Assembly (NCBI RefSeq): GCF_000428525.1
Contig: NZ_AUAC01000003.1
Location: forward strand, 682,001-746,000
Direction of reading: 5' to 3'
DNA length: 64,000 bases
Source of the DNA: Hellea balneolensis DSM 19091
Lineage (GTDB): Bacteria; Pseudomonadota; Alphaproteobacteria; Caulobacterales; Maricaulaceae
Shown here: one piece after another, positions 1-64,000 of the stretch
Position numbering within the stretch: the stretch's first letter is position 1
Layout of the letters: the number at the start of each line of letters is the position of its first letter
The notes under the pieces: model-generated
Told to the model about the DNA's origin: nothing
The model's database searches: none
Seen by the model: only the letters and a program-made list of their open reading frames with translations
Translations under genes and position numbers: made by a program

Positions 1-2
1 TC

Positions 3-509
3 TATGTCGCGCGGCGCGGTGACCTCGCGGACGACGAAAGCCGCGTGATTTGTAAAGTGCCTGTCTTTACCAAAGGGGCAAGCGTAACGGATAATTCCAT
101 GATTGCCTATGGCCGCACTATTATCCTCGAAAATAATGCTGGTTATACCAATTCCATGATCCAGAAGGATTACAACGACGTGGAGGGCGGCGTTGTTCGC
201 GTCGATGTGCGTGAAGATGAAAGCGGTTGTGACATTGTTTGGGATAACCCGCTCAAGGTACCGTCTGTTGTGCCCAAGCTGTCTCTCGGAAATGGGATTG
301 CGTATTTCTATAGTTTCGACCTGCTAGAAAATGGCGATCGTCTCTGGTCGCTTGTGGGGCTTGATTTTGAGACGGGCAATGAAGTCATCCGCATTCCTAC
401 GGGTACTGGTGAAGCATTTAACAATAATTGGGCAAGTATTGCTATTGCGCCCAATGGCGATACTTGGGTCGGCACGCGGCAGGGCGTTTTAAAGATAAGA
501 GAAAAATAA
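3..509 (+). CDS. C-terminal part of a beta-propeller-like protein (partial)
   Basis: The reading frame is open from the left edge of the window, so this is the last 168 or so residues of a longer protein whose start is not visible. The segment is rich in short beta-strand blocks separated by Gly/Asp/Asn turns (for example GLDFETGNEVIRIPTG and IAIAPNGDTWVGTRQGVLKI), as in beta-propeller proteins of the SMP-30 or PQQ-like type. No catalytic residue can be assigned. A sugar-lactone-lactonase-like, quinoprotein-like or purely binding propeller are all possible. It is followed by a 110-base gap and a transporter on the same strand, with no clear sign of a shared operon. Confidence 0.6.
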   Translation, partial: YVARRGDLADDESRVICKVPVFTKGASVTDNSMIAYGRTIILENNAGYTNSMIQKDYNDVEGGVVRVDVREDESGCDIVWDNPLKVPSVVPKLSLGNGIAYFYSFDLLENGDRLWSLVGLDFETGNEVIRIPTGTGEAFNNNWASIAIAPNGDTWVGTRQGVLKIREK

Positions 510-619
510 TGTATTTTGGCCCGATTACCCAACTTAGCCATTTAACCGATGATTTGGAGAAGACGGCAGGCTTAGCGCTCCACCATAGACTAAGGCGTGA
601 AAAGAGTTAGAAGCCTTTC

Positions 620-1522
620 ATGGGATTTAAGGATTTTTTACTACTTTTTACAGTTTGTTTTGTCTGGGGTTTGAACATTGTTCTGACGCGCTGGGTGGTT
701 TTTGATGCCGCTGTGCCGCCTGTATTTTTTGCCGCCATAAGGTTTTTAGGTGTCGCACTTTGTCTTATTCCGTTTCTAAGGCCCATTCCCGAAGATATCA
801 AAACCTTGTTTTGGATATCCTTCTTTATCGGGTCAGGGCATTTTGCGCTACTATTCATAGGATTAGCAAATGCCGAAGCGTCTGCTGCGTCCATTGTCGG
901 GCAATTGGGTGTGCCTTTCTCCACACTAATGAGTATGGCTTTTCTGGGAGAAAAAGTTGGCTGGCGACGCGGCACCGGTATTATGCTGGCTTTTGCAGGG
1001 GTGATCGTTATTGCAATAGATCCCGAGAGCTTCAGCGTCACATTCGGTCTGTTATATATTGCAGGAGCAGCATTTATCGGATCAATTGGCGGCATTTTAA
1101 TGAAGCGTACAAAGCCTGTTTCAGCGCTGCAAATGCAAGTCTGGATTGGTCTGTTTTCCTTCGCACCTCTGTTTCTGGTTTCGGGTTTGTTAGAGACAGG
1201 TCAGTGGAACACATATGTCTCGGGAGGGTGGCAGGTATGGGCCGCAACTGCTTTTGCCGTGATTGGTGTGTCAATCTTTGGGCATGGCGCTTTTTATCAC
1301 CTGATAAAGAAATATGATATTTCGCTATTATCACCGCTAACACTTATGACACCCATTTGGGGCGTTGTGTTGAGTATTGTGCTTTTAAAAGAAGCGATTA
1401 CGGCTCAGTTGATAATAGGGTCTATCATTTCGTTGGGCGGCGTATTCGTGATCGCCGTTCGACCAAATAAAACTCTGCCAGAAGCAGGCATGGGCAAGAA
1501 ATTAGGAAGCGGCGGCTCATAA
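620..1522 (+). CDS. EamA/DMT-family inner-membrane transporter
   Basis: This 300-residue protein is almost entirely hydrophobic helices, about ten of them, arranged as two EamA repeats of about 140 residues each. This is the usual size and layout of drug/metabolite transporters (RhaT/YdcZ type). The first repeat begins LFTVCFVWGLNIVLTRW and the second has the typical closing segment with SLGGVFVIAVRPNK. Family members export or import small metabolites across the inner membrane; the substrate cannot be read from the sequence. It converges on the steroid hydroxylase gene downstream with a 47-base gap. Nothing ties it firmly to the steroid genes. Confidence 0.85.
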   Translation: MGFKDFLLLFTVCFVWGLNIVLTRWVVFDAAVPPVFFAAIRFLGVALCLIPFLRPIPEDIKTLFWISFFIGSGHFALLFIGLANAEASAASIVGQLGVPFSTLMSMAFLGEKVGWRRGTGIMLAFAGVIVIAIDPESFSVTFGLLYIAGAAFIGSIGGILMKRTKPVSALQMQVWIGLFSFAPLFLVSGLLETGQWNTYVSGGWQVWAATAFAVIGVSIFGHGAFYHLIKKYDISLLSPLTLMTPIWGVVLSIVLLKEAITAQLIIGSIISLGGVFVIAVRPNKTLPEAGMGKKLGSGGS

Positions 1523-1569
1523 TTGAGGTCGGCTGCTTTCCGTAAAAGTTCTCAAGAGAGGCTGAAAGA

Positions 1570-2643
1570 TTACTCCGCAGCCTCCACCCAAGGGTCTCTC
1601 TTCGTGCCCTTTGTCACCCAGTGACCATTTGATTTGGCCTGATATTTTTTAACGTCCTTACGCGGGTTGTAAAACTGCTTGTACCACAAACGAGCCTTAC
1701 CAAAGGGACCGTCGCCGATTACTTGCATAATCGACAGGCATGGCGCTTTGTTGGCCCAGACATCAAAGTCTTGAAGCAATGCCATTTTTGAGCCTTCTTG
1801 GAAGGCTGGTACAGCGGCTTTGTCATCTTCATTCATTGGGAAGTTCGGCGGTTCTACCATGAGGCCATGCCAGGCGCGGACTTGGCCATCTTCAATGGGC
1901 GTATGGCAAATCATCATCAGTGAATTGTAATAACCATTCATGCGGGAGAGCAGCAGACCAGGTCCTGTGTACCATGTGTCGTTAGTCATGACTTCATCGG
2001 ATAAGGTGCGGTGACCTGCCGCGAGAAGTTGACGGATAACATGGTCTTTGGCTTCACTTTCAAAAAGCTCCATATCGGTTGAGCCGTGAATGGGACCAAG
2101 GTGAGCCTTATCCGTGATATTGTCGATAATCTCTTGCGGATGACAGTTAAGCTCTCCCAAATAATCCACGTTCCAATTCACCCATTTAGGATCTTCCCAT
2201 TCGGGCAGGGGATGGGGCTGAAAGTCAGGTTCGCCTTCTTCCTCATCATGCCACATCAAGATAAGTCCGCCCCATTCTTGCACGGGATAGCTGCGGATTT
2301 TTGCTGCCTTTGGAATCGGGGCAGGTGAGTATGGAATTTCATTACACATGCCGTCAGGGCCAAATTTCCACGCGTGGTAAGGGCAGCGAATATCATCACC
2401 TTCAACCTGTTTACCGTCCATGACGATGTAAGAGCTCTCATTCTTCGCCAGGTGGGTTTTCATATGCGGACAATAAGCGTCCATGACAACGACGCGGCCA
2501 GAGGCGCCGCGATACATGATAAGGTCGCGTCCGAAATAGCGTAGAGGGATGGGTTTATTCGTGGCGTCTGCGCTTTCGCCGACCATGAACCATCCGCGCG
2601 GAAAGGTGAACTCGCCAATGCCATATTCTGCTGTGGTTGCCAT
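1570..2643 (-). CDS. kshA: KshA-like Rieske oxygenase (3-ketosteroid 9alpha-hydroxylase oxygenase component)
   Basis: A 357-residue Rieske non-haem iron oxygenase. The Rieske cluster ligands are C58/H60 and C87/H90. The mononuclear iron site is D178, H181 and H186 in DNITDKAHLGPIH, closely matching the KshA pattern, and the segment QDFDVWANKAP near residue 300 holds the likely third ligand. In KshA the enzyme hydroxylates C9 of androstadienedione so that ring B opens together with KstD action. Odd point: 26 residues separate H60 from C87, about ten more than usual, so the Rieske loop is extended. It is the second gene of an operon, 24 bases behind an Old Yellow Enzyme gene. No KshB-type reductase is encoded in the window, so electrons must come from elsewhere. 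Confidence 0.82.
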   Translation of the reverse strand: MATTAEYGIGEFTFPRGWFMVGESADATNKPIPLRYFGRDLIMYRGASGRVVVMDAYCPHMKTHLAKNESSYIVMDGKQVEGDDIRCPYHAWKFGPDGMCNEIPYSPAPIPKAAKIRSYPVQEWGGLILMWHDEEEGEPDFQPHPLPEWEDPKWVNWNVDYLGELNCHPQEIIDNITDKAHLGPIHGSTDMELFESEAKDHVIRQLLAAGHRTLSDEVMTNDTWYTGPGLLLSRMNGYYNSLMMICHTPIEDGQVRAWHGLMVEPPNFPMNEDDKAAVPAFQEGSKMALLQDFDVWANKAPCLSIMQVIGDGPFGKARLWYKQFYNPRKDVKKYQAKSNGHWVTKGTKRDPWVEAAE

Positions 2644-2667
2644 AATATCCTCCGTATAAGATTTTTA

Positions 2668-3909
2668 TCACGCCGCTGAAGCGGGTGTAGTATTTAATTC
2701 AGGCGCATGGCCTTTATGTCCGCCTTCTTCAAGACAGGCCGTTCCGCCGGGTGTGTACATCAGGGTCACGCATTGATTGCAGGCCGTGCAGCCTGAGTTA
2801 CGAATACTTCCCTTTTGTAAGGCGTTGACGAGATTAGGATCAAAGATGAGCGCGCGGCCAAGACCTAAAGCATCAAAGCCCTCATTCATGACTTTATTGA
2901 CATTATCCATGGTTTGCGTGCCGCCAAGATAACAAAGTGGCATATCCACCGCTGCGCGAATTTGCTCAGCTGTCGGCATAGAGTAAAGCTGTTTGAATTC
3001 ACTATCGGGTTCTTTGCTTTTAGGCTGCATCATCATGCCGAGGCGTACAATAAGGTTTTTAGGTTTTACTGATGTTTTGGGTAGGGGATTACCAAACATG
3101 GTATCGATGCTCTCAACGTTCAGCCCGTTAGAGAGCTGCGCCATATGCGCGCCGGTGCTTTGCAGGATTTTGGCGATCTCTATGCCTTCGTTAATGGTGT
3201 TTCCGCCTTCTTTGCCATCCGTTTGACTATATTTAACGGTGACAGCCATATCCTTGCCGACAGCGTCTAGCACTTTTGATAATACCTCAGCGGGGAATTT
3301 CATCCGGTTTTGAATAGTACCGCCATAGTCATCTTTGCGGGTGTTATAAAATGGTGTGATAAATTGCGCGAGAAGATAGCCATGACCCATATGAATTTCG
3401 ATGGCGTCAAAGTCGGATTCTTTAGCATGGATCGCGGCGCGGACAAATTCGTCGGCGATAGCGTCCATATCGGCTCTGTCCATTTTCTTTTTCATGTAAC
3501 GTCCGGTCATGACGCCGAACTTGTTAAAGCCGCCATTAGCCGAGATGGGCTTCATGGAGGAGAAGTCTTTGGGCAGAAATGTAAATGACCCTGCATGGGT
3601 AATTTGCGCTTGGGCTGCTGCGCCATGTTTGTGGACCATATTTGTCAGCGCTCTGAAGTCAGCGATAGTGTCCTGCGATAAATGTGCCTGATCTACGAAG
3701 GTCTGCCCATCTTTAGACGTTGCACAGTAAGCTACTGTTGTCATCGCCACGCCGCCCTCAGCCACGCGTTCATGAAAGGCGGCTAGGCCTTTGGAAATTA
3801 TTCCGCCTTTGCACATGCCCTCATTAGTCGCCGCTTTGATAAAGCGATTACGCAATTTTAAAGGACCGATTGTTAGCGGCGTAAAGGCTTTTGACGTGTT
3901 TGAACTCAT
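2668..3909 (-). CDS. Old Yellow Enzyme family NADH:flavin oxidoreductase with C-terminal cysteine cluster
   Basis: A 413-residue FMN TIM-barrel protein. The N-terminus (FTPLTIGPLKLRNRFIKAATNEG) and the active-site pair H173/H176 (EIHMGHGYLLAQF) are typical of the 2,4-dienoyl-CoA reductase branch. Near the C-terminus are C374, C377, C380 and C392, resembling the [4Fe-4S] ligands of that branch, but the second gap has two residues between cysteines instead of three. The FAD/NAD domain that follows in true dienoyl-CoA reductases is absent. Likely job: reducing a conjugated double bond of a steroid or a CoA-linked ring fragment. It leads the operon with the KshA-like gene and is divergent from an MFS transporter across a dyad operator. 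Confidence 0.8.
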   Translation of the reverse strand: MSSNTSKAFTPLTIGPLKLRNRFIKAATNEGMCKGGIISKGLAAFHERVAEGGVAMTTVAYCATSKDGQTFVDQAHLSQDTIADFRALTNMVHKHGAAAQAQITHAGSFTFLPKDFSSMKPISANGGFNKFGVMTGRYMKKKMDRADMDAIADEFVRAAIHAKESDFDAIEIHMGHGYLLAQFITPFYNTRKDDYGGTIQNRMKFPAEVLSKVLDAVGKDMAVTVKYSQTDGKEGGNTINEGIEIAKILQSTGAHMAQLSNGLNVESIDTMFGNPLPKTSVKPKNLIVRLGMMMQPKSKEPDSEFKQLYSMPTAEQIRAAVDMPLCYLGGTQTMDNVNKVMNEGFDALGLGRALIFDPNLVNALQKGSIRNSGCTACNQCVTLMYTPGGTACLEEGGHKGHAPELNTTPASAA

Positions 3910-3991
3910 AAAGGCTGTATAAATCTGACTGCGAAAAAAATCACGCTAAAAATGATGAAAATGGGTGTATTATATATAATTTTACTCTAAT

Positions 3992-4021
3992 TGCGTAGTA
4001 ATTGTTGTAAAATACTACGCA
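3992..4021. promoter_or_regulatory. Dyad operator TGCGTA-N18-TACGCA
   Basis: TGCGTA (3992-3997) and TACGCA (4016-4021) form an inverted repeat; with flanks the arms are TTGCGTAGTA and TACTACGCAT, nine of ten positions complementary. It lies between the divergent oxidoreductase and MFS genes, ending 21 bases before the MFS start. The 24-bp start-to-start spacing equals that in the six three-part sites elsewhere in the window, but no third half-site is present at the expected 39-bp distance on either side. Inferred binding site for the local Lrp/AsnC regulators. Confidence 0.65.
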
Positions 4022-4042
4022 TTAGGGGAATTCTAACTATCC

Positions 4043-5344
4043 ATGACCGAAACACACGACTCTACACCTAATTCCCGTAAATATGCTTGGTTTGTTTTAA
4101 TCATGATGGTGCTGCTTTATCTGGTTAATGTGGCGGACAGATATGTGGCTTCAGGCTTGCTCGAGGAAATAAAGAAAACCTTTCAAGTCTCTGATACTTT
4201 TATGGGTTTTCTTGTCGGTCCTGCCTTTGCAGTGGTTTATACCTTACTTGCAATACCAATTGCACGATTTGCGGACAGGCATAACCGCGTGAGAATTATT
4301 GTAGCCGGAGCCATTATATGGAGTGGATTTACGGTGCTGTCGGGCTTTGCGCAAACGCCTTGGACTTTTGCCTTTGCAAGACTTGGCGTTGGCGTTGGAG
4401 AGGCTGCGTTTTTAGCCCCAGCCTTTTCGCTTTTGTCGGATTACTTTGCACCAAAAAAGCGGGCACTGGCTTTTGCTATTCTGAACTTCGGCGTTTATTT
4501 TGGCCAGATATTTGGCCTTATCGGCGGGGCCGCGATTGCAGAAGCCTCACATTGGCGTACCGCATTTATATCACTGGGTGCGCCAGGTGTATTGCTCGGT
4601 ATTTTGACGTTGATACTGGTAAAAGAGCCCAAGCGAGGACGTCTTGACCCTGTCTCAAACATCGCGGTAACAGAGAATAATCTCTCCTTTCTTGAAACGT
4701 TTAAAACTTTGTGGGCACGGCGAAGTTTTCGTTTCATGACAATCGGAACAGCCCTTGGCGGCTTTGCAAGTTACGGCTTTGGTATTTGGGCTCCAACCCT
4801 TTTCGCGCGTGCCTTTGATTTATCACTGACAGAAGCCAATGCGCGTTATGGTGGTCCATCATTTATTGCAGGTATTACAGGCGCTCTGGTTTTGGGAATT
4901 TTATGTGACCGCCTAACGGCTAAAGATGTGCGCTGGCCTTTCCGTTTGTCCGCCTTTGGCTTGATAGGTTTCTTTGTGTCGATGATTATTCTTTGTTTTG
5001 TGGAGGATGTGAATGTTGCAACGTTATTGACCTTGCCCGCCGGACTTATGGCGGGGGGATGGGTCATTGCCATGCAGGCCGCACTTCAAGATTTATTGCC
5101 CGCTAAAGCCCGCGCAACAGGCACAGCCCTTTGGGGATTTGCGCTCACATTCACAGGGTTGGCATTGGGTGTTTGGTTTGTGGGCAGACTTAACGATGTC
5201 TTCGCTGCACAATATGGCGATGAGGCGATACGCTACGCTATGGCCATAACACTGCTTGCAGCTGTACCCAGTATAATTTGTATTTTAATGGCGGGACGTA
5301 CGGCTGAAACAGATCGAGAAGAGTTGGCAAAAGCTTTGGGCTAG
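4043..5344 (+). CDS. MFS transporter
   Basis: A 433-residue protein with about twelve predicted membrane helices and the MFS loop 2-3 signature (IARFADRHNRVRIIVAG, near residue 75). The layout resembles the Spinster-like/ACS group of major facilitator proteins, which carry organic anions or lipids. Located in the inner membrane. It is divergent from the OYE-KshA operon and has its own dyad operator about 20 bases upstream, so uptake of a steroid or of a partly degraded steroid acid is a reasonable inference, not proven. Its stop codon overlaps the stop codon of the converging SDR gene (shared CTAG). Confidence 0.83.
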   Translation: MTETHDSTPNSRKYAWFVLIMMVLLYLVNVADRYVASGLLEEIKKTFQVSDTFMGFLVGPAFAVVYTLLAIPIARFADRHNRVRIIVAGAIIWSGFTVLSGFAQTPWTFAFARLGVGVGEAAFLAPAFSLLSDYFAPKKRALAFAILNFGVYFGQIFGLIGGAAIAEASHWRTAFISLGAPGVLLGILTLILVKEPKRGRLDPVSNIAVTENNLSFLETFKTLWARRSFRFMTIGTALGGFASYGFGIWAPTLFARAFDLSLTEANARYGGPSFIAGITGALVLGILCDRLTAKDVRWPFRLSAFGLIGFFVSMIILCFVEDVNVATLLTLPAGLMAGGWVIAMQAALQDLLPAKARATGTALWGFALTFTGLALGVWFVGRLNDVFAAQYGDEAIRYAMAITLLAAVPSIICILMAGRTAETDREELAKALG

Positions 5345-6162
5345 AAGCAATAGCTCCCACCATTAGCGACTAATACAGACCCTGTCACAAAACTGGCGTC
5401 CTCGGATAGCAAATAAGCCACAGCAGCTGCGACTTCGCTAGGTTCAGCCATGCGGCCTAGCGGGACGGATTGTTCCATAGAGGTTATCCATTCCTGCGGT
5501 AGGCCTGTCATGATGGGGGTGTTTGTAGGGCCGGGGGCGACTGCATTGACGCGAATTCCGCGCGGGGCTAGTTCGCGCGAGAGCTGACGGGTGAGGCCGA
5601 TAAGCGCTGACTTACTCGTCACATAATGCGGGGAGCCTTCACCCGATTGCGCAGAGGTTGAACTGATATTGACAATAGAACCCACATTGCCGTCTTCGGC
5701 CATAATGCGCACAGCTTCGCGGCAGACATAGAAGGCTCCATTTAGATTTACGGCCATAACACCCGCCCAGCCTTCATCCTCCATATGGATAAGGTGATCG
5801 ACAAAGGTGTTTGAGGTGCCGTCTTTGGCAAGCTCTTCATTGCGCTGGTTCATTGCGCCATAAAATTTATCTGAGCCATCACCTTTAGCTTGTCCGATGC
5901 CTGCGCAATTTACTGCAAAGTCCAAACGCCCAAAGGTTTTGCGGGCTTCGCGCACAGCTTTGATGACGTCTTTACTCTCGCCGACATTACATTTTAAAGC
6001 GAGATGTTCGCCGCTTAATCTGTCGATGACGGATCGCGCGTTGTCTTGATTAAGATCTAGTGCCGCAACTCGCGCGCCTTCTGCGGCCAGTTTTTCAACA
6101 ATAGCCGCGCCAATGCCTTGGCCAGCGCCTGTCACCACTGCTGTTTTACCTGAAAGTCTCAT
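5341..6162 (-). CDS. Short-chain dehydrogenase/reductase
   Basis: A 273-residue classical SDR. The Rossmann glycine motif is TGAGQGIG near residue 12, the NAG-equivalent is NCAGIG, and the catalytic Ser and YxxxK are in NISSTSAQSGEGSPHYVTSKSA. An insertion of about 25 residues after the NCAG motif (KFYGAMNQRNEELAKDG region) makes it longer than the usual 250. NAD(P)-dependent oxidation or reduction of a steroid hydroxyl or keto group is the likely role; position and stereochemistry cannot be predicted. It follows another SDR by nine bases in a two-gene operon whose promoter region carries a three-part operator. Confidence 0.85.
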   Translation of the reverse strand: MRLSGKTAVVTGAGQGIGAAIVEKLAAEGARVAALDLNQDNARSVIDRLSGEHLALKCNVGESKDVIKAVREARKTFGRLDFAVNCAGIGQAKGDGSDKFYGAMNQRNEELAKDGTSNTFVDHLIHMEDEGWAGVMAVNLNGAFYVCREAVRIMAEDGNVGSIVNISSTSAQSGEGSPHYVTSKSALIGLTRQLSRELAPRGIRVNAVAPGPTNTPIMTGLPQEWITSMEQSVPLGRMAEPSEVAAAVAYLLSEDASFVTGSVLVANGGSYCF

Positions 6163-6171
6163 GCTTAATTC

Positions 6172-6936
6172 CTAACCGGGGACATATAGTTCATTGGTCT
6201 TGCCGCCATCAACAGGAATGCTTGCGCCTGTCACATATGAGGAGGCATCAGAGGCGAGAAAGAGCACCACATTGGCAACTTCTTCGGGGGTGCCAATGCG
6301 GCCCATGGGGTTTGCATTCGCAATAGCTGCGCCGGCATCCGGGTCGTGATCGAACCACGCCTTTGTTGCGGGGGTCATGATAGGGCCGGGCGTAACAGCG
6401 TTGACGCGAATGCCTTGGCGTGCGCCTTCCATGGCGGCATTACGCGTAAAATGCGTGAGGGCGGCTTTGGATGCGCCGTAAGCAGACATGCCTTGCATGG
6501 CGCGATCCCCATTGACAGAGCTGATATTGATAATGCTCCCGCCTTTATCGCCCATAGCGGTCATGGCGGCGCGCGTGCCCATATAGGGCGCATCTACATT
6601 GACACGGAAGTTTTGCTGAAAGCCTTCAAGGTCCGTGTCGGCTATCATCCCCATGCCAACATGGGCAGCATTATTCACGAGGATGTGCAGACCTTTGTTT
6701 TTGGCGATAGTGGAAATCATATCCGCATAGCTTTGCGCGTCAGATACATCCAAAGTTTGGCCTTCGCAGCTCCCGCCCTCGGAGGTTATGGCATTGATCG
6801 TGGCAGTGATTTTATCTTCATTTCGGGCGCAGATGATAACGTGAGCGCCTTCGCTGGCCAGCTTTTGCGCAATAGCGCGGCCAATGCCGTCACTTCCGCC
6901 ACTGACAATAGCGTTTTTGCCTGATAAACTGCCCAT
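6172..6936 (-). CDS. Short-chain dehydrogenase/reductase
   Basis: A 254-residue classical SDR with the cofactor motif SGGSDGIG, the NNAAHVG motif, and catalytic residues in NISSVNGDRAMQGMSAYGAS followed by K. The C-terminus TGASIPVDGGKTNELY is typical of the FabG-like group. It probably acts on a steroid alcohol or ketone or on a CoA-linked intermediate, judged from its setting only. First gene of a two-SDR minus-strand operon. Its start is 38 bases from the outer half-site of the three-part operator that it shares with the divergent ligase operon. Confidence 0.85.
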   Translation of the reverse strand: MGSLSGKNAIVSGGSDGIGRAIAQKLASEGAHVIICARNEDKITATINAITSEGGSCEGQTLDVSDAQSYADMISTIAKNKGLHILVNNAAHVGMGMIADTDLEGFQQNFRVNVDAPYMGTRAAMTAMGDKGGSIINISSVNGDRAMQGMSAYGASKAALTHFTRNAAMEGARQGIRVNAVTPGPIMTPATKAWFDHDPDAGAAIANANPMGRIGTPEEVANVVLFLASDASSYVTGASIPVDGGKTNELYVPG

Positions 6937-6973
6937 ATTGCATTCCCCATTTTTCTTTTAGCTTAAATTAGAC

Positions 6974-7042
6974 TGCGTAGAAAATAAACCAAAAAAATAC
7001 GCAATATGTCCCTATAAGCGTGTTGATAATCGATAATGCGTA
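6974..7042 (+). promoter_or_regulatory. Three-part operator (site A)
   Basis: TGCGTA at 6974, TACGCA at 6998 (24 bp later) and TGCGTA at 7037 (39 bp after that), all exact. The first two form a dyad; the third repeats the first in direct orientation 63 bp away, close to six helical turns. It sits in the divergent promoter of the SDR pair and the acyl-CoA ligase operon; the third half-site ends 37 bases before the preferred ligase start. Five other sites in the window have the same two spacings. Confidence 0.8.
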
Positions 7043-7079
7043 ATATAGGTTAGGTCTAAGTGATGAATTGAACCGCTCT

Positions 7080-8783
7080 ATGAAACAATCTGACCCCAAT
7101 ATCACGGCCCTTACGGCCCCCGGCGCGCCTTTTGAAGTCGTGAGCGCATATGTTTTGGGGCATGACATGCGAGTCTTCAAAAATGCGCCTGAAAATCTGG
7201 CGGATATATTCCAAGAGGCCCGGCGTCATGGGGGGGCTGAGTTTGTGACTTTGGGCGAGACGTGCCTGACATTTGATGCATTTTTTGATCAGGCGGATCG
7301 CCTATCTGGATGGCTACAAAATACGGCTAATATCTCGCCTGGGCAGTCTGTGGCGATTTGTATGAAAAATTGCCCTGAATGGATGGCGGCCTTCGTCGCC
7401 ATTTCAAATATTGGCGCCGTCCCGGTGTCCATAAATAGTCGGGGTGAAGGGGCTGTCATGTCTTATGCTGCTGAAGATGCGGATAGCGTCTTTGTGATAG
7501 CTGACGCCAAGCGATTACGCGCCTTACGTGAGGCGGGGTGTGACTTACCCGCAATTTGTGTTGCTAATGAAAGCGATGAGGCGTCGATAGGCGTTACGTC
7601 ATATGCTGACGTGATGACATCAACACCCGATTACACATCTACAGTTCGGAAAACCGATAACCCTGCGGCGATGTTCTTTACCTCTGGCACGACAGGGCGA
7701 GCAAAAGCGGCGGTGATGACTCACCGAAATATTATTACGGGTCTTTTAACGACGCAAATGGCGATTGCGTCTATATCTATGACGATGGCTGAGCAATATG
7801 GGATGACCGTCGAGGCGCTAAAAGCTCATATGCCGCAAAGTTGCTCCGCGATGATTTTTCCGCTCTTTCATGTTAGCGGCTGTATATCGACCTTTCTTTC
7901 GTCGCTGGCTTCGGGGGGTAAGCTTGTGATGATGAACCACTGGAATGCTCAAGAGGCTTTGCGCCTAATCGAAGCTGAAAAAATAAGTAGTTTCGGGGGC
8001 GTGCCCACCATGCATTGGGATTTAGTCAAGGCTGCAAAAAATACAAAACATGATTTGAGTTCTCTTAGGGCTCTATCTTGCGGCGGCCAAGCGCTGCCTT
8101 TGGGGCTGCTTGCCGAAATTCGAGAGACATTCCCTAATGTTATTATTGGGGCAGGCTATGGAATGACAGAAGCGAGTGGCGCTGTTTCGCAAGCGACAGG
8201 TGAGGGTATCACTTCTCGCCCTAAAGCGTCAGGCCAGAAACTAGCCATGATTGATATTAAGGTTACGGATGATGAGGGGCAAGTTTTGCCCGAGGGCGAA
8301 ATTGGAGAATTTTGGGTGCGAGGCCCCACGGTGATAAAAGAATATCACCGCCGGCCAGAGGCTAATGCCAAATCCTTTAAAGACGGGTGGTATCGGACGG
8401 GCGATATTGGGAAGCTTGACTTGGATGGTTATTTGACTGTGGTGGACCGTAAGACGGATATGGTCATTTCAGGCGGCGAGAATATTTACTGTGCTGAGGT
8501 TGAGCAGGCATTGGGGCGTCATCCCGCTGTGCGTCAGGTCACAACATTTGGCGTGGCTGATGATCGCTTAGGCGAGCGCCTCGTGGCAGGGTTTGTTGTT
8601 GATGGACAGGTCACGCCGGATGAATTGATGGACTATGCGAAAGATAATCTCGCAGCCTATAAGGTTCCAACAGATATCATCCTTAAAGCCAACTCTTTTG
8701 CGCTTAATGCTATGGGTAAAGTTGAAAAACATAAAGTTCGCGCGGCCTACCTGGCGCGCAAAGAGAAAGAGCAGGCCGCGTAA
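7080..8783 (+). CDS. AMP-forming acyl-CoA ligase (FadD-like)
   Basis: A 567-residue ANL-superfamily ligase. The phosphate-binding loop is FFTSGTTGRAKAAVMTH, followed by YGMTEASG (A5), GWYRTGDIG (A7) and VVDRKTDMVISGGENIYCAE (A8-A10 region); the catalytic lysine is in NAMGKVEKHKV. It activates a carboxylic acid with ATP and CoA. In this setting the substrate may be a steroid side-chain or ring-derived acid. The ATG at 7080 is preferred over a TTG at 7068 because it has the same distance to the third half-site as in the SnoaL gene promoter. First gene of an operon with amidohydrolase, Rieske and crotonase genes; its stop overlaps the next start. Confidence 0.85.
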   Translation: MKQSDPNITALTAPGAPFEVVSAYVLGHDMRVFKNAPENLADIFQEARRHGGAEFVTLGETCLTFDAFFDQADRLSGWLQNTANISPGQSVAICMKNCPEWMAAFVAISNIGAVPVSINSRGEGAVMSYAAEDADSVFVIADAKRLRALREAGCDLPAICVANESDEASIGVTSYADVMTSTPDYTSTVRKTDNPAAMFFTSGTTGRAKAAVMTHRNIITGLLTTQMAIASISMTMAEQYGMTVEALKAHMPQSCSAMIFPLFHVSGCISTFLSSLASGGKLVMMNHWNAQEALRLIEAEKISSFGGVPTMHWDLVKAAKNTKHDLSSLRALSCGGQALPLGLLAEIRETFPNVIIGAGYGMTEASGAVSQATGEGITSRPKASGQKLAMIDIKVTDDEGQVLPEGEIGEFWVRGPTVIKEYHRRPEANAKSFKDGWYRTGDIGKLDLDGYLTVVDRKTDMVISGGENIYCAEVEQALGRHPAVRQVTTFGVADDRLGERLVAGFVVDGQVTPDELMDYAKDNLAAYKVPTDIILKANSFALNAMGKVEKHKVRAAYLARKEKEQAA

Positions 8784-9664
8784 TGGGCTATCCCAAAGAT
8801 ATCAAAATCATCGATACGATGCTGGGTATTCCGACCCATGCGGACCGTTCGGGCTGGTATGACAGCTTCCGCCCGTTGCTCAATGATCAGCAAAGCCGCG
8901 ACATGTTTAAAATGCCTGCGCAATATATGTTTAAAGACATTCCAGAGGCCTCTTCTGATGTCTCGGACTTTGTCGGCTGGACGATTGCGCAAATGGATAA
9001 GCACAATATCGACAAGGCGATGGTCGGCTTTAATGAGGATGAGACTTCGCGCCAAGCCGCGAAAGATTATCCTAATCGGTTCCTTTTTGATTTGCCCTGC
9101 AATCCCAATAACGGCATGGACGAAGTACGCCGCGTTAAACGTCTCCATGCAGAATATGGGATTAAATCCGTTTCCGTGTTTCCGGCGGGCACATGTCCAC
9201 AAGTCGCGATAAATGATGCGCGTATGTATCCGCTTTATGCCTGCTGCGTAGAGCTCGATATTCCGATTGTACTCAATGTCGGCGTTCCAGGCCCGCGCAT
9301 TCCGATGCACACGCAAAAGGTCGAGCATTTAGATGAGGTTTGTTGGTTCTTCCCAGAGCTTAAAGTTGTGATGCGCCACGGCGCTGAGCCTTGGGAAGAT
9401 TTGGCTGTTAAGCTGATGATAAAATACCCAAACCTGTATTATTCGACGTCCGCTTTTGCGCCCAAGCATTATCCCAAAGCGATAATTGATTACGCCAATA
9501 CGCGCGGTGCAGATAAGATTATTTATGCTGGTTACTTCCCTATGGGTCTTAGTCTTGACCGAATTTTCAAAGATATGGAAAATGTGCCGCTTAAAGATGA
9601 GGTTTGGCCCAAATTCCTACGTGAAAACGCCATGAAATTATTTAAATTAGGAGACTATGCATGA
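8783..9664 (+). CDS. Amidohydrolase_2-family protein with degenerate metal site
   Basis: A 293-residue TIM-barrel protein resembling the amidohydrolase_2 family (aromatic acid decarboxylases, hydrolases). The fold features are clear, for example the FPAGTCPQVAINDARMYPLY segment and the strand KVVMRHG with H199. However the usual N-terminal HxH is replaced by D11-T-M-L, the barrel histidine in the PIVIHVG-type strand is Asn165 (PIVLNVG), and the C-terminal metal Asp region reads YAGYFPMG. It may therefore be metal-independent, use other ligands or have a non-hydrolytic role. It is translationally coupled to the ligase before it and the Rieske gene after it, so it likely acts on the same substrate. 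Confidence 0.72.
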   Translation: MGYPKDIKIIDTMLGIPTHADRSGWYDSFRPLLNDQQSRDMFKMPAQYMFKDIPEASSDVSDFVGWTIAQMDKHNIDKAMVGFNEDETSRQAAKDYPNRFLFDLPCNPNNGMDEVRRVKRLHAEYGIKSVSVFPAGTCPQVAINDARMYPLYACCVELDIPIVLNVGVPGPRIPMHTQKVEHLDEVCWFFPELKVVMRHGAEPWEDLAVKLMIKYPNLYYSTSAFAPKHYPKAIIDYANTRGADKIIYAGYFPMGLSLDRIFKDMENVPLKDEVWPKFLRENAMKLFKLGDYA

Positions 9665-10773
9665 CCTCCAATACCACAGCCCATGTCGCCGTTTGGGAAC
9701 AGCTGAAAGGCTTGAGAGGCGAAGAACTTACGGCATGGCGCATGAACCCTGTTGAAAACCGCGCCACTGTCAAAGAACGTAATTTAGACACGCTTCCCCT
9801 ACCATTTGGTTGGTTCATGGTGGCTTATTCTGATGAGCTTGCCGTGAATGAGGTCAAGCCGCTTTATTACTTTGGCAAAGACCTCGTGCTGTGGCGCGGC
9901 GAAGATGGACAGGCCCGCGTCGTCGATGCCTATTGCAAACATCTTGGCGCGCATATGGGCTATGGTGGCCGCGTTAAAGGTAACTCGCTTGAATGTCCAT
10001 TTCATGCTTGGGAATATAATGGCGAAGGGGCTGTTGTTGCTGTGCCTTACGCTAAAAAAGTCCCGCCATCTGCAGCCCGTCCGTGCGAGGCACAGTGGAG
10101 AGTTGTTGAGAGTAATAAGCAAATTCTTGTTTGGTATCATCCATTCAACGAAGCGCCGAAATGGGAGCCTGAGAGTTTCGACCAAGTCCACGACCCTGAG
10201 TGGACGGAGTATAAAAAATACGAATGGATCGTGTATGGCCCTGTTCAGAATATGGCAGAGAACGGCGTCGATGCCGCGCATTTTAAGTATATTCATGGTA
10301 CCGATAGTTTCCCTGACTATGATTTCGAATTTGACGGACACATTCGCAAAGCCAATGTTGAAGCTAAAATGCCGACGCCGAAAGGTGTTGTGGATGGCAC
10401 GATTGCTTACGGCACAGTCGGAGCTGGGCAAAGTTGGACAAAGTTCTCAGGCATCTCAGAGACACTCATGATTGCAGGCATCACGCCCATCGACCAAGAG
10501 CGCACCCATATTCGTTTTGCTTTTACTCAGCCTAAGTCAGAAGCTGAAGGGCCTATGGCAAATCTGGCGACGGCCATGCGCCGCGAAATTTGCAAACAGC
10601 TCGACCAAGATAAAGTTGTCTGGGACCGCCAGAAATATATGCCCAAGCCGAGTATTTGCGATGGTGATGGGCCCATACTGCCATTCCGAAAATTCTTTGC
10701 ACAGTTCTATGCTGAGTGGGGGGATGATACGAAGAAGATCACTAAGCTTAAAATCGATAAGAAAGCCAGTTAA
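9661..10773 (+). CDS. Rieske oxygenase of the KshA/DAF-36-Neverland type
   Basis: A 370-residue Rieske non-haem iron oxygenase. Rieske ligands are C92/H94 and C112/H115 (normal 17-residue spacing); the iron site is D204, H207 and H212 in ENGVDAAHFKYIH. The motifs GWFMVAYSDELA, YFGKDLVLWRG and ECPFHAWEYNGEG resemble the sterol-acting KshA and DAF-36/Neverland groups. It could be a second 9alpha-hydroxylase for different steroids, or hydroxylate or desaturate another position. It overlaps the amidohydrolase gene by four bases and abuts the crotonase gene. No reductase partner is nearby. Confidence 0.82.
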   Translation: MTSNTTAHVAVWEQLKGLRGEELTAWRMNPVENRATVKERNLDTLPLPFGWFMVAYSDELAVNEVKPLYYFGKDLVLWRGEDGQARVVDAYCKHLGAHMGYGGRVKGNSLECPFHAWEYNGEGAVVAVPYAKKVPPSAARPCEAQWRVVESNKQILVWYHPFNEAPKWEPESFDQVHDPEWTEYKKYEWIVYGPVQNMAENGVDAAHFKYIHGTDSFPDYDFEFDGHIRKANVEAKMPTPKGVVDGTIAYGTVGAGQSWTKFSGISETLMIAGITPIDQERTHIRFAFTQPKSEAEGPMANLATAMRREICKQLDQDKVVWDRQKYMPKPSICDGDGPILPFRKFFAQFYAEWGDDTKKITKLKIDKKAS

Positions 10774-11541
10774 TTGGCGGTCATAGAGATCAGCGCTGAC
10801 GGGCCGATAACCTCAATTCGGCTTAATCGCCCGGATGCAATGAACGCCATTACCAATGAGATGCATAACCTCTTGGATAAGGCTTTTGATGATTTTGCGG
10901 CTGATACGACCCAACGCATTGCCGTCATATCTGGGGCGGGCGACCGCGCTTTTTGCGCCGGAAGCGATCTTAAGGACGGCATTGGCAAGCACTATCCGCG
11001 AGGAGGCTATGCGGGACTGATTGAGCGCTTCGATCTCTCCAAGCCAGTGATTGCCGCTGTGGACGGTTTTGCGCTAGGCGGCGGCTTCGAATTAGCGCTC
11101 GCCTGTGATCTCATTATTGCCACTAACCGCGCGAGTTTTGGCTTGCCAGAGCCGCTTGTCGGGGCGGTTGCATTGGGCGGAGGATTACACAGACTGCCGC
11201 GCCAAATAGGCTTAAAGCAAGCCATGGGGCTTATTCTTACGTCTCGCCGCGTTAGTGCTGATGAGGGCTATCGTATGGGTTTTGTCAACGAAGTCGTGCC
11301 GCATGACAGATTGGAAGAGACAGTTTCAGGCTATTGCAAAGATATTCTAAAAGGCGCACCAATTGCGATAGAAGCCTCTAAGATGACAGTTCAAAGGGGG
11401 CTGAGTGAAGACAGCTTAAAAGAGGCGATGAAAGCGCAGGAAAGCTATCCGGAATTTACGACATGGCGCAAGAGTGAGGACGCAATAGAAGGCATAAAAG
11501 CCTTCGCGAAAAAAAGAAAGCCTCAGTGGACAGGGCGATAA
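10774..11541 (+). CDS. Enoyl-CoA hydratase/isomerase family protein (crotonase)
   Basis: A 255-residue crotonase. The oxyanion-hole segments are visible as DRAFCAGSDLKDG and VDGFALGGGFELALACD, and the closing helix region FTTWRKSEDAIEGIKAF is normal for hydratases. It would hydrate or isomerise a CoA-linked intermediate made after the ligase two genes upstream. The start is a TTG directly after the TAA of the Rieske gene; the next in-frame ATG would remove the first beta-strand, so the TTG is preferred and translation is probably coupled. Usual family length. Confidence 0.84.
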   Translation: MAVIEISADGPITSIRLNRPDAMNAITNEMHNLLDKAFDDFAADTTQRIAVISGAGDRAFCAGSDLKDGIGKHYPRGGYAGLIERFDLSKPVIAAVDGFALGGGFELALACDLIIATNRASFGLPEPLVGAVALGGGLHRLPRQIGLKQAMGLILTSRRVSADEGYRMGFVNEVVPHDRLEETVSGYCKDILKGAPIAIEASKMTVQRGLSEDSLKEAMKAQESYPEFTTWRKSEDAIEGIKAFAKKRKPQWTGR

Positions 11542-11566
11542 ATAGATAAACCATAAGGGGAAAATT

Positions 11567-13486
11567 ATGTTAAAAAAACTATGCTTAGGAAGCGCAGCGT
11601 TGAGTGCGGTTTTATTGGCGTCTTGCGGAGACAAACCTGCGCCCAAAGAGGTGAAAGAGGTTGTCGCGGCCATAAAAATTGACCCCGCTACGATAGAACG
11701 AACGCCGACTAAAAATGCTTATTTTGGTGACCTGCATGTGCATACTAAAAACTCTTTTGATGCCTTTATTACGGGGACCCGAACAACAGCAGATGATGCG
11801 TATCGCTTTGCCAAAGGCGCGACCATTGATAATGGCGCTGGAAAAGACATAACAATTTCAGGGCCTCCTCTGGATTTTTACGGGGTTACAGATCATGGCG
11901 AATATATGGGCGTCGTTGCCGCGATGCGGGATAAGGATAACCCCATTTCAAAATCAGAAACAGCCAAGTCTATTTTTGGTATTTTTGGCGGTGGACGCGA
12001 TGCACGGATGCAGGCTTTCATGAAAGTCGGCACGACGATTGTCACGGGTGAACCGCTCGAAGACATTTATGACCGCGAGTTCATCGATAGCGCTTGGGCA
12101 GAAAATGTGGCGGCGGCGGAGAAGCATAATGAGCCTGGCATTTTCACGACTTTTGCGGCCTATGAATATACCAATATGAATATTATTGGCGATATTGATG
12201 ATAATTTCGGCGCCACGAATTTGCACCGCAATGTCGTGTTTCGGGACAAAGCACCGACCCGTCTTTTTACAACGCTTGATTCGACCAATCCTGAGAACTT
12301 ATGGGAGTGGATGAATGAGCAGCGGGCGAACGGGATTGATGTTCTCGCCATTCCGCATAATTCCAATGCGTCAAACGGGCAGATGTTTGCGATGACCACA
12401 ACGGATGGCTCGCCGCTGACCAAAGCCTATGCTGAAAACCGTATGTTAAATGAACCTATTGTCGAAATGACACAGGTCAAGGGCACGTCCGAAACCCATC
12501 CGCTTTTGTCACCTGAAGACGAATTCGCGGATCATGAGCTTTATGAAATTCTTGTTGGGATGCCCGTCCCTGCAGAAAAGGTTCCGGGCAGTTTTGTCCG
12601 TCAAGCTTTGTCGCGAGGCATCGGACTTGAGGGTGAACTGGGCGCAAACCCATATGCTTTTGGGTTTATCGGATCTACTGATGCGCATGTAAGCTCGTCT
12701 TCTTTGTCAGAAGAAAATTTCTTCGGAAAATTCCCGCATGATACAGAGCTGAGCAATCGCCGCTCTATTCCGCCTAAGGGCGCGAAGACCTGGGAAGATG
12801 CGCAGGCTGAAGAGGGCGACTTGGATATAATTTCAACCGCACAATATGGGGCGTCTGGTCTGGCGGGTGTTTGGGCGAAAGCGAATACGCGGGACGAAAT
12901 TTTTGACGCGATGGCAGCCAAGGAAACTTTTGCGACATCAGGCCCGCGCCTCAAGACGCGTTTCTTTGCGGGCGCTTATTCAGACGATATTTTGTCCTCT
13001 TCCGATATGCTGGAGCAAGCCTATGCTAATGGCAGTCCGATGGGCGGTAATATTGAGGGCGGCGAGGCATCCCCTGACTTTATCGCTTGGGCGATTAAGG
13101 ACCCGGAAGGCTATCCTTTGCAGCGCATTCAAGTTGTTAAAGTTTGGTCCGAGGGCGGTAAGAATATGGAACGAATTTATGACGTTGCTTGTGCGGGTGG
13201 GGCCGCGCCTGACCCTGTCACGCGCCGCTGTCCTGATAATGGCGCTAGGGTTGATTTGGAGACATGTAAAACAAATGACGAAACAGGAAGCGGAGAGTTA
13301 AAGGCGCTTTGGAGCGATCCTGATTATCAGGCCGGACAGAGCACAGCCTATTATTTGCGCGTTCTTGAAAATCCGAAATGCCGGTGGAGTACATGGGATG
13401 CGATGCGCAATGGCACGCCGCCTAATCCTGATATGCATGCGACCTTACAGGACCGGGCTTGGAGCTCTGCGATTTGGGTTCAATAG
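11567..13486 (+). CDS. DUF3604 lipoprotein (PHP-like metal site)
   Basis: A 639-residue protein with a lipoprotein signal: a basic and hydrophobic N-terminus and the lipobox LLASC with the modified cysteine at residue 21. The mature part is a DUF3604 protein: the metal-type motif YFGDLHVHTKNSFDA follows near residue 53, then FYGVTDHGEYMG, LAIPHNSNAS and IGSTDAH, all reminiscent of PHP-like hydrolases. Function of the family is not established; a hydrolase acting in the periplasm or on the outer membrane is an inference. It lies 25 bases after the crotonase gene and likely ends that operon. Confidence 0.8.
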   Translation: MLKKLCLGSAALSAVLLASCGDKPAPKEVKEVVAAIKIDPATIERTPTKNAYFGDLHVHTKNSFDAFITGTRTTADDAYRFAKGATIDNGAGKDITISGPPLDFYGVTDHGEYMGVVAAMRDKDNPISKSETAKSIFGIFGGGRDARMQAFMKVGTTIVTGEPLEDIYDREFIDSAWAENVAAAEKHNEPGIFTTFAAYEYTNMNIIGDIDDNFGATNLHRNVVFRDKAPTRLFTTLDSTNPENLWEWMNEQRANGIDVLAIPHNSNASNGQMFAMTTTDGSPLTKAYAENRMLNEPIVEMTQVKGTSETHPLLSPEDEFADHELYEILVGMPVPAEKVPGSFVRQALSRGIGLEGELGANPYAFGFIGSTDAHVSSSSLSEENFFGKFPHDTELSNRRSIPPKGAKTWEDAQAEEGDLDIISTAQYGASGLAGVWAKANTRDEIFDAMAAKETFATSGPRLKTRFFAGAYSDDILSSSDMLEQAYANGSPMGGNIEGGEASPDFIAWAIKDPEGYPLQRIQVVKVWSEGGKNMERIYDVACAGGAAPDPVTRRCPDNGARVDLETCKTNDETGSGELKALWSDPDYQAGQSTAYYLRVLENPKCRWSTWDAMRNGTPPNPDMHATLQDRAWSSAIWVQ

Positions 13487-13509
13487 GCTTGATGGTTCAT
13501 CTCAATAAT

Positions 13510-13578
13510 TACGCATTTTAAGAAAACGACGTCTAAAATCTGGTGAAATGCGCAGAAATAGATAGACTAAATTTCGCA
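13510..13578 (-). promoter_or_regulatory. Three-part operator (site F) upstream of the Lrp/AsnC genes
   Basis: Read on the minus strand: TGCGAA (13573-13578), TGCGCA (13549-13554) and TGCGTA (13510-13515). The spacings, 24 and 39 bp, are identical to the five other sites, although two half-sites differ from consensus by one or two bases. It lies between the DUF3604 gene and the first Lrp/AsnC gene, 85 bases before its start, which suggests autoregulation. Confidence 0.65.
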
Positions 13579-13663
13579 AAAATGACTTTTATAATGATGC
13601 AGCTATAGAGTTGTGTTTGACACCACGTTATGTATAGAGCGCAGCGCAAGCAAGAGGGCCAAT

Positions 13664-14128
13664 ATGTCTGACAGTCATTTCCAATTCACTGATTTGGATA
13701 ATTCTATTATCGCAATCTTAAAAGTGGATGGCCGCACGAGTAATCAGAAGATTGCGGATGAGCTCGGCGTGACGACATCCATGGTAGCGACACGAATAAA
13801 GCGTATGGAGCAATCCAAGGCGATGAAGGTTGTTGCTGTCTCTGATTTTTCCGCTTTTGATTATAATGTGCTTCTGCCTATTGGTGTGGACGTGAAAGGG
13901 CGGCGGGCCAATGATGTGGCAGGTGATATTGCAAAACTTGACGAAGTGGCTTCAGTCCAACTTGTGACCGGAAAACACGATATTGAAATCCTCGTAACGC
14001 TATCGAGTATGGATAAAATGTCCGATTTTCTTCTGAGTAAATTATCGCAAATTAAAGGTGTGCGCAGCCTTGATCCCAGCTTTGCCGTTGACATCATTAA
14101 ATATGATTTTGACGTAGCCCCGATCTAA
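13664..14128 (+). CDS. Lrp/AsnC-family transcriptional regulator
   Basis: A 154-residue regulator of normal Lrp/AsnC size. The N-terminal helix-turn-helix is LDNSIIAILKVDGRTSNQKI to RIKRMEQS (about residues 10-55) and the C-terminal RAM/ligand domain follows (LVTGKHDIEILVTLSS is its characteristic central segment). Such proteins form dimers to octamers and bend or wrap DNA. The ATG at 13664, preceded by AAGAGG, is chosen over an upstream GTG. It is paired with a second paralogue ten bases downstream and preceded by a three-part operator. Inferred: local regulator of the steroid genes and of itself. Confidence 0.88.
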   Translation: MSDSHFQFTDLDNSIIAILKVDGRTSNQKIADELGVTTSMVATRIKRMEQSKAMKVVAVSDFSAFDYNVLLPIGVDVKGRRANDVAGDIAKLDEVASVQLVTGKHDIEILVTLSSMDKMSDFLLSKLSQIKGVRSLDPSFAVDIIKYDFDVAPI

Positions 14129-14137
14129 GAGGCGAAC

Positions 14138-14632
14138 ATGAGTGATTACAGAATAGACGATCTTGACCAACAAATTATCCAGCTTCTTTCCGAGGATGCG
14201 CGGCTTTCAAACCGTAAAATAGCTACGCAATTAGGATTTACCGAAGGGACTATTCGTTCACGGGTCAAACGTCTTGAAGACGAGAACTACATACGCTTCA
14301 CAGCCGTGACAAACATGTCCCATCTGGATACGCCGCAACTTGCCTATATTGGCATTCATGCAGAACAAAAAATGATAAAAGAAGTCGCAGCAAAAGTGGC
14401 TGAGCTGTCTGAGATAAATGCCGTCATTATCCTGCTCGGACGATTTGATATTTTAGCGATTGGCCTATTTGAAGGGCTTTCAGCTGTGCACCAAGTCGCG
14501 AGTAACAAGATACTCGATATTAAAGGCGTTCGTCTTGTGGAGACATCTGTTGTAGTGGATGTTGTCAAATATGATAACCGCGTTGCAAAGATCATGACGC
14601 CTATCGCGGAATATGTTGCAGCGGCTGAATAG
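14138..14632 (+). CDS. Lrp/AsnC-family transcriptional regulator (second paralogue)
   Basis: A 164-residue Lrp/AsnC protein: HTH at IDDLDQQIIQLLSEDARLSN to RVKRLEDEN, and C-terminal RAM domain with AVIILLGRFDILAIGLFEG. It differs clearly from its neighbour, so this is an old duplication or a co-opted partner rather than a recent copy. Known Lrp paralogues can form mixed oligomers; with two genes in one transcript, a hetero-oligomer could suit the asymmetric three-part operator seen at six promoters. The ligand may be a steroid acid, CoA thioester or amino acid; the sequence does not tell. Confidence 0.88.
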   Translation: MSDYRIDDLDQQIIQLLSEDARLSNRKIATQLGFTEGTIRSRVKRLEDENYIRFTAVTNMSHLDTPQLAYIGIHAEQKMIKEVAAKVAELSEINAVIILLGRFDILAIGLFEGLSAVHQVASNKILDIKGVRLVETSVVVDVVKYDNRVAKIMTPIAEYVAAAE

Positions 14633-14639
14633 TAAGCAC

Positions 14640-15602
14640 ATGCAGCCGCGTTTGTTTTTGATTTTGACATTCTTCGGATTGATGGGGTGTGAAGGGGCAA
14701 CTGATCCAAAACCAAATAAACCTCAGACTAACGCCAGGTGGACTGCGCTTTCTGGCGGATGTTTCGAGATGGGTGAAACGCGGATTTACCGCGAAGAGAC
14801 ACCTGTGGTTAAGATATGTTTAGAGCCTTTTGAAATCTGGTCTCATGAAATTTCAAATAAAGAATTTTCTGCTTTCGTAAATGCAACAGGTCACAAGACA
14901 CGCGCGGAAATGGGATGGAACGCGAGTGATACAAGAGGCCCAGGCATTGACGTGGTGCCTAGTTCCGTAGTTTTTGTTTCGCCTGAAACGCCAAAGAATT
15001 TAAATTGGTGGAAACTTACGGCTGGTGCTAACTGGCAAAATCCTTTGGGTCCTGAGAAAGATGGTTTTGAGTTCCAAGCTCCCGTCGTTCATATCACCCG
15101 CGAAGATGCGGCGGCTTATGCGGATTGGGCTGGAGGGCGGTTGCCGACTGAAGCGGAATGGGAATATGCGGCGCGAGGCGGCCTCAATGGGGCGCTGCTG
15201 AGTTGGTCTGAAGCTGAGAACGCAGCATTACAGGATAAGGCAAATACATGGGAGGGCGTCTTTCCGGTCATAAATTCCAAAGAAGACGGCTATGCAAGTG
15301 TTGCCCCTGTAGGCAGCTATCCGCCTAATGGTTTTGGGCTTTATGATATGATCGGGAATGTTTGGGAGTGGACATCATCGACCTATTATCCGACTCACGC
15401 GCTGGGTGAGGGGGCAAAGCTCTATCCCGATGGTTATGATTCAGCTCAAGGAGACATTCCCGTAGGCGTTATAAAGGGCGGCTCATTTTTATGTGCGCGG
15501 TCTTATTGCTATCGTTATCGTCCTGCCGCGCGTCAGCCGCAGGACCTTATTTTCGGAACATCTCACATCGGGTTTCGTATCGTGAGAGATAAAGCCGAAT
15601 AG
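14640..15602 (+). CDS. Formylglycine-generating enzyme (FGE-sulfatase family) lipoprotein
   Basis: A 320-residue SUMF1-type protein with a lipoprotein signal (hydrophobic start, lipobox LMGC) when read from the ATG at 14640; an ATG at 14613 would add nine residues and overlap the regulator gene. The C-terminal KGGSFLCARSYCYRYRPAAR holds C285 and C290, the pair that matches the catalytic copper-binding cysteines of true formylglycine-generating enzymes. Earlier segments (GGCFEMGETR, WAGGRLPTEAEWEYAARGG, GNVWEWTSS) are family hallmarks. FGE oxidises a cysteine of type I sulfatases to formylglycine. Export of a catalytically complete FGE is unusual, and no sulfatase gene is visible in the window. 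Eight bases after the second Lrp gene. Confidence 0.85.
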   Translation: MQPRLFLILTFFGLMGCEGATDPKPNKPQTNARWTALSGGCFEMGETRIYREETPVVKICLEPFEIWSHEISNKEFSAFVNATGHKTRAEMGWNASDTRGPGIDVVPSSVVFVSPETPKNLNWWKLTAGANWQNPLGPEKDGFEFQAPVVHITREDAAAYADWAGGRLPTEAEWEYAARGGLNGALLSWSEAENAALQDKANTWEGVFPVINSKEDGYASVAPVGSYPPNGFGLYDMIGNVWEWTSSTYYPTHALGEGAKLYPDGYDSAQGDIPVGVIKGGSFLCARSYCYRYRPAARQPQDLIFGTSHIGFRIVRDKAE

Positions 15603-15604
15603 GC

Positions 15605-17299
15605 CTAGGCTGAGAGAGAATTGGCCGCACGGCGTCCAGAATAAACGCAATCTGCTATCGACAGTCCACTGACGTAACTCCACGAGGCCACACCAATCGC
15701 GTTGCGTCCCGCTGCGTAAAGCCCTATGATTTCTTCGCCACCTTCATCAAGAACGCACCCCGTGCTTTCATTCACTTTCAGTCCTCCTAATGTCAGAGTC
15801 GGACAGGGGAAGAGCTTCGCCGAGAGGCTGATATCAATAGCCACAAGAGAGCCTTCATCAAGCTGGGCTAAGTCGTCTTGTGTTTTCTCGAAGGGGTCCT
15901 TTATTTCGCCTCTGGCCATTTTATTATACTCGGATAATTGCGTTTCGAGATTATCTCCATCCACCTTAATTATGGCTGCGAGCTCTGATATTGATTTCGC
16001 TTTCTTAGCGCCAAAATAGGCATTGAGCTTGGCGAGGGCCCGCTGAAAAGCCAGTGCCTTATCCCCTTTCACGTCTTCCAAGGCCTGCTTGATCAATTTG
16101 CGGTCTAATATCATCCATGCGCGTCCATTGTGATTTTCCGTCATCTCTACACCAAGCGTCGCGCCGTAAACCATTTCATTGATGAAACGCTGCCCATTTT
16201 CATTGACGATCATGCCGCGCGCAAATGAAAGAGGCGGGTTGATAAAGCGCCAAGCCGTGATGCGGTTCATATTCTCAGCAGCTCCGCCCACGCTTTGTCC
16301 CAAGCGGATACCAGCGCCATTATCTCCATCGGTTCCAAGCGGATAGGCGGCAGTATATTTAGGCGCATAATGCGCCATCATTTTTGAATTAAAGACAAAG
16401 CCTCCCGCCGACAGCACAACGCCCTTATCCGCCCTAATAAATATTTCGGTGCGGGAACTCGCTAATTCTTCGGCTTTCTTCAAATGCCCCATCGCTTTTT
16501 TGAAAAAAAACTTTGAACCTGGAATAATTGGCGGGAACATCGCAAAGAGCTTATTGGCTTTTGCTCGAAGCGTCTTGTAGTTTTCAAGTGTTTCAGCCTT
16601 TTCAAACTGTAGGGCTTTAACACCTATTACGTCACCTACCGCATTGGTCACAAGCTGACGGACTTCGGTATAAGACAGCACCCTCAGGCCCTTGGCTTCG
16701 GCGCTGGCTTTTAAAGGGTCGAAAATAGATCCCCCTAGATTAGTGGCTTTTGCACCCTGTTTAATCGGAACATAGCCACGATGTCCCCGCGCGGCAGGGG
16801 CGGCATGTTTTTTATAGCTTGGAACAAGGCTGTTATCGCTGTGATAGAGAAAATATTTCGGGGCAGGATAAGAGGTTTTATGTGGCCACAAGGTTCCTCG
16901 AAGGTCCACTTTGTGCTCTTTGAGCCATTCAATGGTTGGCGCACTTTGCTCGCAAAAATCCCGCAATGTTGCGTCTGACACAATCCCTTCTGTTTCCAGC
17001 TTCAGATAATTGAACATGTTTTCGGCTGTGTCTTCAACGTCGGCTTCTTTTTGCGTAGATGTTCCCCCGCCGGCATAAATAACCCCGCCGCTCGCTTTCG
17101 TGGCGCCTCCGCCTTCAAAACGGTCCAAAGCGATAACAGATAATCCATTTTCTATCGCTTGAAGAGAGGCCGAAACGCCCGCTCCGCCGAGACCTATCAC
17201 GACAACGTCAGCTTTATCTGTCCAGTCAAGATCATCCGCTGAGCCGACATTCAGAGGCGCTTCAATATCAGAATGCCAATTCTTATTATCTGGTGTCAT
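15605..17299 (-). CDS. FAD-dependent 3-ketosteroid dehydrogenase (KstD/Kst4D family)
   Basis: A 564-residue flavoprotein. The FAD dinucleotide fold is ADVVVIGLGGAGVSASLQA near residue 32, followed by GGGATKASGGVIYAGGG, as in 3-ketosteroid dehydrogenases. The C-terminal FAD segment is LYAAGRNAIGVASWSYVSGL. It would desaturate ring A of a 3-ketosteroid at C1-C2 (KstD) or C4-C5 (Kst4D); I cannot decide between the two, and the C-terminal motif leans to the 4(5alpha) type. It is divergent from an SDR operon across a three-part operator oriented towards it, and converges on the FGE gene. Confidence 0.8.
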   Translation of the reverse strand: MTPDNKNWHSDIEAPLNVGSADDLDWTDKADVVVIGLGGAGVSASLQAIENGLSVIALDRFEGGGATKASGGVIYAGGGTSTQKEADVEDTAENMFNYLKLETEGIVSDATLRDFCEQSAPTIEWLKEHKVDLRGTLWPHKTSYPAPKYFLYHSDNSLVPSYKKHAAPAARGHRGYVPIKQGAKATNLGGSIFDPLKASAEAKGLRVLSYTEVRQLVTNAVGDVIGVKALQFEKAETLENYKTLRAKANKLFAMFPPIIPGSKFFFKKAMGHLKKAEELASSRTEIFIRADKGVVLSAGGFVFNSKMMAHYAPKYTAAYPLGTDGDNGAGIRLGQSVGGAAENMNRITAWRFINPPLSFARGMIVNENGQRFINEMVYGATLGVEMTENHNGRAWMILDRKLIKQALEDVKGDKALAFQRALAKLNAYFGAKKAKSISELAAIIKVDGDNLETQLSEYNKMARGEIKDPFEKTQDDLAQLDEGSLVAIDISLSAKLFPCPTLTLGGLKVNESTGCVLDEGGEEIIGLYAAGRNAIGVASWSYVSGLSIADCVYSGRRAANSLSA

Positions 17300-17345
17300 G
17301 GGATTTCCCTGTCTCTTATATTTTGTGTATTTTTCTTCGAAATAC

Positions 17346-17414
17346 TACGCAAAAGCAAGAAAATAGAGTTCTTTTATCTTAGAATACGTAAAATACAGAC
17401 AAAAATATTGCGCA
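17346..17414 (-). promoter_or_regulatory. Three-part operator (site D)
   Basis: Read on the minus strand: TGCGCA (17409-17414), TACGTA (17385-17390) and TGCGTA (17346-17351), with spacings of exactly 24 and 39 bp. The first two are the centre of a longer dyad, AGAATACGTA and TGCGCATTCT. Its third half-site is 46 bases from the KstD start, so it points to KstD while also lying in the promoter region of the divergent SDR operon. Confidence 0.72.
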
Positions 17415-17473
17415 TTCTGATATGTCTGCTACTTGTTCTTAGAAGAAAAAATATATGAATGATGGGGAATTAA

Positions 17474-18352
17474 ATGCCAAATCCAAAAGTTGCTATCGTT
17501 ACAGGTGCCAGCCGTGGTGCGGGTAAAGGCATTGCTCTTGGCCTCGCGGAAAAAGGTATGACGGTCTATGTGACGGGCCGCACCAGAAAGGCCGGAAAGG
17601 CCAAAGGGTGGGACGGTACACCGCTACCTGGAACAGTTGAGGAGACGGCTCAGGCCTGCACGAATGCTGGTGGAAAAGGCATTGGCGTTATCTGTGATAG
17701 CGCGGATGATGCCCAAGTCGCACAGCTTTTTGAGCAAGTCATGGATGAGCAGGGGCAGTGTGATATTTTGATGAATAATGCGGCCTATATTCACCATCAA
17801 CTGATTGAGCAAAAGCCGTTTTGGGATAAGGAACTCGACGCGCAAAACATTCTCGATGTCGGTCTGCGCTCAGCTTATGTTGCGAGCTGGCATGCGGCTA
17901 AAATTATGGCAAAGCAAAAGCGCGGCCTTATTGGAATGGGGTCTTCCTTTGGCGCGAGTTGTTATATGCACGGTCCCGCCTATGGCGCTCAAAAGGCAGG
18001 GCTTGATAAGCTCGCCCATGACATGGCTGTCGATTTGGAGCCCTTTAATGTTCAGGCGGTATCGATCTGGATGGGGCCACTCTTAACGGAACGCGCACTG
18101 ATAGCAGCAGAGGTCCACCCTGAACAATATAAAGAGTTTATGGAGATGGCAGAGACGCCTCAATTTACGGGTCATATACTCTATGCGATTGCGACAGACC
18201 CCAAGGCCCAAGAGATAAGCGGACACACACTTGTTGGCGCCGAAGTCGCAAAGGATCGTTACAAAATGAAAGACGGAAACGGGAAACAACCGCCGAGCCA
18301 CCGCGAAATGCTCGGCTCACCTAACCCGCCCAATCCAGCGCGGGTTTATTAA
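17474..18352 (+). CDS. Short-chain dehydrogenase (DHRS1-like)
   Basis: A 292-residue SDR. Cofactor motif VTGASRGAGKGIALG at the N-terminus, NNAAY motif, and catalytic region GMGSSFGASCYMHGPAYGAQ followed by K. The arrangement with TVYVTGRTRKAGKAKGWDGT and GTVEETAQACTNAGGKG resembles the DHRS1 group, longer at the C-terminus than classical SDRs. DHRS1-type enzymes reduce steroid and other ketones with NADP(H). First of five tightly packed genes (SDR, small membrane protein, MFS, hydrolase, sulfotransferase). Confidence 0.85.
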   Translation: MPNPKVAIVTGASRGAGKGIALGLAEKGMTVYVTGRTRKAGKAKGWDGTPLPGTVEETAQACTNAGGKGIGVICDSADDAQVAQLFEQVMDEQGQCDILMNNAAYIHHQLIEQKPFWDKELDAQNILDVGLRSAYVASWHAAKIMAKQKRGLIGMGSSFGASCYMHGPAYGAQKAGLDKLAHDMAVDLEPFNVQAVSIWMGPLLTERALIAAEVHPEQYKEFMEMAETPQFTGHILYAIATDPKAQEISGHTLVGAEVAKDRYKMKDGNGKQPPSHREMLGSPNPPNPARVY

Positions 18353-18355
18353 GGC

Positions 18356-18799
18356 GTGAAGCCAAACGCCCTATTTTCCTATGGCGCTTTAGCCTTGATG
18401 GCTGGAGCTTTATTACATGTAGGCGGTTTGCTTATGGGGCCTGAGGCGGTAAGGTTTTTGGGTGCGCCGCAAGAGGTCGTGCAGTCGGTCGCAGATAAAA
18501 CATTCTATGGGCTCACCATTACGCTAGTCATTGCCGCTTTATTAGCCGGATTGGCTTTCATGGCTCACAAAGCAAAGACATCCTTTAAAAGGGCTATTCG
18601 CATTATTCTTTGGGTGTTTGCTTTTATTTTCACAGCGCGTGGCTTACTCATCTTTTTGTTCGTGCCCGCGAATATGGAAGGCAGAAATGGCGGGGATGCA
18701 ATGTTATTTTGTTTCCATGTCGGCGCGTCGTTATTCGTGTTGAGCATTGGGATAGCCCTGATATTTGCGCTAATGAAATCACGAAAGGCTTTGTCGTGA
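18356..18799 (+). CDS. Small four-helix membrane protein, function unknown
   Basis: A 147-residue protein with about four hydrophobic helices and short loops; the GTG start lies three bases after the stop of the SDR gene and its own TGA overlaps the GTG of the MFS gene. I do not recognise the family. Tight coupling on both sides suggests it works with the SDR/MFS operon, perhaps as an accessory membrane protein, but nothing in the sequence specifies a role. Confidence 0.7.
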   Translation: MKPNALFSYGALALMAGALLHVGGLLMGPEAVRFLGAPQEVVQSVADKTFYGLTITLVIAALLAGLAFMAHKAKTSFKRAIRIILWVFAFIFTARGLLIFLFVPANMEGRNGGDAMLFCFHVGASLFVLSIGIALIFALMKSRKALS

Positions 18800-19938
18800 A
18801 GAACACCTTTATGATCATTCTCGCCATATCGATGGTATCGGCTATTGGCGGCTTAGTGTTTAATACTATGCCCCTTTTATTGGGAACAGCCGGAGACGCC
18901 TATAGTCTCAGTCCGGCGCAATTAGGGACGCTATCCTTGACGGCCGGCATTGGATATCTTGCAGGAACATTGACAGGCCCAATCTGGGTTGAGCGCGTGA
19001 ATTGGCGGGTTGCTGCCCTGGCTATAGTGGGCGCTGTTATCGCCTCATTCTTGTTGGCAACACAGCTTAGCGGAACGACGATATATGCAGGTTTCGCAGT
19101 TTTTGGTTTTTTCTGCGCATTAGCCATTGCACTTGCCATGCGTGTTTTGGCGGATATGCCGGATCCGGAACGGGCTTATGGAACGCGGCTTTCTGTTGAA
19201 TTGATTTCAATCGGGGTCTTTTTAATTATTTTACCCGTTTTGTTTATTTCGAAAGGTGGGTTCTCAGGGGCAATGCTTGGCTTGGCGTTATTTGCATTGT
19301 TGCTGGGTCTTGGTGCCTTCGCTTTCCCGAAGAAGACCTCCTCAAAGATTGCGGCGAAATTCAAAGGCTTTCCCAATTGGTCACAAGCCAGACCAAGTTG
19401 GTCTGTGCTTTTCATTTTTACAATTTATTTGCTCGCCAATGTAGGGCTGTTTTTCTTTCTCTACGTTATCGCGCAAGATTTTGATCCTAGTCCTGCGCAG
19501 AACAGCCTGATGTTCGGGGTTCTGAAATGGCTAGGCGGAGCCGCAGGGGCCGTGGGCGCTGTAATAGGCGCAAGAGCCGGCATTCGCCTTCCTCATCTTG
19601 TGGCATTCTTGATTTTACTATTTGGCGTTATTGGACTGTTCACCGCCTCATCCTTTAATGCCTATATGATTTCGAGCTGGGTCTGGGAGTTCGGGTTTAC
19701 TTTGGGCTGTCTCTATCAAACGGCAGCTATTGTGCGGTTTGATGTGTCCAATAAACTTGTCGCGCTCGTGCCCATGGCTTTTGGTGTCTCAATGATTTTT
19801 GGCGGTAAAATTGCTGGGCAATTATTAGAGGGCGGGAGCGCAAACGGAATTTATATAATGGTTTTACTCTGCTCTTTATTGCCCGCCGCATACATGTTTT
19901 TGGTGCGGCCTAAACCTCCAACAGCTCTTGCTGAATAA
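18796..19938 (+). CDS. MFS-like membrane transporter
   Basis: A 380-residue protein with about eleven or twelve membrane helices, reading from the GTG at 18796 that overlaps the previous stop (GTGA). A much earlier in-frame start exists but would overlap the preceding gene by almost 200 bases and lacks hydrophobic character. Two halves of MFS type are visible, with the GYLAGTLTGPIWVERVNWR segment in place of the classic loop 2-3 motif. Substrate unknown; the operon context (SDR, hydrolase lipoprotein, sulfotransferase) suggests a steroid derivative. Confidence 0.75.
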   Translation: MKNTFMIILAISMVSAIGGLVFNTMPLLLGTAGDAYSLSPAQLGTLSLTAGIGYLAGTLTGPIWVERVNWRVAALAIVGAVIASFLLATQLSGTTIYAGFAVFGFFCALAIALAMRVLADMPDPERAYGTRLSVELISIGVFLIILPVLFISKGGFSGAMLGLALFALLLGLGAFAFPKKTSSKIAAKFKGFPNWSQARPSWSVLFIFTIYLLANVGLFFFLYVIAQDFDPSPAQNSLMFGVLKWLGGAAGAVGAVIGARAGIRLPHLVAFLILLFGVIGLFTASSFNAYMISSWVWEFGFTLGCLYQTAAIVRFDVSNKLVALVPMAFGVSMIFGGKIAGQLLEGGSANGIYIMVLLCSLLPAAYMFLVRPKPPTALAE

Positions 19939-19947
19939 AAGGCGTAT

Positions 19948-21129
19948 ATGAAAAAAACTATTCTGATAAGTACCGTTTTTTTACTTATGGCTTGCGGACC
20001 TGCGGCTAATGACGTGATTGACGTGGCTGCCGATAAATCTCTTGAGGATATCGCGACGGTTGAAGCCTCGCAAAATGAATTGGATACAACCACGCAGGAC
20101 ATGCCGACCCCCAAAGAGTTGCCATTACCGCCATTTCCTGATTATCCCCCTGCGAAAACAAAACTTGGAACAGATGATGAAGGGGTTCTCTATTATCCTA
20201 TTAAAAGCCCCTATGATTTTACGCGGATTTTAAACGGCTATGACGCCCTTGAAACACATAAAGGTAAGGGAACTTTGGTTTTGCCTGAAGGGATAAGCGC
20301 GGATGAGCCCGTGCCCGCTATGGTGATCATGCATGGTTCGGGCGGTATAAAAGAGGGCCGCGAAATGGACTATGCGGCGCTCTTCGCCGAAAACGGTATT
20401 GCGGGATTTGTAATAGATTATTACGAGCCGCGCGGCGTAACAGAAGACACGCCATATGTGATGAAAACCATGGCGGCGACCGAAGTAGATATCATGTCCG
20501 ATGCTTATTCTGCGCTTAAAATTCTCAGTACTCACCCCGCTATTGATGCAAAACGGATTGGCGTGACGGGTTATAGCTATGGCGGTATGGGAACACGCTA
20601 TGTTCTGGATAAACGCTTGAAAGATATTATGGCACCTAATGTGCCTGCCTTTGCGCTGCACATGGATATTTACGGGCCGTGCCATCAAACGCTCGGCTAT
20701 ATTGGAACAACAGGAGCCCCCTATCTTGCCATTCACGGGGATTCGGACAACTCCGTTGATCCTGCGCTTTGCCAAGACGTTTACAAAGGCTTAGAGGCCG
20801 GAGGCAGCCAGGTTGAAAGCCATGTTATTAAAGGCGCGGGTCATGCATGGGAAAATGCGGCGCCACTTACGGAATTTGGCGGAGGCTTCGTTCGTGGCTG
20901 TGAGTTTTCATTTGATAAGGCTGGTGTTTTCTTAGTAGATGGTAAATCTGGCCGCTTCCAACCCACTGCAGACATGACACGCCCTCAACGCGCTATGGTG
21001 CGGGCGGGATTAGGTGAGCTTGCAGGAAACTGTGTTGGGCAAGGCTATACTGTTGGAAACAACCCCGAGGCCGATAAGATAAGCAAAGCGCTACAGTTAG
21101 ACTTCATGAAAAGGGTCTTCGGATTATAG
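19948..21129 (+). CDS. Dienelactone-hydrolase-like alpha/beta hydrolase lipoprotein
   Basis: A 393-residue secreted lipoprotein: short signal with lipobox LMAC (cysteine near residue 14), an acidic linker, then an alpha/beta hydrolase. Visible catalytic elements are the nucleophile elbow GYSYGGMG, the acid in HGDSDNSVDPALC and the histidine in GAGHAWENAA; PAMVIMHGSGG gives the oxyanion region. Dienelactone-hydrolase-like proteins cleave esters or lactones; here a steroid ester or lactone in the periplasm is a possible substrate. Nine bases after the MFS gene. Confidence 0.8.
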   Translation: MKKTILISTVFLLMACGPAANDVIDVAADKSLEDIATVEASQNELDTTTQDMPTPKELPLPPFPDYPPAKTKLGTDDEGVLYYPIKSPYDFTRILNGYDALETHKGKGTLVLPEGISADEPVPAMVIMHGSGGIKEGREMDYAALFAENGIAGFVIDYYEPRGVTEDTPYVMKTMAATEVDIMSDAYSALKILSTHPAIDAKRIGVTGYSYGGMGTRYVLDKRLKDIMAPNVPAFALHMDIYGPCHQTLGYIGTTGAPYLAIHGDSDNSVDPALCQDVYKGLEAGGSQVESHVIKGAGHAWENAAPLTEFGGGFVRGCEFSFDKAGVFLVDGKSGRFQPTADMTRPQRAMVRAGLGELAGNCVGQGYTVGNNPEADKISKALQLDFMKRVFGL

Positions 21130-21135
21130 GGCACA

Positions 21136-22461
21136 ATGGGTTCAGCTAAACCAAATGATATTGTTTTTAATGACTTGGCGGATCCCAAATTAACGCTAAT
21201 GCAAAAACTCGCACTAAGCGGGGCCAAGAAAGGCGTTACCGAGTTTACGCAAGAGGCTGTTTTAAAAGCAGCACTTGAGACCACCGGCTTGTCTGATTTT
21301 GGCAATGATAGCTTTCGCGAGCCCCTGCAAGTTCTGCTGGATGACTATGCGAATGATGAGGGCTTATCCGGCGTGGGGGAGCAGCAATGTTTCAAAGATT
21401 TAGTTCGCTGTGCGAGCAATCATCTTATCATTCAAGACCGTATTAAAAAAACGCCTGAGCTGGCGACAACAGAGCTTAAAAAGCCGCTTTCAGTTTCAGG
21501 TCTACCGCGCTCAGGGACAACGCATCTGGTCAATTTGCTGGCGGCGGATTCGCGGTTTCAGTCTTTGCCCCTTTGGGTCGCTCAGGAGCCTTTTCATGCG
21601 CCGGGGCAGGAAAAGGCAAGCCCCAAACTCAAATTTGGCGCAAGAGCTCTGACACTTTTTCTAAAGAGCGGGGACAGCCTTACACATGATGATCCGCGAT
21701 ATCTAAGGTGCAGTGTCCGTTGGTCAGGGATGCAAATAATGGGGCCGGACCTGGCTGCCATGCACCCTATGAATCCTGATCATATTCATGAGGAGCTAGA
21801 GCTCATGACCTTTGATTTTGGATGTAATCAATTTGAATGGACCTCCATGGTACCGGGCTATCGAGATTATTATTTTAGTAAAGATCAAACCCCGCATTAC
21901 GACTATATGGTCAAAGTGCTAAAGCTTCTACAGATCGAACGAAACACCGATAGAAGCTGGGTGTTAAAATGTGTGCAAAATCCTGAGCAACTTCCGGCTC
22001 TTAAAGCCGTCATGCCTGATGCAACAGCTATATTAACGCACCGCGACCCTGTGGCCGTCATTCAATCTATCTCCACAATGATTGCTTATGGGCATCGCAT
22101 TCTAAGAACGTCTGTTGATCCTAAATGGGTACTCGACTATTGGACAGACCGTATTGAGGCACTGCTACGTGCTTGTGTGCGTGATCGCCATGTTTGGGGA
22201 CCAAAGCAAAGTATGGACGTTATGTTCCATGAGTTCATGGCAGGCGATATGGCGACAGTTGAGAAAATATATGACCTCCACGAATTGGAATTAACGCCAA
22301 AAGCGCGGCAAGAAATGGCTGATTTTATCAAGGCTCACCCACGCGGAAAATATGGCCGCGTGCGCTATTACCTTAAAGAGCATTTTGGCGTTGAGCCCGA
22401 TGTAATAAGAGAACGCTTCGGGTTTTATTATGACGCTTTCCCCGTAAAGGTGGAATTTTAG
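21136..22461 (+). CDS. Sulfotransferase-family protein
   Basis: A 441-residue cytoplasmic protein. The PAPS 5'-phosphosulfate loop is SGLPRSGTTHLVNLL (residues 121-135) and the 3'-phosphate site is ILTHRDPVAVIQSISTM near residue 300, so the nucleotide site is intact. About 110 residues precede the loop, as in the long bacterial Sulfotransfer_3-type proteins found with steroid and lipid genes. It would transfer sulfate from PAPS to a hydroxyl group; the acceptor is unknown. Last gene of the five-gene operon; its stop overlaps the stop of a small convergent gene. Confidence 0.82.
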   Translation: MGSAKPNDIVFNDLADPKLTLMQKLALSGAKKGVTEFTQEAVLKAALETTGLSDFGNDSFREPLQVLLDDYANDEGLSGVGEQQCFKDLVRCASNHLIIQDRIKKTPELATTELKKPLSVSGLPRSGTTHLVNLLAADSRFQSLPLWVAQEPFHAPGQEKASPKLKFGARALTLFLKSGDSLTHDDPRYLRCSVRWSGMQIMGPDLAAMHPMNPDHIHEELELMTFDFGCNQFEWTSMVPGYRDYYFSKDQTPHYDYMVKVLKLLQIERNTDRSWVLKCVQNPEQLPALKAVMPDATAILTHRDPVAVIQSISTMIAYGHRILRTSVDPKWVLDYWTDRIEALLRACVRDRHVWGPKQSMDVMFHEFMAGDMATVEKIYDLHELELTPKARQEMADFIKAHPRGKYGRVRYYLKEHFGVEPDVIRERFGFYYDAFPVKVEF

Positions 22462-22685
22462 GCCATTTCGTCAATACCGATAATATATTCCAGCAAGTGT
22501 TGTGCTTCTTCCTCTGGTGATAGTTTCTTTGGAACTTGAATGTCTAAGGGCTCATTTTGATAAGAACTTGCATCTACTGATAAATCGGACAGCTTATTAC
22601 CTAGGGTGAAATTCTGCTCATCCAGAACATTATTCTTTATCCAGTCTGTTAATTCACTTATTTCGGGAACGTAGGTCGTTTTCAT
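22458..22685 (-). CDS. Small hypothetical protein
   Basis: A 75-residue acidic open frame four bases after an SDR gene and on the same strand, ending in a stop that overlaps the sulfotransferase stop. No membrane segment, no cysteines. I do not recognise a family. The position, spacing and lack of any other frame over the interval favour a real gene, but the evidence is modest. Confidence 0.5.
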   Translation of the reverse strand: MKTTYVPEISELTDWIKNNVLDEQNFTLGNKLSDLSVDASSYQNEPLDIQVPKKLSPEEEAQHLLEYIIGIDEMA

Positions 22686-22689
22686 AAAA

Positions 22690-23442
22690 TCACCCTATAA
22701 AAACTTGCCCGCCATCCAGTGCAATGGTTTGACCTGAGAGATAACGAGCATTTTCACTACACATCATAGCAACAAATGCTCCTATGTCATCTTCGCAGTC
22801 CCCGACATAGCCAAGCGGAATTGACTTTTGAAAATGTTCGGCTTCGACGGGGTTGCGCTCCATCCATCCCGCAAGAGCTGGGGATTTAGCATGAGGCATG
22901 ATAGCGTTGACGCAAATGCCGTCCTTGCCCCATTCATTCGCCGCCGCGCGGGTGAGTTGCTGTATGGCGGCTTTGACGGCTGCATAGACACCATAAGTGC
23001 CGACGTCCCAGCGCTTCATCACAGAACTGCACAAATTGATAACATTACCTTTTGACTCTTTGAGGTGAGGGTAAGCCAATTTCATAAGGCGGAACGTTGC
23101 AAGGGGACCGGAGTCCCAATTGCCGTTCATCTGTTCATCAGTAATCGATAGGAGGGGGCCGCGCGCAACTTCTTGGGCATTATTGACAAGGATATCCAGA
23201 CGACCAAACTCAGCGATTGTTTTATCCATAATTTCTTCAAGATCAGAGCCGGATTTCACATCGCAGCGCAGCGCCAAAGCTTTCACGCCGTGATCACGCA
23301 GCATTTTTGCTGTGGTCTCGCATTTCTCTAGGGTGCGGCCTGTTACAACAATATGAGCGCCTTCTTTTGCAAGAGCGAGCGCGATGCCTTGGCCAACGCC
23401 TTGGCCTCCGCCTGTGATCAATGCGACTTTATTTTTCAACAT
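22690..23442 (-). CDS. Short-chain dehydrogenase/reductase
   Basis: A 250-residue classical SDR: TGGGQGVGQGIALALAKEGA at the N-terminus, NNAQ motif, Ser/Tyr/Lys region NLCSSVMKRWDVGTYGVYAA with K two residues later. The start at 23442 is decided by GGAGG eight bases upstream; a farther ATG at 23466 overlaps the flavin reductase stop and has no such site. Likely a steroid dehydrogenase; position unknown. Downstream of the HsaB-like gene in the same operon. Confidence 0.83.
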   Translation of the reverse strand: MLKNKVALITGGGQGVGQGIALALAKEGAHIVVTGRTLEKCETTAKMLRDHGVKALALRCDVKSGSDLEEIMDKTIAEFGRLDILVNNAQEVARGPLLSITDEQMNGNWDSGPLATFRLMKLAYPHLKESKGNVINLCSSVMKRWDVGTYGVYAAVKAAIQQLTRAAANEWGKDGICVNAIMPHAKSPALAGWMERNPVEAEHFQKSIPLGYVGDCEDDIGAFVAMMCSENARYLSGQTIALDGGQVFIG

Positions 23443-23459
23443 CAGTTTTGCCTCCGGCG

Positions 23460-24410
23460 CTACCATAATTCAGGAATATCTGAGCCTGTTATGTCGATGA
23501 GTCTTTTCATGAATTTACTAGCCTCAGCTAATTCTTCATCCGTAAAGTGTTTTAATAATTGTTCTTCGAGCGCTTTTGAGTGGGCAAGAAGCTTGATAAA
23601 GGTCTCGCGTCCGCTTTCGCTGATATGCACATTTTTTCCATCGCGATTGATCCAACTCTTGCGGAGCAAGCGTGCAAAAATTTCCGCGTCAGGATGGTGC
23701 CCCGTATGTTCAAGTCGTATAACAATATCATCTTCAGATAGTGACCCACTCATTGCAAGCAAAGACAAGCAGAAATATTCCGCTTCGCTCATACCTATTT
23801 CGCGGCAAGCTTTGCGTGTCGGGTAGCTAGTTTGAAAATGAGCGCGTGATAGAAGATAAAGCAGGAAGTCATCTGAAAATTGACCACTGTTTAAATCAAC
23901 TCCCGGACGGGCTGGTGTAGCAGGGGCGGATTTTTGCTTGGCTTCTGCATATTTTCCGCCGTGAAAGACCAAAACAGGAAAGTTATGTGTTTGATACTCT
24001 ATGACCTCGCCGACAAAAATGATGTGATCTCCACCCTCATATTGGAAATGCGTTTTACATCTGAATAGCGCGGCATATTCAGGCAATAGTGGAAAGCCGT
24101 TCTCGCAAGGCACCCAATCTATGTCTTTAAATTTATCATCAGAAGGGCGCGCGAATTGATTTGACAAATCGCTCTGATGGCTGGCTAACACATGGACGTT
24201 AAAGCCGCCGCTATTCTGATAGGCGGGCATGGAGTGCGCTGTCTTGGCGAGGGACCAAAGCACTAAGGGAGGGTCGAGCGAGACTGAGTTAAAACTGCTT
24301 GCTGTCACGCCGACAGGCTTAGCGTCATTATCCAGAGTTGTCACAATCGTAACACCCGTCGCAAACTGTCCAAGCGCGTTTCGAAATTGGTGTGGATCAG
24401 GTTCAGACAT
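23460..24410 (-). CDS. hsaB: HsaB-like flavin reductase fused to a MarR-like domain
   Basis: A 316-residue fusion. Residues 1 to about 160 are a flavin reductase domain (FRNALGQFATGVTIVTT, VGVTASSFNSVSLDPPLVLW, FHGGKYAE) of the kind that supplies reduced flavin to HsaA. Residues 175 to 316 look like a MarR winged helix (LSLLAMSGSLSEDDIVIRL, ESGRETFIKLLAHSKALEEQLL). A similar fusion is known in the reductase of Acinetobacter 4-hydroxyphenylacetate hydroxylase, where the MarR-like part senses substrate and controls activity. Hence a substrate-gated reductase for 3-HSA hydroxylation is inferred. An earlier frame start is ignored because the family begins at this methionine. A three-part operator starts nine bases upstream. 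Confidence 0.82.
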   Translation of the reverse strand: MSEPDPHQFRNALGQFATGVTIVTTLDNDAKPVGVTASSFNSVSLDPPLVLWSLAKTAHSMPAYQNSGGFNVHVLASHQSDLSNQFARPSDDKFKDIDWVPCENGFPLLPEYAALFRCKTHFQYEGGDHIIFVGEVIEYQTHNFPVLVFHGGKYAEAKQKSAPATPARPGVDLNSGQFSDDFLLYLLSRAHFQTSYPTRKACREIGMSEAEYFCLSLLAMSGSLSEDDIVIRLEHTGHHPDAEIFARLLRKSWINRDGKNVHISESGRETFIKLLAHSKALEEQLLKHFTDEELAEASKFMKRLIDITGSDIPELW

Positions 24411-24418
24411 TATAAATT

Positions 24419-24487
24419 TGCGTAGGAAACATAAGGTAAAAATACGCAAAATAAGATATTTGTCAAAAGAATAGCTAGAAATGCGTA
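24419..24487 (+). promoter_or_regulatory. Three-part operator (site B)
   Basis: TGCGTA at 24419, TACGCA at 24443 and TGCGTA at 24482, all three exact, with spacings of 24 and 39 bp. It fills the divergent promoter region between the hsaB-like gene and the SnoaL-like gene. The third half-site ends 38 bases before the SnoaL start, matching the 37 bases at site A. Confidence 0.82.
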
Positions 24488-24525
24488 TTTTTTCTGACAT
24501 ATTAGCTAAAGATTTGGAGATTGCT

Positions 24526-25164
24526 ATGACAGACCTCGAAGCTCGTATTGACCGCTTGGAGTCGATTGATGCCATTCGGCAACTTGTTAGCAAATATGCA
24601 CTAACTCTGGATATGCGCGATGTCGATGCGCATGTGAATTTATTCGCTGAAGATATCCGTGTCAGTCGCGAGGCGGTTGGTCGGCCCGCGCTCAAGGTCT
24701 GGCTGGATGATATGATGCGCAATCAATTTACGGGCACCTCTCACCATATCGGAAATCATATCATCGAATTTGATGACCCTAATCATGCCCATGGCGTTGT
24801 CTATTCCAAGAACGAACATGAGACGCCCAAAGGAAACGGGGAGCCTGAGTGGGTTATCATGCAGATGATGTATTGGGATAATTATGAACGCATTGATGGG
24901 AGTTGGTATTTCCGCAGGCGATTACCGTGCTATTGGTACGCCGCGGATTTGAACACACCGCCTGTGGGTGAAAACAAGATGCGATGGCCTGAAAGGGAGC
25001 CTTATGAAGGGGCCTATCATGAGCTCTTTCCGTCATGGGAGGCCTTTTGGAAACACCCACCAAGGGATGGTGATGCGCCAGAAGTCGCCGCGCCCGCGCC
25101 TCGCGAGACGTTCCTTAAAACCATGAGAGGGAATCATCCATTCCCTAAAATAAGGGTGAAGTAA
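24526..25164 (+). CDS. SnoaL/NTF2-like protein
   Basis: A 212-residue protein with an N-terminal SnoaL-like half (LEARIDRLESIDAIRQLVSK, LFAEDIRVS, TSHHIGNHIIEFDD) and a C-terminal extension rich in Pro and Trp. The ATG at 24526 is preferred because GGAG lies six bases upstream and because an earlier ATG falls inside the third operator half-site. Related proteins act as isomerases, dehydratases or hydroxylase partners on polyketides and steroids; the reaction here is unknown. Its stop overlaps the start of the OYE gene. Confidence 0.75.
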   Translation: MTDLEARIDRLESIDAIRQLVSKYALTLDMRDVDAHVNLFAEDIRVSREAVGRPALKVWLDDMMRNQFTGTSHHIGNHIIEFDDPNHAHGVVYSKNEHETPKGNGEPEWVIMQMMYWDNYERIDGSWYFRRRLPCYWYAADLNTPPVGENKMRWPEREPYEGAYHELFPSWEAFWKHPPRDGDAPEVAAPAPRETFLKTMRGNHPFPKIRVK

Positions 25165-26207
25165 TGCCTACACTTTTCGATCCGATTACCCTTGGCGATA
25201 TAGACTGCGCTAACCGTATTTTCATGGCGCCTATGACTCGGTCTCGCGCAGGTGATGGTGATACGCCAACTGAGATGAACGCGCATTACTACGGACAGCG
25301 CGCGAGTAGCGGGCTTATCATCACGGAAGGTGTCTATCCTAATTTTGACGGCAAGGGTTATGTTCGCACGCCAGGCATCGTGACCGAGGCACAGATCGCA
25401 GGATGGAAACAGGTTGCGGAGGCCGTCCATGCGAAAGGCGGAAAGATCGTCATGCAGCTTATGCATTGCGGGCGCGTGGCGAGCCTTCACAACAAACCCA
25501 AAGGCAGCCGCACGCTGGCGCCGTCTGCTATCCAAGCAAAAGGCGAAATGTATACAGATGCGGCTGGGATGCAGCCTCATGACATGCCAGAGGAAATGAC
25601 TTTGGCTGAGATTGAACAGACAATATCTGATTTCGGGCAAGCCGCAAAAAATGCTGTGGAGGCAGGCTGTGACGGCGTAGAACTTCATTGCACGAGTGGT
25701 TACTTACCCGCGCAATTTCTCTCGACAGGTACGAATAAACGCAATGATCGATATGGCGGAGCATTAGAAAACCGCTTGCGTTTCGTAGTGGATGTGCTGA
25801 GCGCTATGATTGCCAAAATCGGGGCGGGACGTGTTGGCATTCGCATCTGCCCCGGAAATCCCTTTAATGACCTTTCCGATGAAAACCCCGAAGAGACATT
25901 CAAGGCGCTGATTGAAAAAATAAATCCGATGAGCCGGGCCTATCTTCACGTCATTCGTATGAAAGCGGGCGTGGATAATATCGAGCTTGCGAAAAGTTTT
26001 ACTGGCCCCGTAATCCTAAATGACAGCTATGATCTAGAGCGGGGTAATAGAGCACTCATGCAAGGCCAAGCAGACGCGATCTCTTTTGGTCGTCATTATG
26101 TAGCCAACCCTGATTTGGTTGAAAAATTTAGAGAGGGGCGAGAACTGGCGAAGCCTGATTATAAGACGCTCTACACACCGGGACCAAAGGGATATGTGGA
26201 TTATTGA
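25164..26207 (+). CDS. Old Yellow Enzyme family flavoprotein
   Basis: A 347-residue FMN barrel of NemA/OYE type: FDPITLGDIDCANRIFMAPM, GLIITEGVYP, MQLMHCGRVA, and the C-terminal SFGRHYVANPDLVEKFREG are all family hallmarks. The substrate-binding pair normally written HxxN or HxxH reads H175-C-T-S178, so the second residue is Ser; the likely proton donor Y180 is kept. Probable function: reduction of an activated double bond of a steroid enone, with altered anchoring of the carbonyl. Coupled by overlap to the SnoaL-like gene. Confidence 0.83.
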   Translation: MPTLFDPITLGDIDCANRIFMAPMTRSRAGDGDTPTEMNAHYYGQRASSGLIITEGVYPNFDGKGYVRTPGIVTEAQIAGWKQVAEAVHAKGGKIVMQLMHCGRVASLHNKPKGSRTLAPSAIQAKGEMYTDAAGMQPHDMPEEMTLAEIEQTISDFGQAAKNAVEAGCDGVELHCTSGYLPAQFLSTGTNKRNDRYGGALENRLRFVVDVLSAMIAKIGAGRVGIRICPGNPFNDLSDENPEETFKALIEKINPMSRAYLHVIRMKAGVDNIELAKSFTGPVILNDSYDLERGNRALMQGQADAISFGRHYVANPDLVEKFREGRELAKPDYKTLYTPGPKGYVDY

Positions 26208-26231
26208 TTGGTTTCTTGTTAGTCGTGAATA

Positions 26232-26876
26232 ATGAAAGATAACCATTTATATAACCAAAGTGAATTTGTTCATCCTGACATGTGGCGTTATGCATATGAA
26301 ATAGCTTTGGATAATCGTAAGTTTGAAATTGATAACTACTGGAAGAGAACAACTTATTTTTGGACGATTATTGCAGCTGCATTTGTAGCTTATGCCGTAT
26401 CTTTGGAAAAACTTGAAGGATACTTATTGGGCCAAACGATTATATCCTCATTAGGAATGATTTTATCGTTAGCTTGGATATTAGCCAATAAGGGGAGTAA
26501 GTTTTGGCAGCAAAACTGGGAAGCGCACGTTGATCTATTGGAAGACAATTTCTCGGGCCCTATTTATAAAACAGTATTGATTCATAGGAATACAGATGGT
26601 TCATTCGAAAACTTTTTTACTGGTGCCTGCGCATACTCTGTTTCCAAAGTAAACTTGATTGTAAGTATGTTCATTTTTATTGTTTGGGTGATATTGTTTG
26701 CCAATTCAATTTTTTATGAATTCTTTGACGATCACAACAATATTGTTAAAATAGCAATTGCCCTCAATGGATTAGTTTTTATATTTTTGCTCCTAACTTG
26801 GGGAAGGTCCTCTATTTCTAAAAAGGAAGAAAAAAGACTCACGGAAAAATATTCATATATTTCAAGGAAACACTAA
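26232..26876 (+). CDS. RipA-like membrane protein
   Basis: A 214-residue protein with four likely membrane helices in two pairs (about 44-80 and 140-190) and a charged N-terminus. The segment IALDNRKFEIDNYWKRTTYFW before the first helix resembles RipA-family small membrane proteins known from Francisella. The gene is visibly richer in A and T than its neighbours and is wedged between a plus-strand OYE gene and a minus-strand operon, which suggests later insertion. No link to steroid metabolism is evident. Confidence 0.7.
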   Translation: MKDNHLYNQSEFVHPDMWRYAYEIALDNRKFEIDNYWKRTTYFWTIIAAAFVAYAVSLEKLEGYLLGQTIISSLGMILSLAWILANKGSKFWQQNWEAHVDLLEDNFSGPIYKTVLIHRNTDGSFENFFTGACAYSVSKVNLIVSMFIFIVWVILFANSIFYEFFDDHNNIVKIAIALNGLVFIFLLLTWGRSSISKKEEKRLTEKYSYISRKH

Positions 26877-26877
26877 C

Positions 26878-27705
26878 TCACCCGAATAACCGTTTGCGTT
26901 CCACCAGAGCCGCTTTCATGCCTTTCTCTCGCACCAGTTTAAAGAAGGCGAGGAAGACGGGGCTTTGGTGAAATTCGGCGTCCAAGTCAGAGGCTTGCCG
27001 CGTGCTCTTTTCCATATCCATGTTGTCATAAAAATTATTGGCAGATTTCTTTAGTATCACGAGGTGATCGACGGGGGTTCTCGCAATGTCTTCGGCCAGC
27101 GCGCGGGTCGCCGTTTCGAGCTCCTCTGCGGGGGCAACTTGATTTATCAGGCTTGCTGCAAGGGCTTCGTCTGCGCTCATGCTGCGAGCCGTATAGAGCA
27201 TCTCTTTAGCTTTGCGCATCCCGATTAAGAGCGGCCATAAAAAGACGGTAGGCGGTATGCCAAGGTCGCGTCCTGCAGGGTGGCCAAAGCTTGCGGATTC
27301 GCTGGCTACGACAAGGTCTGAAACAGCGAGCAATTCGCCCGCGCCGGACAAACAGGCCCCTTGGACTTGGCAAATTATGGATTTGGGAAACCGCCACATA
27401 TTCAGCCAATAATCGAGCAGGGCCATAATGTCTTTTTTGTCTTCCTCAATTTCGACGCCATTTTCGAAATTTGCGGGATATTGCGAGGTAATCCAGTTCT
27501 CTTCATTAAGATCATAGCCCACACAAAAGGCACGGCCTGCTGATTTTATAATAACAACAGAAACCGCGTCATTTTTCGCCGCCGTGTCTAGCTCTGTTTT
27601 TAATTCAGCCAGTAATGTCGGCGTGAGGGCGTTGAGCTTTTCAGGGCGATTAAGCGTGATCGTGAGGATTTTATCTGAGAGGTCTGTCAGCAGTGTTGTG
27701 GGCAT
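26878..27705 (-). CDS. Enoyl-CoA hydratase/isomerase family protein
   Basis: A 275-residue crotonase with the oxyanion segments GRAFCVGYDLNEEN and VQGACLSGAGELLAVSD and the SFGHPAGRDLGIPPT strand. The loop between them (WITSQYPANFENGVEIEED) is longer than in standard hydratases. It is the last gene of a four-gene operon SDR, SnoaL-like, MFS, crotonase; its start overlaps the MFS stop by one base. A role in a CoA-linked steroid intermediate is inferred. Confidence 0.8.
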   Translation of the reverse strand: MPTTLLTDLSDKILTITLNRPEKLNALTPTLLAELKTELDTAAKNDAVSVVIIKSAGRAFCVGYDLNEENWITSQYPANFENGVEIEEDKKDIMALLDYWLNMWRFPKSIICQVQGACLSGAGELLAVSDLVVASESASFGHPAGRDLGIPPTVFLWPLLIGMRKAKEMLYTARSMSADEALAASLINQVAPAEELETATRALAEDIARTPVDHLVILKKSANNFYDNMDMEKSTRQASDLDAEFHQSPVFLAFFKLVREKGMKAALVERKRLFG

Positions 27706-28910
27706 TATGAGTCCTTTTTGACGCGGACAAACGCCATCACAATAGCGGCCATAATCGCGACGGGAATAAAGATGGTAAAGGCTTGGTCATAGCTCTGGTT
27801 CGCAGTGAAAGAGGCGCCAACAAACCCAATGGCTATAACGGCTAACAGCACCGTGAAGATATTCATCATTCCTATGGCGGGAGCAAAATAATCCCGGCCA
27901 AATGTGTCAGCTGTGATACCCGTCCAGACTGGGTAGATACCTCCAATGGCCATACCCACAAAAGCTGCGACTGTAACAAGCACGGCGAAATTGGTTACAA
28001 AAATCGCGGCGAGAAGAAACAAAACATTAGACAGGCAAACAAGGGCAAAAACGGCTCGTTTATCAAAGCGCTCAATCATCCATCCTATCAGCAGTTTTCC
28101 GGCAATGGCTGAGCCCGCGACGACCGTCGGAATGAGCGTGGCTTGCGTGTTGGTAAAGCCCAAGCTCTCACCGAAAGGTTTGAGAGAGACCAAAAGCGCT
28201 TGATCACTTGCGAGAAGTAACCCGCAAGCCAATCCAATCACCCAAAAATCACGGTTCTTGAGAATTAGCGACGGGTTTGCGGCCGTTATTGTCTGAGGAA
28301 TACTCTGCGTTTCACCATCCGGAAATTGACCAATATCCTCCGGCTTTGAAATGAAAAACCGCAATATCAAAAGGACGGAGATAAGCGCGATGGCAAGCCC
28401 AACATAAAGCAATGCCGCGCGCCAACCAAGATTATAAATCATGTAACTAAATATAGGCTGTACAAGGAAGCCTCCCGCGGATGTCGCAACAGCGGCAATT
28501 CCTAGAGCGCGTCCACGCTTTTTATAAAACCAATTAGTTGTCAGCACATTGGCGATGAAGGGCCCGCAAGCCGTGAAACCAAATCCTATGGGTAAAATAA
28601 TCAAAAGGATCATCTGACGCGGGCTTTGCGCAAAGGACAGCGCGACAAATCCGGCTGCAAATGCCGCTATTCCGGCAAAGGCTAATTTGCGGGGGTTCAC
28701 GCGCGTTATGGATTTTCCGACTATAGCGGCCCAAATTGCGGAGCTGAGCAAAAAGGCCATCATGCCTAAATTGACTTTGTCTCTAGCGAGGCCAAATTCC
28801 GCTTCAATAGGCGTGACGAAGTGCTGGAAAGAATAAAAAGTGGCCCCGGCCATCAGCATTGCCGTGATGAAGCTCGCCCCTAAAACATGCCATCCCCTAA
28901 AATCTGTCAT
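27705..28910 (-). CDS. MFS transporter (monocarboxylate/OFA-like)
   Basis: A 401-residue protein with about twelve membrane helices. Features of the oxalate:formate/monocarboxylate group are seen, such as NWFYKKRGRALGIAAVATSAG after the fourth helix and FALVCLSNVLF in the second half. It would import or export a monocarboxylate such as a steroid acid; the choice is inference from context. Overlaps the SnoaL-like gene before it by four bases. Confidence 0.82.
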   Translation of the reverse strand: MTDFRGWHVLGASFITAMLMAGATFYSFQHFVTPIEAEFGLARDKVNLGMMAFLLSSAIWAAIVGKSITRVNPRKLAFAGIAAFAAGFVALSFAQSPRQMILLIILPIGFGFTACGPFIANVLTTNWFYKKRGRALGIAAVATSAGGFLVQPIFSYMIYNLGWRAALLYVGLAIALISVLLILRFFISKPEDIGQFPDGETQSIPQTITAANPSLILKNRDFWVIGLACGLLLASDQALLVSLKPFGESLGFTNTQATLIPTVVAGSAIAGKLLIGWMIERFDKRAVFALVCLSNVLFLLAAIFVTNFAVLVTVAAFVGMAIGGIYPVWTGITADTFGRDYFAPAIGMMNIFTVLLAVIAIGFVGASFTANQSYDQAFTIFIPVAIMAAIVMAFVRVKKDS

Positions 28911-29377
28911 TTTTGAAGTCCTTTATTGAGAAGAGTCTGCGCTTCGTCTTCGCCAATAACGCGGCTTTCGCGGCGCGCAATTTTCCAACTCTCTTCTTTG
29001 CGCATAGTCCAACTATTCACGGCAAGACGCATGAGTTTCTGATTGTGATAGACTCGCGAGTAACCCAAGACACTCGCTGAATGGCCGTCCACCTCGACGA
29101 GGAGGGGGCCAACCGTGTGGGCACAATTTGGGAGTAGAGATTGATGTATCTCAGAGCTCAGCATGTCCGAAATTGCGCTGTGTCCCTTCAGTTCTAAGTC
29201 GCCTGTCACGTCGCCGCGCCCAGCATTAGGATTGCTCACGACATAAACCGCGTCTTCCATATGGCAGGCGAGGGCCGTTTCAATATCGCCGCAATCCGCC
29301 GCCATGCCGTAACGCGCTATGACGTTGCGAATAGCAAGTTCCGCTTCAACGCGGCTAATGCGATCTTCCAAACTCAT
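28907..29377 (-). CDS. SnoaL-like protein
   Basis: A 156-residue single SnoaL/NTF2-like domain: LEDRISRVEAELAIRNVIAR, ARYGMAADCGDIETALACHM, HTVGPLLVEVDG and SWKIARRESRVIGED follow the family order. Unlike the ketosteroid isomerase near 49.7 kb it lacks the Tyr/Asp/Asp set, so it is not a standard isomerase. Overlaps both neighbours by four bases in an SDR-SnoaL-MFS-crotonase operon. Confidence 0.78.
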   Translation of the reverse strand: MSLEDRISRVEAELAIRNVIARYGMAADCGDIETALACHMEDAVYVVSNPNAGRGDVTGDLELKGHSAISDMLSSEIHQSLLPNCAHTVGPLLVEVDGHSASVLGYSRVYHNQKLMRLAVNSWTMRKEESWKIARRESRVIGEDEAQTLLNKGLQK

Positions 29378-30129
29378 CCTAATTTATGCGCCTCTTCAGC
29401 AATCTTAAGAAAGCTCGGAGGTTCGCCGCCACCAAAAACTTCAAGGCAAGCCCCTGAGATATAGCTGTTGGATGGTTCTGCGAGAAAGAGGCAAGCTTTA
29501 GCAATGTCTTCGGGCGCGCCCATGCGGCCCATAGGAAGATTGCTCGCCAGATGCGCCATGCCTTTTTTGCCGCCATAATGATCTGTGCTAGCTTCGGTTT
29601 TGACGAGGCCAACAATGATTGCGTTGACGCGAATGTCAGGAGCCCATTCCATCGCCAGCGATGTTGTCACGTTTAGAAGGCCCGCCTTTGCCGCACCATA
29701 AGCGACAGACCCCGGAGAACTGCGTGTGGCGGAGACGCTTGAAATATTCACAATAGACCCGCCAGACGCTTTAAGCGGTTCATAAGCCGCTTGCGCGAGA
29801 TTGATAGGCGCGAGCAGGTTAAGCGCAATAACCTTTTGCGTAAGATTCGGACTCGCATCTTTGCTAGCCACAGGTGGGCCTCCACCGGCATTGTTAATGA
29901 GGCAATCGACGCGCCCTGTTTTTTCAAGAGCAAAGCCTATGAGCGATTTGGCAGATTCTGCGTCTCTGATATCAAGCGGTATAAATTGCGTATTAACGGG
30001 CAGTGTCTCAGGCTTGCGGCGTCCGCATATAATAATATTTGCACCTTGCGCTGCAAAGCCTTCGGATATGCCGCGCCCAATACCGCGCCCACCGCCCGTA
30101 ACAATTATTGTTTTATCTTTGAATTTCAT
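29374..30129 (-). CDS. Short-chain dehydrogenase/reductase
   Basis: A 251-residue SDR beginning MKFKDKTIIVTGGGRGIGRG; an upstream frame extension is rejected because it would run through the operator and lacks family sequence. NNAGGG motif and catalytic region NISSVSATRSSPGSVAYGAA with K are present. First gene of the minus-strand operon. Its start is only eight bases from the first half-site of the three-part operator it shares with fadD3, so binding could directly block its expression. Confidence 0.84.
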   Translation of the reverse strand: MKFKDKTIIVTGGGRGIGRGISEGFAAQGANIIICGRRKPETLPVNTQFIPLDIRDAESAKSLIGFALEKTGRVDCLINNAGGGPPVASKDASPNLTQKVIALNLLAPINLAQAAYEPLKASGGSIVNISSVSATRSSPGSVAYGAAKAGLLNVTTSLAMEWAPDIRVNAIIVGLVKTEASTDHYGGKKGMAHLASNLPMGRMGAPEDIAKACLFLAEPSNSYISGACLEVFGGGEPPSFLKIAEEAHKLG

Positions 30130-30136
30130 TATGCCC

Positions 30137-30205
30137 CGCGTATTATTTCTGGGCATATGTTGCGCAAAATGAGAGGCTTGTATAGTCAAAGCCTTAAATT
30201 GCGTA
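30137..30205 (+). promoter_or_regulatory. Three-part operator (site C)
   Basis: CGCGTA at 30137, TGCGCA at 30161 and TGCGTA at 30200, with spacings of exactly 24 and 39 bp. It covers the divergent promoter between the SDR operon and the long fadD3-to-ketosteroid-isomerase operon. The third half-site ends 13 bases before the fadD3 start, closer than at sites A and B. Confidence 0.75.
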
Positions 30206-30218
30206 GAGTTTAGTATTA

Positions 30219-31733
30219 ATGACCACGATACCACAGCTTTTATTTGACCAAGCCGCGCGGCGTCCTAATGCGCTTGCGATTGAGGATGGGACGTGGCGTT
30301 TAAGCTATGGTGAGTTAGCCGGGCTCGTTAAAGACGCCGCAGGTGTAATGCAGCACATGGGTTTGGCACGGGGCGACAAATTTGGGATATGGGCCCCAAA
30401 TTGCGCGGAATGGATTATCACGGCTCTCGCGGGGCAAATGCTCGGGGCCGTTATGGTGACGCTCAATACGCGATATAAAGGCATGGAAGCCGCCGATATA
30501 TTGCGCCGCTCTAAGTGTAAGTTTGTCTTCACCGTGCAAGGATTTTTAAATCACGATTACCCGGCCATGCTCAGCGGATGTGACGTCGGAGATTTGAGAG
30601 AAGTCGTCATTGTTCGTGGGAACGTCGGGCGAGAGGTTTTTAACACATTTCTGACGAGAGGCGGCGAGTCTGTTAAAATAGCAGACGTAAGAGACGGCGA
30701 TATTTCCGACATTATCTTCACCTCAGGAACAACGGGAACGCCCAAAGGCGCAATGACAACTCATGCGCAAAATGTGCAAGTTTTTGAAAGTTTCACTGAC
30801 GCTATCGGCATGACCGAAGATGATCGTTATCTAGTGGTCAATCCCTTCTTTCATAGCTTTGGATATAAGGCGGGCTGGCTGTCCTGCATCATCAAGGGAG
30901 CAGCTATTTTTCCTTTGGCGGTTTACGATCCAAAAAATGTGTTGGAGCGCATTGAGCGCGATAAAATTACGGTCATGCCGGGCGCCCCCACGATTTTCCA
31001 AACCCTCCTCGCGCATCCTGATATTAAAAAACATGATATCTCAAGCCTTCGCGTGGCAACAACGGGGGCAACGACTATTCCCGTGGACCTTATTTGCGCC
31101 ATGCATGAAGACCTTGGTATCGATGATGTTTTTTCGGCTTATGGATTGACCGAATCCACGGGTGTCGTGTCGCTCTGCCAGAAGGGCGATGATTTCGAGA
31201 CGATTGCGACGACTTGCGGGCGGCCTTTACCAGGTACGGAATTGCGCATTGTTGATGATAGCGGAGAAGGTGTCGAAAGCGGCGAAGAGGGTGAGATTTG
31301 GGTGCGTGGCTTTAATGTGATGCAGGGCTATTTAGATATGCCCGAAGCCACGGCAGAGACGATTACGCCTGACGGTTGGCTCAAGACTGGAGATATAGGC
31401 ACGCAGGATCAGAAAGGGTATATCAAAATCACCGACCGTAAAAAAGATATGGTGATTGTCGGAGGCTTTAACGTCTATCCGGCTGAGGTTGAGCAGTCAC
31501 TTCTAAGGCATCCTGCTATTTCTGATGCTGCCGTGATTGGTATGTCGGATGATCGCCTCGGTGAGGTTACGCAGGCGCACATTGTAACGTCAAAAGTGCT
31601 TGATGAAGACCAACTTGTAAAATGGTGCTGTGAAATCATGGCGAATTACAAAGTGCCCCGCAGCATAAAATTTCACGACTCTTTGCCCAGAAATGCCTCG
31701 GGTAAGGTCATGAAGTATATGCTAAAAGCGTAA
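30219..31733 (+). CDS. fadD3: HIP-CoA ligase (FadD3-like)
   Basis: A 504-residue ANL ligase, almost exactly the length of mycobacterial FadD3. Motifs: FTSGTTGTPKGAMTTH, YGLTESTGVVS, GWLKTGDIG, ITDRKKDMVIVGGFNVYPAE and the catalytic lysine in NASGKVMKYML. FadD3 activates HIP, the propionate-bearing indanedione left from rings C and D, with CoA. Assignment rests on length, motifs and on the HsaA-to-IpdF genes that follow. About 120 bases and another three-part operator separate it from hsaA. Confidence 0.84.
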   Translation: MTTIPQLLFDQAARRPNALAIEDGTWRLSYGELAGLVKDAAGVMQHMGLARGDKFGIWAPNCAEWIITALAGQMLGAVMVTLNTRYKGMEAADILRRSKCKFVFTVQGFLNHDYPAMLSGCDVGDLREVVIVRGNVGREVFNTFLTRGGESVKIADVRDGDISDIIFTSGTTGTPKGAMTTHAQNVQVFESFTDAIGMTEDDRYLVVNPFFHSFGYKAGWLSCIIKGAAIFPLAVYDPKNVLERIERDKITVMPGAPTIFQTLLAHPDIKKHDISSLRVATTGATTIPVDLICAMHEDLGIDDVFSAYGLTESTGVVSLCQKGDDFETIATTCGRPLPGTELRIVDDSGEGVESGEEGEIWVRGFNVMQGYLDMPEATAETITPDGWLKTGDIGTQDQKGYIKITDRKKDMVIVGGFNVYPAEVEQSLLRHPAISDAAVIGMSDDRLGEVTQAHIVTSKVLDEDQLVKWCCEIMANYKVPRSIKFHDSLPRNASGKVMKYMLKA

Positions 31734-31749
31734 TTATCTGCGTCATCCT

Positions 31750-31818
31750 TACGCAAAGAGGCCTTTTGATGCCTTAAAAACTTGATTTTGCGTATTATAG
31801 GTCATTGAAAAATGCGCA
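31750..31818 (-). promoter_or_regulatory. Three-part operator (site E) upstream of hsaA
   Basis: Read on the minus strand: TGCGCA (31813-31818), TACGCA (31789-31794) and TGCGTA (31750-31755), spacings 24 and 39 bp. It lies between fadD3 and hsaA, 39 bases before the hsaA start. Here the site points away from the downstream gene, showing that its orientation relative to the transcript is not fixed. It suggests an internal promoter for the 18-kb hsa/ipd block. Confidence 0.75.
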
Positions 31819-31857
31819 TTCGGTGATATTCTTATACTCGTGAATGAGGAGTCTATT

Positions 31858-33033
31858 ATGGGACAAGCAGCTTTAAAATCCGTACAAGAAGATCAATCGC
31901 TGGATATTACGGCGGCATTGGATATTGTTAGCAAGTGTGCGGCAGAGGGGCGAGAAAATCGCGAAATACCGAATGATGCGATAGAGGCTATCCGTAAAAC
32001 GGGCTACTTCCGTTCATTCCTTCCGAAACAATATGGCGGCCTTGAGCGTCCTCCGCAGGAATTTTTTAAAGCCTCAGTTGATATTGCTGAGCGTGATATG
32101 GGAACTGCATGGGCCAGCGGGATCATAGCGGTGCATGCTTATCAGCTTTCTCTCATGGATCCTAAGGCTGCTAAAGAGGTCTATGCGACGGGCCCTGACA
32201 CACTTATCAGTTCTTCTTACAATCCCGCAGGCGCAAAGGTTGAAACGGCTGAGGGCGGATTTATGCTTTCAGGCCAGTGGGGTTGGAGTTCAGGTTCAGG
32301 GCATTGTGACTGGGTCTTGCTTGGAGGTTTGATTTTTGATCAAGGGCCGGAAAATATTCACTACCGAACTTTCCTTGTGAAAAAGCCTGATTACGACATT
32401 GAAGATACTTGGCATGCCATGGGCCTGCAGGCGACAGGCTCTAATGATATCATCATCAAAGAGCCAGTGTTTGTGCCTGAATATCGCACACATCACCAGA
32501 TGGATGGTTTTAATTGTAAGCATTATCAAGATAACGAAATGTATTCCATTCCATGGGCGCAAATGTTTATTCGTGTGGTGTGCACTCCCGCCATTGGGGC
32601 TGCCAAGCATGCGCTTCAGCTTTTCATTGATAATGCGCAGGGCAGTTCAACAGATGTGACGCGCCTTGCCAGTGATCCGGATGTGACCCGCCGCGTAGCA
32701 GAAGCGGCAAATCTTATCGACGAGACCGAAGTTATTATGTATCGCAATTTTGACGAAATGATGGCCGCAGTAAACTCAGGCCGTGAAATCCCGATGAAGG
32801 ACCGCGTGAAATATCGCTATCAAGCTAGCCTTGTGATCGACCGCATGATGCAGGCTGTGGATATGCTTTTTGACGTCGCGGGTGGACGCAGTGTTTACCG
32901 GAACTCGCCTATCCAAGATATATGGCATGATATCCACATCGCGCGGGCGCATGTGGCCAATAACCCGATTAGCTTTGCCCGTAATTTGGGCGCGGTTCAT
33001 TTGGGTGCTGATAGCACGGACGTGTTTGTCTGA
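31858..33033 (+). CDS. hsaA: 3-HSA 4-hydroxylase, oxygenase component (HsaA)
   Basis: A 391-residue flavin-dependent monooxygenase with the acyl-CoA dehydrogenase fold: FLPKQYGGLERPPQEFF, SGQWGWSSGSGHCDWVLLGG, WHAMGLQATGSNDIII and the C-terminal NPISFARNLGA. HsaA uses reduced flavin from HsaB to hydroxylate 3-HSA, the aromatised secosteroid, to the catechol 3,4-DHSA. The ATG at 31858 is chosen because GAGGAG lies six bases upstream; a GTG at 31840 has no such site. The reductase partner is the fused protein at 23.5-24.4 kb, not adjacent. Its stop overlaps hsaD (TGATG). Confidence 0.88.
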   Translation: MGQAALKSVQEDQSLDITAALDIVSKCAAEGRENREIPNDAIEAIRKTGYFRSFLPKQYGGLERPPQEFFKASVDIAERDMGTAWASGIIAVHAYQLSLMDPKAAKEVYATGPDTLISSSYNPAGAKVETAEGGFMLSGQWGWSSGSGHCDWVLLGGLIFDQGPENIHYRTFLVKKPDYDIEDTWHAMGLQATGSNDIIIKEPVFVPEYRTHHQMDGFNCKHYQDNEMYSIPWAQMFIRVVCTPAIGAAKHALQLFIDNAQGSSTDVTRLASDPDVTRRVAEAANLIDETEVIMYRNFDEMMAAVNSGREIPMKDRVKYRYQASLVIDRMMQAVDMLFDVAGGRSVYRNSPIQDIWHDIHIARAHVANNPISFARNLGAVHLGADSTDVFV

Positions 33034-33863
33034 TGTCTGCCCAGAACGGCCCGCCAGAAGGCCGCTATGTGCAAGCGGGACCTATCCGCATGCACTATCT
33101 CGAATATGGTGATGAAAACGCCCCTGTGGTTGTTTTTCTGCATGGCTCTGGGCCTGGCAATAGTGCGTGGGCTAATTTCCATTTAAATAAAGATACCTTT
33201 GCGAATGCTGGTTATCGCGTTTTGATGCCTGACATGATTGGATTTGGTTATACGGATAAACCGCTCAACCAAGGTGATTATACGCTACAGCTGTTCTGCG
33301 ATACGCTGATGGCGGGGCTTGAAGAAATGGGCGTGCAAAAATGTAGTTTTGTTGGCAACTCTCTGGGCGGAGGTGTGGCGATACAAATTGCGCTGGATAA
33401 TCCTGACTTTGTCGAGAAGCTTATTTTAATGGGGCCAGGATGCTTGGAAGAGCAGGGCGCTTATTGGACCATGCCTGGCATTGCGAAAATGATGGAGGCC
33501 AATAAAGCAGGTATGAGTAAAGAGATACAAGGCGATCTCATGCGCCTCTTTACCTATGACCCAAAACACGTGACTCAAGAGCTGATTGATATGCGCTGGG
33601 CCGTGGCGCAGGATCAGCCGAAAGAGGTTTTGACGACAATGAAGACGCCTGAGCTCGGATCGCGCATGTCGGAATTGACCTGTCCTATCCTCACATTTTG
33701 GGGTGCCAATGATGAATTCATGCCGCCACAAGGTAAGGAAAAATGCTTGAAGGCTAATGAGCAATCCCGCCTGATTGAGGTCAATGCTTGTGGGCATTGG
33801 GTCATGATCGAGCACGCACGGATGTTCAATGCCGCGTCCATTGATTTTCTAAAGAACGGATAA
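33033..33863 (+). CDS. hsaD: 4,9-DSHA hydrolase (HsaD)
   Basis: A 276-residue alpha/beta hydrolase of the meta-cleavage-product type. The oxyanion loop is HGSGPGNSAWANF, the nucleophile is S110 in GNSLGGG, the acid is in WGANDEFMPP and the base in CGHWVMIEH. HsaD cleaves the carbon-carbon bond of 4,9-DSHA to give HIP (DOHNAA) and 2-hydroxyhexa-2,4-dienoate. Cytoplasmic. Overlaps hsaA and hsaE by one base each. Confidence 0.9.
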   Translation: MSAQNGPPEGRYVQAGPIRMHYLEYGDENAPVVVFLHGSGPGNSAWANFHLNKDTFANAGYRVLMPDMIGFGYTDKPLNQGDYTLQLFCDTLMAGLEEMGVQKCSFVGNSLGGGVAIQIALDNPDFVEKLILMGPGCLEEQGAYWTMPGIAKMMEANKAGMSKEIQGDLMRLFTYDPKHVTQELIDMRWAVAQDQPKEVLTTMKTPELGSRMSELTCPILTFWGANDEFMPPQGKEKCLKANEQSRLIEVNACGHWVMIEHARMFNAASIDFLKNG

Positions 33864-34648
33864 TGGCGCTCTCTGGTCAATATCCCTTCATAGCTCGCAA
33901 GTTATTTGACGCCTTAGCCAAGGGGCAACCAGTTGCGCCTTTGTCGGATAGTTATCCCGAAATGAGCATTGATGATGCTTATCAGATCTCTCTTGCTTTC
34001 TTAAATATTCGCAAAGCTGAAAATGGCGAAAAGGTTATCGGCAAGAAAATTGGTGTGACCTCCAAACCCGTTCAAGATATGCTAGGTGTCTTTCAGCCTG
34101 ATTTTGGCTTTCTGACAGATGCTATGCATGTTCATGATGGTCAGGTTCATGTGGATTGCCACATCGCGCCCATGGCTGAGGCTGAGATTGCCTTTAAGTT
34201 GAAAAAGGGTCTCAAGGGGCCGGGGGTAACAGCTCAGGATGTCTTGGATGCAACGGATTATGTGCAGCCCTGTTTTGAGATTGTAGATAGCCGCATCAAG
34301 GATTGGAAAATCAAAATACAAGACACGGTCGCGGATAATGCCTCCTGCGGCGTTTTTGTTTTAGGCGAGCAGAAAGTCGATCCTAATAGCCTCGATATGG
34401 CGGCGCTTGAGGTTATTGTTGAGAAGAATGGAGAAGAGATTAGCCGTGGTGTCGGTTCGTCTGTGCAGGGTGCGCCTGAAAATGCGGTGGCTTGGCTTGC
34501 AAATACTTTGGGCGAATACGGGATACCTTTTGAAGCGGGGGAGATTATCCTGTCAGGCTCCTTAGTGCCCCTACACTCTGCCGCGCGAGGTGATAAGATG
34601 ACGATGTCGATAGCAGGCTTTGGCTCTTGTGATGTGGAGTTTGTTTGA
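33863..34648 (+). CDS. hsaE: 2-hydroxyhexa-2,4-dienoate hydratase (HsaE)
   Basis: A 261-residue member of the 2-keto-4-pentenoate hydratase (MhpD/DmpE) family: [30 protein letters not shown] and [16 protein letters not shown] mark the metal and substrate sites. It adds water to 2-hydroxyhexa-2,4-dienoate from ring A to form 4-hydroxy-2-oxohexanoate. Directly coupled to hsaD (TAATG) and to hsaG (TGATG), so the three products are made in step. Confidence 0.88.
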
Positions 34649-35607
34649 TGGCCAAGAGTGACCTGGACACCAAAAAGATTAAGACAGCTATTATCGGCTC
34701 TGGCAATATTGGCACAGATTTGATGATTAAAATTGCCGAGAGTTCTGATGTGCTCGAAGTCGGCTGTGTTATCGGTATTGATGAAGCGTCCGAAGGATTA
34801 GCTATGGCGCGAGAGCGAGGCTTTGCAACGTCGCACGAAGGCGTTGAGGGGGCGCAAAAGCTGGATGTCTGGAAGGACGTGAAAATTGTCTTTGATGCGA
34901 CTTCGGCTTATGCGCATGCTAAACACGACGCTATTTGCGAGGCCGAGAACAAGCAAATGGTGGACCTCACCCCAGCCGCCATTGGTCCTTATTGTGTTCC
35001 TGTTGTGAATATGGATGCGCATCTGGACGCACCCAATGTGAATATGGTCACCTGCGGAGGTCAAGCAACTATACCGATGGTCTATGCCGTTTCGCGTGTC
35101 AGCGACTCCGTTCCCTATGCGGAAATCGTGGCCTCAGTCTCCTCGCGTTCAGCAGGGCCAGGAACACGCGCCAATATTGATGAGTTTACCCGCACCACTG
35201 CCAAAGGCATTGAGCAAGTCGGCGGAGCGCAAAAAGGCAAGGCAATTATCATCCTCAATCCCGCCGAGCCGCCCATGATTATGCGCGATACTGTTTACGC
35301 CTTATCCGTTGGCGGGAAAGAAGAGGATGTCCGCAAATCGGTCGCCAATATGGTCGCCGATGTTCAAGCCTATGTCCCAGGCTATCGTCTCAAGCAAGAG
35401 GTTCAGTTCGAAAGCTTCACGGGGAATAATAAGCTGCATATTCCGGGACTTGGCACTTATGAGGGCACCAAGGTGACGATATTCCTCGAAGTTGAAGGGG
35501 CGGGGCATTATTTGCCAAAATATGCAGGTAATCTCGATATCATGACATCCGCGGGAATGGGCACAGCTGAGGCGATTGCACGGAAGAAGTTTGGGGCCGC
35601 GGCATGA
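34648..35607 (+). CDS. hsaG: Acylating aldehyde dehydrogenase (HsaG)
   Basis: A 319-residue DmpF/MhpF-type dehydrogenase. The NAD motif is [12 protein letters not shown] near residue 15 and the catalytic C136 lies in [12 protein letters not shown]. It takes propanal from HsaF through a protein channel and forms propionyl-CoA. The ATG at 34648 overlaps the hsaE stop; a TTG three bases earlier is possible but less likely. A palindromic repeat follows directly after its stop. Confidence 0.9.
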
Positions 35608-35692
35608 GGGCCCTTCGAGACACCCTCATCCTGAGGAGGTGCAGCAAGGCGGCGTCTCGAGGGAAAAGGGTTCCTCAGGGTGAGGAGTTCCA
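35608..35692. repeat. Palindromic intergenic repeat supplying the hsaF ribosome-binding site
   Basis: The 88 bases between hsaG and hsaF are unusual in an operon otherwise without gaps. They contain nested inverted repeats: CCTTCGAGACACC against GGCGTCTCGAGGG, and CCTCATCCTGAGGAGG related to CCTCAGGGTGAGGAG. This composition is typical of mobile palindromic repeats scattered in alphaproteobacterial genomes. The last part contains GAGGAG (35682-35687), eight bases before the hsaF start, so the element appears to provide the ribosome-binding site. Confidence 0.75.
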
Positions 35693-35695
35693 GTT

Positions 35696-36736
35696 ATGAT
35701 CGGTGTTGTCACAGACCCAACCAAAGACCGTATCTATATCCAAGACGTTACTTTGCGTGACGGTATGCACGCTATTCGGCACCAATATTCCGGTGATCAT
35801 GTCCGCGCTATTGCTAAAGCCCTTGATGAGGCGGGTGTTGATGCTATTGAAATCGCCCACGGTGATGGTCTTAATGGCGGAGCGTTTAATTATGGCTTTG
35901 GCGCCCATACGGATTGGGAGTGGATTGAGGCTGTTTGTGATGTTGTTGAAAATGCCGTGGTTACAACACTTATTCTGCCTGGCATCGCGACGATTGATGA
36001 ACTTAAACGCGCCTATGATTTAGGTGTCCGCTCTGTGCGCGTGGCCACTCATTGCACCGAAGCAGATGTCTCTCGCCAGCATATCGAAATGGCGCGTGAA
36101 CTTGGTATGGACACAATCGGTTTTTTGATGATGAGCCATATGGCGGAGCCTAAACATTTGGCAAGCCAAGCAAAGCTGATGGAAGATTACGGCGCGACGT
36201 GTATCTATGTGACCGACTCTGGCGGAGCACTGGATATGGACGGCTATGCCGACCGTCTGAACGCCTATAATGATATTTTGAAACCGGAAACCGAACGGGG
36301 CGTCCACGCGCACCATAATCTTTCGCTGGGCGTGGCGAATTCGATTGTGGGTGTGCAAACTGGAGCGAGGCGCGTGGACGCTTCACTGGCTGCAATGGGG
36401 GCGGGTGCAGGGAACACACCGCTCGAGGTTTTTATAGCCGCCATTGACAAAAAAGGCTGGAACCATGGCTGCGATGTTTACAAGCTTATGGACGCTGCGG
36501 AGGAATTAGTCCGTCCGCTGCAAGACCGGCCCGTACGTGTTGATCGCGAAACGTTGAGTCTTGGCTATGCCGGTGTGTATTCAAGCTTTCTTCGTCATGC
36601 TGAAAAAGCGGCTGAGGATTATGATATGGACACGCGCGAAATACTTGTGGAACTGGGCCGCCGCCGTATGGTGGGCGGACAAGAAGATATGATTGTCGAT
36701 GTGGCGCTGGATCTAAAAAAAGCAAAAGGGGAATAA
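35696..36736 (+). CDS. hsaF: 4-hydroxy-2-oxohexanoate/oxovalerate aldolase (HsaF)
   Basis: A 346-residue DmpG/MhpE-type aldolase of normal length. The catalytic start [17 protein letters not shown] gives R21, D22 and H25, and the metal histidines are in [14 protein letters not shown] near residue 200. It splits 4-hydroxy-2-oxohexanoate into pyruvate and propanal, which passes to HsaG. The ribosome-binding site comes from the preceding palindromic repeat. Confidence 0.9.
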
Positions 36737-36738
36737 TT

Positions 36739-37638
36739 ATGGGTGTTACGAATTTAGGCTACGTTATTTTGGAAATGCAAGATCCTGCGGGGTGGGCGAA
36801 ATTTGCCAAGTCCGTGCTAGGTTTTGGGACAGCTAAATCCTTTGGCGAAAAAGGCGCGAAATATCTGCGTATGGATAATGCGCCTTTTCGCTATATGATC
36901 CGCAAAGGCGAGGTAGACCGCTTTGTTGCTGGCGGCTATCAGATGTCGTCTAAAAAAGCCTTTGAAGACCAAATCAAGACATTTGAAAAAGCCAAAATTG
37001 AGGTGTGTCGCGGCGATGCTAATGGCGCGAAACATCGCGCGGTTAAAGGTTTTGCCTCAGTCACAGATCCCTCTGGGAATGTTGTGGAATTTTTCTATGG
37101 GCGTGCAAAAGGCGAACCCTTTACACCGGGACACGGCATTAAATCCTTTAAAACAGGGAAAATGGGTCTCGGCCATATGGTGCTGCCTGCGCCTGAAAAT
37201 AAGAAGACGATTGATTTCTACCGCAAAGTCATGGGCTTTGGCGTATCTGATGATTTGACCTTGCCTGCCTTTGCGCCGGGCATGCCCAAGCAGCGCATCT
37301 ATTTCATGCATGCAGATAACCCGCGTCATCACACATTAGGCCTATATAACTTTCCAAACCCCACAGGGGTCATTCACCTTATGGCAGAAATGGGGACGAT
37401 TGACGAGGTCGGCATGTGTATGGATCGCGTGAAAGAGGCAGGGCTGCATATATTTGCGTCATTGGGGCGTCACGCCAATGATCACATGGTCAGTTTCTAT
37501 TTCTTCGCCCCGGGCGGCATCGGTTTTGAGGTCGGATATGAAGGCAAGCAGATCAAAGACTGGTCAAAATATAAACCCACGAAATCCAAAATTGGCGATC
37601 TTTGGGGTCATGAATATGACTTCCCGGTTGTTGGATAA
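36739..37638 (+). CDS. hsaC: 3,4-DHSA extradiol dioxygenase (HsaC)
   Basis: A 299-residue two-domain type I extradiol dioxygenase. The Fe(II) ligands are H146 (GLGHMVLP), H213 (GVIHLMAEM) and E264 (GFEVGYEG), with further active-site histidines in NPRHHTLG and HANDHMV. HsaC opens the catechol ring of 3,4-DHSA next to the hydroxyls. The N-terminal domain is the usual degenerate repeat. Two bases after hsaF. Confidence 0.9.
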   Translation: MGVTNLGYVILEMQDPAGWAKFAKSVLGFGTAKSFGEKGAKYLRMDNAPFRYMIRKGEVDRFVAGGYQMSSKKAFEDQIKTFEKAKIEVCRGDANGAKHRAVKGFASVTDPSGNVVEFFYGRAKGEPFTPGHGIKSFKTGKMGLGHMVLPAPENKKTIDFYRKVMGFGVSDDLTLPAFAPGMPKQRIYFMHADNPRHHTLGLYNFPNPTGVIHLMAEMGTIDEVGMCMDRVKEAGLHIFASLGRHANDHMVSFYFFAPGGIGFEVGYEGKQIKDWSKYKPTKSKIGDLWGHEYDFPVVG

Positions 37639-37641
37639 AGT

Positions 37642-38520
37642 ATGAGCCAAGCCGTTTTAGATAAATGCATGAGCGCGGCTGATATTGTCGGACAGCTCCA
37701 TGATGGCATGACCCTCGGTATTGGCGGCTGGGGCGCACGTCAAAAACCTATGGCGCTTATCCGCGAGATTGTGAAATCCGATTTGAGAGACCTTACTATC
37801 GTCTCTTACGGCGGCTGTGATGTCGGCATGCTTGCTAGCGCGCGAAAGATTAAAAAGCTTGTTTTTAGTTTTGTATCGCTTGACGCCATTCCGCTCGAAG
37901 CGCATTTCCGCCGCGCGCGGTCAGCGGGTGAATTTGAGGTGATGGAGATTGATGAAGGCATGTTCCAACTTGGGTTGAAAGCGGCGGCACAAAACCTTGA
38001 CTTCTTGCCTTGTATTGCAGGGCTGGGCACAGATGTTATGACTTATAATCCTGACATCAAAACCATCAAAAGTCCCTATAGTGACGACCACTATGTGGCT
38101 ATGCCTGCCATCAAGTTGGATGTGGCGCTATGCCATGTGAGCGAAGCGGATCAGCGCGGCAATAGCTGGATTGGAGGGCCGGATATGTTCTTTGATGAAT
38201 GGTTCTGCCGCGCCGCTGATAAGGCCTATTTAACTTGCGAGCGCTTGGTTGAAACGAGCGCCTTTAATGATGATCACAAAATCTTGCGAATGCCGATAGA
38301 GCGTAATCTCGTGGCAGGTGTGGCTGAAGTGCCTTTTGGCGCGCATCCGACATCTTGCGGGCCTGACTATGGTTTCGATGTCGCGCATTTGAAGGCCTAT
38401 AGTGCTACAGCGAAAGAAGGCTGGGAAGGCTACGTCTCAGAGTTCATCAAGGCGGATGATTATGTTAAATCCGTAGGCGGCGCGGACCATATTCGCAGTC
38501 TTGCGCTACCGGCATTTTAG
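37642..38520 (+). CDS. ipdA: Ring-C hydrolase alpha subunit (IpdA)
   Basis: A 292-residue class I CoA-transferase-fold protein (GIGGWGARQKPMALIREIV, VSYGGCDVGMLASARKIKKL, CHVSEADQRGNSWIGGPDMF). In steroid degraders IpdA/IpdB does not transfer CoA but hydrolyses the last ring, C, of COCHEA-CoA. The adjacent beta subunit and EchA20 gene support that assignment over glutaconate CoA-transferase, which has the same fold. Confidence 0.87.
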   Translation: MSQAVLDKCMSAADIVGQLHDGMTLGIGGWGARQKPMALIREIVKSDLRDLTIVSYGGCDVGMLASARKIKKLVFSFVSLDAIPLEAHFRRARSAGEFEVMEIDEGMFQLGLKAAAQNLDFLPCIAGLGTDVMTYNPDIKTIKSPYSDDHYVAMPAIKLDVALCHVSEADQRGNSWIGGPDMFFDEWFCRAADKAYLTCERLVETSAFNDDHKILRMPIERNLVAGVAEVPFGAHPTSCGPDYGFDVAHLKAYSATAKEGWEGYVSEFIKADDYVKSVGGADHIRSLALPAF

Positions 38521-38530
38521 GAGGGGTATG

Positions 38531-39325
38531 ATGAGCACTGATTACACCCTTGCTGAACTCGCAATTGTTGCGGCGTCCGAAATTTTCCGCGACGAAACCC
38601 CTGAAGTTTTTGCGACATTGATTGGGACGCTGCCCAAGCTTGCGGGCTACGTTGCTAAAGAGACTTTCTTACCTGGCATGATGATGAGTGACGGGATTTA
38701 TTATCTCGCGGCTGAGCCTGTGCCTGTCGGCCCGCGCGGTGACTATCCCGTTAAAAAAGAAGGCCGTATTGGTTATGAGCGGGTATTCACCGTCATCGCA
38801 AAAGGCAATCGCCATGCCTTTGTCGGGCCTGTTCAAGTCGATAAATATGGACAGATGAACTTGTCCTGCATAGGCGATTACGCCGCGCCAAAGGTCACGA
38901 TGCTAGGCGTAAGGGGACTACCGGGAAATACGGTCAATAATCGAACCTCTATGTTCTTTGCGAGCCATAATAAACGCGCACTGGTTGCAGATGAAGTGGA
39001 TATGGTGAGCGGCGCTGGTTATAATCCCGCGCGTTATCCGAATGAAAATTATCCGCGTGGTCTCGACCACCGACAAATAATTACAAATCTCTGTGTGCTG
39101 GATTTCGAGGGGCCTGATCACGCCATCCGCGTACGCTCATTACATCCGGGCGTCAGCTTTGAGGAAGTGCAAGATAATACGGGCTTTGACCTCGTGCGGC
39201 CTGATGACATCCCGACAACAGCCGCGCCAACTCAGTCGCAACTGGATATCATTTCAAAGTGGGATCCTAAGAATTTACGTGCTTATATCTTTAAAGATAA
39301 CCCACCTGGAGTTCGCGCGTCATGA
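38531..39325 (+). CDS. ipdB: Ring-C hydrolase beta subunit (IpdB)
   Basis: A 264-residue partner of IpdA with the same fold (LAIVAASEIFRDETPEVFAT, YLAAEPVPVGPRGDYP, LSCIGDYAAPKVTMLG). The second of two adjacent ATGs (38531) is preferred because GGAGG ends six bases before it. With IpdA it forms the heteromeric COCHEA-CoA hydrolase. Its stop overlaps the start of the following crotonase by four bases. Confidence 0.86.
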   Translation: MSTDYTLAELAIVAASEIFRDETPEVFATLIGTLPKLAGYVAKETFLPGMMMSDGIYYLAAEPVPVGPRGDYPVKKEGRIGYERVFTVIAKGNRHAFVGPVQVDKYGQMNLSCIGDYAAPKVTMLGVRGLPGNTVNNRTSMFFASHNKRALVADEVDMVSGAGYNPARYPNENYPRGLDHRQIITNLCVLDFEGPDHAIRVRSLHPGVSFEEVQDNTGFDLVRPDDIPTTAAPTQSQLDIISKWDPKNLRAYIFKDNPPGVRAS

Positions 39326-40236
39326 CCAATGAAACTGTCCCTAAGGTTGACGCTGATATTGTCTATGAGGAAGAGCGTCCTGTCCTCTATGATGTTAAAG
39401 ACGGTATTGCCTATCTGACGCTTAACCGCGTGAAATATCATAACAGCCAGAACTCCCAGATGCTTTACGCTCTGGATGATGCGTTTTACAACGCGACGGG
39501 TGATGATGATGTGAAAGTTATTGTACTGCGGGCCAATGGGAAACACTTCTCAGCGGGGCACGACATTGGCACGCCGGGCAGGGACTTTCATCAGGGCCGC
39601 GAAGATCGCCGGTCCATGAATTATAATCACGACAACAAACCCGGCGCGGAAAAAGCCTATGTGCGAGAGCAAGAAGTCTATCTTGAGTTTTGCCGTCGTT
39701 GGCGCGCTGTGCCTAAGCCGACGATTGCGCAAGTGCATAAGGGCTGTATTGCGGGCGGGTTGATGCTGGCTTGGGTCTGCGATTTAATTGTCGCTTCTGA
39801 CGATGCCTTTTTCCAAGACCCTGTTGTTCAAATGGGTTTTCCGGGCGTTGAGTATTTCGCCCATCCCTATGAGCTGAACGTGCGCCAAGCCAAAGAGTTC
39901 TTACTCCTCGGTGAGCGATGGTCGGCCGAACGTGTTTTGGCCGCAGGCATGATTAATAAAGTTGTTCCGCGCGAAGGGCTTGAAAGTGCGGTGCAGTCTT
40001 GGGCTGAGAAACTCGCTGCCCAACCGCGTCTCGCTATGGCTCTTACGAAACAGGCATGTAACCAAGCCGAAGATATGATGGGTAAGCGGAACACAATGGA
40101 TGCCGTTTATGGCTATCACCATTTTGCACACGCTAATAATAGCCTTGTGAAAGGCGATTATATTGCGGGCTTTGATGGTAAGAAAATGGCCCAAAGCAAT
40201 AAACAAAAAAGCTCGGATAAGAAAAAAGAGGGGTGA
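39322..40236 (+). CDS. Enoyl-CoA hydratase family protein, 304 residues
   Basis: A crotonase about 45 residues longer than the norm. Oxyanion segments are GKHFSAGHDIGTPG and VHKGCIAGGLMLAWVCD; between them is an inserted charged stretch (FHQGREDRRSMNYNHDNKPG) and the C-terminus ends in a Lys-rich tail. It is clearly distinct from the EchA20 homologue two genes later. Exact reaction unknown; a hydratase step in side-chain or ring-C/D beta-oxidation is likely from the setting. Confidence 0.78.
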   Translation: MTNETVPKVDADIVYEEERPVLYDVKDGIAYLTLNRVKYHNSQNSQMLYALDDAFYNATGDDDVKVIVLRANGKHFSAGHDIGTPGRDFHQGREDRRSMNYNHDNKPGAEKAYVREQEVYLEFCRRWRAVPKPTIAQVHKGCIAGGLMLAWVCDLIVASDDAFFQDPVVQMGFPGVEYFAHPYELNVRQAKEFLLLGERWSAERVLAAGMINKVVPREGLESAVQSWAEKLAAQPRLAMALTKQACNQAEDMMGKRNTMDAVYGYHHFAHANNSLVKGDYIAGFDGKKMAQSNKQKSSDKKKEG

Positions 40237-41295
40237 ATGCATACAGCCCTCAAGACATCCTTAACTGATACACTTGGTTGCGACTATCCCGTTATCCAAA
40301 CAGCGATGGGATGGGTGTCCACCTCTGAGCTTGTGACAGCGAGTATTAAGGCGGGCGCCTTTGGGTTTTTAGCGGCAGCCGTTATGACGCCTGAGGAATG
40401 TGAAGCAGAGATCAAATTAATTAAATCCAAAACAGACAAGCCCTTTGGCGTAAACATTCACGCGTTTCAGCAAGGTGTCGATAAGATCATAGATATTTGC
40501 ATCGATTATAACGTTGCGGCATTGTCTTACGGGCGCGGCCCATCCCCCAAAATCGTTGAGAAGGTTAAAGCGGCGGGCCTGAAGTGCGTGCCCACAATCG
40601 GCGCGTCTAAACATGCGAGCAAGGCTGTAAAAATGGGAGCAGATATTCTCGTCTGCCAAGGTCAAGAAGGCGGCGGCCATACGGGGGCTACGCCCACATG
40701 GTTGTTACTGGCGCAAGTCATTGACCAAAATCTTGGCGTTCCTGTTGTGGCGTGCGGCGGGTTTAAAGATGGGCGCGGCCTGGCTGCAGCCCTGACATTT
40801 GGCGCAGATGGCATCGCTATGGGCACACGCTTTATGATGAGCGCAGATAGTCCAACGCCTGATGCGACAAAAGCTGAATATCTAAAATCAGATGTGCTGA
40901 AAATACCGGTCTCAACGAAGCTTGATGGTCTGCCGCAGCGCATGGTTTTGAACGGAACTTTGTCTGATCTTGAGGCATCATCTAAGCTTGGCATGCTCAT
41001 CCGTGCGATGCAGAACGGAATGAAATATAAATCTCAAACGGGTATGAGTATGACCCAAACCATTAAGACAGCTTGGGGCATGGCGAGCAAAACTGATATG
41101 ACCTTGGGCCAAACAATGATGGCCGGTAACGCGCCGATGATAATCCAAAAAGCGATGGTGGAAGGAGAGCCTGATGAAGGCGTTTTGCCTAGCGGTCAAA
41201 TTGCTGGCTTGATAGATGATTTGCCTAGCTGCGCCGACATCGTTGGCACAATTGTTACTGACGCCGAGGCTAGTCTAAAACGAATAGGGGCATAA
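40237..41295 (+). CDS. ipdC: IpdC-like flavin oxidoreductase (2-nitropropane dioxygenase fold)
   Basis: A 352-residue FMN barrel of the nitronate monooxygenase family: YPVIQTAMGWVSTSELVTAS, KPFGVNIHAFQQG, VCQGQEGGGHTGATPTW and VVACGGFKDGRGLAAALTFG. Its place between the ipdAB genes and echA20 is like that of mycobacterial IpdC, which acts on a CoA-linked ring C/D intermediate. Assigned by length and context; a true nitronate monooxygenase is unlikely here. Starts directly after the preceding stop. Confidence 0.82.
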   Translation: MHTALKTSLTDTLGCDYPVIQTAMGWVSTSELVTASIKAGAFGFLAAAVMTPEECEAEIKLIKSKTDKPFGVNIHAFQQGVDKIIDICIDYNVAALSYGRGPSPKIVEKVKAAGLKCVPTIGASKHASKAVKMGADILVCQGQEGGGHTGATPTWLLLAQVIDQNLGVPVVACGGFKDGRGLAAALTFGADGIAMGTRFMMSADSPTPDATKAEYLKSDVLKIPVSTKLDGLPQRMVLNGTLSDLEASSKLGMLIRAMQNGMKYKSQTGMSMTQTIKTAWGMASKTDMTLGQTMMAGNAPMIIQKAMVEGEPDEGVLPSGQIAGLIDDLPSCADIVGTIVTDAEASLKRIGA

Positions 41296-41296
41296 T

Positions 41297-42055
41297 ATGC
41301 CAATCCATACAAAGGTTGAAAACAATATCGCAGAAGTCGTCTTTGATTTCCCGCCGGTCAATGCATTTAACAGCGAGACGTGGAACGAAATTCCTAACGT
41401 CATTAATGAACTCGGCAGGCGCGTAGATGTGAAAGTCATTTTCATACGCTCTGAGGGCAAAGGCTTCTGTGCAGGTGTCGATATTAAAGAGCTGGCCCAT
41501 GACGGCTCGGCCATTGTTGGGGTGAATAAGGGCAATTACCTAACAGGCGAAGCCATCCATCACTGCGAAGTGCCTGTGATTGTCGCTGCGCATAAATTTA
41601 TTATTGGTGGCGGCGTGATTATGTGCGGCGCGGCGGATATCGTGATTGCTTCGGATGATGCTTATTTTTCCCTGCCTGAGATTGACCGCGGGGCAATGGG
41701 TGGGGCCGCGCATTTGCAGCGTATGCTCGGCGTTGCCAAAGTGCGCGCCGCATTTTTAACGGGCGGTAAAATCAGCGCGCAAGAAGCGTATCGATTAGGC
41801 GGGATTGAGAAAGTTGTGCCTAAAGCCGACCTTATCACTGAAGCCATGGGCTATGCAAAGTCGTTGGCAGAGAAATCCCGAGACGCGCTACGTATTGCCA
41901 AACAAGCCTTAAACGGGATTGAGTCCTTTGATGTGGATGCTAGCTATCGTTGGGAGCAGGGCTTTACCTTTGAGATGTATATGCATGAAGATAGCCAAAA
42001 ATCACGCGATGCCTTTGTCGAAACGGGCAAAGCTGCAGACTTTAAAAAGAGCTGA
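41297..42055 (+). CDS. echA20: EchA20-like ring-D hydrolase (crotonase)
   Basis: A 252-residue crotonase that follows mycobacterial EchA20 closely: DFPPVNAFNSETW, GKGFCAGVDIKEL, SLPEIDRGAMGGAAHLQRML, and the C-terminal DASYRWEQGFTFEMY. EchA20 opens ring D of HIEC-CoA by hydrolysis rather than hydrating an enoyl-CoA. One base separates it from ipdC, and its stop overlaps the next start (GATGG). Confidence 0.87.
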   Translation: MPIHTKVENNIAEVVFDFPPVNAFNSETWNEIPNVINELGRRVDVKVIFIRSEGKGFCAGVDIKELAHDGSAIVGVNKGNYLTGEAIHHCEVPVIVAAHKFIIGGGVIMCGAADIVIASDDAYFSLPEIDRGAMGGAAHLQRMLGVAKVRAAFLTGGKISAQEAYRLGGIEKVVPKADLITEAMGYAKSLAEKSRDALRIAKQALNGIESFDVDASYRWEQGFTFEMYMHEDSQKSRDAFVETGKAADFKKS

Positions 42056-43212
42056 TGGATATCGGCTACACATCCGCGCAAAAACAATTCCGTGCTGAGG
42101 TGCAGGAATGGCTTGGAGCGCATGCGCCCAAAACCCGCCTCCCAAGTTTTGATACGGCAGAAGGGTTTGAGCTGCACCGTGAGTGGGAACGCACACTCGC
42201 CAAGGATAAATGGGGTAATGTCAATTGGCCTGTGGAATATGGCGGACGGGGACTAGACCTCATTTCATGGCTGATTTTCGAAGAAGAATATTACCGTGCA
42301 GATGCTCCTTTGCGGGTCAGTCAAAATGGAATTTTCCTCCTCGCGCCAACCATCATGGAATATGGCACTGAGGCGCAAAAAGCGCGTTTTCTACCGCCTA
42401 TGGCCAGCGGTGATGAGATTTGGGCACAGGCCTGGAGCGAGCCGGGGGCTGGGTCGGATATGGCGGCAATACGGACCAAAGCTGTGCGCGATGGCGACCA
42501 TTACATTGTGACGGGACAGAAGACATGGTCGTCCCGTGCAGTCTTTGCGGATTGGTGCTTTGCTTTAGTTCGGACGGAAGAGGGTAGCGAGCGTCATAGG
42601 GGGTTGTCGAAACTACTCATCCCGCTTGATAGTGAAGGACTAACGCGGCGGCCCATAGCGCAGCTAGATGGTGATCCCGGATTTGCAGAGCTTTTCTTTG
42701 ACGAAGTTCGGGTTCCCGCAGAAAATCTGCTCGGCCCCGAACATGGGGGGTGGGGGGTGGCCATGGCGACGGCAGGATTTGAACGCGGGTTGCTTTTGCG
42801 CTCTCCAGCAAGGTTCCAAGCAGCGGCGGCAAGATTGGTAAAGCTCTATAAACAGCATAAAGACCGTCTCTCTTCCGGCGTCGGTGAGCAAGTCATCCTA
42901 GCGTGGATGAACACAGAACGCTTCTGCGCGGCCACATATAAGCTGGTTTCTCGCGTTAAAGCAGGGGCCTCTATCAGTTCCGAAAGCAGCGCGAATAAAT
43001 TATTCTGGTCAGAAATGGATAGGCATCTTCACCGCACGGCCATGACCATTATGGGTGCGCAGGCCGAACTCGAAGAAGGCCTAGACACGATACAGAATGG
43101 CCGCTGGCTTGATGGCTATATGTTCTCTCTTGCAGGACCGATTTATGCGGGCACAAATGAAATTCAGCGCAATATCCTAGCCGAGCGCGTTCTCGGATTG
43201 CCGAGGAAATAG
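42055..43212 (+). CDS. Acyl-CoA dehydrogenase (FadE30-like)
   Basis: A 385-residue acyl-CoA dehydrogenase, the same length as mycobacterial FadE30. FAD and substrate segments are WAQAWSEPGAGSDMAAI, VTGQKTWSSRAVFADWC, and the C-terminal YAGTNEIQRNILAERVLG. With the shorter protein encoded four bases downstream it probably forms an alpha2beta2 enzyme, as is usual for steroid acyl-CoA dehydrogenases. Likely step: first desaturation of the HIP-CoA propionyl side chain. Confidence 0.84.
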   Translation: MDIGYTSAQKQFRAEVQEWLGAHAPKTRLPSFDTAEGFELHREWERTLAKDKWGNVNWPVEYGGRGLDLISWLIFEEEYYRADAPLRVSQNGIFLLAPTIMEYGTEAQKARFLPPMASGDEIWAQAWSEPGAGSDMAAIRTKAVRDGDHYIVTGQKTWSSRAVFADWCFALVRTEEGSERHRGLSKLLIPLDSEGLTRRPIAQLDGDPGFAELFFDEVRVPAENLLGPEHGGWGVAMATAGFERGLLLRSPARFQAAAARLVKLYKQHKDRLSSGVGEQVILAWMNTERFCAATYKLVSRVKAGASISSESSANKLFWSEMDRHLHRTAMTIMGAQAELEEGLDTIQNGRWLDGYMFSLAGPIYAGTNEIQRNILAERVLGLPRK

Positions 43213-43216
43213 CGAC

Positions 43217-44113
43217 ATGGATTTCCGTTTCACAGAAGGCCAGCAAGATTTAATTGATGCCGCCAAAGCCTTTTTTGATGGCGAAAATACGATTGAGCGT
43301 ATGCGCAAAACGGTAGCGGGCGAGCAAGTCTCTAACCTCTGGCCGCAATTTGCGCAGCTTGGTTTGCTTGGCATTATGGCGCCAGAGAGTGCGGGAGGTT
43401 TGGAGCAACCGCTTGTCGTGATGGCAGGCATTGCCGAAGCGGCAGGCTATGCGGGGGTGTCAGAACCCTATGTTGAAATAGCAGGCATTACTGTTCCTCA
43501 CGCCAAAAAGGGTGAGCTTTCGGGGCCTATACAACGTGCCATGCTCAGTGACCTACGCCCCTATATAGACGCCTCGCTTGCAGAAAGCGGCGAAGTCGTA
43601 AACTCGATTGACCCTTTGCGAAATTTGGTCAAAGCGAAAGATGGTAATGACGAGAATGCCGAAAGCGCTAACGTTCACGGCGCAATCCTCACAGCCGCGC
43701 AACTCATTGGCTTGTCCCAACGCATGGTGGATATGTCCGTCGTATATGCAAAAGACCGTCATCAGTTTGGAAAACCTATCGGCTCATTCCAAGCTGTAAA
43801 ACATCAGCTCGCAAATGTTTACACCCAGATAGAGTTCACACGGCCTATCATTCACCTCGCGGCTATCAAAGGCGGGGCGGCGGTGCATAATGCGAAAGTC
43901 GCGGCAATTGATACGGCTATGCTGGCGTCAGAAACCGCTATTCAGGTTCACGGCGGCATGGGTTATACATATGAAGTGGATTTGCATCTCTTTATGAAAC
44001 GCGCTTGGGCGCTGTGCGGGGAATGGGGTGACAGAAACTATCATATGAAGAGATTAGAAGATTATGTTTTAAACGGAGATGCCGAACTCGGCCCCGGACA
44101 GACATTTAACTAG
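43217..44113 (+). CDS. Short acyl-CoA dehydrogenase subunit
   Basis: A 298-residue acyl-CoA dehydrogenase-like protein, about 80 residues shorter than the full family. The N-terminal helical domain (DFRFTEGQQDLIDAAKAFF) and the C-terminal domain (KDRHQFGKPIGSFQAVKHQL, VHGGMGYTYEVDLHLFMKRA) are present, but the middle beta domain is reduced. Such short subunits pair with a full-length partner, here the gene before it. Ten bases before fadA6. Confidence 0.82.
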   Translation: MDFRFTEGQQDLIDAAKAFFDGENTIERMRKTVAGEQVSNLWPQFAQLGLLGIMAPESAGGLEQPLVVMAGIAEAAGYAGVSEPYVEIAGITVPHAKKGELSGPIQRAMLSDLRPYIDASLAESGEVVNSIDPLRNLVKAKDGNDENAESANVHGAILTAAQLIGLSQRMVDMSVVYAKDRHQFGKPIGSFQAVKHQLANVYTQIEFTRPIIHLAAIKGGAAVHNAKVAAIDTAMLASETAIQVHGGMGYTYEVDLHLFMKRAWALCGEWGDRNYHMKRLEDYVLNGDAELGPGQTFN

Positions 44114-44122
44114 GAGACTAAC

Positions 44123-45274
44123 ATGGCAGAAGCTTATATTATAGACGCAACGCGTACTCCGACAGGTAAGAGACGCGGGAGTCTTCAAGATATCCATGGG
44201 GCAGATTTGGGCGCCCATGTAATTAAAGAACTCGTCGAGCGTAATGATATCCCGCAAGACGAATATGATGATGTCATTTTCGGGTGTCTGGACACTGTTG
44301 GGCCATTAGCGGGAAATATTGCACGCACAGCTTGGCTTGTTGCAGGTTATGATTTGATAGTTCCGGGCGTAACCATTGACCGTCAATGCGGGTCCTCGCA
44401 ACAAGCGGTACACTTTGCAGCTCAGGCTGTGATGAGCGGAACGCAAGATGTGGTTATCGCCGGAGGTGTTCAAACTATGAGTAAAATCCCAATCGGGGCG
44501 TCTATGGTTGCTGCGCGGGATCTCGGCTTTGATCACCCTTTCCATACCTCGCCCGGCTGGGTCGAGCGCTTTGGAACGGCTCCGGTAAACCAATTTTACG
44601 GCGCGTCTGAAATTGCCAAGAAATGGGGTTTGTCTCGTGAGGATTTGGAAAGCTATTCATTGGCGTCGCATCAACGCGCCGACAAAGCCCGCAGTGAAGG
44701 GTGGTTTGACCGCGAAATCACGCCCATTAATGGGTTAGAGCAAGACGAAACAATTCGCGCTAATACAACGATGGAGCGCATGGCAGAGCTCGAAGCCTTT
44801 GATGAGCATGGCCTCATCACAGCGGGCGTGGCGAGCCAGACCTGTGACGGGTCTTCGGCGATGCTGATTGCCTCCGAAGACGCGGTGAAACGATACAACC
44901 TTAAACCCCGCGCGCGTATTCATCATCTGGATGTTATGGGCGATGATCCCATCATGATGCTGACGGGGCCAATTGCAGCGACGAAACGCGCCTTGAAAAG
45001 CTCTGGTATGAGCGCCGGTGATATAGACATTGCCGAATGTAATGAAGCTTTCGCGCCTGTTCCGATGGCTTGGATGCAGGAAACAGGTTTTACCCATGAG
45101 CAGACGAATGTGAATGGCGGCGCGATTGCGCTGGGTCATCCGCTCGGCTCCACAGGCACAAAACTGATGACGACATTGCTCCATGAAATGGAACGCCGTG
45201 AGTCCCGCTATGGCCTACAAACCATGTGCGAAGGTGGCGGCGTTGCCAATGTGACAATTATTGAAAGGCTCTAA
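44123..45274 (+). CDS. fadA6: Thiolase (FadA6-like)
   Basis: A 383-residue thiolase. The nucleophile is C89 in DRQCGSSQQAVH, the histidine is in GGAIALGHPLGSTG and the second cysteine in TMCEGGGVANVT. FadA6 cleaves the open-chain CoA thioester formed after opening of rings C and D to give acetyl-CoA and a shorter thioester. Length and position among ipd and fadE genes agree with FadA6. Confidence 0.87.
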   Translation: MAEAYIIDATRTPTGKRRGSLQDIHGADLGAHVIKELVERNDIPQDEYDDVIFGCLDTVGPLAGNIARTAWLVAGYDLIVPGVTIDRQCGSSQQAVHFAAQAVMSGTQDVVIAGGVQTMSKIPIGASMVAARDLGFDHPFHTSPGWVERFGTAPVNQFYGASEIAKKWGLSREDLESYSLASHQRADKARSEGWFDREITPINGLEQDETIRANTTMERMAELEAFDEHGLITAGVASQTCDGSSAMLIASEDAVKRYNLKPRARIHHLDVMGDDPIMMLTGPIAATKRALKSSGMSAGDIDIAECNEAFAPVPMAWMQETGFTHEQTNVNGGAIALGHPLGSTGTKLMTTLLHEMERRESRYGLQTMCEGGGVANVTIIERL

Positions 45275-45276
45275 AT

Positions 45277-46158
45277 ATGGGTGATTTCTGTAAAGGCAGA
45301 ACCGTTATTGTTACGGGCGCTGGCGGCGGGCTTGGACGCGCCTACGCGATGGCGCTTGGCGCAGAAGGCGCGAATGTTGTGGTCAACGATATCAATGCCA
45401 AAACTGCGCAAGCGACTTTTGAGGCGATTACAGAGGCGGGCGGAAAAGCGCTCGTCAATCTTGGCGATATCACCGATTATGACAGCGCCTTTGATATTGT
45501 GAAATCAGCCATTGATGAATTTGGGAACCTCCATGCTGTCGTCAATAATGCAGGCAATAATCGCGACCGCATGTTCACCTCGCTCTCTGAGGAGGACTGG
45601 GACCTTGTTATCAAAGTACACCTCAAAGGCCATTTTTGCATAAGCTCTCACGCGGCCAAATATTGGCGGCAGCAGAGCAAAGAGGGTAAAAAGGTCAATG
45701 CACGGATTATCAATACAAGTTCAGGTGCAGGACTTCAGGGCTCAGTCGGGCAGACAAATTACAGCGCGGCTAAGGGCGGAATTCTAACACTAACGCTTAA
45801 TCAATCGGCTGAGCTTGCTCGCTATGGAATAACCGCGAATGCGGTGGCTCCACAAGGCCGTACGGGTATGACTGAAGATGTCTTTGCAGACATGATGAAG
45901 GTTCCCGAAGATGGCGGCTTCGATAAATATGACCCCGCCAATGTCGCGCCGCTGATTTGTTATCTGGTGAGTGAAAAGTCGTCTCATGTAAACGGGCATT
46001 GTTTTGAAAGCTTTGGCGGAATGCTCTCTATCGCCGAAGGTTGGAAAACGGGCCCTGTCAAAGATAAGGGCGCGCGTTATGATGTCTCTGAAATTGGAGA
46101 TGTGATTTCGGATTTGGAAGGTGTCACTACGTCAGCGCAGAAGGTTTACGGGACATAG
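45277..46158 (+). CDS. SDR of the HSD17B4-like type
   Basis: A 293-residue SDR: VTGAGGGLGRAYAMALGAEG, NNAGNNRDRMFTSLSEEDWD, INTSSGAGLQGSVGQTNYSA followed by AK, and a C-terminal extension after SFGGMLSIAEGW. Proteins of this type accompany the mycobacterial ring C/D genes and the peroxisomal D-bifunctional protein. It probably oxidises a 3-hydroxyacyl-CoA made by the MaoC or crotonase proteins of the operon. Confidence 0.83.
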   Translation: MGDFCKGRTVIVTGAGGGLGRAYAMALGAEGANVVVNDINAKTAQATFEAITEAGGKALVNLGDITDYDSAFDIVKSAIDEFGNLHAVVNNAGNNRDRMFTSLSEEDWDLVIKVHLKGHFCISSHAAKYWRQQSKEGKKVNARIINTSSGAGLQGSVGQTNYSAAKGGILTLTLNQSAELARYGITANAVAPQGRTGMTEDVFADMMKVPEDGGFDKYDPANVAPLICYLVSEKSSHVNGHCFESFGGMLSIAEGWKTGPVKDKGARYDVSEIGDVISDLEGVTTSAQKVYGT

Positions 46159-46160
46159 CC

Positions 46161-47222
46161 ATGGCGTATCCCTTCACAGATGACCACGACATGATCAGGG
46201 ACGCCGCGCGTGGCTTCCTCCAGACGTGGTATGATGGCGGTAAGGGGTCTGAGAGAGTTTATCAGTCGGGCACAGCCTTTGATGGGGCGGCGTGGCAGAG
46301 CTTTGCAAAACAACTCGGTATGGCGGGTATCGCAATTAGCGAAGAGCATGAGGGGGCAGGATTAGGCGATTTGGGCCGCGTGGTTGTTATGGAAGAATTG
46401 GGGGCTAGCTTGTGCGCTATCCCGTTTTTGACGACATGCGGGATTGTGACCGACATCATCCAGACGGCAGGCGAGGCGACAGCTAAAAACCGCTACTTAA
46501 AAAAGATAGCGGCAGGAGAGCTAAGCGCTGCCTATTGTGATGGGCATGATGCCGCGGCTAAAGTGGTTAGTCACGTTGCTCATGCGGCTGAGGCAGATCT
46601 GATTGTTCTCTCTGGCCGAGGTGAGGGCGGCATAGATTATTTCGCAATCCCAAAAGGGACAGCGGGCCTCAAAATAACACCCGAAAAAACCATGGACCCC
46701 ACGCGCAGCTTCGCCGCAGTTGATTGGAACGATGTTGCAAAGGGTGATTTAATTCCTATTGGATACGGCAGTGAAGACCAACATGAGAAATTGATAACGC
46801 AATCCTTTATTGCGCTCGCCGCAGAATGTGTCGGCGGGGCGCAAAAATGCCTAGATATGACTTTGGAATATGCAGGGCAGCGCGTACAATTCGGGCGGCC
46901 CATTGCAAGCTTCCAAGCAATTAAGCATCGCTGCGCGGATATGTTTATTGATATTGAAGCTGCCCGTTCCGCCGTTTACGCGGCGGCCATGGCTTCGCCC
47001 GAAGAGAAGACTGAAGCGGCTATTATTGCCAAGGCCTATGCGACAGATGCTTTCTTCAAAGTGGCAGGCGATGCCATTCAAATGCATGGCGGGATTGGAT
47101 TTACATGGGACTATCCGCTGCATTTCTTCTTTAAACGAGCTCGAGCTAACCGCTCTATGTTTGGAAGTTCAGAGCGGGACTATGACCATCTTGCGAGTCA
47201 TATCTTCGGAGACGCCTCATGA
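46161..47222 (+). CDS. Acyl-CoA dehydrogenase subunit
   Basis: A 353-residue acyl-CoA dehydrogenase: N-terminal DHDMIRDAARGFLQTWYD, C-terminal AGQRVQFGRPIASFQAIKHR and MHGGIGFTWDYPLHFFFKRA. Its middle domain departs from the standard motifs. It overlaps the following full-length dehydrogenase by four bases, so the two likely form a mixed tetramer, the second such pair in this operon. Confidence 0.83.
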   Translation: MAYPFTDDHDMIRDAARGFLQTWYDGGKGSERVYQSGTAFDGAAWQSFAKQLGMAGIAISEEHEGAGLGDLGRVVVMEELGASLCAIPFLTTCGIVTDIIQTAGEATAKNRYLKKIAAGELSAAYCDGHDAAAKVVSHVAHAAEADLIVLSGRGEGGIDYFAIPKGTAGLKITPEKTMDPTRSFAAVDWNDVAKGDLIPIGYGSEDQHEKLITQSFIALAAECVGGAQKCLDMTLEYAGQRVQFGRPIASFQAIKHRCADMFIDIEAARSAVYAAAMASPEEKTEAAIIAKAYATDAFFKVAGDAIQMHGGIGFTWDYPLHFFFKRARANRSMFGSSERDYDHLASHIFGDAS

Positions 47223-48388
47223 CGTTACGCGAAGAATTTTCCCAATGGATGACCGAAAATTTCCGCGGGGAATACGAATGCCTGCGGGGCCGCGCGACGC
47301 CTGGCGACGAGGATGCTTTCCCAGGTAAACGGCTGGAGTGGGAACGCGAGCTTGGCAAGGCCGGATGGATTGGTGTGGGCTGGCCAAAGGAATATGGCGG
47401 GCGAGGGGCAAGCCTTGATGACATTGTCGGCTTTAATGAGGAATATGCCGCTCATGGCGGACCAGGACGAGCGGGTCATATCGGCGAGACGCTTTTGGCC
47501 CCGACGATTATTGCCTTTGGAACAGAAGACCAAAAAGCAAAATATTTGCCGGGTATAAAAGCGGGTACGGAATTTTGGTGCCAAGGCTATAGCGAACCTA
47601 ATGCAGGCTCTGATCTGTCCAATATTAAAACTAAAGCACGGCTCGAAAACGGGCAGTGGATTATTGAGGGCCAGAAAATCTGGACATCTTTGGCGATGGA
47701 CTCGGATTACATCTTTGTCGTCGCCCGCGCAGAGGAGGGCTCAGTTGGGCGGCATGGCCTCGTTTTTCTATTGGTCAAACTTGATCAAGCCGGCATTGAG
47801 ATACGTCCAATTAAACAAATGAGCGGGACAGCGGAATTTAATGAAGTCTTTTTCGATGGCGCTGTTTGCGAGCAAGAGGATATTATTGGCGGCGTCGGTG
47901 AGGGTTGGAAAATAGCGATGGCGCTTCTTGGCTTTGAACGCGGCGCGTCAACGCTGGGGCAGCAAATGACCTTTGCCGATGAGTTTCGGCAAATTGTAGA
48001 ACTCGCAAAGAAAAACGGCGCCTCTCAAAACCCGCTTATTCGCCAGCGCATTGCCAAGGCCTATGCAGGGTTGAAGATTATGCGCTTTACAGCGCTGCGC
48101 ACACTCGAAGCTGCTGAGACGGGCGAGCTGACGAAAGAGGGCTATATGTCCAAAATTTATTGGGCGAGTTGGCACCGTGATTTGGGCGAATTGGCGATGG
48201 ATGTTATGGGGGCGTCTGCGGAAACTCTCGAGGATGGGGAGTTTAATAAACTTCAAAAGCTATTCCTCTTTTCACGCTCTGATACAATCTATGGCGGGAC
48301 TAATCAAATACAACGCAATATTATTGCTGAACGCGCATTGGGTATGCCCAAAGAACCGCGCGGCGGCGGAACTGTGATAAAAGGCTAA
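47219..48388 (+). CDS. Acyl-CoA dehydrogenase
   Basis: A 389-residue full-length family member: WCQGYSEPNAGSDLSNIKTK, IEGQKIWTSLAMDSDYIF, FERGASTLGQQM, and the C-terminal YGGTNQIQRNIIAERALGMP. With the gene before it, probably a heteromeric dehydrogenase for a later round of beta-oxidation of opened ring C/D intermediates. Followed two bases later by ipdF. Confidence 0.85.
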   Translation: MTLREEFSQWMTENFRGEYECLRGRATPGDEDAFPGKRLEWERELGKAGWIGVGWPKEYGGRGASLDDIVGFNEEYAAHGGPGRAGHIGETLLAPTIIAFGTEDQKAKYLPGIKAGTEFWCQGYSEPNAGSDLSNIKTKARLENGQWIIEGQKIWTSLAMDSDYIFVVARAEEGSVGRHGLVFLLVKLDQAGIEIRPIKQMSGTAEFNEVFFDGAVCEQEDIIGGVGEGWKIAMALLGFERGASTLGQQMTFADEFRQIVELAKKNGASQNPLIRQRIAKAYAGLKIMRFTALRTLEAAETGELTKEGYMSKIYWASWHRDLGELAMDVMGASAETLEDGEFNKLQKLFLFSRSDTIYGGTNQIQRNIIAERALGMPKEPRGGGTVIKG

Positions 48389-48390
48389 GG

Positions 48391-49179
48391 ATGACGGATT
48401 TGAAGAACGTACCGGATTATGTCCCTGGCCATGGCCTTCTGAAAGGTAAGCGCGTGGTCATCACGGCAGCGGCGGGCACAGGCATTGGTTTTGCGGCGTC
48501 CAAGAAATGTATTGAAGAAGGCGCACGAGTCTTTATCTCAGACATCCATGAGGGCCGCCTGCAAAAGGCACAAGACACCCTAGAGGCTGAGACTGGACAG
48601 CGGCCTGACTACGCCATCTGTAATGTGACGGTTCAAGACGATGTTGATAATTTGATAAGCGCTGCTGCAAAGTCATTGGGCGGTATCGATGTAGTTATCA
48701 ATAATGCTGGACTTGGCGGAACAGCTGATTTGGTGGATATGACGGATGAGCAATGGATGTCTGTTCTTGACGTGACGCTTAATGGCTGTTTTCGCGTCAA
48801 CCGCGCGGCTATGCAATTTATGAAAGAGCAAGGAGGTGGCGTAATTGTCAATAATGCTTCGGTCCTAGGGTGGCGCGCACAAAAAGGCCAAGCTCATTAT
48901 GCGGCGGCCAAAGCCGGCGTTATGGCGCTAACAAGGTGTGCAGGTGTTGAGGGCGCGGAATTTGGCGTTCGTGTCAATGCCGTTGCGCCGAGCCTTGCTT
49001 TGCATCCCTTTCTCCATAAGGTGACAAGTAAAGAACTTCTCGCAGAGCTTGAAACCAAGGAAGCATATGGCCGAGGAAGTGAAGTTTGGGAACAAGCTAA
49101 TGTCATGGTTTTTCTGGCCAGTGACTATTCCAGCTATATGACTGGTGAAGTCATTTCGACAAGCAGCCAACGCGCCTAG
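48391..49179 (+). CDS. ipdF: IpdF-like SDR (5-OH-HIP-CoA dehydrogenase)
   Basis: A 262-residue SDR, the same length as mycobacterial IpdF, and sharing its characteristic motifs GHGLLKGKRVVITAAAGTGI, NNAGLGG, NNASVLGWRAQKGQAHYAAA and ASDYSSYMTGEVIS. IpdF oxidises the 5-hydroxyl of 5-OH-HIP-CoA. The N-terminal glycine motif TAAAGTGIG is an unusual version shared with IpdF, which strengthens the call. Confidence 0.86.
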   Translation: MTDLKNVPDYVPGHGLLKGKRVVITAAAGTGIGFAASKKCIEEGARVFISDIHEGRLQKAQDTLEAETGQRPDYAICNVTVQDDVDNLISAAAKSLGGIDVVINNAGLGGTADLVDMTDEQWMSVLDVTLNGCFRVNRAAMQFMKEQGGGVIVNNASVLGWRAQKGQAHYAAAKAGVMALTRCAGVEGAEFGVRVNAVAPSLALHPFLHKVTSKELLAELETKEAYGRGSEVWEQANVMVFLASDYSSYMTGEVISTSSQRA

Positions 49180-49192
49180 AAGGGGACTTAAT

Positions 49193-49651
49193 ATGACACA
49201 GACAGTAATCGATGCGCCGGGAGAATTGCTCGGAAAAGAAGGTCTGAAAATTGGACCCTCTGAATGGATGGAAATCTCGCAAGAGCGTATCAATACCTTT
49301 GCGGAGGCTACAGGAGATCATCAGTGGATTCATGTTGACGAAGAGAAAGCTAAGCAGGGTCCTTTTGGAACGACTATAGCCCATGGCTATTTGACCCTTT
49401 CTCTGGCCGCCAAACTCATGCCGGAAATTTTGGAAGTTAAAGGCATGAAGATGGGCATAAATTACGGCACGGACAAAGTGCGTTTTCTTAATCCTGTGAA
49501 GTCTGGTTCCCGCGTACGCGGCCATGGCGAATTTATGGAAATTAAAGAAGTGACTGGCGGCTACCAATCGACCTTGCGCGTCACCATAGAGATTGAAGGC
49601 GAAGACAAACCCGCCTGCGTCGTCGACACCATCAGCCGTTACTATCCTTAA
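49193..49651 (+). CDS. MaoC-like (R)-enoyl-CoA hydratase
   Basis: A 152-residue single hotdog protein. The hydratase-2 motif with Asp and His is FAEATGDHQWIHVDEEKA, followed by FGTTIAHGYLTLSLAAKL. The ATG at 49193 is chosen; a longer frame would overlap ipdF. It would hydrate an enoyl-CoA made by one of the dehydrogenase pairs. Ten bases before the isomerase gene. Confidence 0.85.
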   Translation: MTQTVIDAPGELLGKEGLKIGPSEWMEISQERINTFAEATGDHQWIHVDEEKAKQGPFGTTIAHGYLTLSLAAKLMPEILEVKGMKMGINYGTDKVRFLNPVKSGSRVRGHGEFMEIKEVTGGYQSTLRVTIEIEGEDKPACVVDTISRYYP

Positions 49652-49661
49652 GGAGCCTCAA

Positions 49662-50072
49662 ATGTCAGAACACATGCAAAAAACCGTGGAAGCCTATATT
49701 CGTCTTTTTAATGCGCAGGATGCGGCTGGGATTGCAGATATTTATTCTGATGACGCTACGGTGACAGATCCCGTTGGAACGCCGCCCAAAGAAGGTAAAG
49801 TTGCTATAAAAACTTTTTATGAGCTGGCCGTTAAAAATGGTGCAAAGTTGGAACTGCTCGGCCCCACGCGAATCGCAGGGAATAGCGCGGCTTTTCCGTT
49901 TCGCTGTATTGTTGGGGCCATGACACATGTTGACAAGGATATCGCCGTTTCAGTGGAACTGCCAAAAGGCGGTATGACGATAGATATTATAGATACATTC
50001 GTGTTCAATGAAGAGGGCAAGGTGACAGAAATGAAAGCCTATTGGGGACCGGATAATATCACCCAAATATAA
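49662..50072 (+). CDS. ksi: Steroid Delta5-3-ketoisomerase (KSI)
   Basis: A 136-residue NTF2-fold protein that keeps the three catalytic residues of Comamonas/Pseudomonas ketosteroid isomerase: Y12 (VEAYIRLFNAQD), D36 (TVTDPVGTPP) and D111 (IDIIDTFVFN). It moves the double bond of 3-keto-Delta5 steroids into conjugation (Delta4). The ATG at 49662 follows AAGGAG by six bases. This is an upper-pathway enzyme placed as the last gene of the ring C/D operon. No clear terminator was seen in the 172 bases that follow. Confidence 0.88.
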   Translation: MSEHMQKTVEAYIRLFNAQDAAGIADIYSDDATVTDPVGTPPKEGKVAIKTFYELAVKNGAKLELLGPTRIAGNSAAFPFRCIVGAMTHVDKDIAVSVELPKGGMTIDIIDTFVFNEEGKVTEMKAYWGPDNITQI

Positions 50073-50244
50073 TTGCTGATTGCAGTATATGGAATTATTG
50101 CGGCTTGAATTTCTCCTGTAGGTTTATACCCTGAAAGCCTACTCGCCTTTAAGACTATCTTTTTGTTAGAAGTTACCCTAAGATTGGGGTGTGGGATTTT
50201 GATAACGCACACGATTCGCTTAATGCGGATGAAGGCAGCGAAAT

Positions 50245-50634
50245 ATGCGCCGAGTACTTGTAATAGATGATAGTGAGTTTGATAGACGCATGATTACGCG
50301 TGCTATGAAGGGCGTGGACGAGTCCCTGAGCTTTGCTGAGCTTGATAATGGCTGCAAAATTATTGAAACCATGCATCACGTAAAGCCGGATTTAGTCCTG
50401 CTTGATATTAGGATGCCAGGATTCGGTGGATTTGATGTTTTGGATATCATTAGGGCTGATGATGAATTTCAAACTTGCCATGTTATCATGATTTCTGGGT
50501 CAAGCTCTGATGGTGATAAAAGAACGGCCAGCCAAAAGGGCGCCTCAAGATATTTTACGAAACCTTCATCACAAGTCGGGTATAAGCAGATTGCAGAAGA
50601 TATTAAGGAGCAATTTCTTCATTATGCTGCATAA
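50245..50634 (+). CDS. Stand-alone response-regulator receiver protein
   Basis: A 129-residue receiver domain without output domain. Acidic pocket D8/D9, phosphorylation site D54 (LVLLDIRMPGFGG), S84 in MISGSS and K106 in YFTKPSS are all in place. CheY-like or Rcp1-like proteins of this kind act by protein contacts or in phosphorelays. It opens a signalling cluster unrelated to the steroid operon before it. Confidence 0.87.
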   Translation: MRRVLVIDDSEFDRRMITRAMKGVDESLSFAELDNGCKIIETMHHVKPDLVLLDIRMPGFGGFDVLDIIRADDEFQTCHVIMISGSSSDGDKRTASQKGASRYFTKPSSQVGYKQIAEDIKEQFLHYAA

Positions 50635-50688
50635 AACTAAGAAGTTTTGCGATTGCATGCGCTTAAACATGCGCTTAGGGCTATTATT

Positions 50689-51048
50689 ATGTTAAACATA
50701 CTCCTGATCGATGATGATAATGTTGAGTATAAACTTATTCAACGTATGATGCAGGATTGTTACAAAGGGCCTTTCCTTTTGCGTTACGCTGATACGCTTG
50801 ATAAAGGTATTGCGATCCTGAAATCGCAAGATGTCGATGTTATCTTGCTTGATGACAAATTGAGCGGCGATACAAATGCGAAGCAATCTGTTCCTACTCT
50901 GCGTGAAGTCACGGGAGAAATTCCATTTATTCTCATTTCAAGCTCAATTGATGCGGAGCATTTGAAAGATAAGACTATCCTCGATGTTTATGATATTATC
51001 GACAAATATAATTTGCGTCAGCGTATCAGTGATGGTCTCTTAAACTGA
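50689..51048 (+). CDS. Stand-alone receiver protein, divergent
   Basis: A 119-residue receiver domain: NILLIDDDNVEYKLIQRM at the start and the phosphorylatable Asp at D55 or D56 (VILLDDKLSG). The usual Thr/Ser is in ILISSSID and a lysine occurs in IIDKYNLRQR, without the proline that normally follows, so the end of the domain is divergent. Probably a phosphate acceptor in a relay with the kinase 190 bases downstream. The start at 50689 is used because the longer frame lacks family sequence. Confidence 0.78.
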   Translation: MLNILLIDDDNVEYKLIQRMMQDCYKGPFLLRYADTLDKGIAILKSQDVDVILLDDKLSGDTNAKQSVPTLREVTGEIPFILISSSIDAEHLKDKTILDVYDIIDKYNLRQRISDGLLN

Positions 51049-51098
51049 TGTCTGACGTCTCTTGTCTCAAGCCGCAAGTCGCAAAGTTTGTAAAATTG

Positions 51099-51113
51099 GT
51101 TAAGTGACTTAAC
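51099..51113. promoter_or_regulatory. Perfect 15-bp palindrome
   Basis: GTTAAGT-G-ACTTAAC is a perfect dyad in the 190-base gap before the histidine kinase gene, 126 bases upstream of its start. A regulator site is possible; no known consensus was matched. Confidence 0.35.
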
Positions 51114-51238
51114 ACAGCTTATAGAAAATATCGGGGTTTCGTGTAATCTTTCCCGACTAGGTTACAATTTCGTATTTTCAGTTCTGGTATGAGATGAAAC
51201 TCGTCTAAGTTATATTTGGGCGAGAAAAAGGATAAAGT

Positions 51239-52507
51239 GTGAGCAATAGCGAAAAAAAATCCTACCAAGAAAGCTTGCAGTCATTAGTTGAAGAATTACA
51301 GACGAGTAACGAAGAACTCCAGGCGACGAATGAAGAATTGATGGCGTCTAACGAAGAGCTACAATCTACGAATGAAGAACTTCACGCCGTCAAAGAAGAG
51401 CTTTACACCGTCAGTGCAGAGCATCATCGTAAGCTCGATGAGCTTAAAATTTTAAGTGACGACATTAATACGCTACTAAAAGCGACAAATATGGGGGTCA
51501 TCTTTTTGGATGAGAGACTCAATATTCGCCGCTTTACGCCAAGCGCTATGGATACGTTTAATTTGCTGAAGCAAGATGAGGGGCGGCCATTTGCCCATAC
51601 GACTTATCGCTTTGAAGGTCTTGATCTCTTGTCTGTAGTTCAAGAAGTTGCCGAGAGCCAGATAGTTGCAACTCATGAAATGTCTGTTTATAATAAGGAT
51701 TATATTCTTCGTGTTCTTCCATATAACACATCCGTTGCTGACGCTTCAGGCGTGGTCATTACAGTCGTTGATGTGACGCTCTTAAAAGAGGCTGAGCGCC
51801 AACGTCTCTCTCAAAAAGAGATTTGTGAAGAGGGTCTAAACAAATTTACCTATTTGGCGTCTCATGATTTGCAGGAGCCTTTGCGTAAAATTCAACAAAG
51901 TGGCGAATTGCTGCAAATGGATGCCAGTGAAGTGCTTGATGATGAAGGAAAGTACTTCCTTGATATCATGACGGAATCGGCCTCGCGAATGAGGTCTCTG
52001 ATTGATGATCTACTGCTTTATTCTGCGTCAGCGAACCAGGATCTCGAAAAATCCGACGTCGAATTGAAGCCTTTAATTGATGCGGCTCTTAAGGATATCG
52101 ATGCGTCTGTTCAAGAATCCAATGCGAAATTTAACATCAGCAAATTGCCTATTGTGAGGTGTGATGCGAAGGTCTTTCAGCAGGTTCTTGTCAATATTTT
52201 ATCTAATAGCATTAAATATGCACGAGAAGGCGTAAGCCCTGTTATCAGAATATCTTCTCGGCGGTCAAAAGAGGCCACAACTATTCGTTTTAAGGATAAT
52301 GGCATTGGGATGCAGCCAAGTGAAAATATAAATATCTTCGAGCCATTCGTACGCTTACATGCCAAGAATGAGTATTCTGGATCGGGCATAGGTTTAGCTG
52401 TCTGTAAAACAATTTGTGACAAGCATGGTTGGAAAATAAGATACTCAAGTGAGCTAGATAAAGGGACCGAAATATTCATAGACATACCCAATAAAGATTT
52501 TTCTTAA
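51239..52507 (+). CDS. PAS histidine kinase with CheB/CheR-fusion-type coiled coil
   Basis: A 422-residue soluble kinase. Residues 10-70 form a coiled coil of seven-residue repeats (NEELQATNEELMASNEELQS), encoded by near-repeats of 21 bases. Residues 75-185 are a PAS domain (GVIFLDERLNIRRFTPSAM). Then comes HisKA with H209 in LASHDLQEPLRK and an HATPase domain with NILSNSIKYA, FKDNGIGM and GSGIGLAVCKTICDKHGW. The coiled coil and this PAS are typical of large CheB-CheR-PAS fusions, but the CheB and CheR parts are missing. GTG start after AAAAGGA. Flanked by three receivers that are likely partners. Confidence 0.85.
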   Translation: MSNSEKKSYQESLQSLVEELQTSNEELQATNEELMASNEELQSTNEELHAVKEELYTVSAEHHRKLDELKILSDDINTLLKATNMGVIFLDERLNIRRFTPSAMDTFNLLKQDEGRPFAHTTYRFEGLDLLSVVQEVAESQIVATHEMSVYNKDYILRVLPYNTSVADASGVVITVVDVTLLKEAERQRLSQKEICEEGLNKFTYLASHDLQEPLRKIQQSGELLQMDASEVLDDEGKYFLDIMTESASRMRSLIDDLLLYSASANQDLEKSDVELKPLIDAALKDIDASVQESNAKFNISKLPIVRCDAKVFQQVLVNILSNSIKYAREGVSPVIRISSRRSKEATTIRFKDNGIGMQPSENINIFEPFVRLHAKNEYSGSGIGLAVCKTICDKHGWKIRYSSELDKGTEIFIDIPNKDFS

Positions 52508-52603
52508 TTTCATTGTGTAATTAAGATTATTTTTACGCTCGTCTGATATTTAAGGTTGTCTCTTGATAAATAAGCTATGTTATAAAGCGTGAGAAATTAA
52601 GCA

Positions 52604-53035
52604 GTGGCAACAACTGACTCTGAGATAAGAATAGTCATGGTAGATGATGACTCCGATAATATATTAATAACTCAATTGTTATTAAGGAAATCTGGAACTT
52701 CTGCGGATTTTAAAGGGTTGGACTCTGGCGAAGCCCTATATGAGTATATAAAACATAATGGCATTGGGTCTATGGATGTAATCTTGCTCGATATAAATAT
52801 GCCGATGGAAGATGGTTTTGACGTTCTAAAAAAACTAAAAGCCTATCCTGATGTGTCTGACCTAAAAATCATTATGTATTCTACATCTAAAAGGCCTGAC
52901 GAAACACGTTTAGCGTTAGAGCTGGGGGCTGATAATTTTGTAGAAAAACCGCGGCGCCTTGAAGATATTGACCAGCTTTCGAAAGCCATATTTTCGGAAA
53001 AAGACCATCAGGCTTCTGTAAATCAATTTGGGTAA
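52604..53035 (+). CDS. Stand-alone response-regulator receiver protein
   Basis: A 143-residue receiver: VMVDDDSDNILITQ, phosphorylation site D63 (VILLDINMPMEDG), MYSTSKRPDE and the lysine in NFVEKPRRLED. It resembles Rcp1-type receivers that serve phytochrome-like or PAS kinases. GTG start about 100 bases after the kinase; likely partner of that kinase. Confidence 0.87.
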   Translation: MATTDSEIRIVMVDDDSDNILITQLLLRKSGTSADFKGLDSGEALYEYIKHNGIGSMDVILLDINMPMEDGFDVLKKLKAYPDVSDLKIIMYSTSKRPDETRLALELGADNFVEKPRRLEDIDQLSKAIFSEKDHQASVNQFG

Positions 53036-53187
53036 CCTTGTCCGATCAAACATTCATGTTATCTTAAACCAAGGCAGTTTTACGTGAAATAATAAATTTA
53101 GTCCGCCTAATAGATTTGGGTGGTTAAGTCGATCGTGGTTATGTTATGATGATTTATTTGCAAAGTCAGGTGGCATTAGTAGGAAAT

Positions 53188-53664
53188 TTATGCCTCATTG
53201 AAGACTTTTGATCTCTTTATAGAAGTGAGAGCGTCGACCTCTTCTCCGCCGCGGACATTCCAATATAGAATGGTCTTCTTTATCAGCATTTTTTCAGTTC
53301 GCCCATAGTCGCCATCAGCGATCCCAACTTGAACCATTGCGCTTAAGACATCAAATTTATGACTATATCCGCGGAATTGTTGGAAAATTGCGAGTAGTTC
53401 ACTATCAATTTCAAGTCCATTAATGATCGCTTTCAAGCGAATTTTGTTATTTATGAGCCAATCTTTAATCATTTGACGTGTCATCACTAATGATGGATCA
53501 ATAACAGCACGAAGCTCCATCATCTGATCTTGGTAGGCTTTCATGTCATCTGGCGTAAAGCGCTCATTGGCAACAGCCATAAGCCCGACAAGCTTCATAA
53601 CCAGGCGCCACTCGCAAGGGCTTGAGTCATAAACGCGATTTTCAGAAACTGTATGAGTTTTCAT
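53188..53664 (-). CDS. TerB-like hypothetical protein
   Basis: A 158-residue, all-helical, soluble protein. The layout VMKLVGLMAVANERFTPDDM and later FDVLSAMVQVGIADGDYGRT with acidic residues at intervals resembles the two helical halves of TerB-like metal-binding domains. The similarity is judged by eye and moderate. Gene stands alone on the minus strand between the receiver and ParB-like genes. Confidence 0.6.
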   Translation of the reverse strand: MKTHTVSENRVYDSSPCEWRLVMKLVGLMAVANERFTPDDMKAYQDQMMELRAVIDPSLVMTRQMIKDWLINNKIRLKAIINGLEIDSELLAIFQQFRGYSHKFDVLSAMVQVGIADGDYGRTEKMLIKKTILYWNVRGGEEVDALTSIKRSKVFNEA

Positions 53665-54046
53665 TTTCGTACCTCTAACTGAATCTTGATTAGTTCAGAA
53701 CCATTAAAAAGCCATTAATTGGGTCTCAACTGTCACTTATATCAGTGAGGCTCAAAATTTTAAAGAGCTTGCAAAGAGAGTTGTATAAAACAAATAGTTT
53801 ATTCGGGTTAACGTTTTTGAATATCTGGGAGTTGTTCATATTTCTTCGGTTTTATGGGCTTTCTGAACGACCTTAGGCTGTCTTTTGTTCAAAAAATAAC
53901 TTATTATTGACTTTGAATTGTAGTTTCTGTCCCAAGATGAACCAGTTTTGTTCATATTCGATATGGCATAAGGAAGATGTTGGAGACGACGCTTGTGGAA
54001 AATAATTGTGGGACTTGATACTGATTTAATACTGCGGAGAATATAC
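53665..54046. other. AT-rich intergenic region, no gene seen
   Basis: This 382-base stretch separates the divergent TerB-like and ParB-like genes. It has runs of A and T and short imperfect repeats but no convincing reading frame; an antisense frame overlapping the ParB-like start has no family features. It presumably holds both promoters. Confidence 0.5.
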
Positions 54047-54757
54047 ATGAGTGTTTTGATGGTTGAGCTTAAGCATCTGACGATTAGTGATCGTTTAACT
54101 GCTTTTTCGAGAAGACATTCCCCAGGATTTGCCACAGTCAAGAACAGCATTGAGAAAGACGGTCTTCTTAATCCTCTTATTGTTATCAAACAAAAAGGTA
54201 GGTTTATTGTCGTTGATGGCAAGAAACGTCTTTTGGCGTTACGAGAATTAGCCAAAAGCAGTAAATTCCGCCGCGCACTCTACAAAATACCTTGTATCGT
54301 AGATTGTACGGCTGAAGTCGGGGCTGAGCCTACGCGTCCTGCTTTGATGACAGGCCCTGAACTAGTTCATAAGATTATACAGAGCGTTGGACGCGGAATG
54401 TCTAGAGCGATGTTAGCGCAACGTTATGAGTGTAGTGCCTCTGTTATCGAAGATGCTCTCTCACTGCGTAACTTAAATCCAAGGTTATTGAAGGCTTTCA
54501 ATAATGGGTCTTTGACACTCGAGCAGTCCGCAGCATTTGCCACAATTGATAACCCAAATGCTCAGTGGACTTTACTCTTGCAGTTAGGGCCGTCTGTTTC
54601 CAATGCGGATATCATTTCCGCCATAAAATCTGGGGAGGCCGTTTTGGACCTTCCTTGCGGTGAGGTCATCATTTTACCAAGCCGAAATTCACGCAAACCT
54701 AAACTGAATCTTGACAATGCAAAGCGGCGCAGACGCCTTAAGATTGTTGCTGCCTGA
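54047..54757 (+). CDS. ParB/RepB-like protein
   Basis: A 236-residue protein. Residues 10-65 form a ParB-like N-terminal domain (VKNSIEKDGLLNPLIVIKQ, RFIVVDGKKRLLALREL), with DGKKR where ParB has the arginine-rich CTP-binding box. Residues 105-165 form a helix-turn-helix (MSRAMLAQRYECSASVIEDA) and a RepB-like segment (FNNGSLTLEQSAAFATI). No ParA gene is beside it, so chromosomal or plasmid partitioning is doubtful; a regulatory or nucleoid role is possible. The ATG at 54047 is preferred over a TTG at 53993 because CGGAGA precedes it. Confidence 0.75.
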   Translation: MSVLMVELKHLTISDRLTAFSRRHSPGFATVKNSIEKDGLLNPLIVIKQKGRFIVVDGKKRLLALRELAKSSKFRRALYKIPCIVDCTAEVGAEPTRPALMTGPELVHKIIQSVGRGMSRAMLAQRYECSASVIEDALSLRNLNPRLLKAFNNGSLTLEQSAAFATIDNPNAQWTLLLQLGPSVSNADIISAIKSGEAVLDLPCGEVIILPSRNSRKPKLNLDNAKRRRRLKIVAA

Positions 54758-54870
54758 TAACCCACTTCCCTATTATCAGACTTATTGTCAGATATACCAT
54801 GTTATAGTGCCTCCCAGTCTATAACAGGTCTTATCAAGGCCGGAGCTTTTCCCCGCTCCGGCCTTTTTTT
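54754..54870 (+). ncRNA. Candidate small RNA with two C-rich-loop hairpins (alpha-r14-like)
   Basis: Three hairpins in a row. SL1: CTGATAA (54754-54760) with TTATCAG (54773-54779), loop CCCACTTCCCTA. SL2: TGTTATAG (54800-54807) with CTATAACA (54819-54826), loop TGCCTCCCAGT. SL3: the intrinsic terminator. Two loops with CU-rich anti-Shine-Dalgarno sequence before a terminator is the plan of alphaproteobacterial sRNAs carrying CCUCC-type motifs. SL1 begins inside the ParB-like stop codon, so the RNA could be derived from that 3' end or have its own promoter within the gene. Confidence 0.55.
54836..54870 (+). terminator. Intrinsic terminator
   Basis: AAGGCCGGAGC (54836-54846) pairs perfectly with GCTCCGGCCTT (54855-54865) around an eight-base loop TTTTCCCC, and the second arm runs into an uninterrupted T-run to 54870. 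It ends the ParB-like transcript and the candidate small RNA. Confidence 0.9.
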
Positions 54871-55006
54871 ATTCGGCGATTATAAAGTATCCCTATTCGG
54901 CCTCCGCAATACGCTTTAAATTGCTTTAAACTTAACTCATTGCCCGCCAATAACCATTTCAACTTTCTTACCTTGAGTTTCGGTTCCCTTACACTATTTA
55001 CATCTC

Positions 55007-55999
55007 ATGTCGTTTGCTTCGCAACATTTCAAAGTCTCCGTTGCACCTATGATGGATTGGACGGATCGGCATTGCCGTTGGTTTCATCGGCGGCTCTCCG
55101 CCCGCGCTTTGCTTTATACCGAGATGGTTGTCGCCGATGCGATTATTCATGGGGATAAGGATTTTTTGATTGCTTATAATCCAGAGGAGCATCCTGTGGC
55201 GCTGCAAATTGGGGGGAGTGACCCCGTTAAGCTGGCCGCTGCGTCTAAGATTGGTGAGGGGTTTGGCTATGACGAGATTAATATCAATATTGGCTGTCCG
55301 AGTGACCGCGTACAGTCGGGGCGTTTCGGGGCGTGCTTGATGGCTGAGCCTGATCTGGTGGCGGCCTGTTATAGCGCTATGGCCGAAGCGGTTGATGTGC
55401 CCGTAACGGTGAAATGCCGATTAGGGATTGATGATCAAAATCTGGATGAGACCTTGCCAGACTTTATCGAGAAAGTTTCAGCGGCAGGGGCGAGCCATTT
55501 TATCATTCATGCGCGTAAGGCGTGGCTAAAGGGCCTCTCGCCCAAAGAGAACCGCGATGTGCCGCCGCTAGATTACGGCTTGGTTCACGCCATGAAAGCG
55601 CGCTATCCGCATTTAGAGATTTGTCTTAATGGCGGTATTAAAACCATTGCGAAGGCCAAGGCCGCATCCGCAGGTCTGGATGGTGTTATGCTTGGCCGCG
55701 CGGCCTATCACAATCCTTGGATTTTAACTGAAATTGATAAACAGTTTTACGAAGAGGCTCACTTTACAGAGTCGCGCGAAAATATTGTTCAGGACCTTAT
55801 CGAATATGCAAAACGTAAACAGGATGAGGATCGCTCCACAAAAGCACTCATTCGGCACATTATGGGACTCTATGCGGGGCAGCCAGGTGCAAGGCTCTGG
55901 CGACGAACTTTAAGCGAAGGTATTTCTTCCGGAGAAAAACCGTCTGATATCATCCGTTTGGCGGCGAAGGTTATGGCGCAGTTAAAGCTTGCGGCTTAG
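55007..55999 (+). CDS. dusA: tRNA-dihydrouridine(20/20a) synthase
   Basis: A 330-residue FMN-dependent Dus enzyme: VAPMMDWTDRHCRWFHRRLS, NINIGCPSDRVQSGRFGACL with the catalytic Cys in RFGACLM, VTVKCRLGIDD, and NGGIKT. Reduces uridines 20 and 20a of tRNA with NADPH. Length and RFGA motif fit DusA rather than DusB. Its TAG overlaps the GTG of the permease gene by one base. Confidence 0.92.
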   Translation: MSFASQHFKVSVAPMMDWTDRHCRWFHRRLSARALLYTEMVVADAIIHGDKDFLIAYNPEEHPVALQIGGSDPVKLAAASKIGEGFGYDEININIGCPSDRVQSGRFGACLMAEPDLVAACYSAMAEAVDVPVTVKCRLGIDDQNLDETLPDFIEKVSAAGASHFIIHARKAWLKGLSPKENRDVPPLDYGLVHAMKARYPHLEICLNGGIKTIAKAKAASAGLDGVMLGRAAYHNPWILTEIDKQFYEEAHFTESRENIVQDLIEYAKRKQDEDRSTKALIRHIMGLYAGQPGARLWRRTLSEGISSGEKPSDIIRLAAKVMAQLKLAA

Positions 56000-56841
56000 T
56001 GGCTGAGCTTCTCACATATTGGCCTTTAATGATTACATTATGTTGCGTTGGAGCCGTGGCGGGGCTGACGTCTGGGCTATTTGGTATAGGCGGCGGATCG
56101 GTTATGGTGCCAGTTTTGTTTTTTGCCTTTATATCTCTGGGCGTACCAGAAGACGTGGTCATGCATTGCGCTGTAGCGACATCTTCCTCTGTGATTATTG
56201 TCAACGCCATAAGGTCCGTCAGAAGCCACCATAAACACGGGGCCGTAGAGTGGGATTTGCTATGGCCGAATAATCCGTTTTTTTCTTATGGAGTTTGGAT
56301 TGGCCTTGGGGCTTTTCTAGGCGCCATTTGGCTTGCGCCGCGTTTATCAGGGGCGAGCTTGATATTAATATTTGCCGCTGTGGGCAGCCTTGTGGCGCTG
56401 AAATTTATATTTGGGCAACCGGACTGGAAGTTTCGCGATAGCGTTCCCGGCGGCGCGGCGCGGCCTGTTGTGGGCGGCAGTGTAGGGGCGCTTTCAGCCA
56501 TTATGGGGATAGGCGGCGGGTCTCTAACTGTGCCTCTTATGAATATGTGCGGTATTCCTATTCACCGCGCCATTGGAACTGCTTCGGGCTTTGGCTTGGC
56601 TATCGCGCTTCCGGCAACCCTTGGATTTATCGTGTCAGGCATGGGGGCAGAAGGCCGGCCCGCATTTTCACTTGGATATGTAAATTTATTAGGCTTTGCT
56701 GTGATTGCGGCTGTTGCGTTTTTAACGATACCTTTCGGGGCAAAACTTGCCCATGGTATGAGCCAGAAAAAGCTAAAAATGGTATTCGGAATTTGCTTAT
56801 TGCTAGTCGCCCTCAATATGGCGCGCAAGGCTCTGATTTAA
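55999..56841 (+). CDS. TauE/SafE-family permease
   Basis: A 280-residue protein with eight or so membrane helices in two repeats, each with the family glycine motif: GLTSGLFGIGGGSVMVPVL near residue 25 and GALSAIMGIGGGSLTVPLMN near residue 170. Family members move sulfite, sulfonates or other organic anions across the inner membrane. GTG start overlapping the dusA stop. Confidence 0.88.
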   Translation: MAELLTYWPLMITLCCVGAVAGLTSGLFGIGGGSVMVPVLFFAFISLGVPEDVVMHCAVATSSSVIIVNAIRSVRSHHKHGAVEWDLLWPNNPFFSYGVWIGLGAFLGAIWLAPRLSGASLILIFAAVGSLVALKFIFGQPDWKFRDSVPGGAARPVVGGSVGALSAIMGIGGGSLTVPLMNMCGIPIHRAIGTASGFGLAIALPATLGFIVSGMGAEGRPAFSLGYVNLLGFAVIAAVAFLTIPFGAKLAHGMSQKKLKMVFGICLLLVALNMARKALI

Positions 56842-56853
56842 AAAGGTTCTGAT

Positions 56854-57423
56854 TTAAAGCCTTAAAAGCAGCGCGCTTGGGGTGGCCTCAACTTTTTGCA
56901 ATTGCCCTAAATATGTCATTCCGAGTAGTGATGTTTCGAGACCTTCAGGGACAACGAGTGCTTCAATATTTCTAAGGGTTATTGAACCTACGGATACAGT
57001 TTTTAATGTCACACGCGCCGCCATATTTCGACCACCCGCTGTACGAATGGGGACATTATAATTCAGCTCATTTAGGCGAAGTCCCGCTCTTTGGGCATCT
57101 TCTTTTGTTAAAGCTATAGCAGAGGCCCCTGTATCAATCAGAAACCGAACATAGCCGCTATTGACGGTAGCATCGGTCCAGAATTGACCATCGCGTTGTG
57201 ATTTAGGGATAGACACAACGCTGCCTTGATTGAGCTGGACCCTGGGCATTTCTGGTTCAGGGGCGATGACGTCCTGAATAACGGGCGCAGGGTGTTCGAT
57301 ACCTGCTATTGAATATATCTTATCTCGATGCTGAAACGCTAAAACTGTCCCAACAGCGATAACGCTTATAATCGCCGCATCTCTAAGAATCGTGTTTGCC
57401 ATGACATTTTTATAGCGCATCAA
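56854..57423 (-). CDS. Membrane-anchored retropepsin-like aspartic protease
   Basis: A 189-residue clan AA protein: one N-terminal membrane helix (IISVIAVGTVLAFQ), a proline-rich linker, then the single-domain aspartic protease with the catalytic motif FLIDTGASAIALT and the second hydrophobic-hydrophobic-Gly segment TSLLGMTYLGQL. Such proteins act as dimers in the periplasm; substrate unknown. An alternative start at 57402 would shorten it by seven residues. Converges on the permease gene. Confidence 0.83.
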   Translation of the reverse strand: MMRYKNVMANTILRDAAIISVIAVGTVLAFQHRDKIYSIAGIEHPAPVIQDVIAPEPEMPRVQLNQGSVVSIPKSQRDGQFWTDATVNSGYVRFLIDTGASAIALTKEDAQRAGLRLNELNYNVPIRTAGGRNMAARVTLKTVSVGSITLRNIEALVVPEGLETSLLGMTYLGQLQKVEATPSALLLRL

Positions 57424-57470
57424 GGTTTTTAAGGCTTTAAAAATTTTATATTTCTCCTTAGGAAATCTTT

Positions 57471-58445
57471 ATGACCTCCGGACGCCCTTTTGATGATATT
57501 CGTGCTCTCACGAACTCTATGCCTCAATCAGATGAAGGGGCCTGTGATCACGTTCGGCACGTGATAGAGAATTTCGGCGCCTATCTAAGCCCTCTGGGGC
57601 GAAATACTCGTTACGCAAAATGGCTTGCAGGTTGGCAAGGCAAAGCACCATCAATCGACAGACCTCTTATCGCTGTATTTGCAGGTTCTCATGGCGTTGC
57701 GAAACATGTCTTTGGCGGCGATGTTATTCCAAGAGCCCAAGCTCGTGTTAAAAGTATGACAGAAGGCGCAGCGGGTGTGCGGGGTATCTCATCTTCCTTA
57801 CAGGCGGCTTTCAAGGTCTATGAGCTAGGGATCGAATATCCGGCCGCAGATTTTACGGATGAGCCGTCTTTGACAGAAAAAGATTGCGCGGCGGCTATAG
57901 CCTTCGGCATGGAAGTTGTTGCAGAAGGCGCGGATATCATTGCGCTAGGAAATGCTGGCTTTGGAACGGCAACCGCCGCAGCGGCTATTGCTTTGGGGCT
58001 TTATGGCGGGACCGCAGAATATTGGGCGGGCGGTGAAGGCGAGGCCGCAAGCTCACGTATTAACGCGGTCGCGCAGGGAGCTACTCTTCATAAAAACCTA
58101 CTCTCGGATCCACTGGAAGTTCTACGCTGTTTTGGAGGACGGGACATTGCTGGAATGGTAGGGGCTATTTTGGCCGCGAGGCATCAAGCTATTCCGATAA
58201 TTCTAGACGGGTATGTCGTTTGTGCCGCAGCGGCCGTTTTGCATAAGCTGGATCCCAACTCAATTGCCCATTGTATGGCGGGTCATGTCACAGCTGAACC
58301 AGCTCACAGAGCTCTGCTCGACCGCATGGGCTTGGAGCCTATGCATGATATGGGTATTGGTATTGGCGACGGGACGGGGGCTGCATTTGCTCTGGGCAGC
58401 TTACGTTCAACATGCCAAGCGTTGGCGACGTTAAAAACAGCCTGA
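57471..58445 (+). CDS. cobT: CobT-like phosphoribosyltransferase with altered catalytic residues
   Basis: A 324-residue homologue of nicotinate-nucleotide-dimethylbenzimidazole phosphoribosyltransferase, which makes alpha-ribazole phosphate for cobalamin. Family segments VFAGSHGVAKHV, LDGYVVCAAAAVLHK and MGIGIGDGTGAAFAL are present. However the Glu of the GEMGIGNTT motif is N161 (LGNAGFGTAT), and the catalytic base Glu of the LGEGTGA motif is D300 (IGDGTGA). Activity or base choice may be changed. A stop and 42 bases separate it from the next gene. Confidence 0.8.
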   Translation: MTSGRPFDDIRALTNSMPQSDEGACDHVRHVIENFGAYLSPLGRNTRYAKWLAGWQGKAPSIDRPLIAVFAGSHGVAKHVFGGDVIPRAQARVKSMTEGAAGVRGISSSLQAAFKVYELGIEYPAADFTDEPSLTEKDCAAAIAFGMEVVAEGADIIALGNAGFGTATAAAAIALGLYGGTAEYWAGGEGEAASSRINAVAQGATLHKNLLSDPLEVLRCFGGRDIAGMVGAILAARHQAIPIILDGYVVCAAAAVLHKLDPNSIAHCMAGHVTAEPAHRALLDRMGLEPMHDMGIGIGDGTGAAFALGSLRSTCQALATLKTA

Positions 58446-58487
58446 TTTTAGAAGAAATTACCTGCCATTCCGTCCTAAAGGTCAGTT

Positions 58488-59531
58488 ATGTCTATATTTT
58501 CTCACCCTGATTTTGATGATCACGACGGCGTCTATAGTTTCTCAGACGCCAAGAGTGGCCTGAGATGTTTTATTGCCGTACATAATACCAATCGCGGACC
58601 TGCCAGTGGCGGCACAAGGTTTTGGAATTATGTTGATGACGGCGAGGCTTTGACAGACGTGCTGCGTCTATCCCGTGCCATGAGTTATAAAAATGCGATG
58701 GCCGAAATTCCCTTAGGAGGCGGAAAGGGTGTTATCCTTAAGCCTCAGGGTGACTTTGATAGAGAGACCTTATTTGCGGCCTACGGTAGAGCCGTTGAAA
58801 AAGTTGGCGGGCAATATATCACCGCAGAAGATGTTGGAGTGTCCCCCAACGATATGCGTACGATTAAAACGCAAACCGATTTTGTGGCAGGGCTTGATGA
58901 TGGAGATGCCGCCTCAGGCGATCCGTCTCCGCACACAGCGGATGGTATTTTCCGCGGCCTAGAGGTGGCGGTGAAACATAAGCTAGGCGTCGAAGGTGTT
59001 GGCGGCCTGATTGTCGCCGTGCAGGGACTTGGCCATGTCGGATATAATTTAGCGCGGCGTTTAAAGGCATCTGGTGCACAATTAATCGTGGCAGACATCA
59101 ATGAAACCGTGACGCGGCGTGCGGCCACTGAGTTGAAGGCGAAAGTTGTTTCGATTGAAGAGATACATGCCCAAGAAGCAGATATATTTGCGCCCTGTGC
59201 ACTTGGCGGCGCCATAAATGCTGACAGTATAGATGACATTCAAGCTTATATCGTAGGAGGGGCAGCGAATAATCAGCTAAAAACGCCCGAAATGGGAGCA
59301 GAGCTTCAGAAGCGTGATATCCTTTATTGTCCGGATTATGTTTTGAATGCCGGCGGCATCATAAATGTGGCCTCAGAAGTCTCAGGCACTTATGATTATG
59401 ATTGGGTGGACGGAAAACTTGAGGGACTTCGCGTCACGTTAAAAGAGGTTTTTGATCGTTCTGCAAGCTCTGGGCGACCCACAAATGAAATTGCCGATGA
59501 AATGGCTCGCGAGCGCTTAAAACCGTCATAA
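58488..59531 (+). CDS. Leu/Val/Phe-type amino acid dehydrogenase
   Basis: A 347-residue enzyme of the Glu/Leu/Phe/Val dehydrogenase family, of the short leucine/valine type: NRGPASGGTRFW, KNAMAEIPLGGGKGVILKPQ with the catalytic lysine, ITAEDVGVSPNDM, the NAD motif VQGLGHVGYNLARRL, and IVGGAANNQL. It catalyses reversible oxidative deamination of branched-chain or aromatic amino acids with NAD. Confidence 0.88.
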   Translation: MSIFSHPDFDDHDGVYSFSDAKSGLRCFIAVHNTNRGPASGGTRFWNYVDDGEALTDVLRLSRAMSYKNAMAEIPLGGGKGVILKPQGDFDRETLFAAYGRAVEKVGGQYITAEDVGVSPNDMRTIKTQTDFVAGLDDGDAASGDPSPHTADGIFRGLEVAVKHKLGVEGVGGLIVAVQGLGHVGYNLARRLKASGAQLIVADINETVTRRAATELKAKVVSIEEIHAQEADIFAPCALGGAINADSIDDIQAYIVGGAANNQLKTPEMGAELQKRDILYCPDYVLNAGGIINVASEVSGTYDYDWVDGKLEGLRVTLKEVFDRSASSGRPTNEIADEMARERLKPS

Positions 59532-59596
59532 AATTGTTACAAAATGTATCAACTCGTGAAAATAGTTCTGTTTTTACTGTGTTAGGCTTACCTTTA

Positions 59597-59621
59597 CTTA
59601 TTAGGTTAATACACTAATAAG
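59597..59621. terminator. AT-rich hairpin, possible terminator or operator
   Basis: CTTATTAG (59597-59604) and CTAATAAG (59614-59621) form a perfect eight-base dyad with a nine-base loop, followed by ACTTTTTGT. The stem is weak for a terminator. It could end the dehydrogenase transcript or be a regulator site for the ceramide operon that starts 77 bases later. Confidence 0.4.
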
Positions 59622-59697
59622 ACTTTTTGTTAGTGCGTGGCTATCTCCAGATAAAAGACCATGCGCTAGAAGCGGGACCAAAAATAAGGCAAGAATA

Positions 59698-61449
59698 ATG
59701 AGCCACCCTACGCCCACTCAACGTGGCCAAGATATCCGACATGCTGACTTTGACACACTTTGCGCCGCGCTTGATTACGCCGCGACCTGTAACACAGGCT
59801 TTAACTACTTTGATGGTAAAGCTAATTTAAAGACAGCTTTACCCTATTCAGAGCTTCGAGAAAAAGCTGTCGCGCTTGCTAAGCGCCTTGTGCCTTTTGC
59901 AGAGAAGAATTCACGTATTGGCCTTGCAGCTGTTTCTACGCCTGATTTCGCTGTGATGTTTATGGCTTGCCAATATGCGGGGCTGGTACCTGCGCCACTG
60001 CCATTGCCTGTGACGTTGGGCGGGCGAAGCTCTTATGAGCGCCAATTACAACGAATGGCGGATACAGGTGATTTTCACGCCTTGTTTTGCCCAAGCTCGA
60101 TGGAACCCATCATGAGCTCTGCGCTTAATGATCAAGCCATACCTGTGATGACATTTGAAGATGTAAATGGGCTCCCTCAGGGTGAAATTTTACGCCCATT
60201 TATGGCGGATGACCTCTGTTATATTCAATACTCCTCAGGGTCTTCAAGCTCCCCTAAAGGTATTATCGGAACGCAATCTTCAGTCTCTGCAAATTGTCAT
60301 GGCATTACAAAACACGGTATGGACATGACTGATGATGACCGGGGGACAAGCTGGCTTCCGCTTTATCATGATATGGGCCTGATTGGGTTTATGTTGGCCC
60401 CCCTCATGAGCCAGATGACAGTTGACTATATTGATCCGCAAGACTTTACGCGCCGTCCAATTACATGGCTTCAATTAATTAGTAATCATAAAGCGACGCT
60501 CTCTTATTCGCCGACATTTGGATATGAGCTATGTGTGCGTCGATGGCGTGATGACCGTGAGCTTGATCTATCGACTTGGCGCGCGGCGGGTATTGGCGGC
60601 GACATGGTACGACCTGAACCGCTTACCGAGTTTCAAGAGCTATTTGGAAAAATGGGCTTTGCAGACGGGGCGTTTAAGCCAAGTTACGGTTTGGCCGAGA
60701 CTACTTTAGCAGCGACCTTTGCGCCAACAGGCCAAGGCCTTTTAAAGCACACGATCGATATGGAACGCTATGAGCGTACATCCGAAGCGGTTGAAGCCAC
60801 AGCGTTTACTAAGCCGGAACATAAACGTACATTTGTAGCCTGCGGACTTGTCTTGCCCGACCATAAAATCGAAATTCGCGATTTTGATAATAATGTTCTA
60901 AGCGGAAACCAGGTTGGGCGTATCTGCTTAAAAGGCCCGAGTGTTTCGCCTGGATATTTTCAGAATACCCAGGCCACAGAAGCCGCATTTTCAGCAGATG
61001 GTTGGCTTGATACAGGTGATTTAGGGTATTGGCTTGAAGATCAGTTAGTTGTCACAGGACGTTTCAAAGACCTGATACTCTGGCATGGCCGCAACATCTG
61101 GCCACAAGATATTGAATGGGCCGCTCAAGCGGCCGCCCCACATCGCTGCGGGCGCGCATGTGCTTTCGCGATTGGCGGGGCAGGGGATGAGAAAGAAGTC
61201 ATGCTCTTGCTCGAATGCCGTACGCGCGATCCAAAATTACTCGATGAGATTTATAAAGCGGTCATGGCGGCTATCCGGCTCGAAGTTGGCGTGCCTGTAA
61301 AATTACAGTTGGTGCCGCGTGGCACGATGATTATTACATCATCGGGTAAATTATCTCGTGCGCGTGTTAAGGACAAATATGTCAAAGGCGCGATATTGGA
61401 CCTTCAGGCTGACAGCCCTGTAACCGTTGTGAGTTCTGAAACCGCCTAA
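59698..61449 (+). CDS. Acyl-ACP/fatty acyl-AMP ligase of the ceramide operon
   Basis: A 583-residue ANL ligase of the fatty acyl-AMP ligase type: YSSGSSSSPKGIIGTQ, SWLPLYHDMGLIGFML, SYGLAETTLAATF and GWLDTGDLGYWLEDQLVVTG are characteristic, and the terminal lysine region is ITSSGKLSRARV. It would load a fatty acid onto the acyl carrier protein encoded two genes on. The gene set and order match the Caulobacter sphingolipid genes (CC_1165 to CC_1162), where the ligase supplies acyl-ACP to serine palmitoyltransferase. Confidence 0.85.
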   Translation: MSHPTPTQRGQDIRHADFDTLCAALDYAATCNTGFNYFDGKANLKTALPYSELREKAVALAKRLVPFAEKNSRIGLAAVSTPDFAVMFMACQYAGLVPAPLPLPVTLGGRSSYERQLQRMADTGDFHALFCPSSMEPIMSSALNDQAIPVMTFEDVNGLPQGEILRPFMADDLCYIQYSSGSSSSPKGIIGTQSSVSANCHGITKHGMDMTDDDRGTSWLPLYHDMGLIGFMLAPLMSQMTVDYIDPQDFTRRPITWLQLISNHKATLSYSPTFGYELCVRRWRDDRELDLSTWRAAGIGGDMVRPEPLTEFQELFGKMGFADGAFKPSYGLAETTLAATFAPTGQGLLKHTIDMERYERTSEAVEATAFTKPEHKRTFVACGLVLPDHKIEIRDFDNNVLSGNQVGRICLKGPSVSPGYFQNTQATEAAFSADGWLDTGDLGYWLEDQLVVTGRFKDLILWHGRNIWPQDIEWAAQAAAPHRCGRACAFAIGGAGDEKEVMLLLECRTRDPKLLDEIYKAVMAAIRLEVGVPVKLQLVPRGTMIITSSGKLSRARVKDKYVKGAILDLQADSPVTVVSSETA

Positions 61450-61453
61450 GGCT

Positions 61454-62368
61454 GTGACCGCTGTGAGCCCTCTTATAGCCGTAACTGGCGGGACGGGATT
61501 TATTGGCCGTCATATGGTTAAGGCTTTACTGGCCGCGGGATATCGTGTCAGGGCCCTTGCCAGAACACCGTCTAAGCTCTCTGATTTAACCCATGATAAT
61601 CTTCATATCTTTCAGGGACGTCTTGGAAGCGATGATATGGCTCTTATTGAGGGCGCTGATGTTGTCTTACATATGGCAGGTCTTATTAAGGCTCGAACTG
61701 AACGTGATATTATGTCTGTCAACCGAGATGCGGCCGGAGATATCGCCGCATCCGCTCAGGCCGCAAATGTAAAGCGTTTTATACTGCTCTCCTCTCAGAC
61801 TGCTGCTCAGCCTCAGCTTTCAGATTATGCGAAGTCAAAACATGCCGGAGAGGAGGCTGTCAAAACAGCTTATATAGGTAAGCTTGCAATTATCCGTGCT
61901 CCTGCCGTTTTTGGGCCAGGTGATGAGGCGACGAAACCGTTCTTTGACTTTATTGCCAAAGGCCGCCTTCCTGTTGCGGGCGGCCCTGATTGGCGCGCGC
62001 GAAAAATGGCGATGGTATTTGCAGCTGATCTTGCGCGAGATATAGTGAATCGCGCGATTTCAGGCGGTTATGACGGGCAAATAGTTACGCCTTGTACGAT
62101 ACCTGCTTTAACGTGGGAGCAATTCGCGCAAGATGCAGGGCAAGCTCTCGGAATAGCCGTTAAAGTCACGCCTATTCCTCTGCCTATGATTAAAGCCGCC
62201 GCCGGCCTAACATCCGTGACATCGCGCCTCTTTGGGGTAGGGCACTTGACACTAGGCAAGCTTCGGGAGTTCCTTTATGAAGATTGGTCAAGTCAGGACG
62301 TGATTCAAAACGCGACCCCTTTTATCGAAGCCCTGCGTATAACAGCAGCGTCCTATGAGAAAGAATAA
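61454..62368 (+). CDS. cerR: CerR-like NAD(P)-dependent reductase (epimerase fold)
   Basis: A 304-residue extended SDR: AVTGGTGFIGRHMVKALLAA at the start, LHMAGLIKARTERD, SSQTAAQPQLSDYAKSKHAG with the Tyr/Lys pair, and IIRAPAVFGPGDEATKPFF. In Caulobacter the equivalent gene, CerR, reduces the keto group of the ceramide intermediate. GTG start five bases after the ligase stop (another GTG nine bases on is also possible). The symbol rests on gene order. Confidence 0.83.
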   Translation: MTAVSPLIAVTGGTGFIGRHMVKALLAAGYRVRALARTPSKLSDLTHDNLHIFQGRLGSDDMALIEGADVVLHMAGLIKARTERDIMSVNRDAAGDIAASAQAANVKRFILLSSQTAAQPQLSDYAKSKHAGEEAVKTAYIGKLAIIRAPAVFGPGDEATKPFFDFIAKGRLPVAGGPDWRARKMAMVFAADLARDIVNRAISGGYDGQIVTPCTIPALTWEQFAQDAGQALGIAVKVTPIPLPMIKAAAGLTSVTSRLFGVGHLTLGKLREFLYEDWSSQDVIQNATPFIEALRITAASYEKE

Positions 62369-62369
62369 C

Positions 62370-62621
62370 ATGTCAAAGCCTACCCGCGAGGAAATCTATG
62401 ATAAGATTTGCGAGCTCTTAAAGCCTTATAATCCTAAGAACCGCCCCATTGAGATGAGCAGCGGTATTATGTCAGATCTCGAGGTTGACTCTGTGGCGGT
62501 TTTCGATCTCGTTATGGGGCTCGAAGACCACTATGATATCTCTATTCCTATGGAGATGGTGTCCGATATCAAAACCGTTGGAGAGCTCACCACGGCCATT
62601 ACAGAACTTACAAGCAAATAG
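62370..62621 (+). CDS. Acyl carrier protein for sphingolipid synthesis
   Basis: An 83-residue ACP; the phosphopantetheine serine is S41 in DLEVDSVAVFDL. It is acidic and has the four-helix ACP pattern. Specialised partner of the ligase before it and the serine palmitoyltransferase after it, as in Caulobacter. The longer frame start is rejected because it overlaps the reductase gene. Confidence 0.88.
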   Translation: MSKPTREEIYDKICELLKPYNPKNRPIEMSSGIMSDLEVDSVAVFDLVMGLEDHYDISIPMEMVSDIKTVGELTTAITELTSK

Positions 62622-62629
62622 GCGAGACG

Positions 62630-63859
62630 ATGTCCCTTTTTGATAAATATGCTCCGCTTAAAACTCGCGTCGATATGATGATGAAAATTGGCAAAGACGC
62701 GCTCGGTGTGCAATTTGACGATATTATAGACGCAACACGCGGGCGTATTGGAAATAGAGAAATCTTGTTGGCTGGAACGAATAACTATTTGGGCCTGACC
62801 TTTGACGAAGATTGCATGTCAGCAGCTAAAAAAGCGGTTGATGATCACGGCACGGGGACAACAGGCTCGCGCGTCGCCAATGGCAGCTATTCAGAGCATG
62901 TAGATTTAGAAAAGGCCTTAGCGGAACATTTGGGCATGCCAAGTTGTGTCGTTTTTACAACGGGATATCAGACAAATCTCGCTGCGATTTCAGGACTGGC
63001 CGGAGATAAAGATGTTATTTTTATGGATGCTGATGCTCATGCCTGTATCATCGACGGGACCCGCTTAACAGGCGCCTCGACTATTCGCTTTCGCCACAAT
63101 AATCCCGAAGATTTGGATAAACGTCTAAAACGCCAAGGCGAGATAGAAGGCGGGAATGCCCTGGTCGTGATTGAAGGCATGTATTCCATGTTTGGTGACA
63201 TTGCCCCAATTGATGAATTTTTGGATGTGACCCATCGATATGGCGGCTATCTCTATATTGATGAAGCCCATAGTTATGGTGTCTTTGGCCCGACGGGATG
63301 CGGTATTGCGGAAGACCAAGGTGTGCTGGATAGGGTCGACTTTATTAGCGGGACGTTCTCAAAATCGTTGGCCTCTGTCGGCGGCTTTTGCGCCTCGCGT
63401 CACGCTGAATTTGAAATTCTGCGTAAAGTGATGCGTCCCTATATGTTTACCGCATCTGCCACGCCGTCAAATATTTGCGCGGCTCTGGCGGCGGTTGAGA
63501 AGGTTAAGCAGGGCGATCATCTTCGTGCTAATTTAAACATACGCGCCGAGCAACTCCATAAAGGTCTCGCAGAGATGCAGTATGAGCTTTGTGCAGAGGC
63601 AAGCCCGGTCATAGCTGTGCGCCGCCCTAACGAAGCTGTGGCGGCCATGGAGTGGAATTGGCTCATTGAAAACGGCGTTTACGTCAACCTCGCTGTACCG
63701 CCTGGCACGCCGCAAAGCTCAAGTTTGCTACGCATAAGCTTATCAGCGGCCCACACCGAAGAAGACATCAACACAATCCTCAAAGCCTTCGCCGATTTGA
63801 AAGATAATCAAGGCGCGCTAATGGCCGGCATGGCGAGTAAACTGCAGGCGGCTGAATAG
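62630..63859 (+). CDS. spt: Serine palmitoyltransferase
   Basis: A 409-residue PLP enzyme of the alpha-oxoamine synthase family: GTNNYLGLTFDE, HGTGTTGSRVANGSYSEH, YIDEAHSYGVFGPTG and the PLP lysine in GTFSKSLASVGG. It condenses serine with acyl-ACP or acyl-CoA to 3-ketosphinganine. Assignment as serine palmitoyltransferase rather than 8-amino-7-oxononanoate synthase rests on the operon: ligase, reductase and ACP directly upstream. Confidence 0.87.
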   Translation: MSLFDKYAPLKTRVDMMMKIGKDALGVQFDDIIDATRGRIGNREILLAGTNNYLGLTFDEDCMSAAKKAVDDHGTGTTGSRVANGSYSEHVDLEKALAEHLGMPSCVVFTTGYQTNLAAISGLAGDKDVIFMDADAHACIIDGTRLTGASTIRFRHNNPEDLDKRLKRQGEIEGGNALVVIEGMYSMFGDIAPIDEFLDVTHRYGGYLYIDEAHSYGVFGPTGCGIAEDQGVLDRVDFISGTFSKSLASVGGFCASRHAEFEILRKVMRPYMFTASATPSNICAALAAVEKVKQGDHLRANLNIRAEQLHKGLAEMQYELCAEASPVIAVRRPNEAVAAMEWNWLIENGVYVNLAVPPGTPQSSSLLRISLSAAHTEEDINTILKAFADLKDNQGALMAGMASKLQAAE

Positions 63860-63861
63860 GC

Positions 63862-64000
63862 TTAAGCCGACTTAATTATGCTCTGAAATAGTTCGTTAGC
63901 CTCGACTCTTAAGGGTGATTTGTTGCCTTTGATAGATTTCACGGCCTCACGTGCCCAATCGAACTCTGCCATAATGAAATCGTCAATGATGCTCACTCTA
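63862..64000 (-). CDS. C-terminal end of an unrecognised protein (partial)
   Basis: The minus strand is open from the right edge to a TAA at 63862-63864, giving 46 residues (ending LFQSIIKSA). The segment is helical and charged; no family is recognised. The real start lies outside the window. It converges on the serine palmitoyltransferase gene with two bases between stops. Confidence 0.5.
   Translation of the reverse strand, partial: RVSIIDDFIMAEFDWAREAVKSIKGNKSPLRVEANELFQSIIKSA

Follow-up and report, generated by a model that had tools for sequence, protein, structure and literature searches.

A three-box operator precedes steroid-breakdown genes in relatives of Hellea balneolensis and travels with a neighbouring Lrp/AsnC regulator pair

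Operator sites in a steroid-gene region

The regulation of steroid breakdown is best known in Actinobacteria, where KstR and KstR2 act as TetR dimers on one short palindrome, and is patchily known in Proteobacteria. According to a review (PMC2995911), archaeal Lrp sites are imperfect inverted repeats of 13-17 bp that follow one another at intervals of two or three turns, and in the Ss-LrpB control region of Sulfolobus three interacting dimers have ~100 bp wrapped around them. In H. balneolensis and its relatives, a three-box operator precedes steroid-breakdown genes and travels with a neighbouring pair of Lrp/AsnC regulator genes.

Sites were searched for as the pattern TRCGYA/TRCGYA/TGCGYA, with box starts 24 and then 39 bp apart and at most one mismatch, in the 64-kb stretch of H. 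balneolensis DNA analyzed here (the window). A sequence-only reading had named six such sites, and all six were recovered at the same positions and strands with the same start-to-start spacing, three on the plus and three on the minus strand (Table 1); four match the pattern exactly and two have one mismatch. Boxes 1 and 2 are inverted relative to each other and box 3 is parallel to box 1, so that the outer half-sites are, as that reading had also proposed, direct repeats 63 bp apart. The shorter spacings, 24 bp (2.3 turns) and 39 bp (3.7 turns), do not correspond to the two or three whole turns between neighbouring archaeal Lrp sites, and only 63 bp, six helical turns, is in phase. A third box was searched for at the 3992 dyad and none was found, as previously noted, while relatives of this locus with the same two gene families carry a third box with one mismatch (G010) or a site with two mismatches in total (G024). 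At the 31750 site, a possible weak fourth box (5/6) lies 23 bp past the third, at ~31727-31732. The 24419 and 30137 sites are labelled as coding by the ORF caller, which carries two reading frames up to TTG and GTG starts; the conserved start of the SnoaL-like gene at ~24526, together with the reductase start at 24416, places the 24419 site in intergenic DNA.

Table 1 Operator sites and Lrp/AsnC regulator genes in the window
Feature	Coordinates	Strand	Context
24-bp dyad only	3992..4021		gap between OYE-family gene (2668-3909 -) and MFS transporter gene (4043-5344 +)
Three-part operator	6974..7042	+	gap between SDR gene (6172-6936 -) and acyl-CoA synthetase gene (7068-8783 +); box starts 6974, 6998, 7037
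Three-part operator	13510..13578	-	5′ of tandem lrp genes; plus-strand box starts 13573 (TTCGCA, 1 mismatch), 13549, 13510
Lrp/AsnC regulator 1 (Lrp1)	13613..14128	+	AsnC-type HTH and ligand domain
Lrp/AsnC regulator 2 (Lrp2)	14138..14632	+	AsnC-type HTH and ligand domain
Three-part operator	17346..17414	-	gap between FAD dehydrogenase (15605-17299 -) and SDR gene (17474-18352 +)
Three-part operator	24419..24487	+	gap between flavin reductase (23460-24416 -) and SnoaL-like gene (start ~24526 +)
Three-part operator	30137..30205	+	gap between SDR-like gene (-) and acyl-CoA synthetase-like gene (30219-31733 +); both names by eye
Three-part operator	31750..31818	-	5′ of HsaA-like operon (31840 onward)

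Among 1326 unordered spacing combinations in the window, 24/39 gave six sites and the next best pair gave two, and 300 dinucleotide shuffles of the window yielded a mean of 0.0033 sites and a maximum of one. A model built from the six sites was then used to scan the whole genome, with 150 of 579 first-look candidates scored. Two further sites were found left of the window, C2:647449 (23/39) and C2:660533 (24/39), preceding KstD-like dehydrogenase and TonB receptor genes, and nothing else convincing was found among the candidates scored; the weak matches C2:222404 (E 0.33), C1:301631 (E 0.83), and C1:1053076 (E 7.7) lacked the three boxes on inspection. An unfiltered model scan right of 50 kb, where no sites had been seen, returned only noise (best E 1.5). 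The six-site observation is confirmed and extends beyond the first reading. In this genome scan, a check put forward with that reading, all eight three-part sites found lie within ~66 kb of one steroid region, which supports their description as a steroid regulon.

Half-site structure and conservation

From 83 candidate sites, nine with other spacing or two mismatches were removed, and the remaining 74 collapse to 31 non-redundant sites, which give an oriented half-site, WW-TGCGTA-N-WWWW; the regions used for this matrix, for the spacing counts and for the site table were mostly picked by model match, and spacing peaks in them are not independent of the model. A single Lrp dimer would be expected on a 13-17-bp imperfect inverted repeat with an A/T-rich centre; here each box is itself near-palindromic (TRCGYA) with A/T flanks, but the asymmetry of these flanks points to half-sites of a 30-bp dyad. 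A fourth box at +23/+24 is present in 8 of the 31 non-redundant sites, whereas all 93 offsets together hold 29 such boxes; in the full set of 74 the commonest extra box is at +37 (12), ahead of +23 (11). This weak fourth box suggests that the operator is built of two dyads, on a 24-39-24 plan, and not of three boxes of equal rank. No other part of it is kept as widely as the 24-bp dyad.

An identical layout at many loci could also be left by a repeated mobile or structural element of which the sites are remnants. This was rejected as highly improbable, since the sites of one genome keep their boxes and A/T flanks while the bases between them differ, orthologous sites keep their place across genomes, and 77 of 82 site rows with at most one mismatch are intergenic (MAG75 (L123) and G262 (L145), both of 133,533 bases, are probably one contig and share two site rows, one of them among the 82).

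The Lrp pair and other candidate readers

Both regulator genes downstream of the 13510 site encode proteins with PF13404 and PF01037 above cut-off in a Pfam scan, and their relatives of solved structure are Lrp/AsnC proteins. In a sample of 61 genomes, own included, with filters stricter than in the own-genome scan and a strong site defined by a best E below 1e-4, strong sites were present in 10 of 10 genomes with a tandem Lrp/AsnC pair and in none of 51 without it, a co-occurrence that is confounded by descent and by steroid genes; three of the 51 had one weak model match each. Operator and pair are present or absent together inside four genera (g1, g2, g12, and g9), and an HsaA-like gene (8/10) and the nearby TetR gene (7/10) track the operator genomes less well. 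In 8 of 12 genomes lrp1 is preceded by an operator, which departs from the pattern by no more than one mismatch in G000, G005, G009, G035, and G262/MAG75 and by two in G001, G002, and G006; none with up to two mismatches is listed there in G003, G010, G024, and the CALFUN genome. The sole steroid-without-Lrp case seen, G263 (86% complete), has an HsaA-like gene and gave no Lrp1 match, no model match, and no 24-bp dyad in the 33 kb around that gene.

The 24-bp dyad also recurs beyond the home clade, close to Lrp pairs, in counts that mostly start from Lrp genes (G263 starts from its HsaA-like gene). In intergenic DNA near these pairs, 24 bp tops all dyad spacings, with 11 dyads against a mean of 0.86 and 5 for the next best other spacings. 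A pooled count gave 17 at 24 bp against 6 for the next best other spacing; it includes G263, which contributes nothing at 24, 39, or 63, and some of the pooled 39s and 63s (G172, pEP1, G553, and GL140) are part of no dyad. Seven of 14 outside-clade Lrp loci had no dyad in the pooled count (pMSHV, G553, GL140, G172, pEP1, pSHV1, and pTom65b), and one dyad was found in pMSHV when its own annotation was used. In L124 and L137-L141, a search of stretches low in GC for exact inverted hexamers 24 bp apart gave five scattered pairs in four of the six loci, none recurring. Using existing annotation where there was one, the 24/39 plan with up to two mismatches was the commonest of 1326 (11 against 7 for the next), and with up to one mismatch it was tied (3 against 3), so the three-part plan outside the home clade is suggestive only.

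The co-occurrence, the operator before the lrp pair, and the dyads near Lrp pairs of other groups support the earlier suggestion of an Lrp/AsnC reader, and the neighbouring pair probably reads the operator. The sites could instead have a reader encoded elsewhere in the genome, for example a TetR protein or a three-box regulator of the IclR kind, and the Lrp pair would then be just one of its targets. Beside a dyad, the IclR regulators PcaU, PobR, and HmgR use a half-site that lies outside it as a direct repeat (PMC8222616), an arrangement that the boxes described here share, and a TetR gene lies ~4 kb left of the window (L030:938-1684). The IclR consensus GTNCG-N5-6-CGNAC given there, however, sets its half-sites ~10 bp apart rather than 24. 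Pfam scans covered 46 of the distinct genes in the window and its left flank; DNA-binding families scored above cut-off in the Lrp pair and the nearby TetR alone, and no IclR domain was seen. A ParB-like HTH at 53993-54757 falls slightly under cut-off, and in three response regulators the receiver domain was the sole match. The nearby TetR was rejected as the reader because it was not found in 3 of the 10 operator-bearing genomes (G003, G010, and G024), one of which, G010, is a complete single-contig genome with operator sites, so it is not kept with the operator as a KstR-type regulator would be. The dyads also reappear near Lrp pairs of other groups, and a reader other than the Lrp pair seems unlikely. 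A MarR-like tail of the flavin reductase was also considered as a regulator, and Pfam gives a flavin reductase domain only; a similar autoinhibitory tail exists in a known reductase.

Proposed mechanism and relation to known systems

We consider it likely that the sites serve as operators for a regulon of steroid catabolism and that their readers are the adjacent Lrp1 and Lrp2, acting on their own or in a mixed oligomer, with repression relieved by a steroid-derived ligand and with autoregulation. The unit is a pair of TGCGTA half-sites inverted 24 bp apart, with an A/T tract on the inner side of each. On the same strand, six helical turns (63 bp) away from the first half-site, lies a second, strong one, which sometimes has a weak partner 23-24 bp further. 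This arrangement reads as a pair of dyads on the same side of the helix, of which the second has half decayed, and it suits linked dimers or tetramers, which might bend or wrap ~70-95 bp. Operators are close to start codons and frequently occupy the gap between divergent genes, so that a bound complex would cover promoters and repress; the twin-Lrp operator is thus probably repressive. A steroid-derived ligand would relieve this repression (PMC8546615, of which the relevant passage is about a TetR-like regulator, was dropped for the ligand question), and the operator 5′ of the lrp pair would provide autoregulation.

Lrp bound at the same sites might instead activate by recruiting polymerase at steroid promoters, a reading that departs from ours in the last step only. 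Operator orientation to the target is constant within the gene families compared, which favors activation, but it varies between families, home-genome operators are at most ~75 bp from a start codon, and in one family a TATAG stretch falls within the 33-bp gap. These features suit occlusion, and activation appears rather unlikely. A bolder and less likely reading is that the two side-by-side paralogs form a hetero-oligomer on a 24-39-24 four-box operator with a weakened fourth box, sensing a steroid intermediate; this would be a widespread alphaproteobacterial steroid switch that plays the part of KstR in Caulobacterales and Sphingomonadales.

The outcome is a testable regulator pair for steroid breakdown, an operator sharp enough to pick regulon members from sequence alone, and a natural example in which a probable Lrp complex meets several sites at fixed distances. 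Similar dyads on plasmid pNL2 make the switch testable in a named strain, Novosphingobium aromaticivorans DSM 12444.

The operator type is undescribed as far as searches of an open-access library show, in line with the initial reading. Two contiguous Lrp/AsnC genes also occur in the steroid (bile-salt) cluster of Sphingobium sp. Chol11, for which the passage concerned of PMC12882949 gives no operator or regulon. The KstR/KstR2 (TetR) regulons of Actinobacteria share the control of steroid catabolism and differ in layout. The IclR three-box operators likewise serve catabolic genes, with a GTNCG-N5-6-CGNAC core and far shorter spacing, whereas the Hellea operators have a TGCGTA core at 24 bp. 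The Ss-LrpB control region, as described in PMC2995911, shares the Lrp family and several sites in a fixed layout before the regulator gene, but there each inverted repeat holds one dimer, while the Hellea operators consist of oriented half-sites at 24/39 bp, spread over a whole catabolic regulon, with two adjacent Lrp genes.

Three-part operators in the home genome

The sequence-only reading had proposed six operators among steroid genes, each of three TRCGYA boxes, and all six were found, with box starts exactly 24 and 39 bp apart. At up to one mismatch the window, which spans 682001-746000 of home contig C2, holds six such sites, against a shuffle mean of 0.0033 and a maximum of 1 (300 shuffles), and none of 1326 spacing combinations besides 24/39 exceeds two sites. 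The steroid setting was likewise borne out: around the sites lie HsaA-like and HsaD-like proteins, both scoring under NCBIfam's own cut-offs, lower-pathway enzymes, and two Rieske proteins with a KshA C-terminal domain.

A sequence-only model trained on the six window sites was run over the whole home genome (3.2 Mb, 10 contigs). With an E limit of 10 it returned 22 matches, and 19 of them fall on nine places: the six window sites, the 24-bp dyad at 3992, and two new sites absent from the training set. The other three matches, at E 0.33 or worse, lack the three boxes. Since only the window sites and the two new ones were found genome-wide, all eight three-part sites fall inside about 66 kb.

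Features of the operator region and related loci (window coordinates unless prefixed; C2, home contig; L, fetched loci)
Feature	Position	Strand	Remark
Three-part sites	6974, 24419, 30137	+	24/39
Three-part sites	13510, 17346, 31750	-	24/39
New three-part site	C2:647449		23/39; upstream of KstD-like FAD protein (FAD_binding_2 protein, named by eye)
New three-part site	C2:660533		24/39; upstream of TonB receptor
lrp1	13613-14128	+
lrp2	14138-14632	+
DUF3604 gene (Pfam)	11567-13486	+	directly precedes lrp pair
DUF3604-similar proteins	L138:16831-18759; L137:18466-19980		close to each of the two Lrp pairs in distant G199; by eye
Formylglycine-generating-enzyme-like gene	14613-15602		after lrp2; by eye
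Flavin reductase	23460-24416	-	C-terminal part of about 150 residues unrecognised by Pfam, MarR-like by eye
Two sulfatase-like genes	L028:13599-15194; L029:7363-8991		near outer operators; by eye
Cytosine-5 DNA methyltransferase-like gene and partner	L028:15763-17743		between KstD-like gene and TonB receptor; by eye
TetR, cytochrome P450, KshA-C-terminal-domain Rieske gene, consecutive	L030:938-4118 (C2:676938-680118)		just left of window

The formylglycine-generating-enzyme-like and sulfatase-like genes suggest a possible use of sulfated steroids.

Across 40 regions (603 kb), TRCGYA box pairs were most frequent at 24 bp (68), 63 bp (54) and 39 bp (49); other spacings had 0.6 each on average. 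From 83 candidate sites in 12 genomes, 74 were kept that had no more than one mismatch and a spacing of 24/39 (65 sites), 24/38 (6) or 23/39 (3), and 31 with mutual identity less than 60% formed a non-redundant matrix. In this matrix the oriented half-site reads two A/T, TGCGTA, one free base and four A/T, with box 2 inverted relative to box 1 and box 3 oriented like box 1; the fifth base is T in 29 of 31 at box 3, while at box 1 it is T in 22 and C in 8. A weak fourth box (at least 5/6 matches plus CG) lies 23-24 bp past box 3 in 8 of the 31 sites, against 29 over all 93 offsets, an offset picked after the profile was seen, although predicted by symmetry; among the redundant 74, an extra box is commonest at +37 (12), then +23 (11) and +24 (6). 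Of the rows with no more than one mismatch, 82 in all with one duplicated, a mechanical ORF caller places 77 in intergenic DNA; the remaining five are 24419 and 30137 of the window plus three counterparts of the latter. Orthologous sites stay in place in the five gene families aligned, with far lower conservation of bases beyond the operator.

Co-occurrence with the tandem Lrp pair

Among 61 genomes, including the home genome, strong operator sites (best E below 1e-4) occur in ten and the tandem Lrp pair in the identical ten; no pair was found in the other 51 at E at most 1e-15, three of which (G020, G031, G043) have one weak model match each (E 0.018-0.059). The HsaA-like gene accompanies the operator in 8 of these ten genomes and a nearby TetR does so in 7; at the thresholds used, the other 51 yielded neither. 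The HsaA-like gene was not found in two operator-bearing drafts, G003 (76% completeness) and G024 (89%); TetR was not found in either of them, nor in the single-contig, 100% complete G010.

In an order-wide sample of 299, operator and pair both occur in five home-family genomes. In G199 there are two pairs, both diverged, and a single weak model match; the Lrp1 matches of G172 and G168 are likewise diverged, and neither genome has a model match at E 0.001. Seven genomes of this sample carry HsaA-like genes (E at most 1e-80): the five operator genomes, G172, with Lrp and without operator, and G263, with neither. The closest Lrp1 relatives on named contigs (9 loci) belong to Hellea and other Caulobacterales.

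Dyad and third box outside the home clade

The search outside the clade was seeded by Lrp1 homologs, not by the motif. Besides the home genome, a class sample of 385 yielded G458 (66% identity), G632 and G553 (51%); 22 plasmid records carried homologs, 21 of them from Sphingobium or Novosphingobium, and eight stretches were taken from these records. In annotated pNL2, pMSHV, ES2-1 p1 and pTomTYG65a, intergenic counts were 11 at 24 bp, 6 at 39, 5 each at 52 and 86, and 4 at 63 (mean 0.86), although some sites resemble orthologous pairs and hence are not independent; non-intergenic DNA gave 1 at 24 bp against a mean of 2.3. Pooled over 14 Lrp-bearing loci (ORF caller), the counts were 17 at 24 bp, 8 at 63, and 6 each at 39 and 52. 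Dyads of 24 bp occur in seven of these loci (G199 4, pNL2 3, ES2-1 3, G458 2, PP1Y 2, G632 2, pTom65a 1), and none was found by the ORF caller in G553, GL140, G172, pEP1, pSHV1, pTom65b or pMSHV; pMSHV shows one when its own annotation is used. Two of the G199 dyads adjoin a TonB receptor and an acyl-CoA dehydrogenase-like gene.

When up to two mismatches are allowed, the ORF caller gives 7 three-part sites and annotation, where available, gives 11, with overlapping readings counted; they occur in G458, pNL2, ES2-1 and PP1Y. At this tolerance 24/39 ranks first among the 1326 plans, with runners-up at 5 and 7, respectively; at up to one mismatch it ties with other plans. Beyond the home clade, support is thus good for the dyad and only suggestive for the third box. 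In sphingomonads the third box possibly occupies a different position. Plans 24/28 and 24/52 also turn up repeatedly between genes close to Lrp pairs, 7 times each (annotation; mainly sphingomonad plasmids). On three Sphingobium plasmids, pEP1, pSHV1 and pTomTYG65b, conjugation genes lie no more than about 20 kb from Lrp1-Lrp2 pairs, and the stretches taken from these plasmids (L161, L164, L167) held no 24-bp dyads.

Candidate regulators and mechanism

Of the 27 sources examined, 26 carry one or more adjacent Lrp1-Lrp2 pairs and G168 carries Lrp1 alone; at one of two ES2-1 loci a flavin reductase comes directly after Lrp1. Lrp2 keeps an almost invariant recognition helix, TEGTIRxRxKRL, and that of Lrp1 is more variable. 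Because the same box persists where Lrp1 has changed, Lrp2 seems more likely than Lrp1 to be the partner that reads the bases.

Lrp proteins form oligomers. In a 24-39-24 plan the dyad centres are 63 bp apart, or six turns of 10.5 bp, which would place two dyads on one DNA face. All eight home-genome operators have at least one flanking start codon within about 75 bp (mechanical starts), and five separate divergent genes; a complex bound there would therefore probably overlap promoters. Judged from this layout, the most likely mode of action would be repression, including autoregulation, that a steroid-derived ligand lifts.

No description of this operator was found in the open-access literature searched. 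Ss-LrpB is reported to wrap about 100 bp on three dimers (PMC2995911). Paired Lrp/AsnC genes are also on record for the steroid cluster of Sphingobium sp. Chol11, in a passage that gives no operator (PMC12882949).
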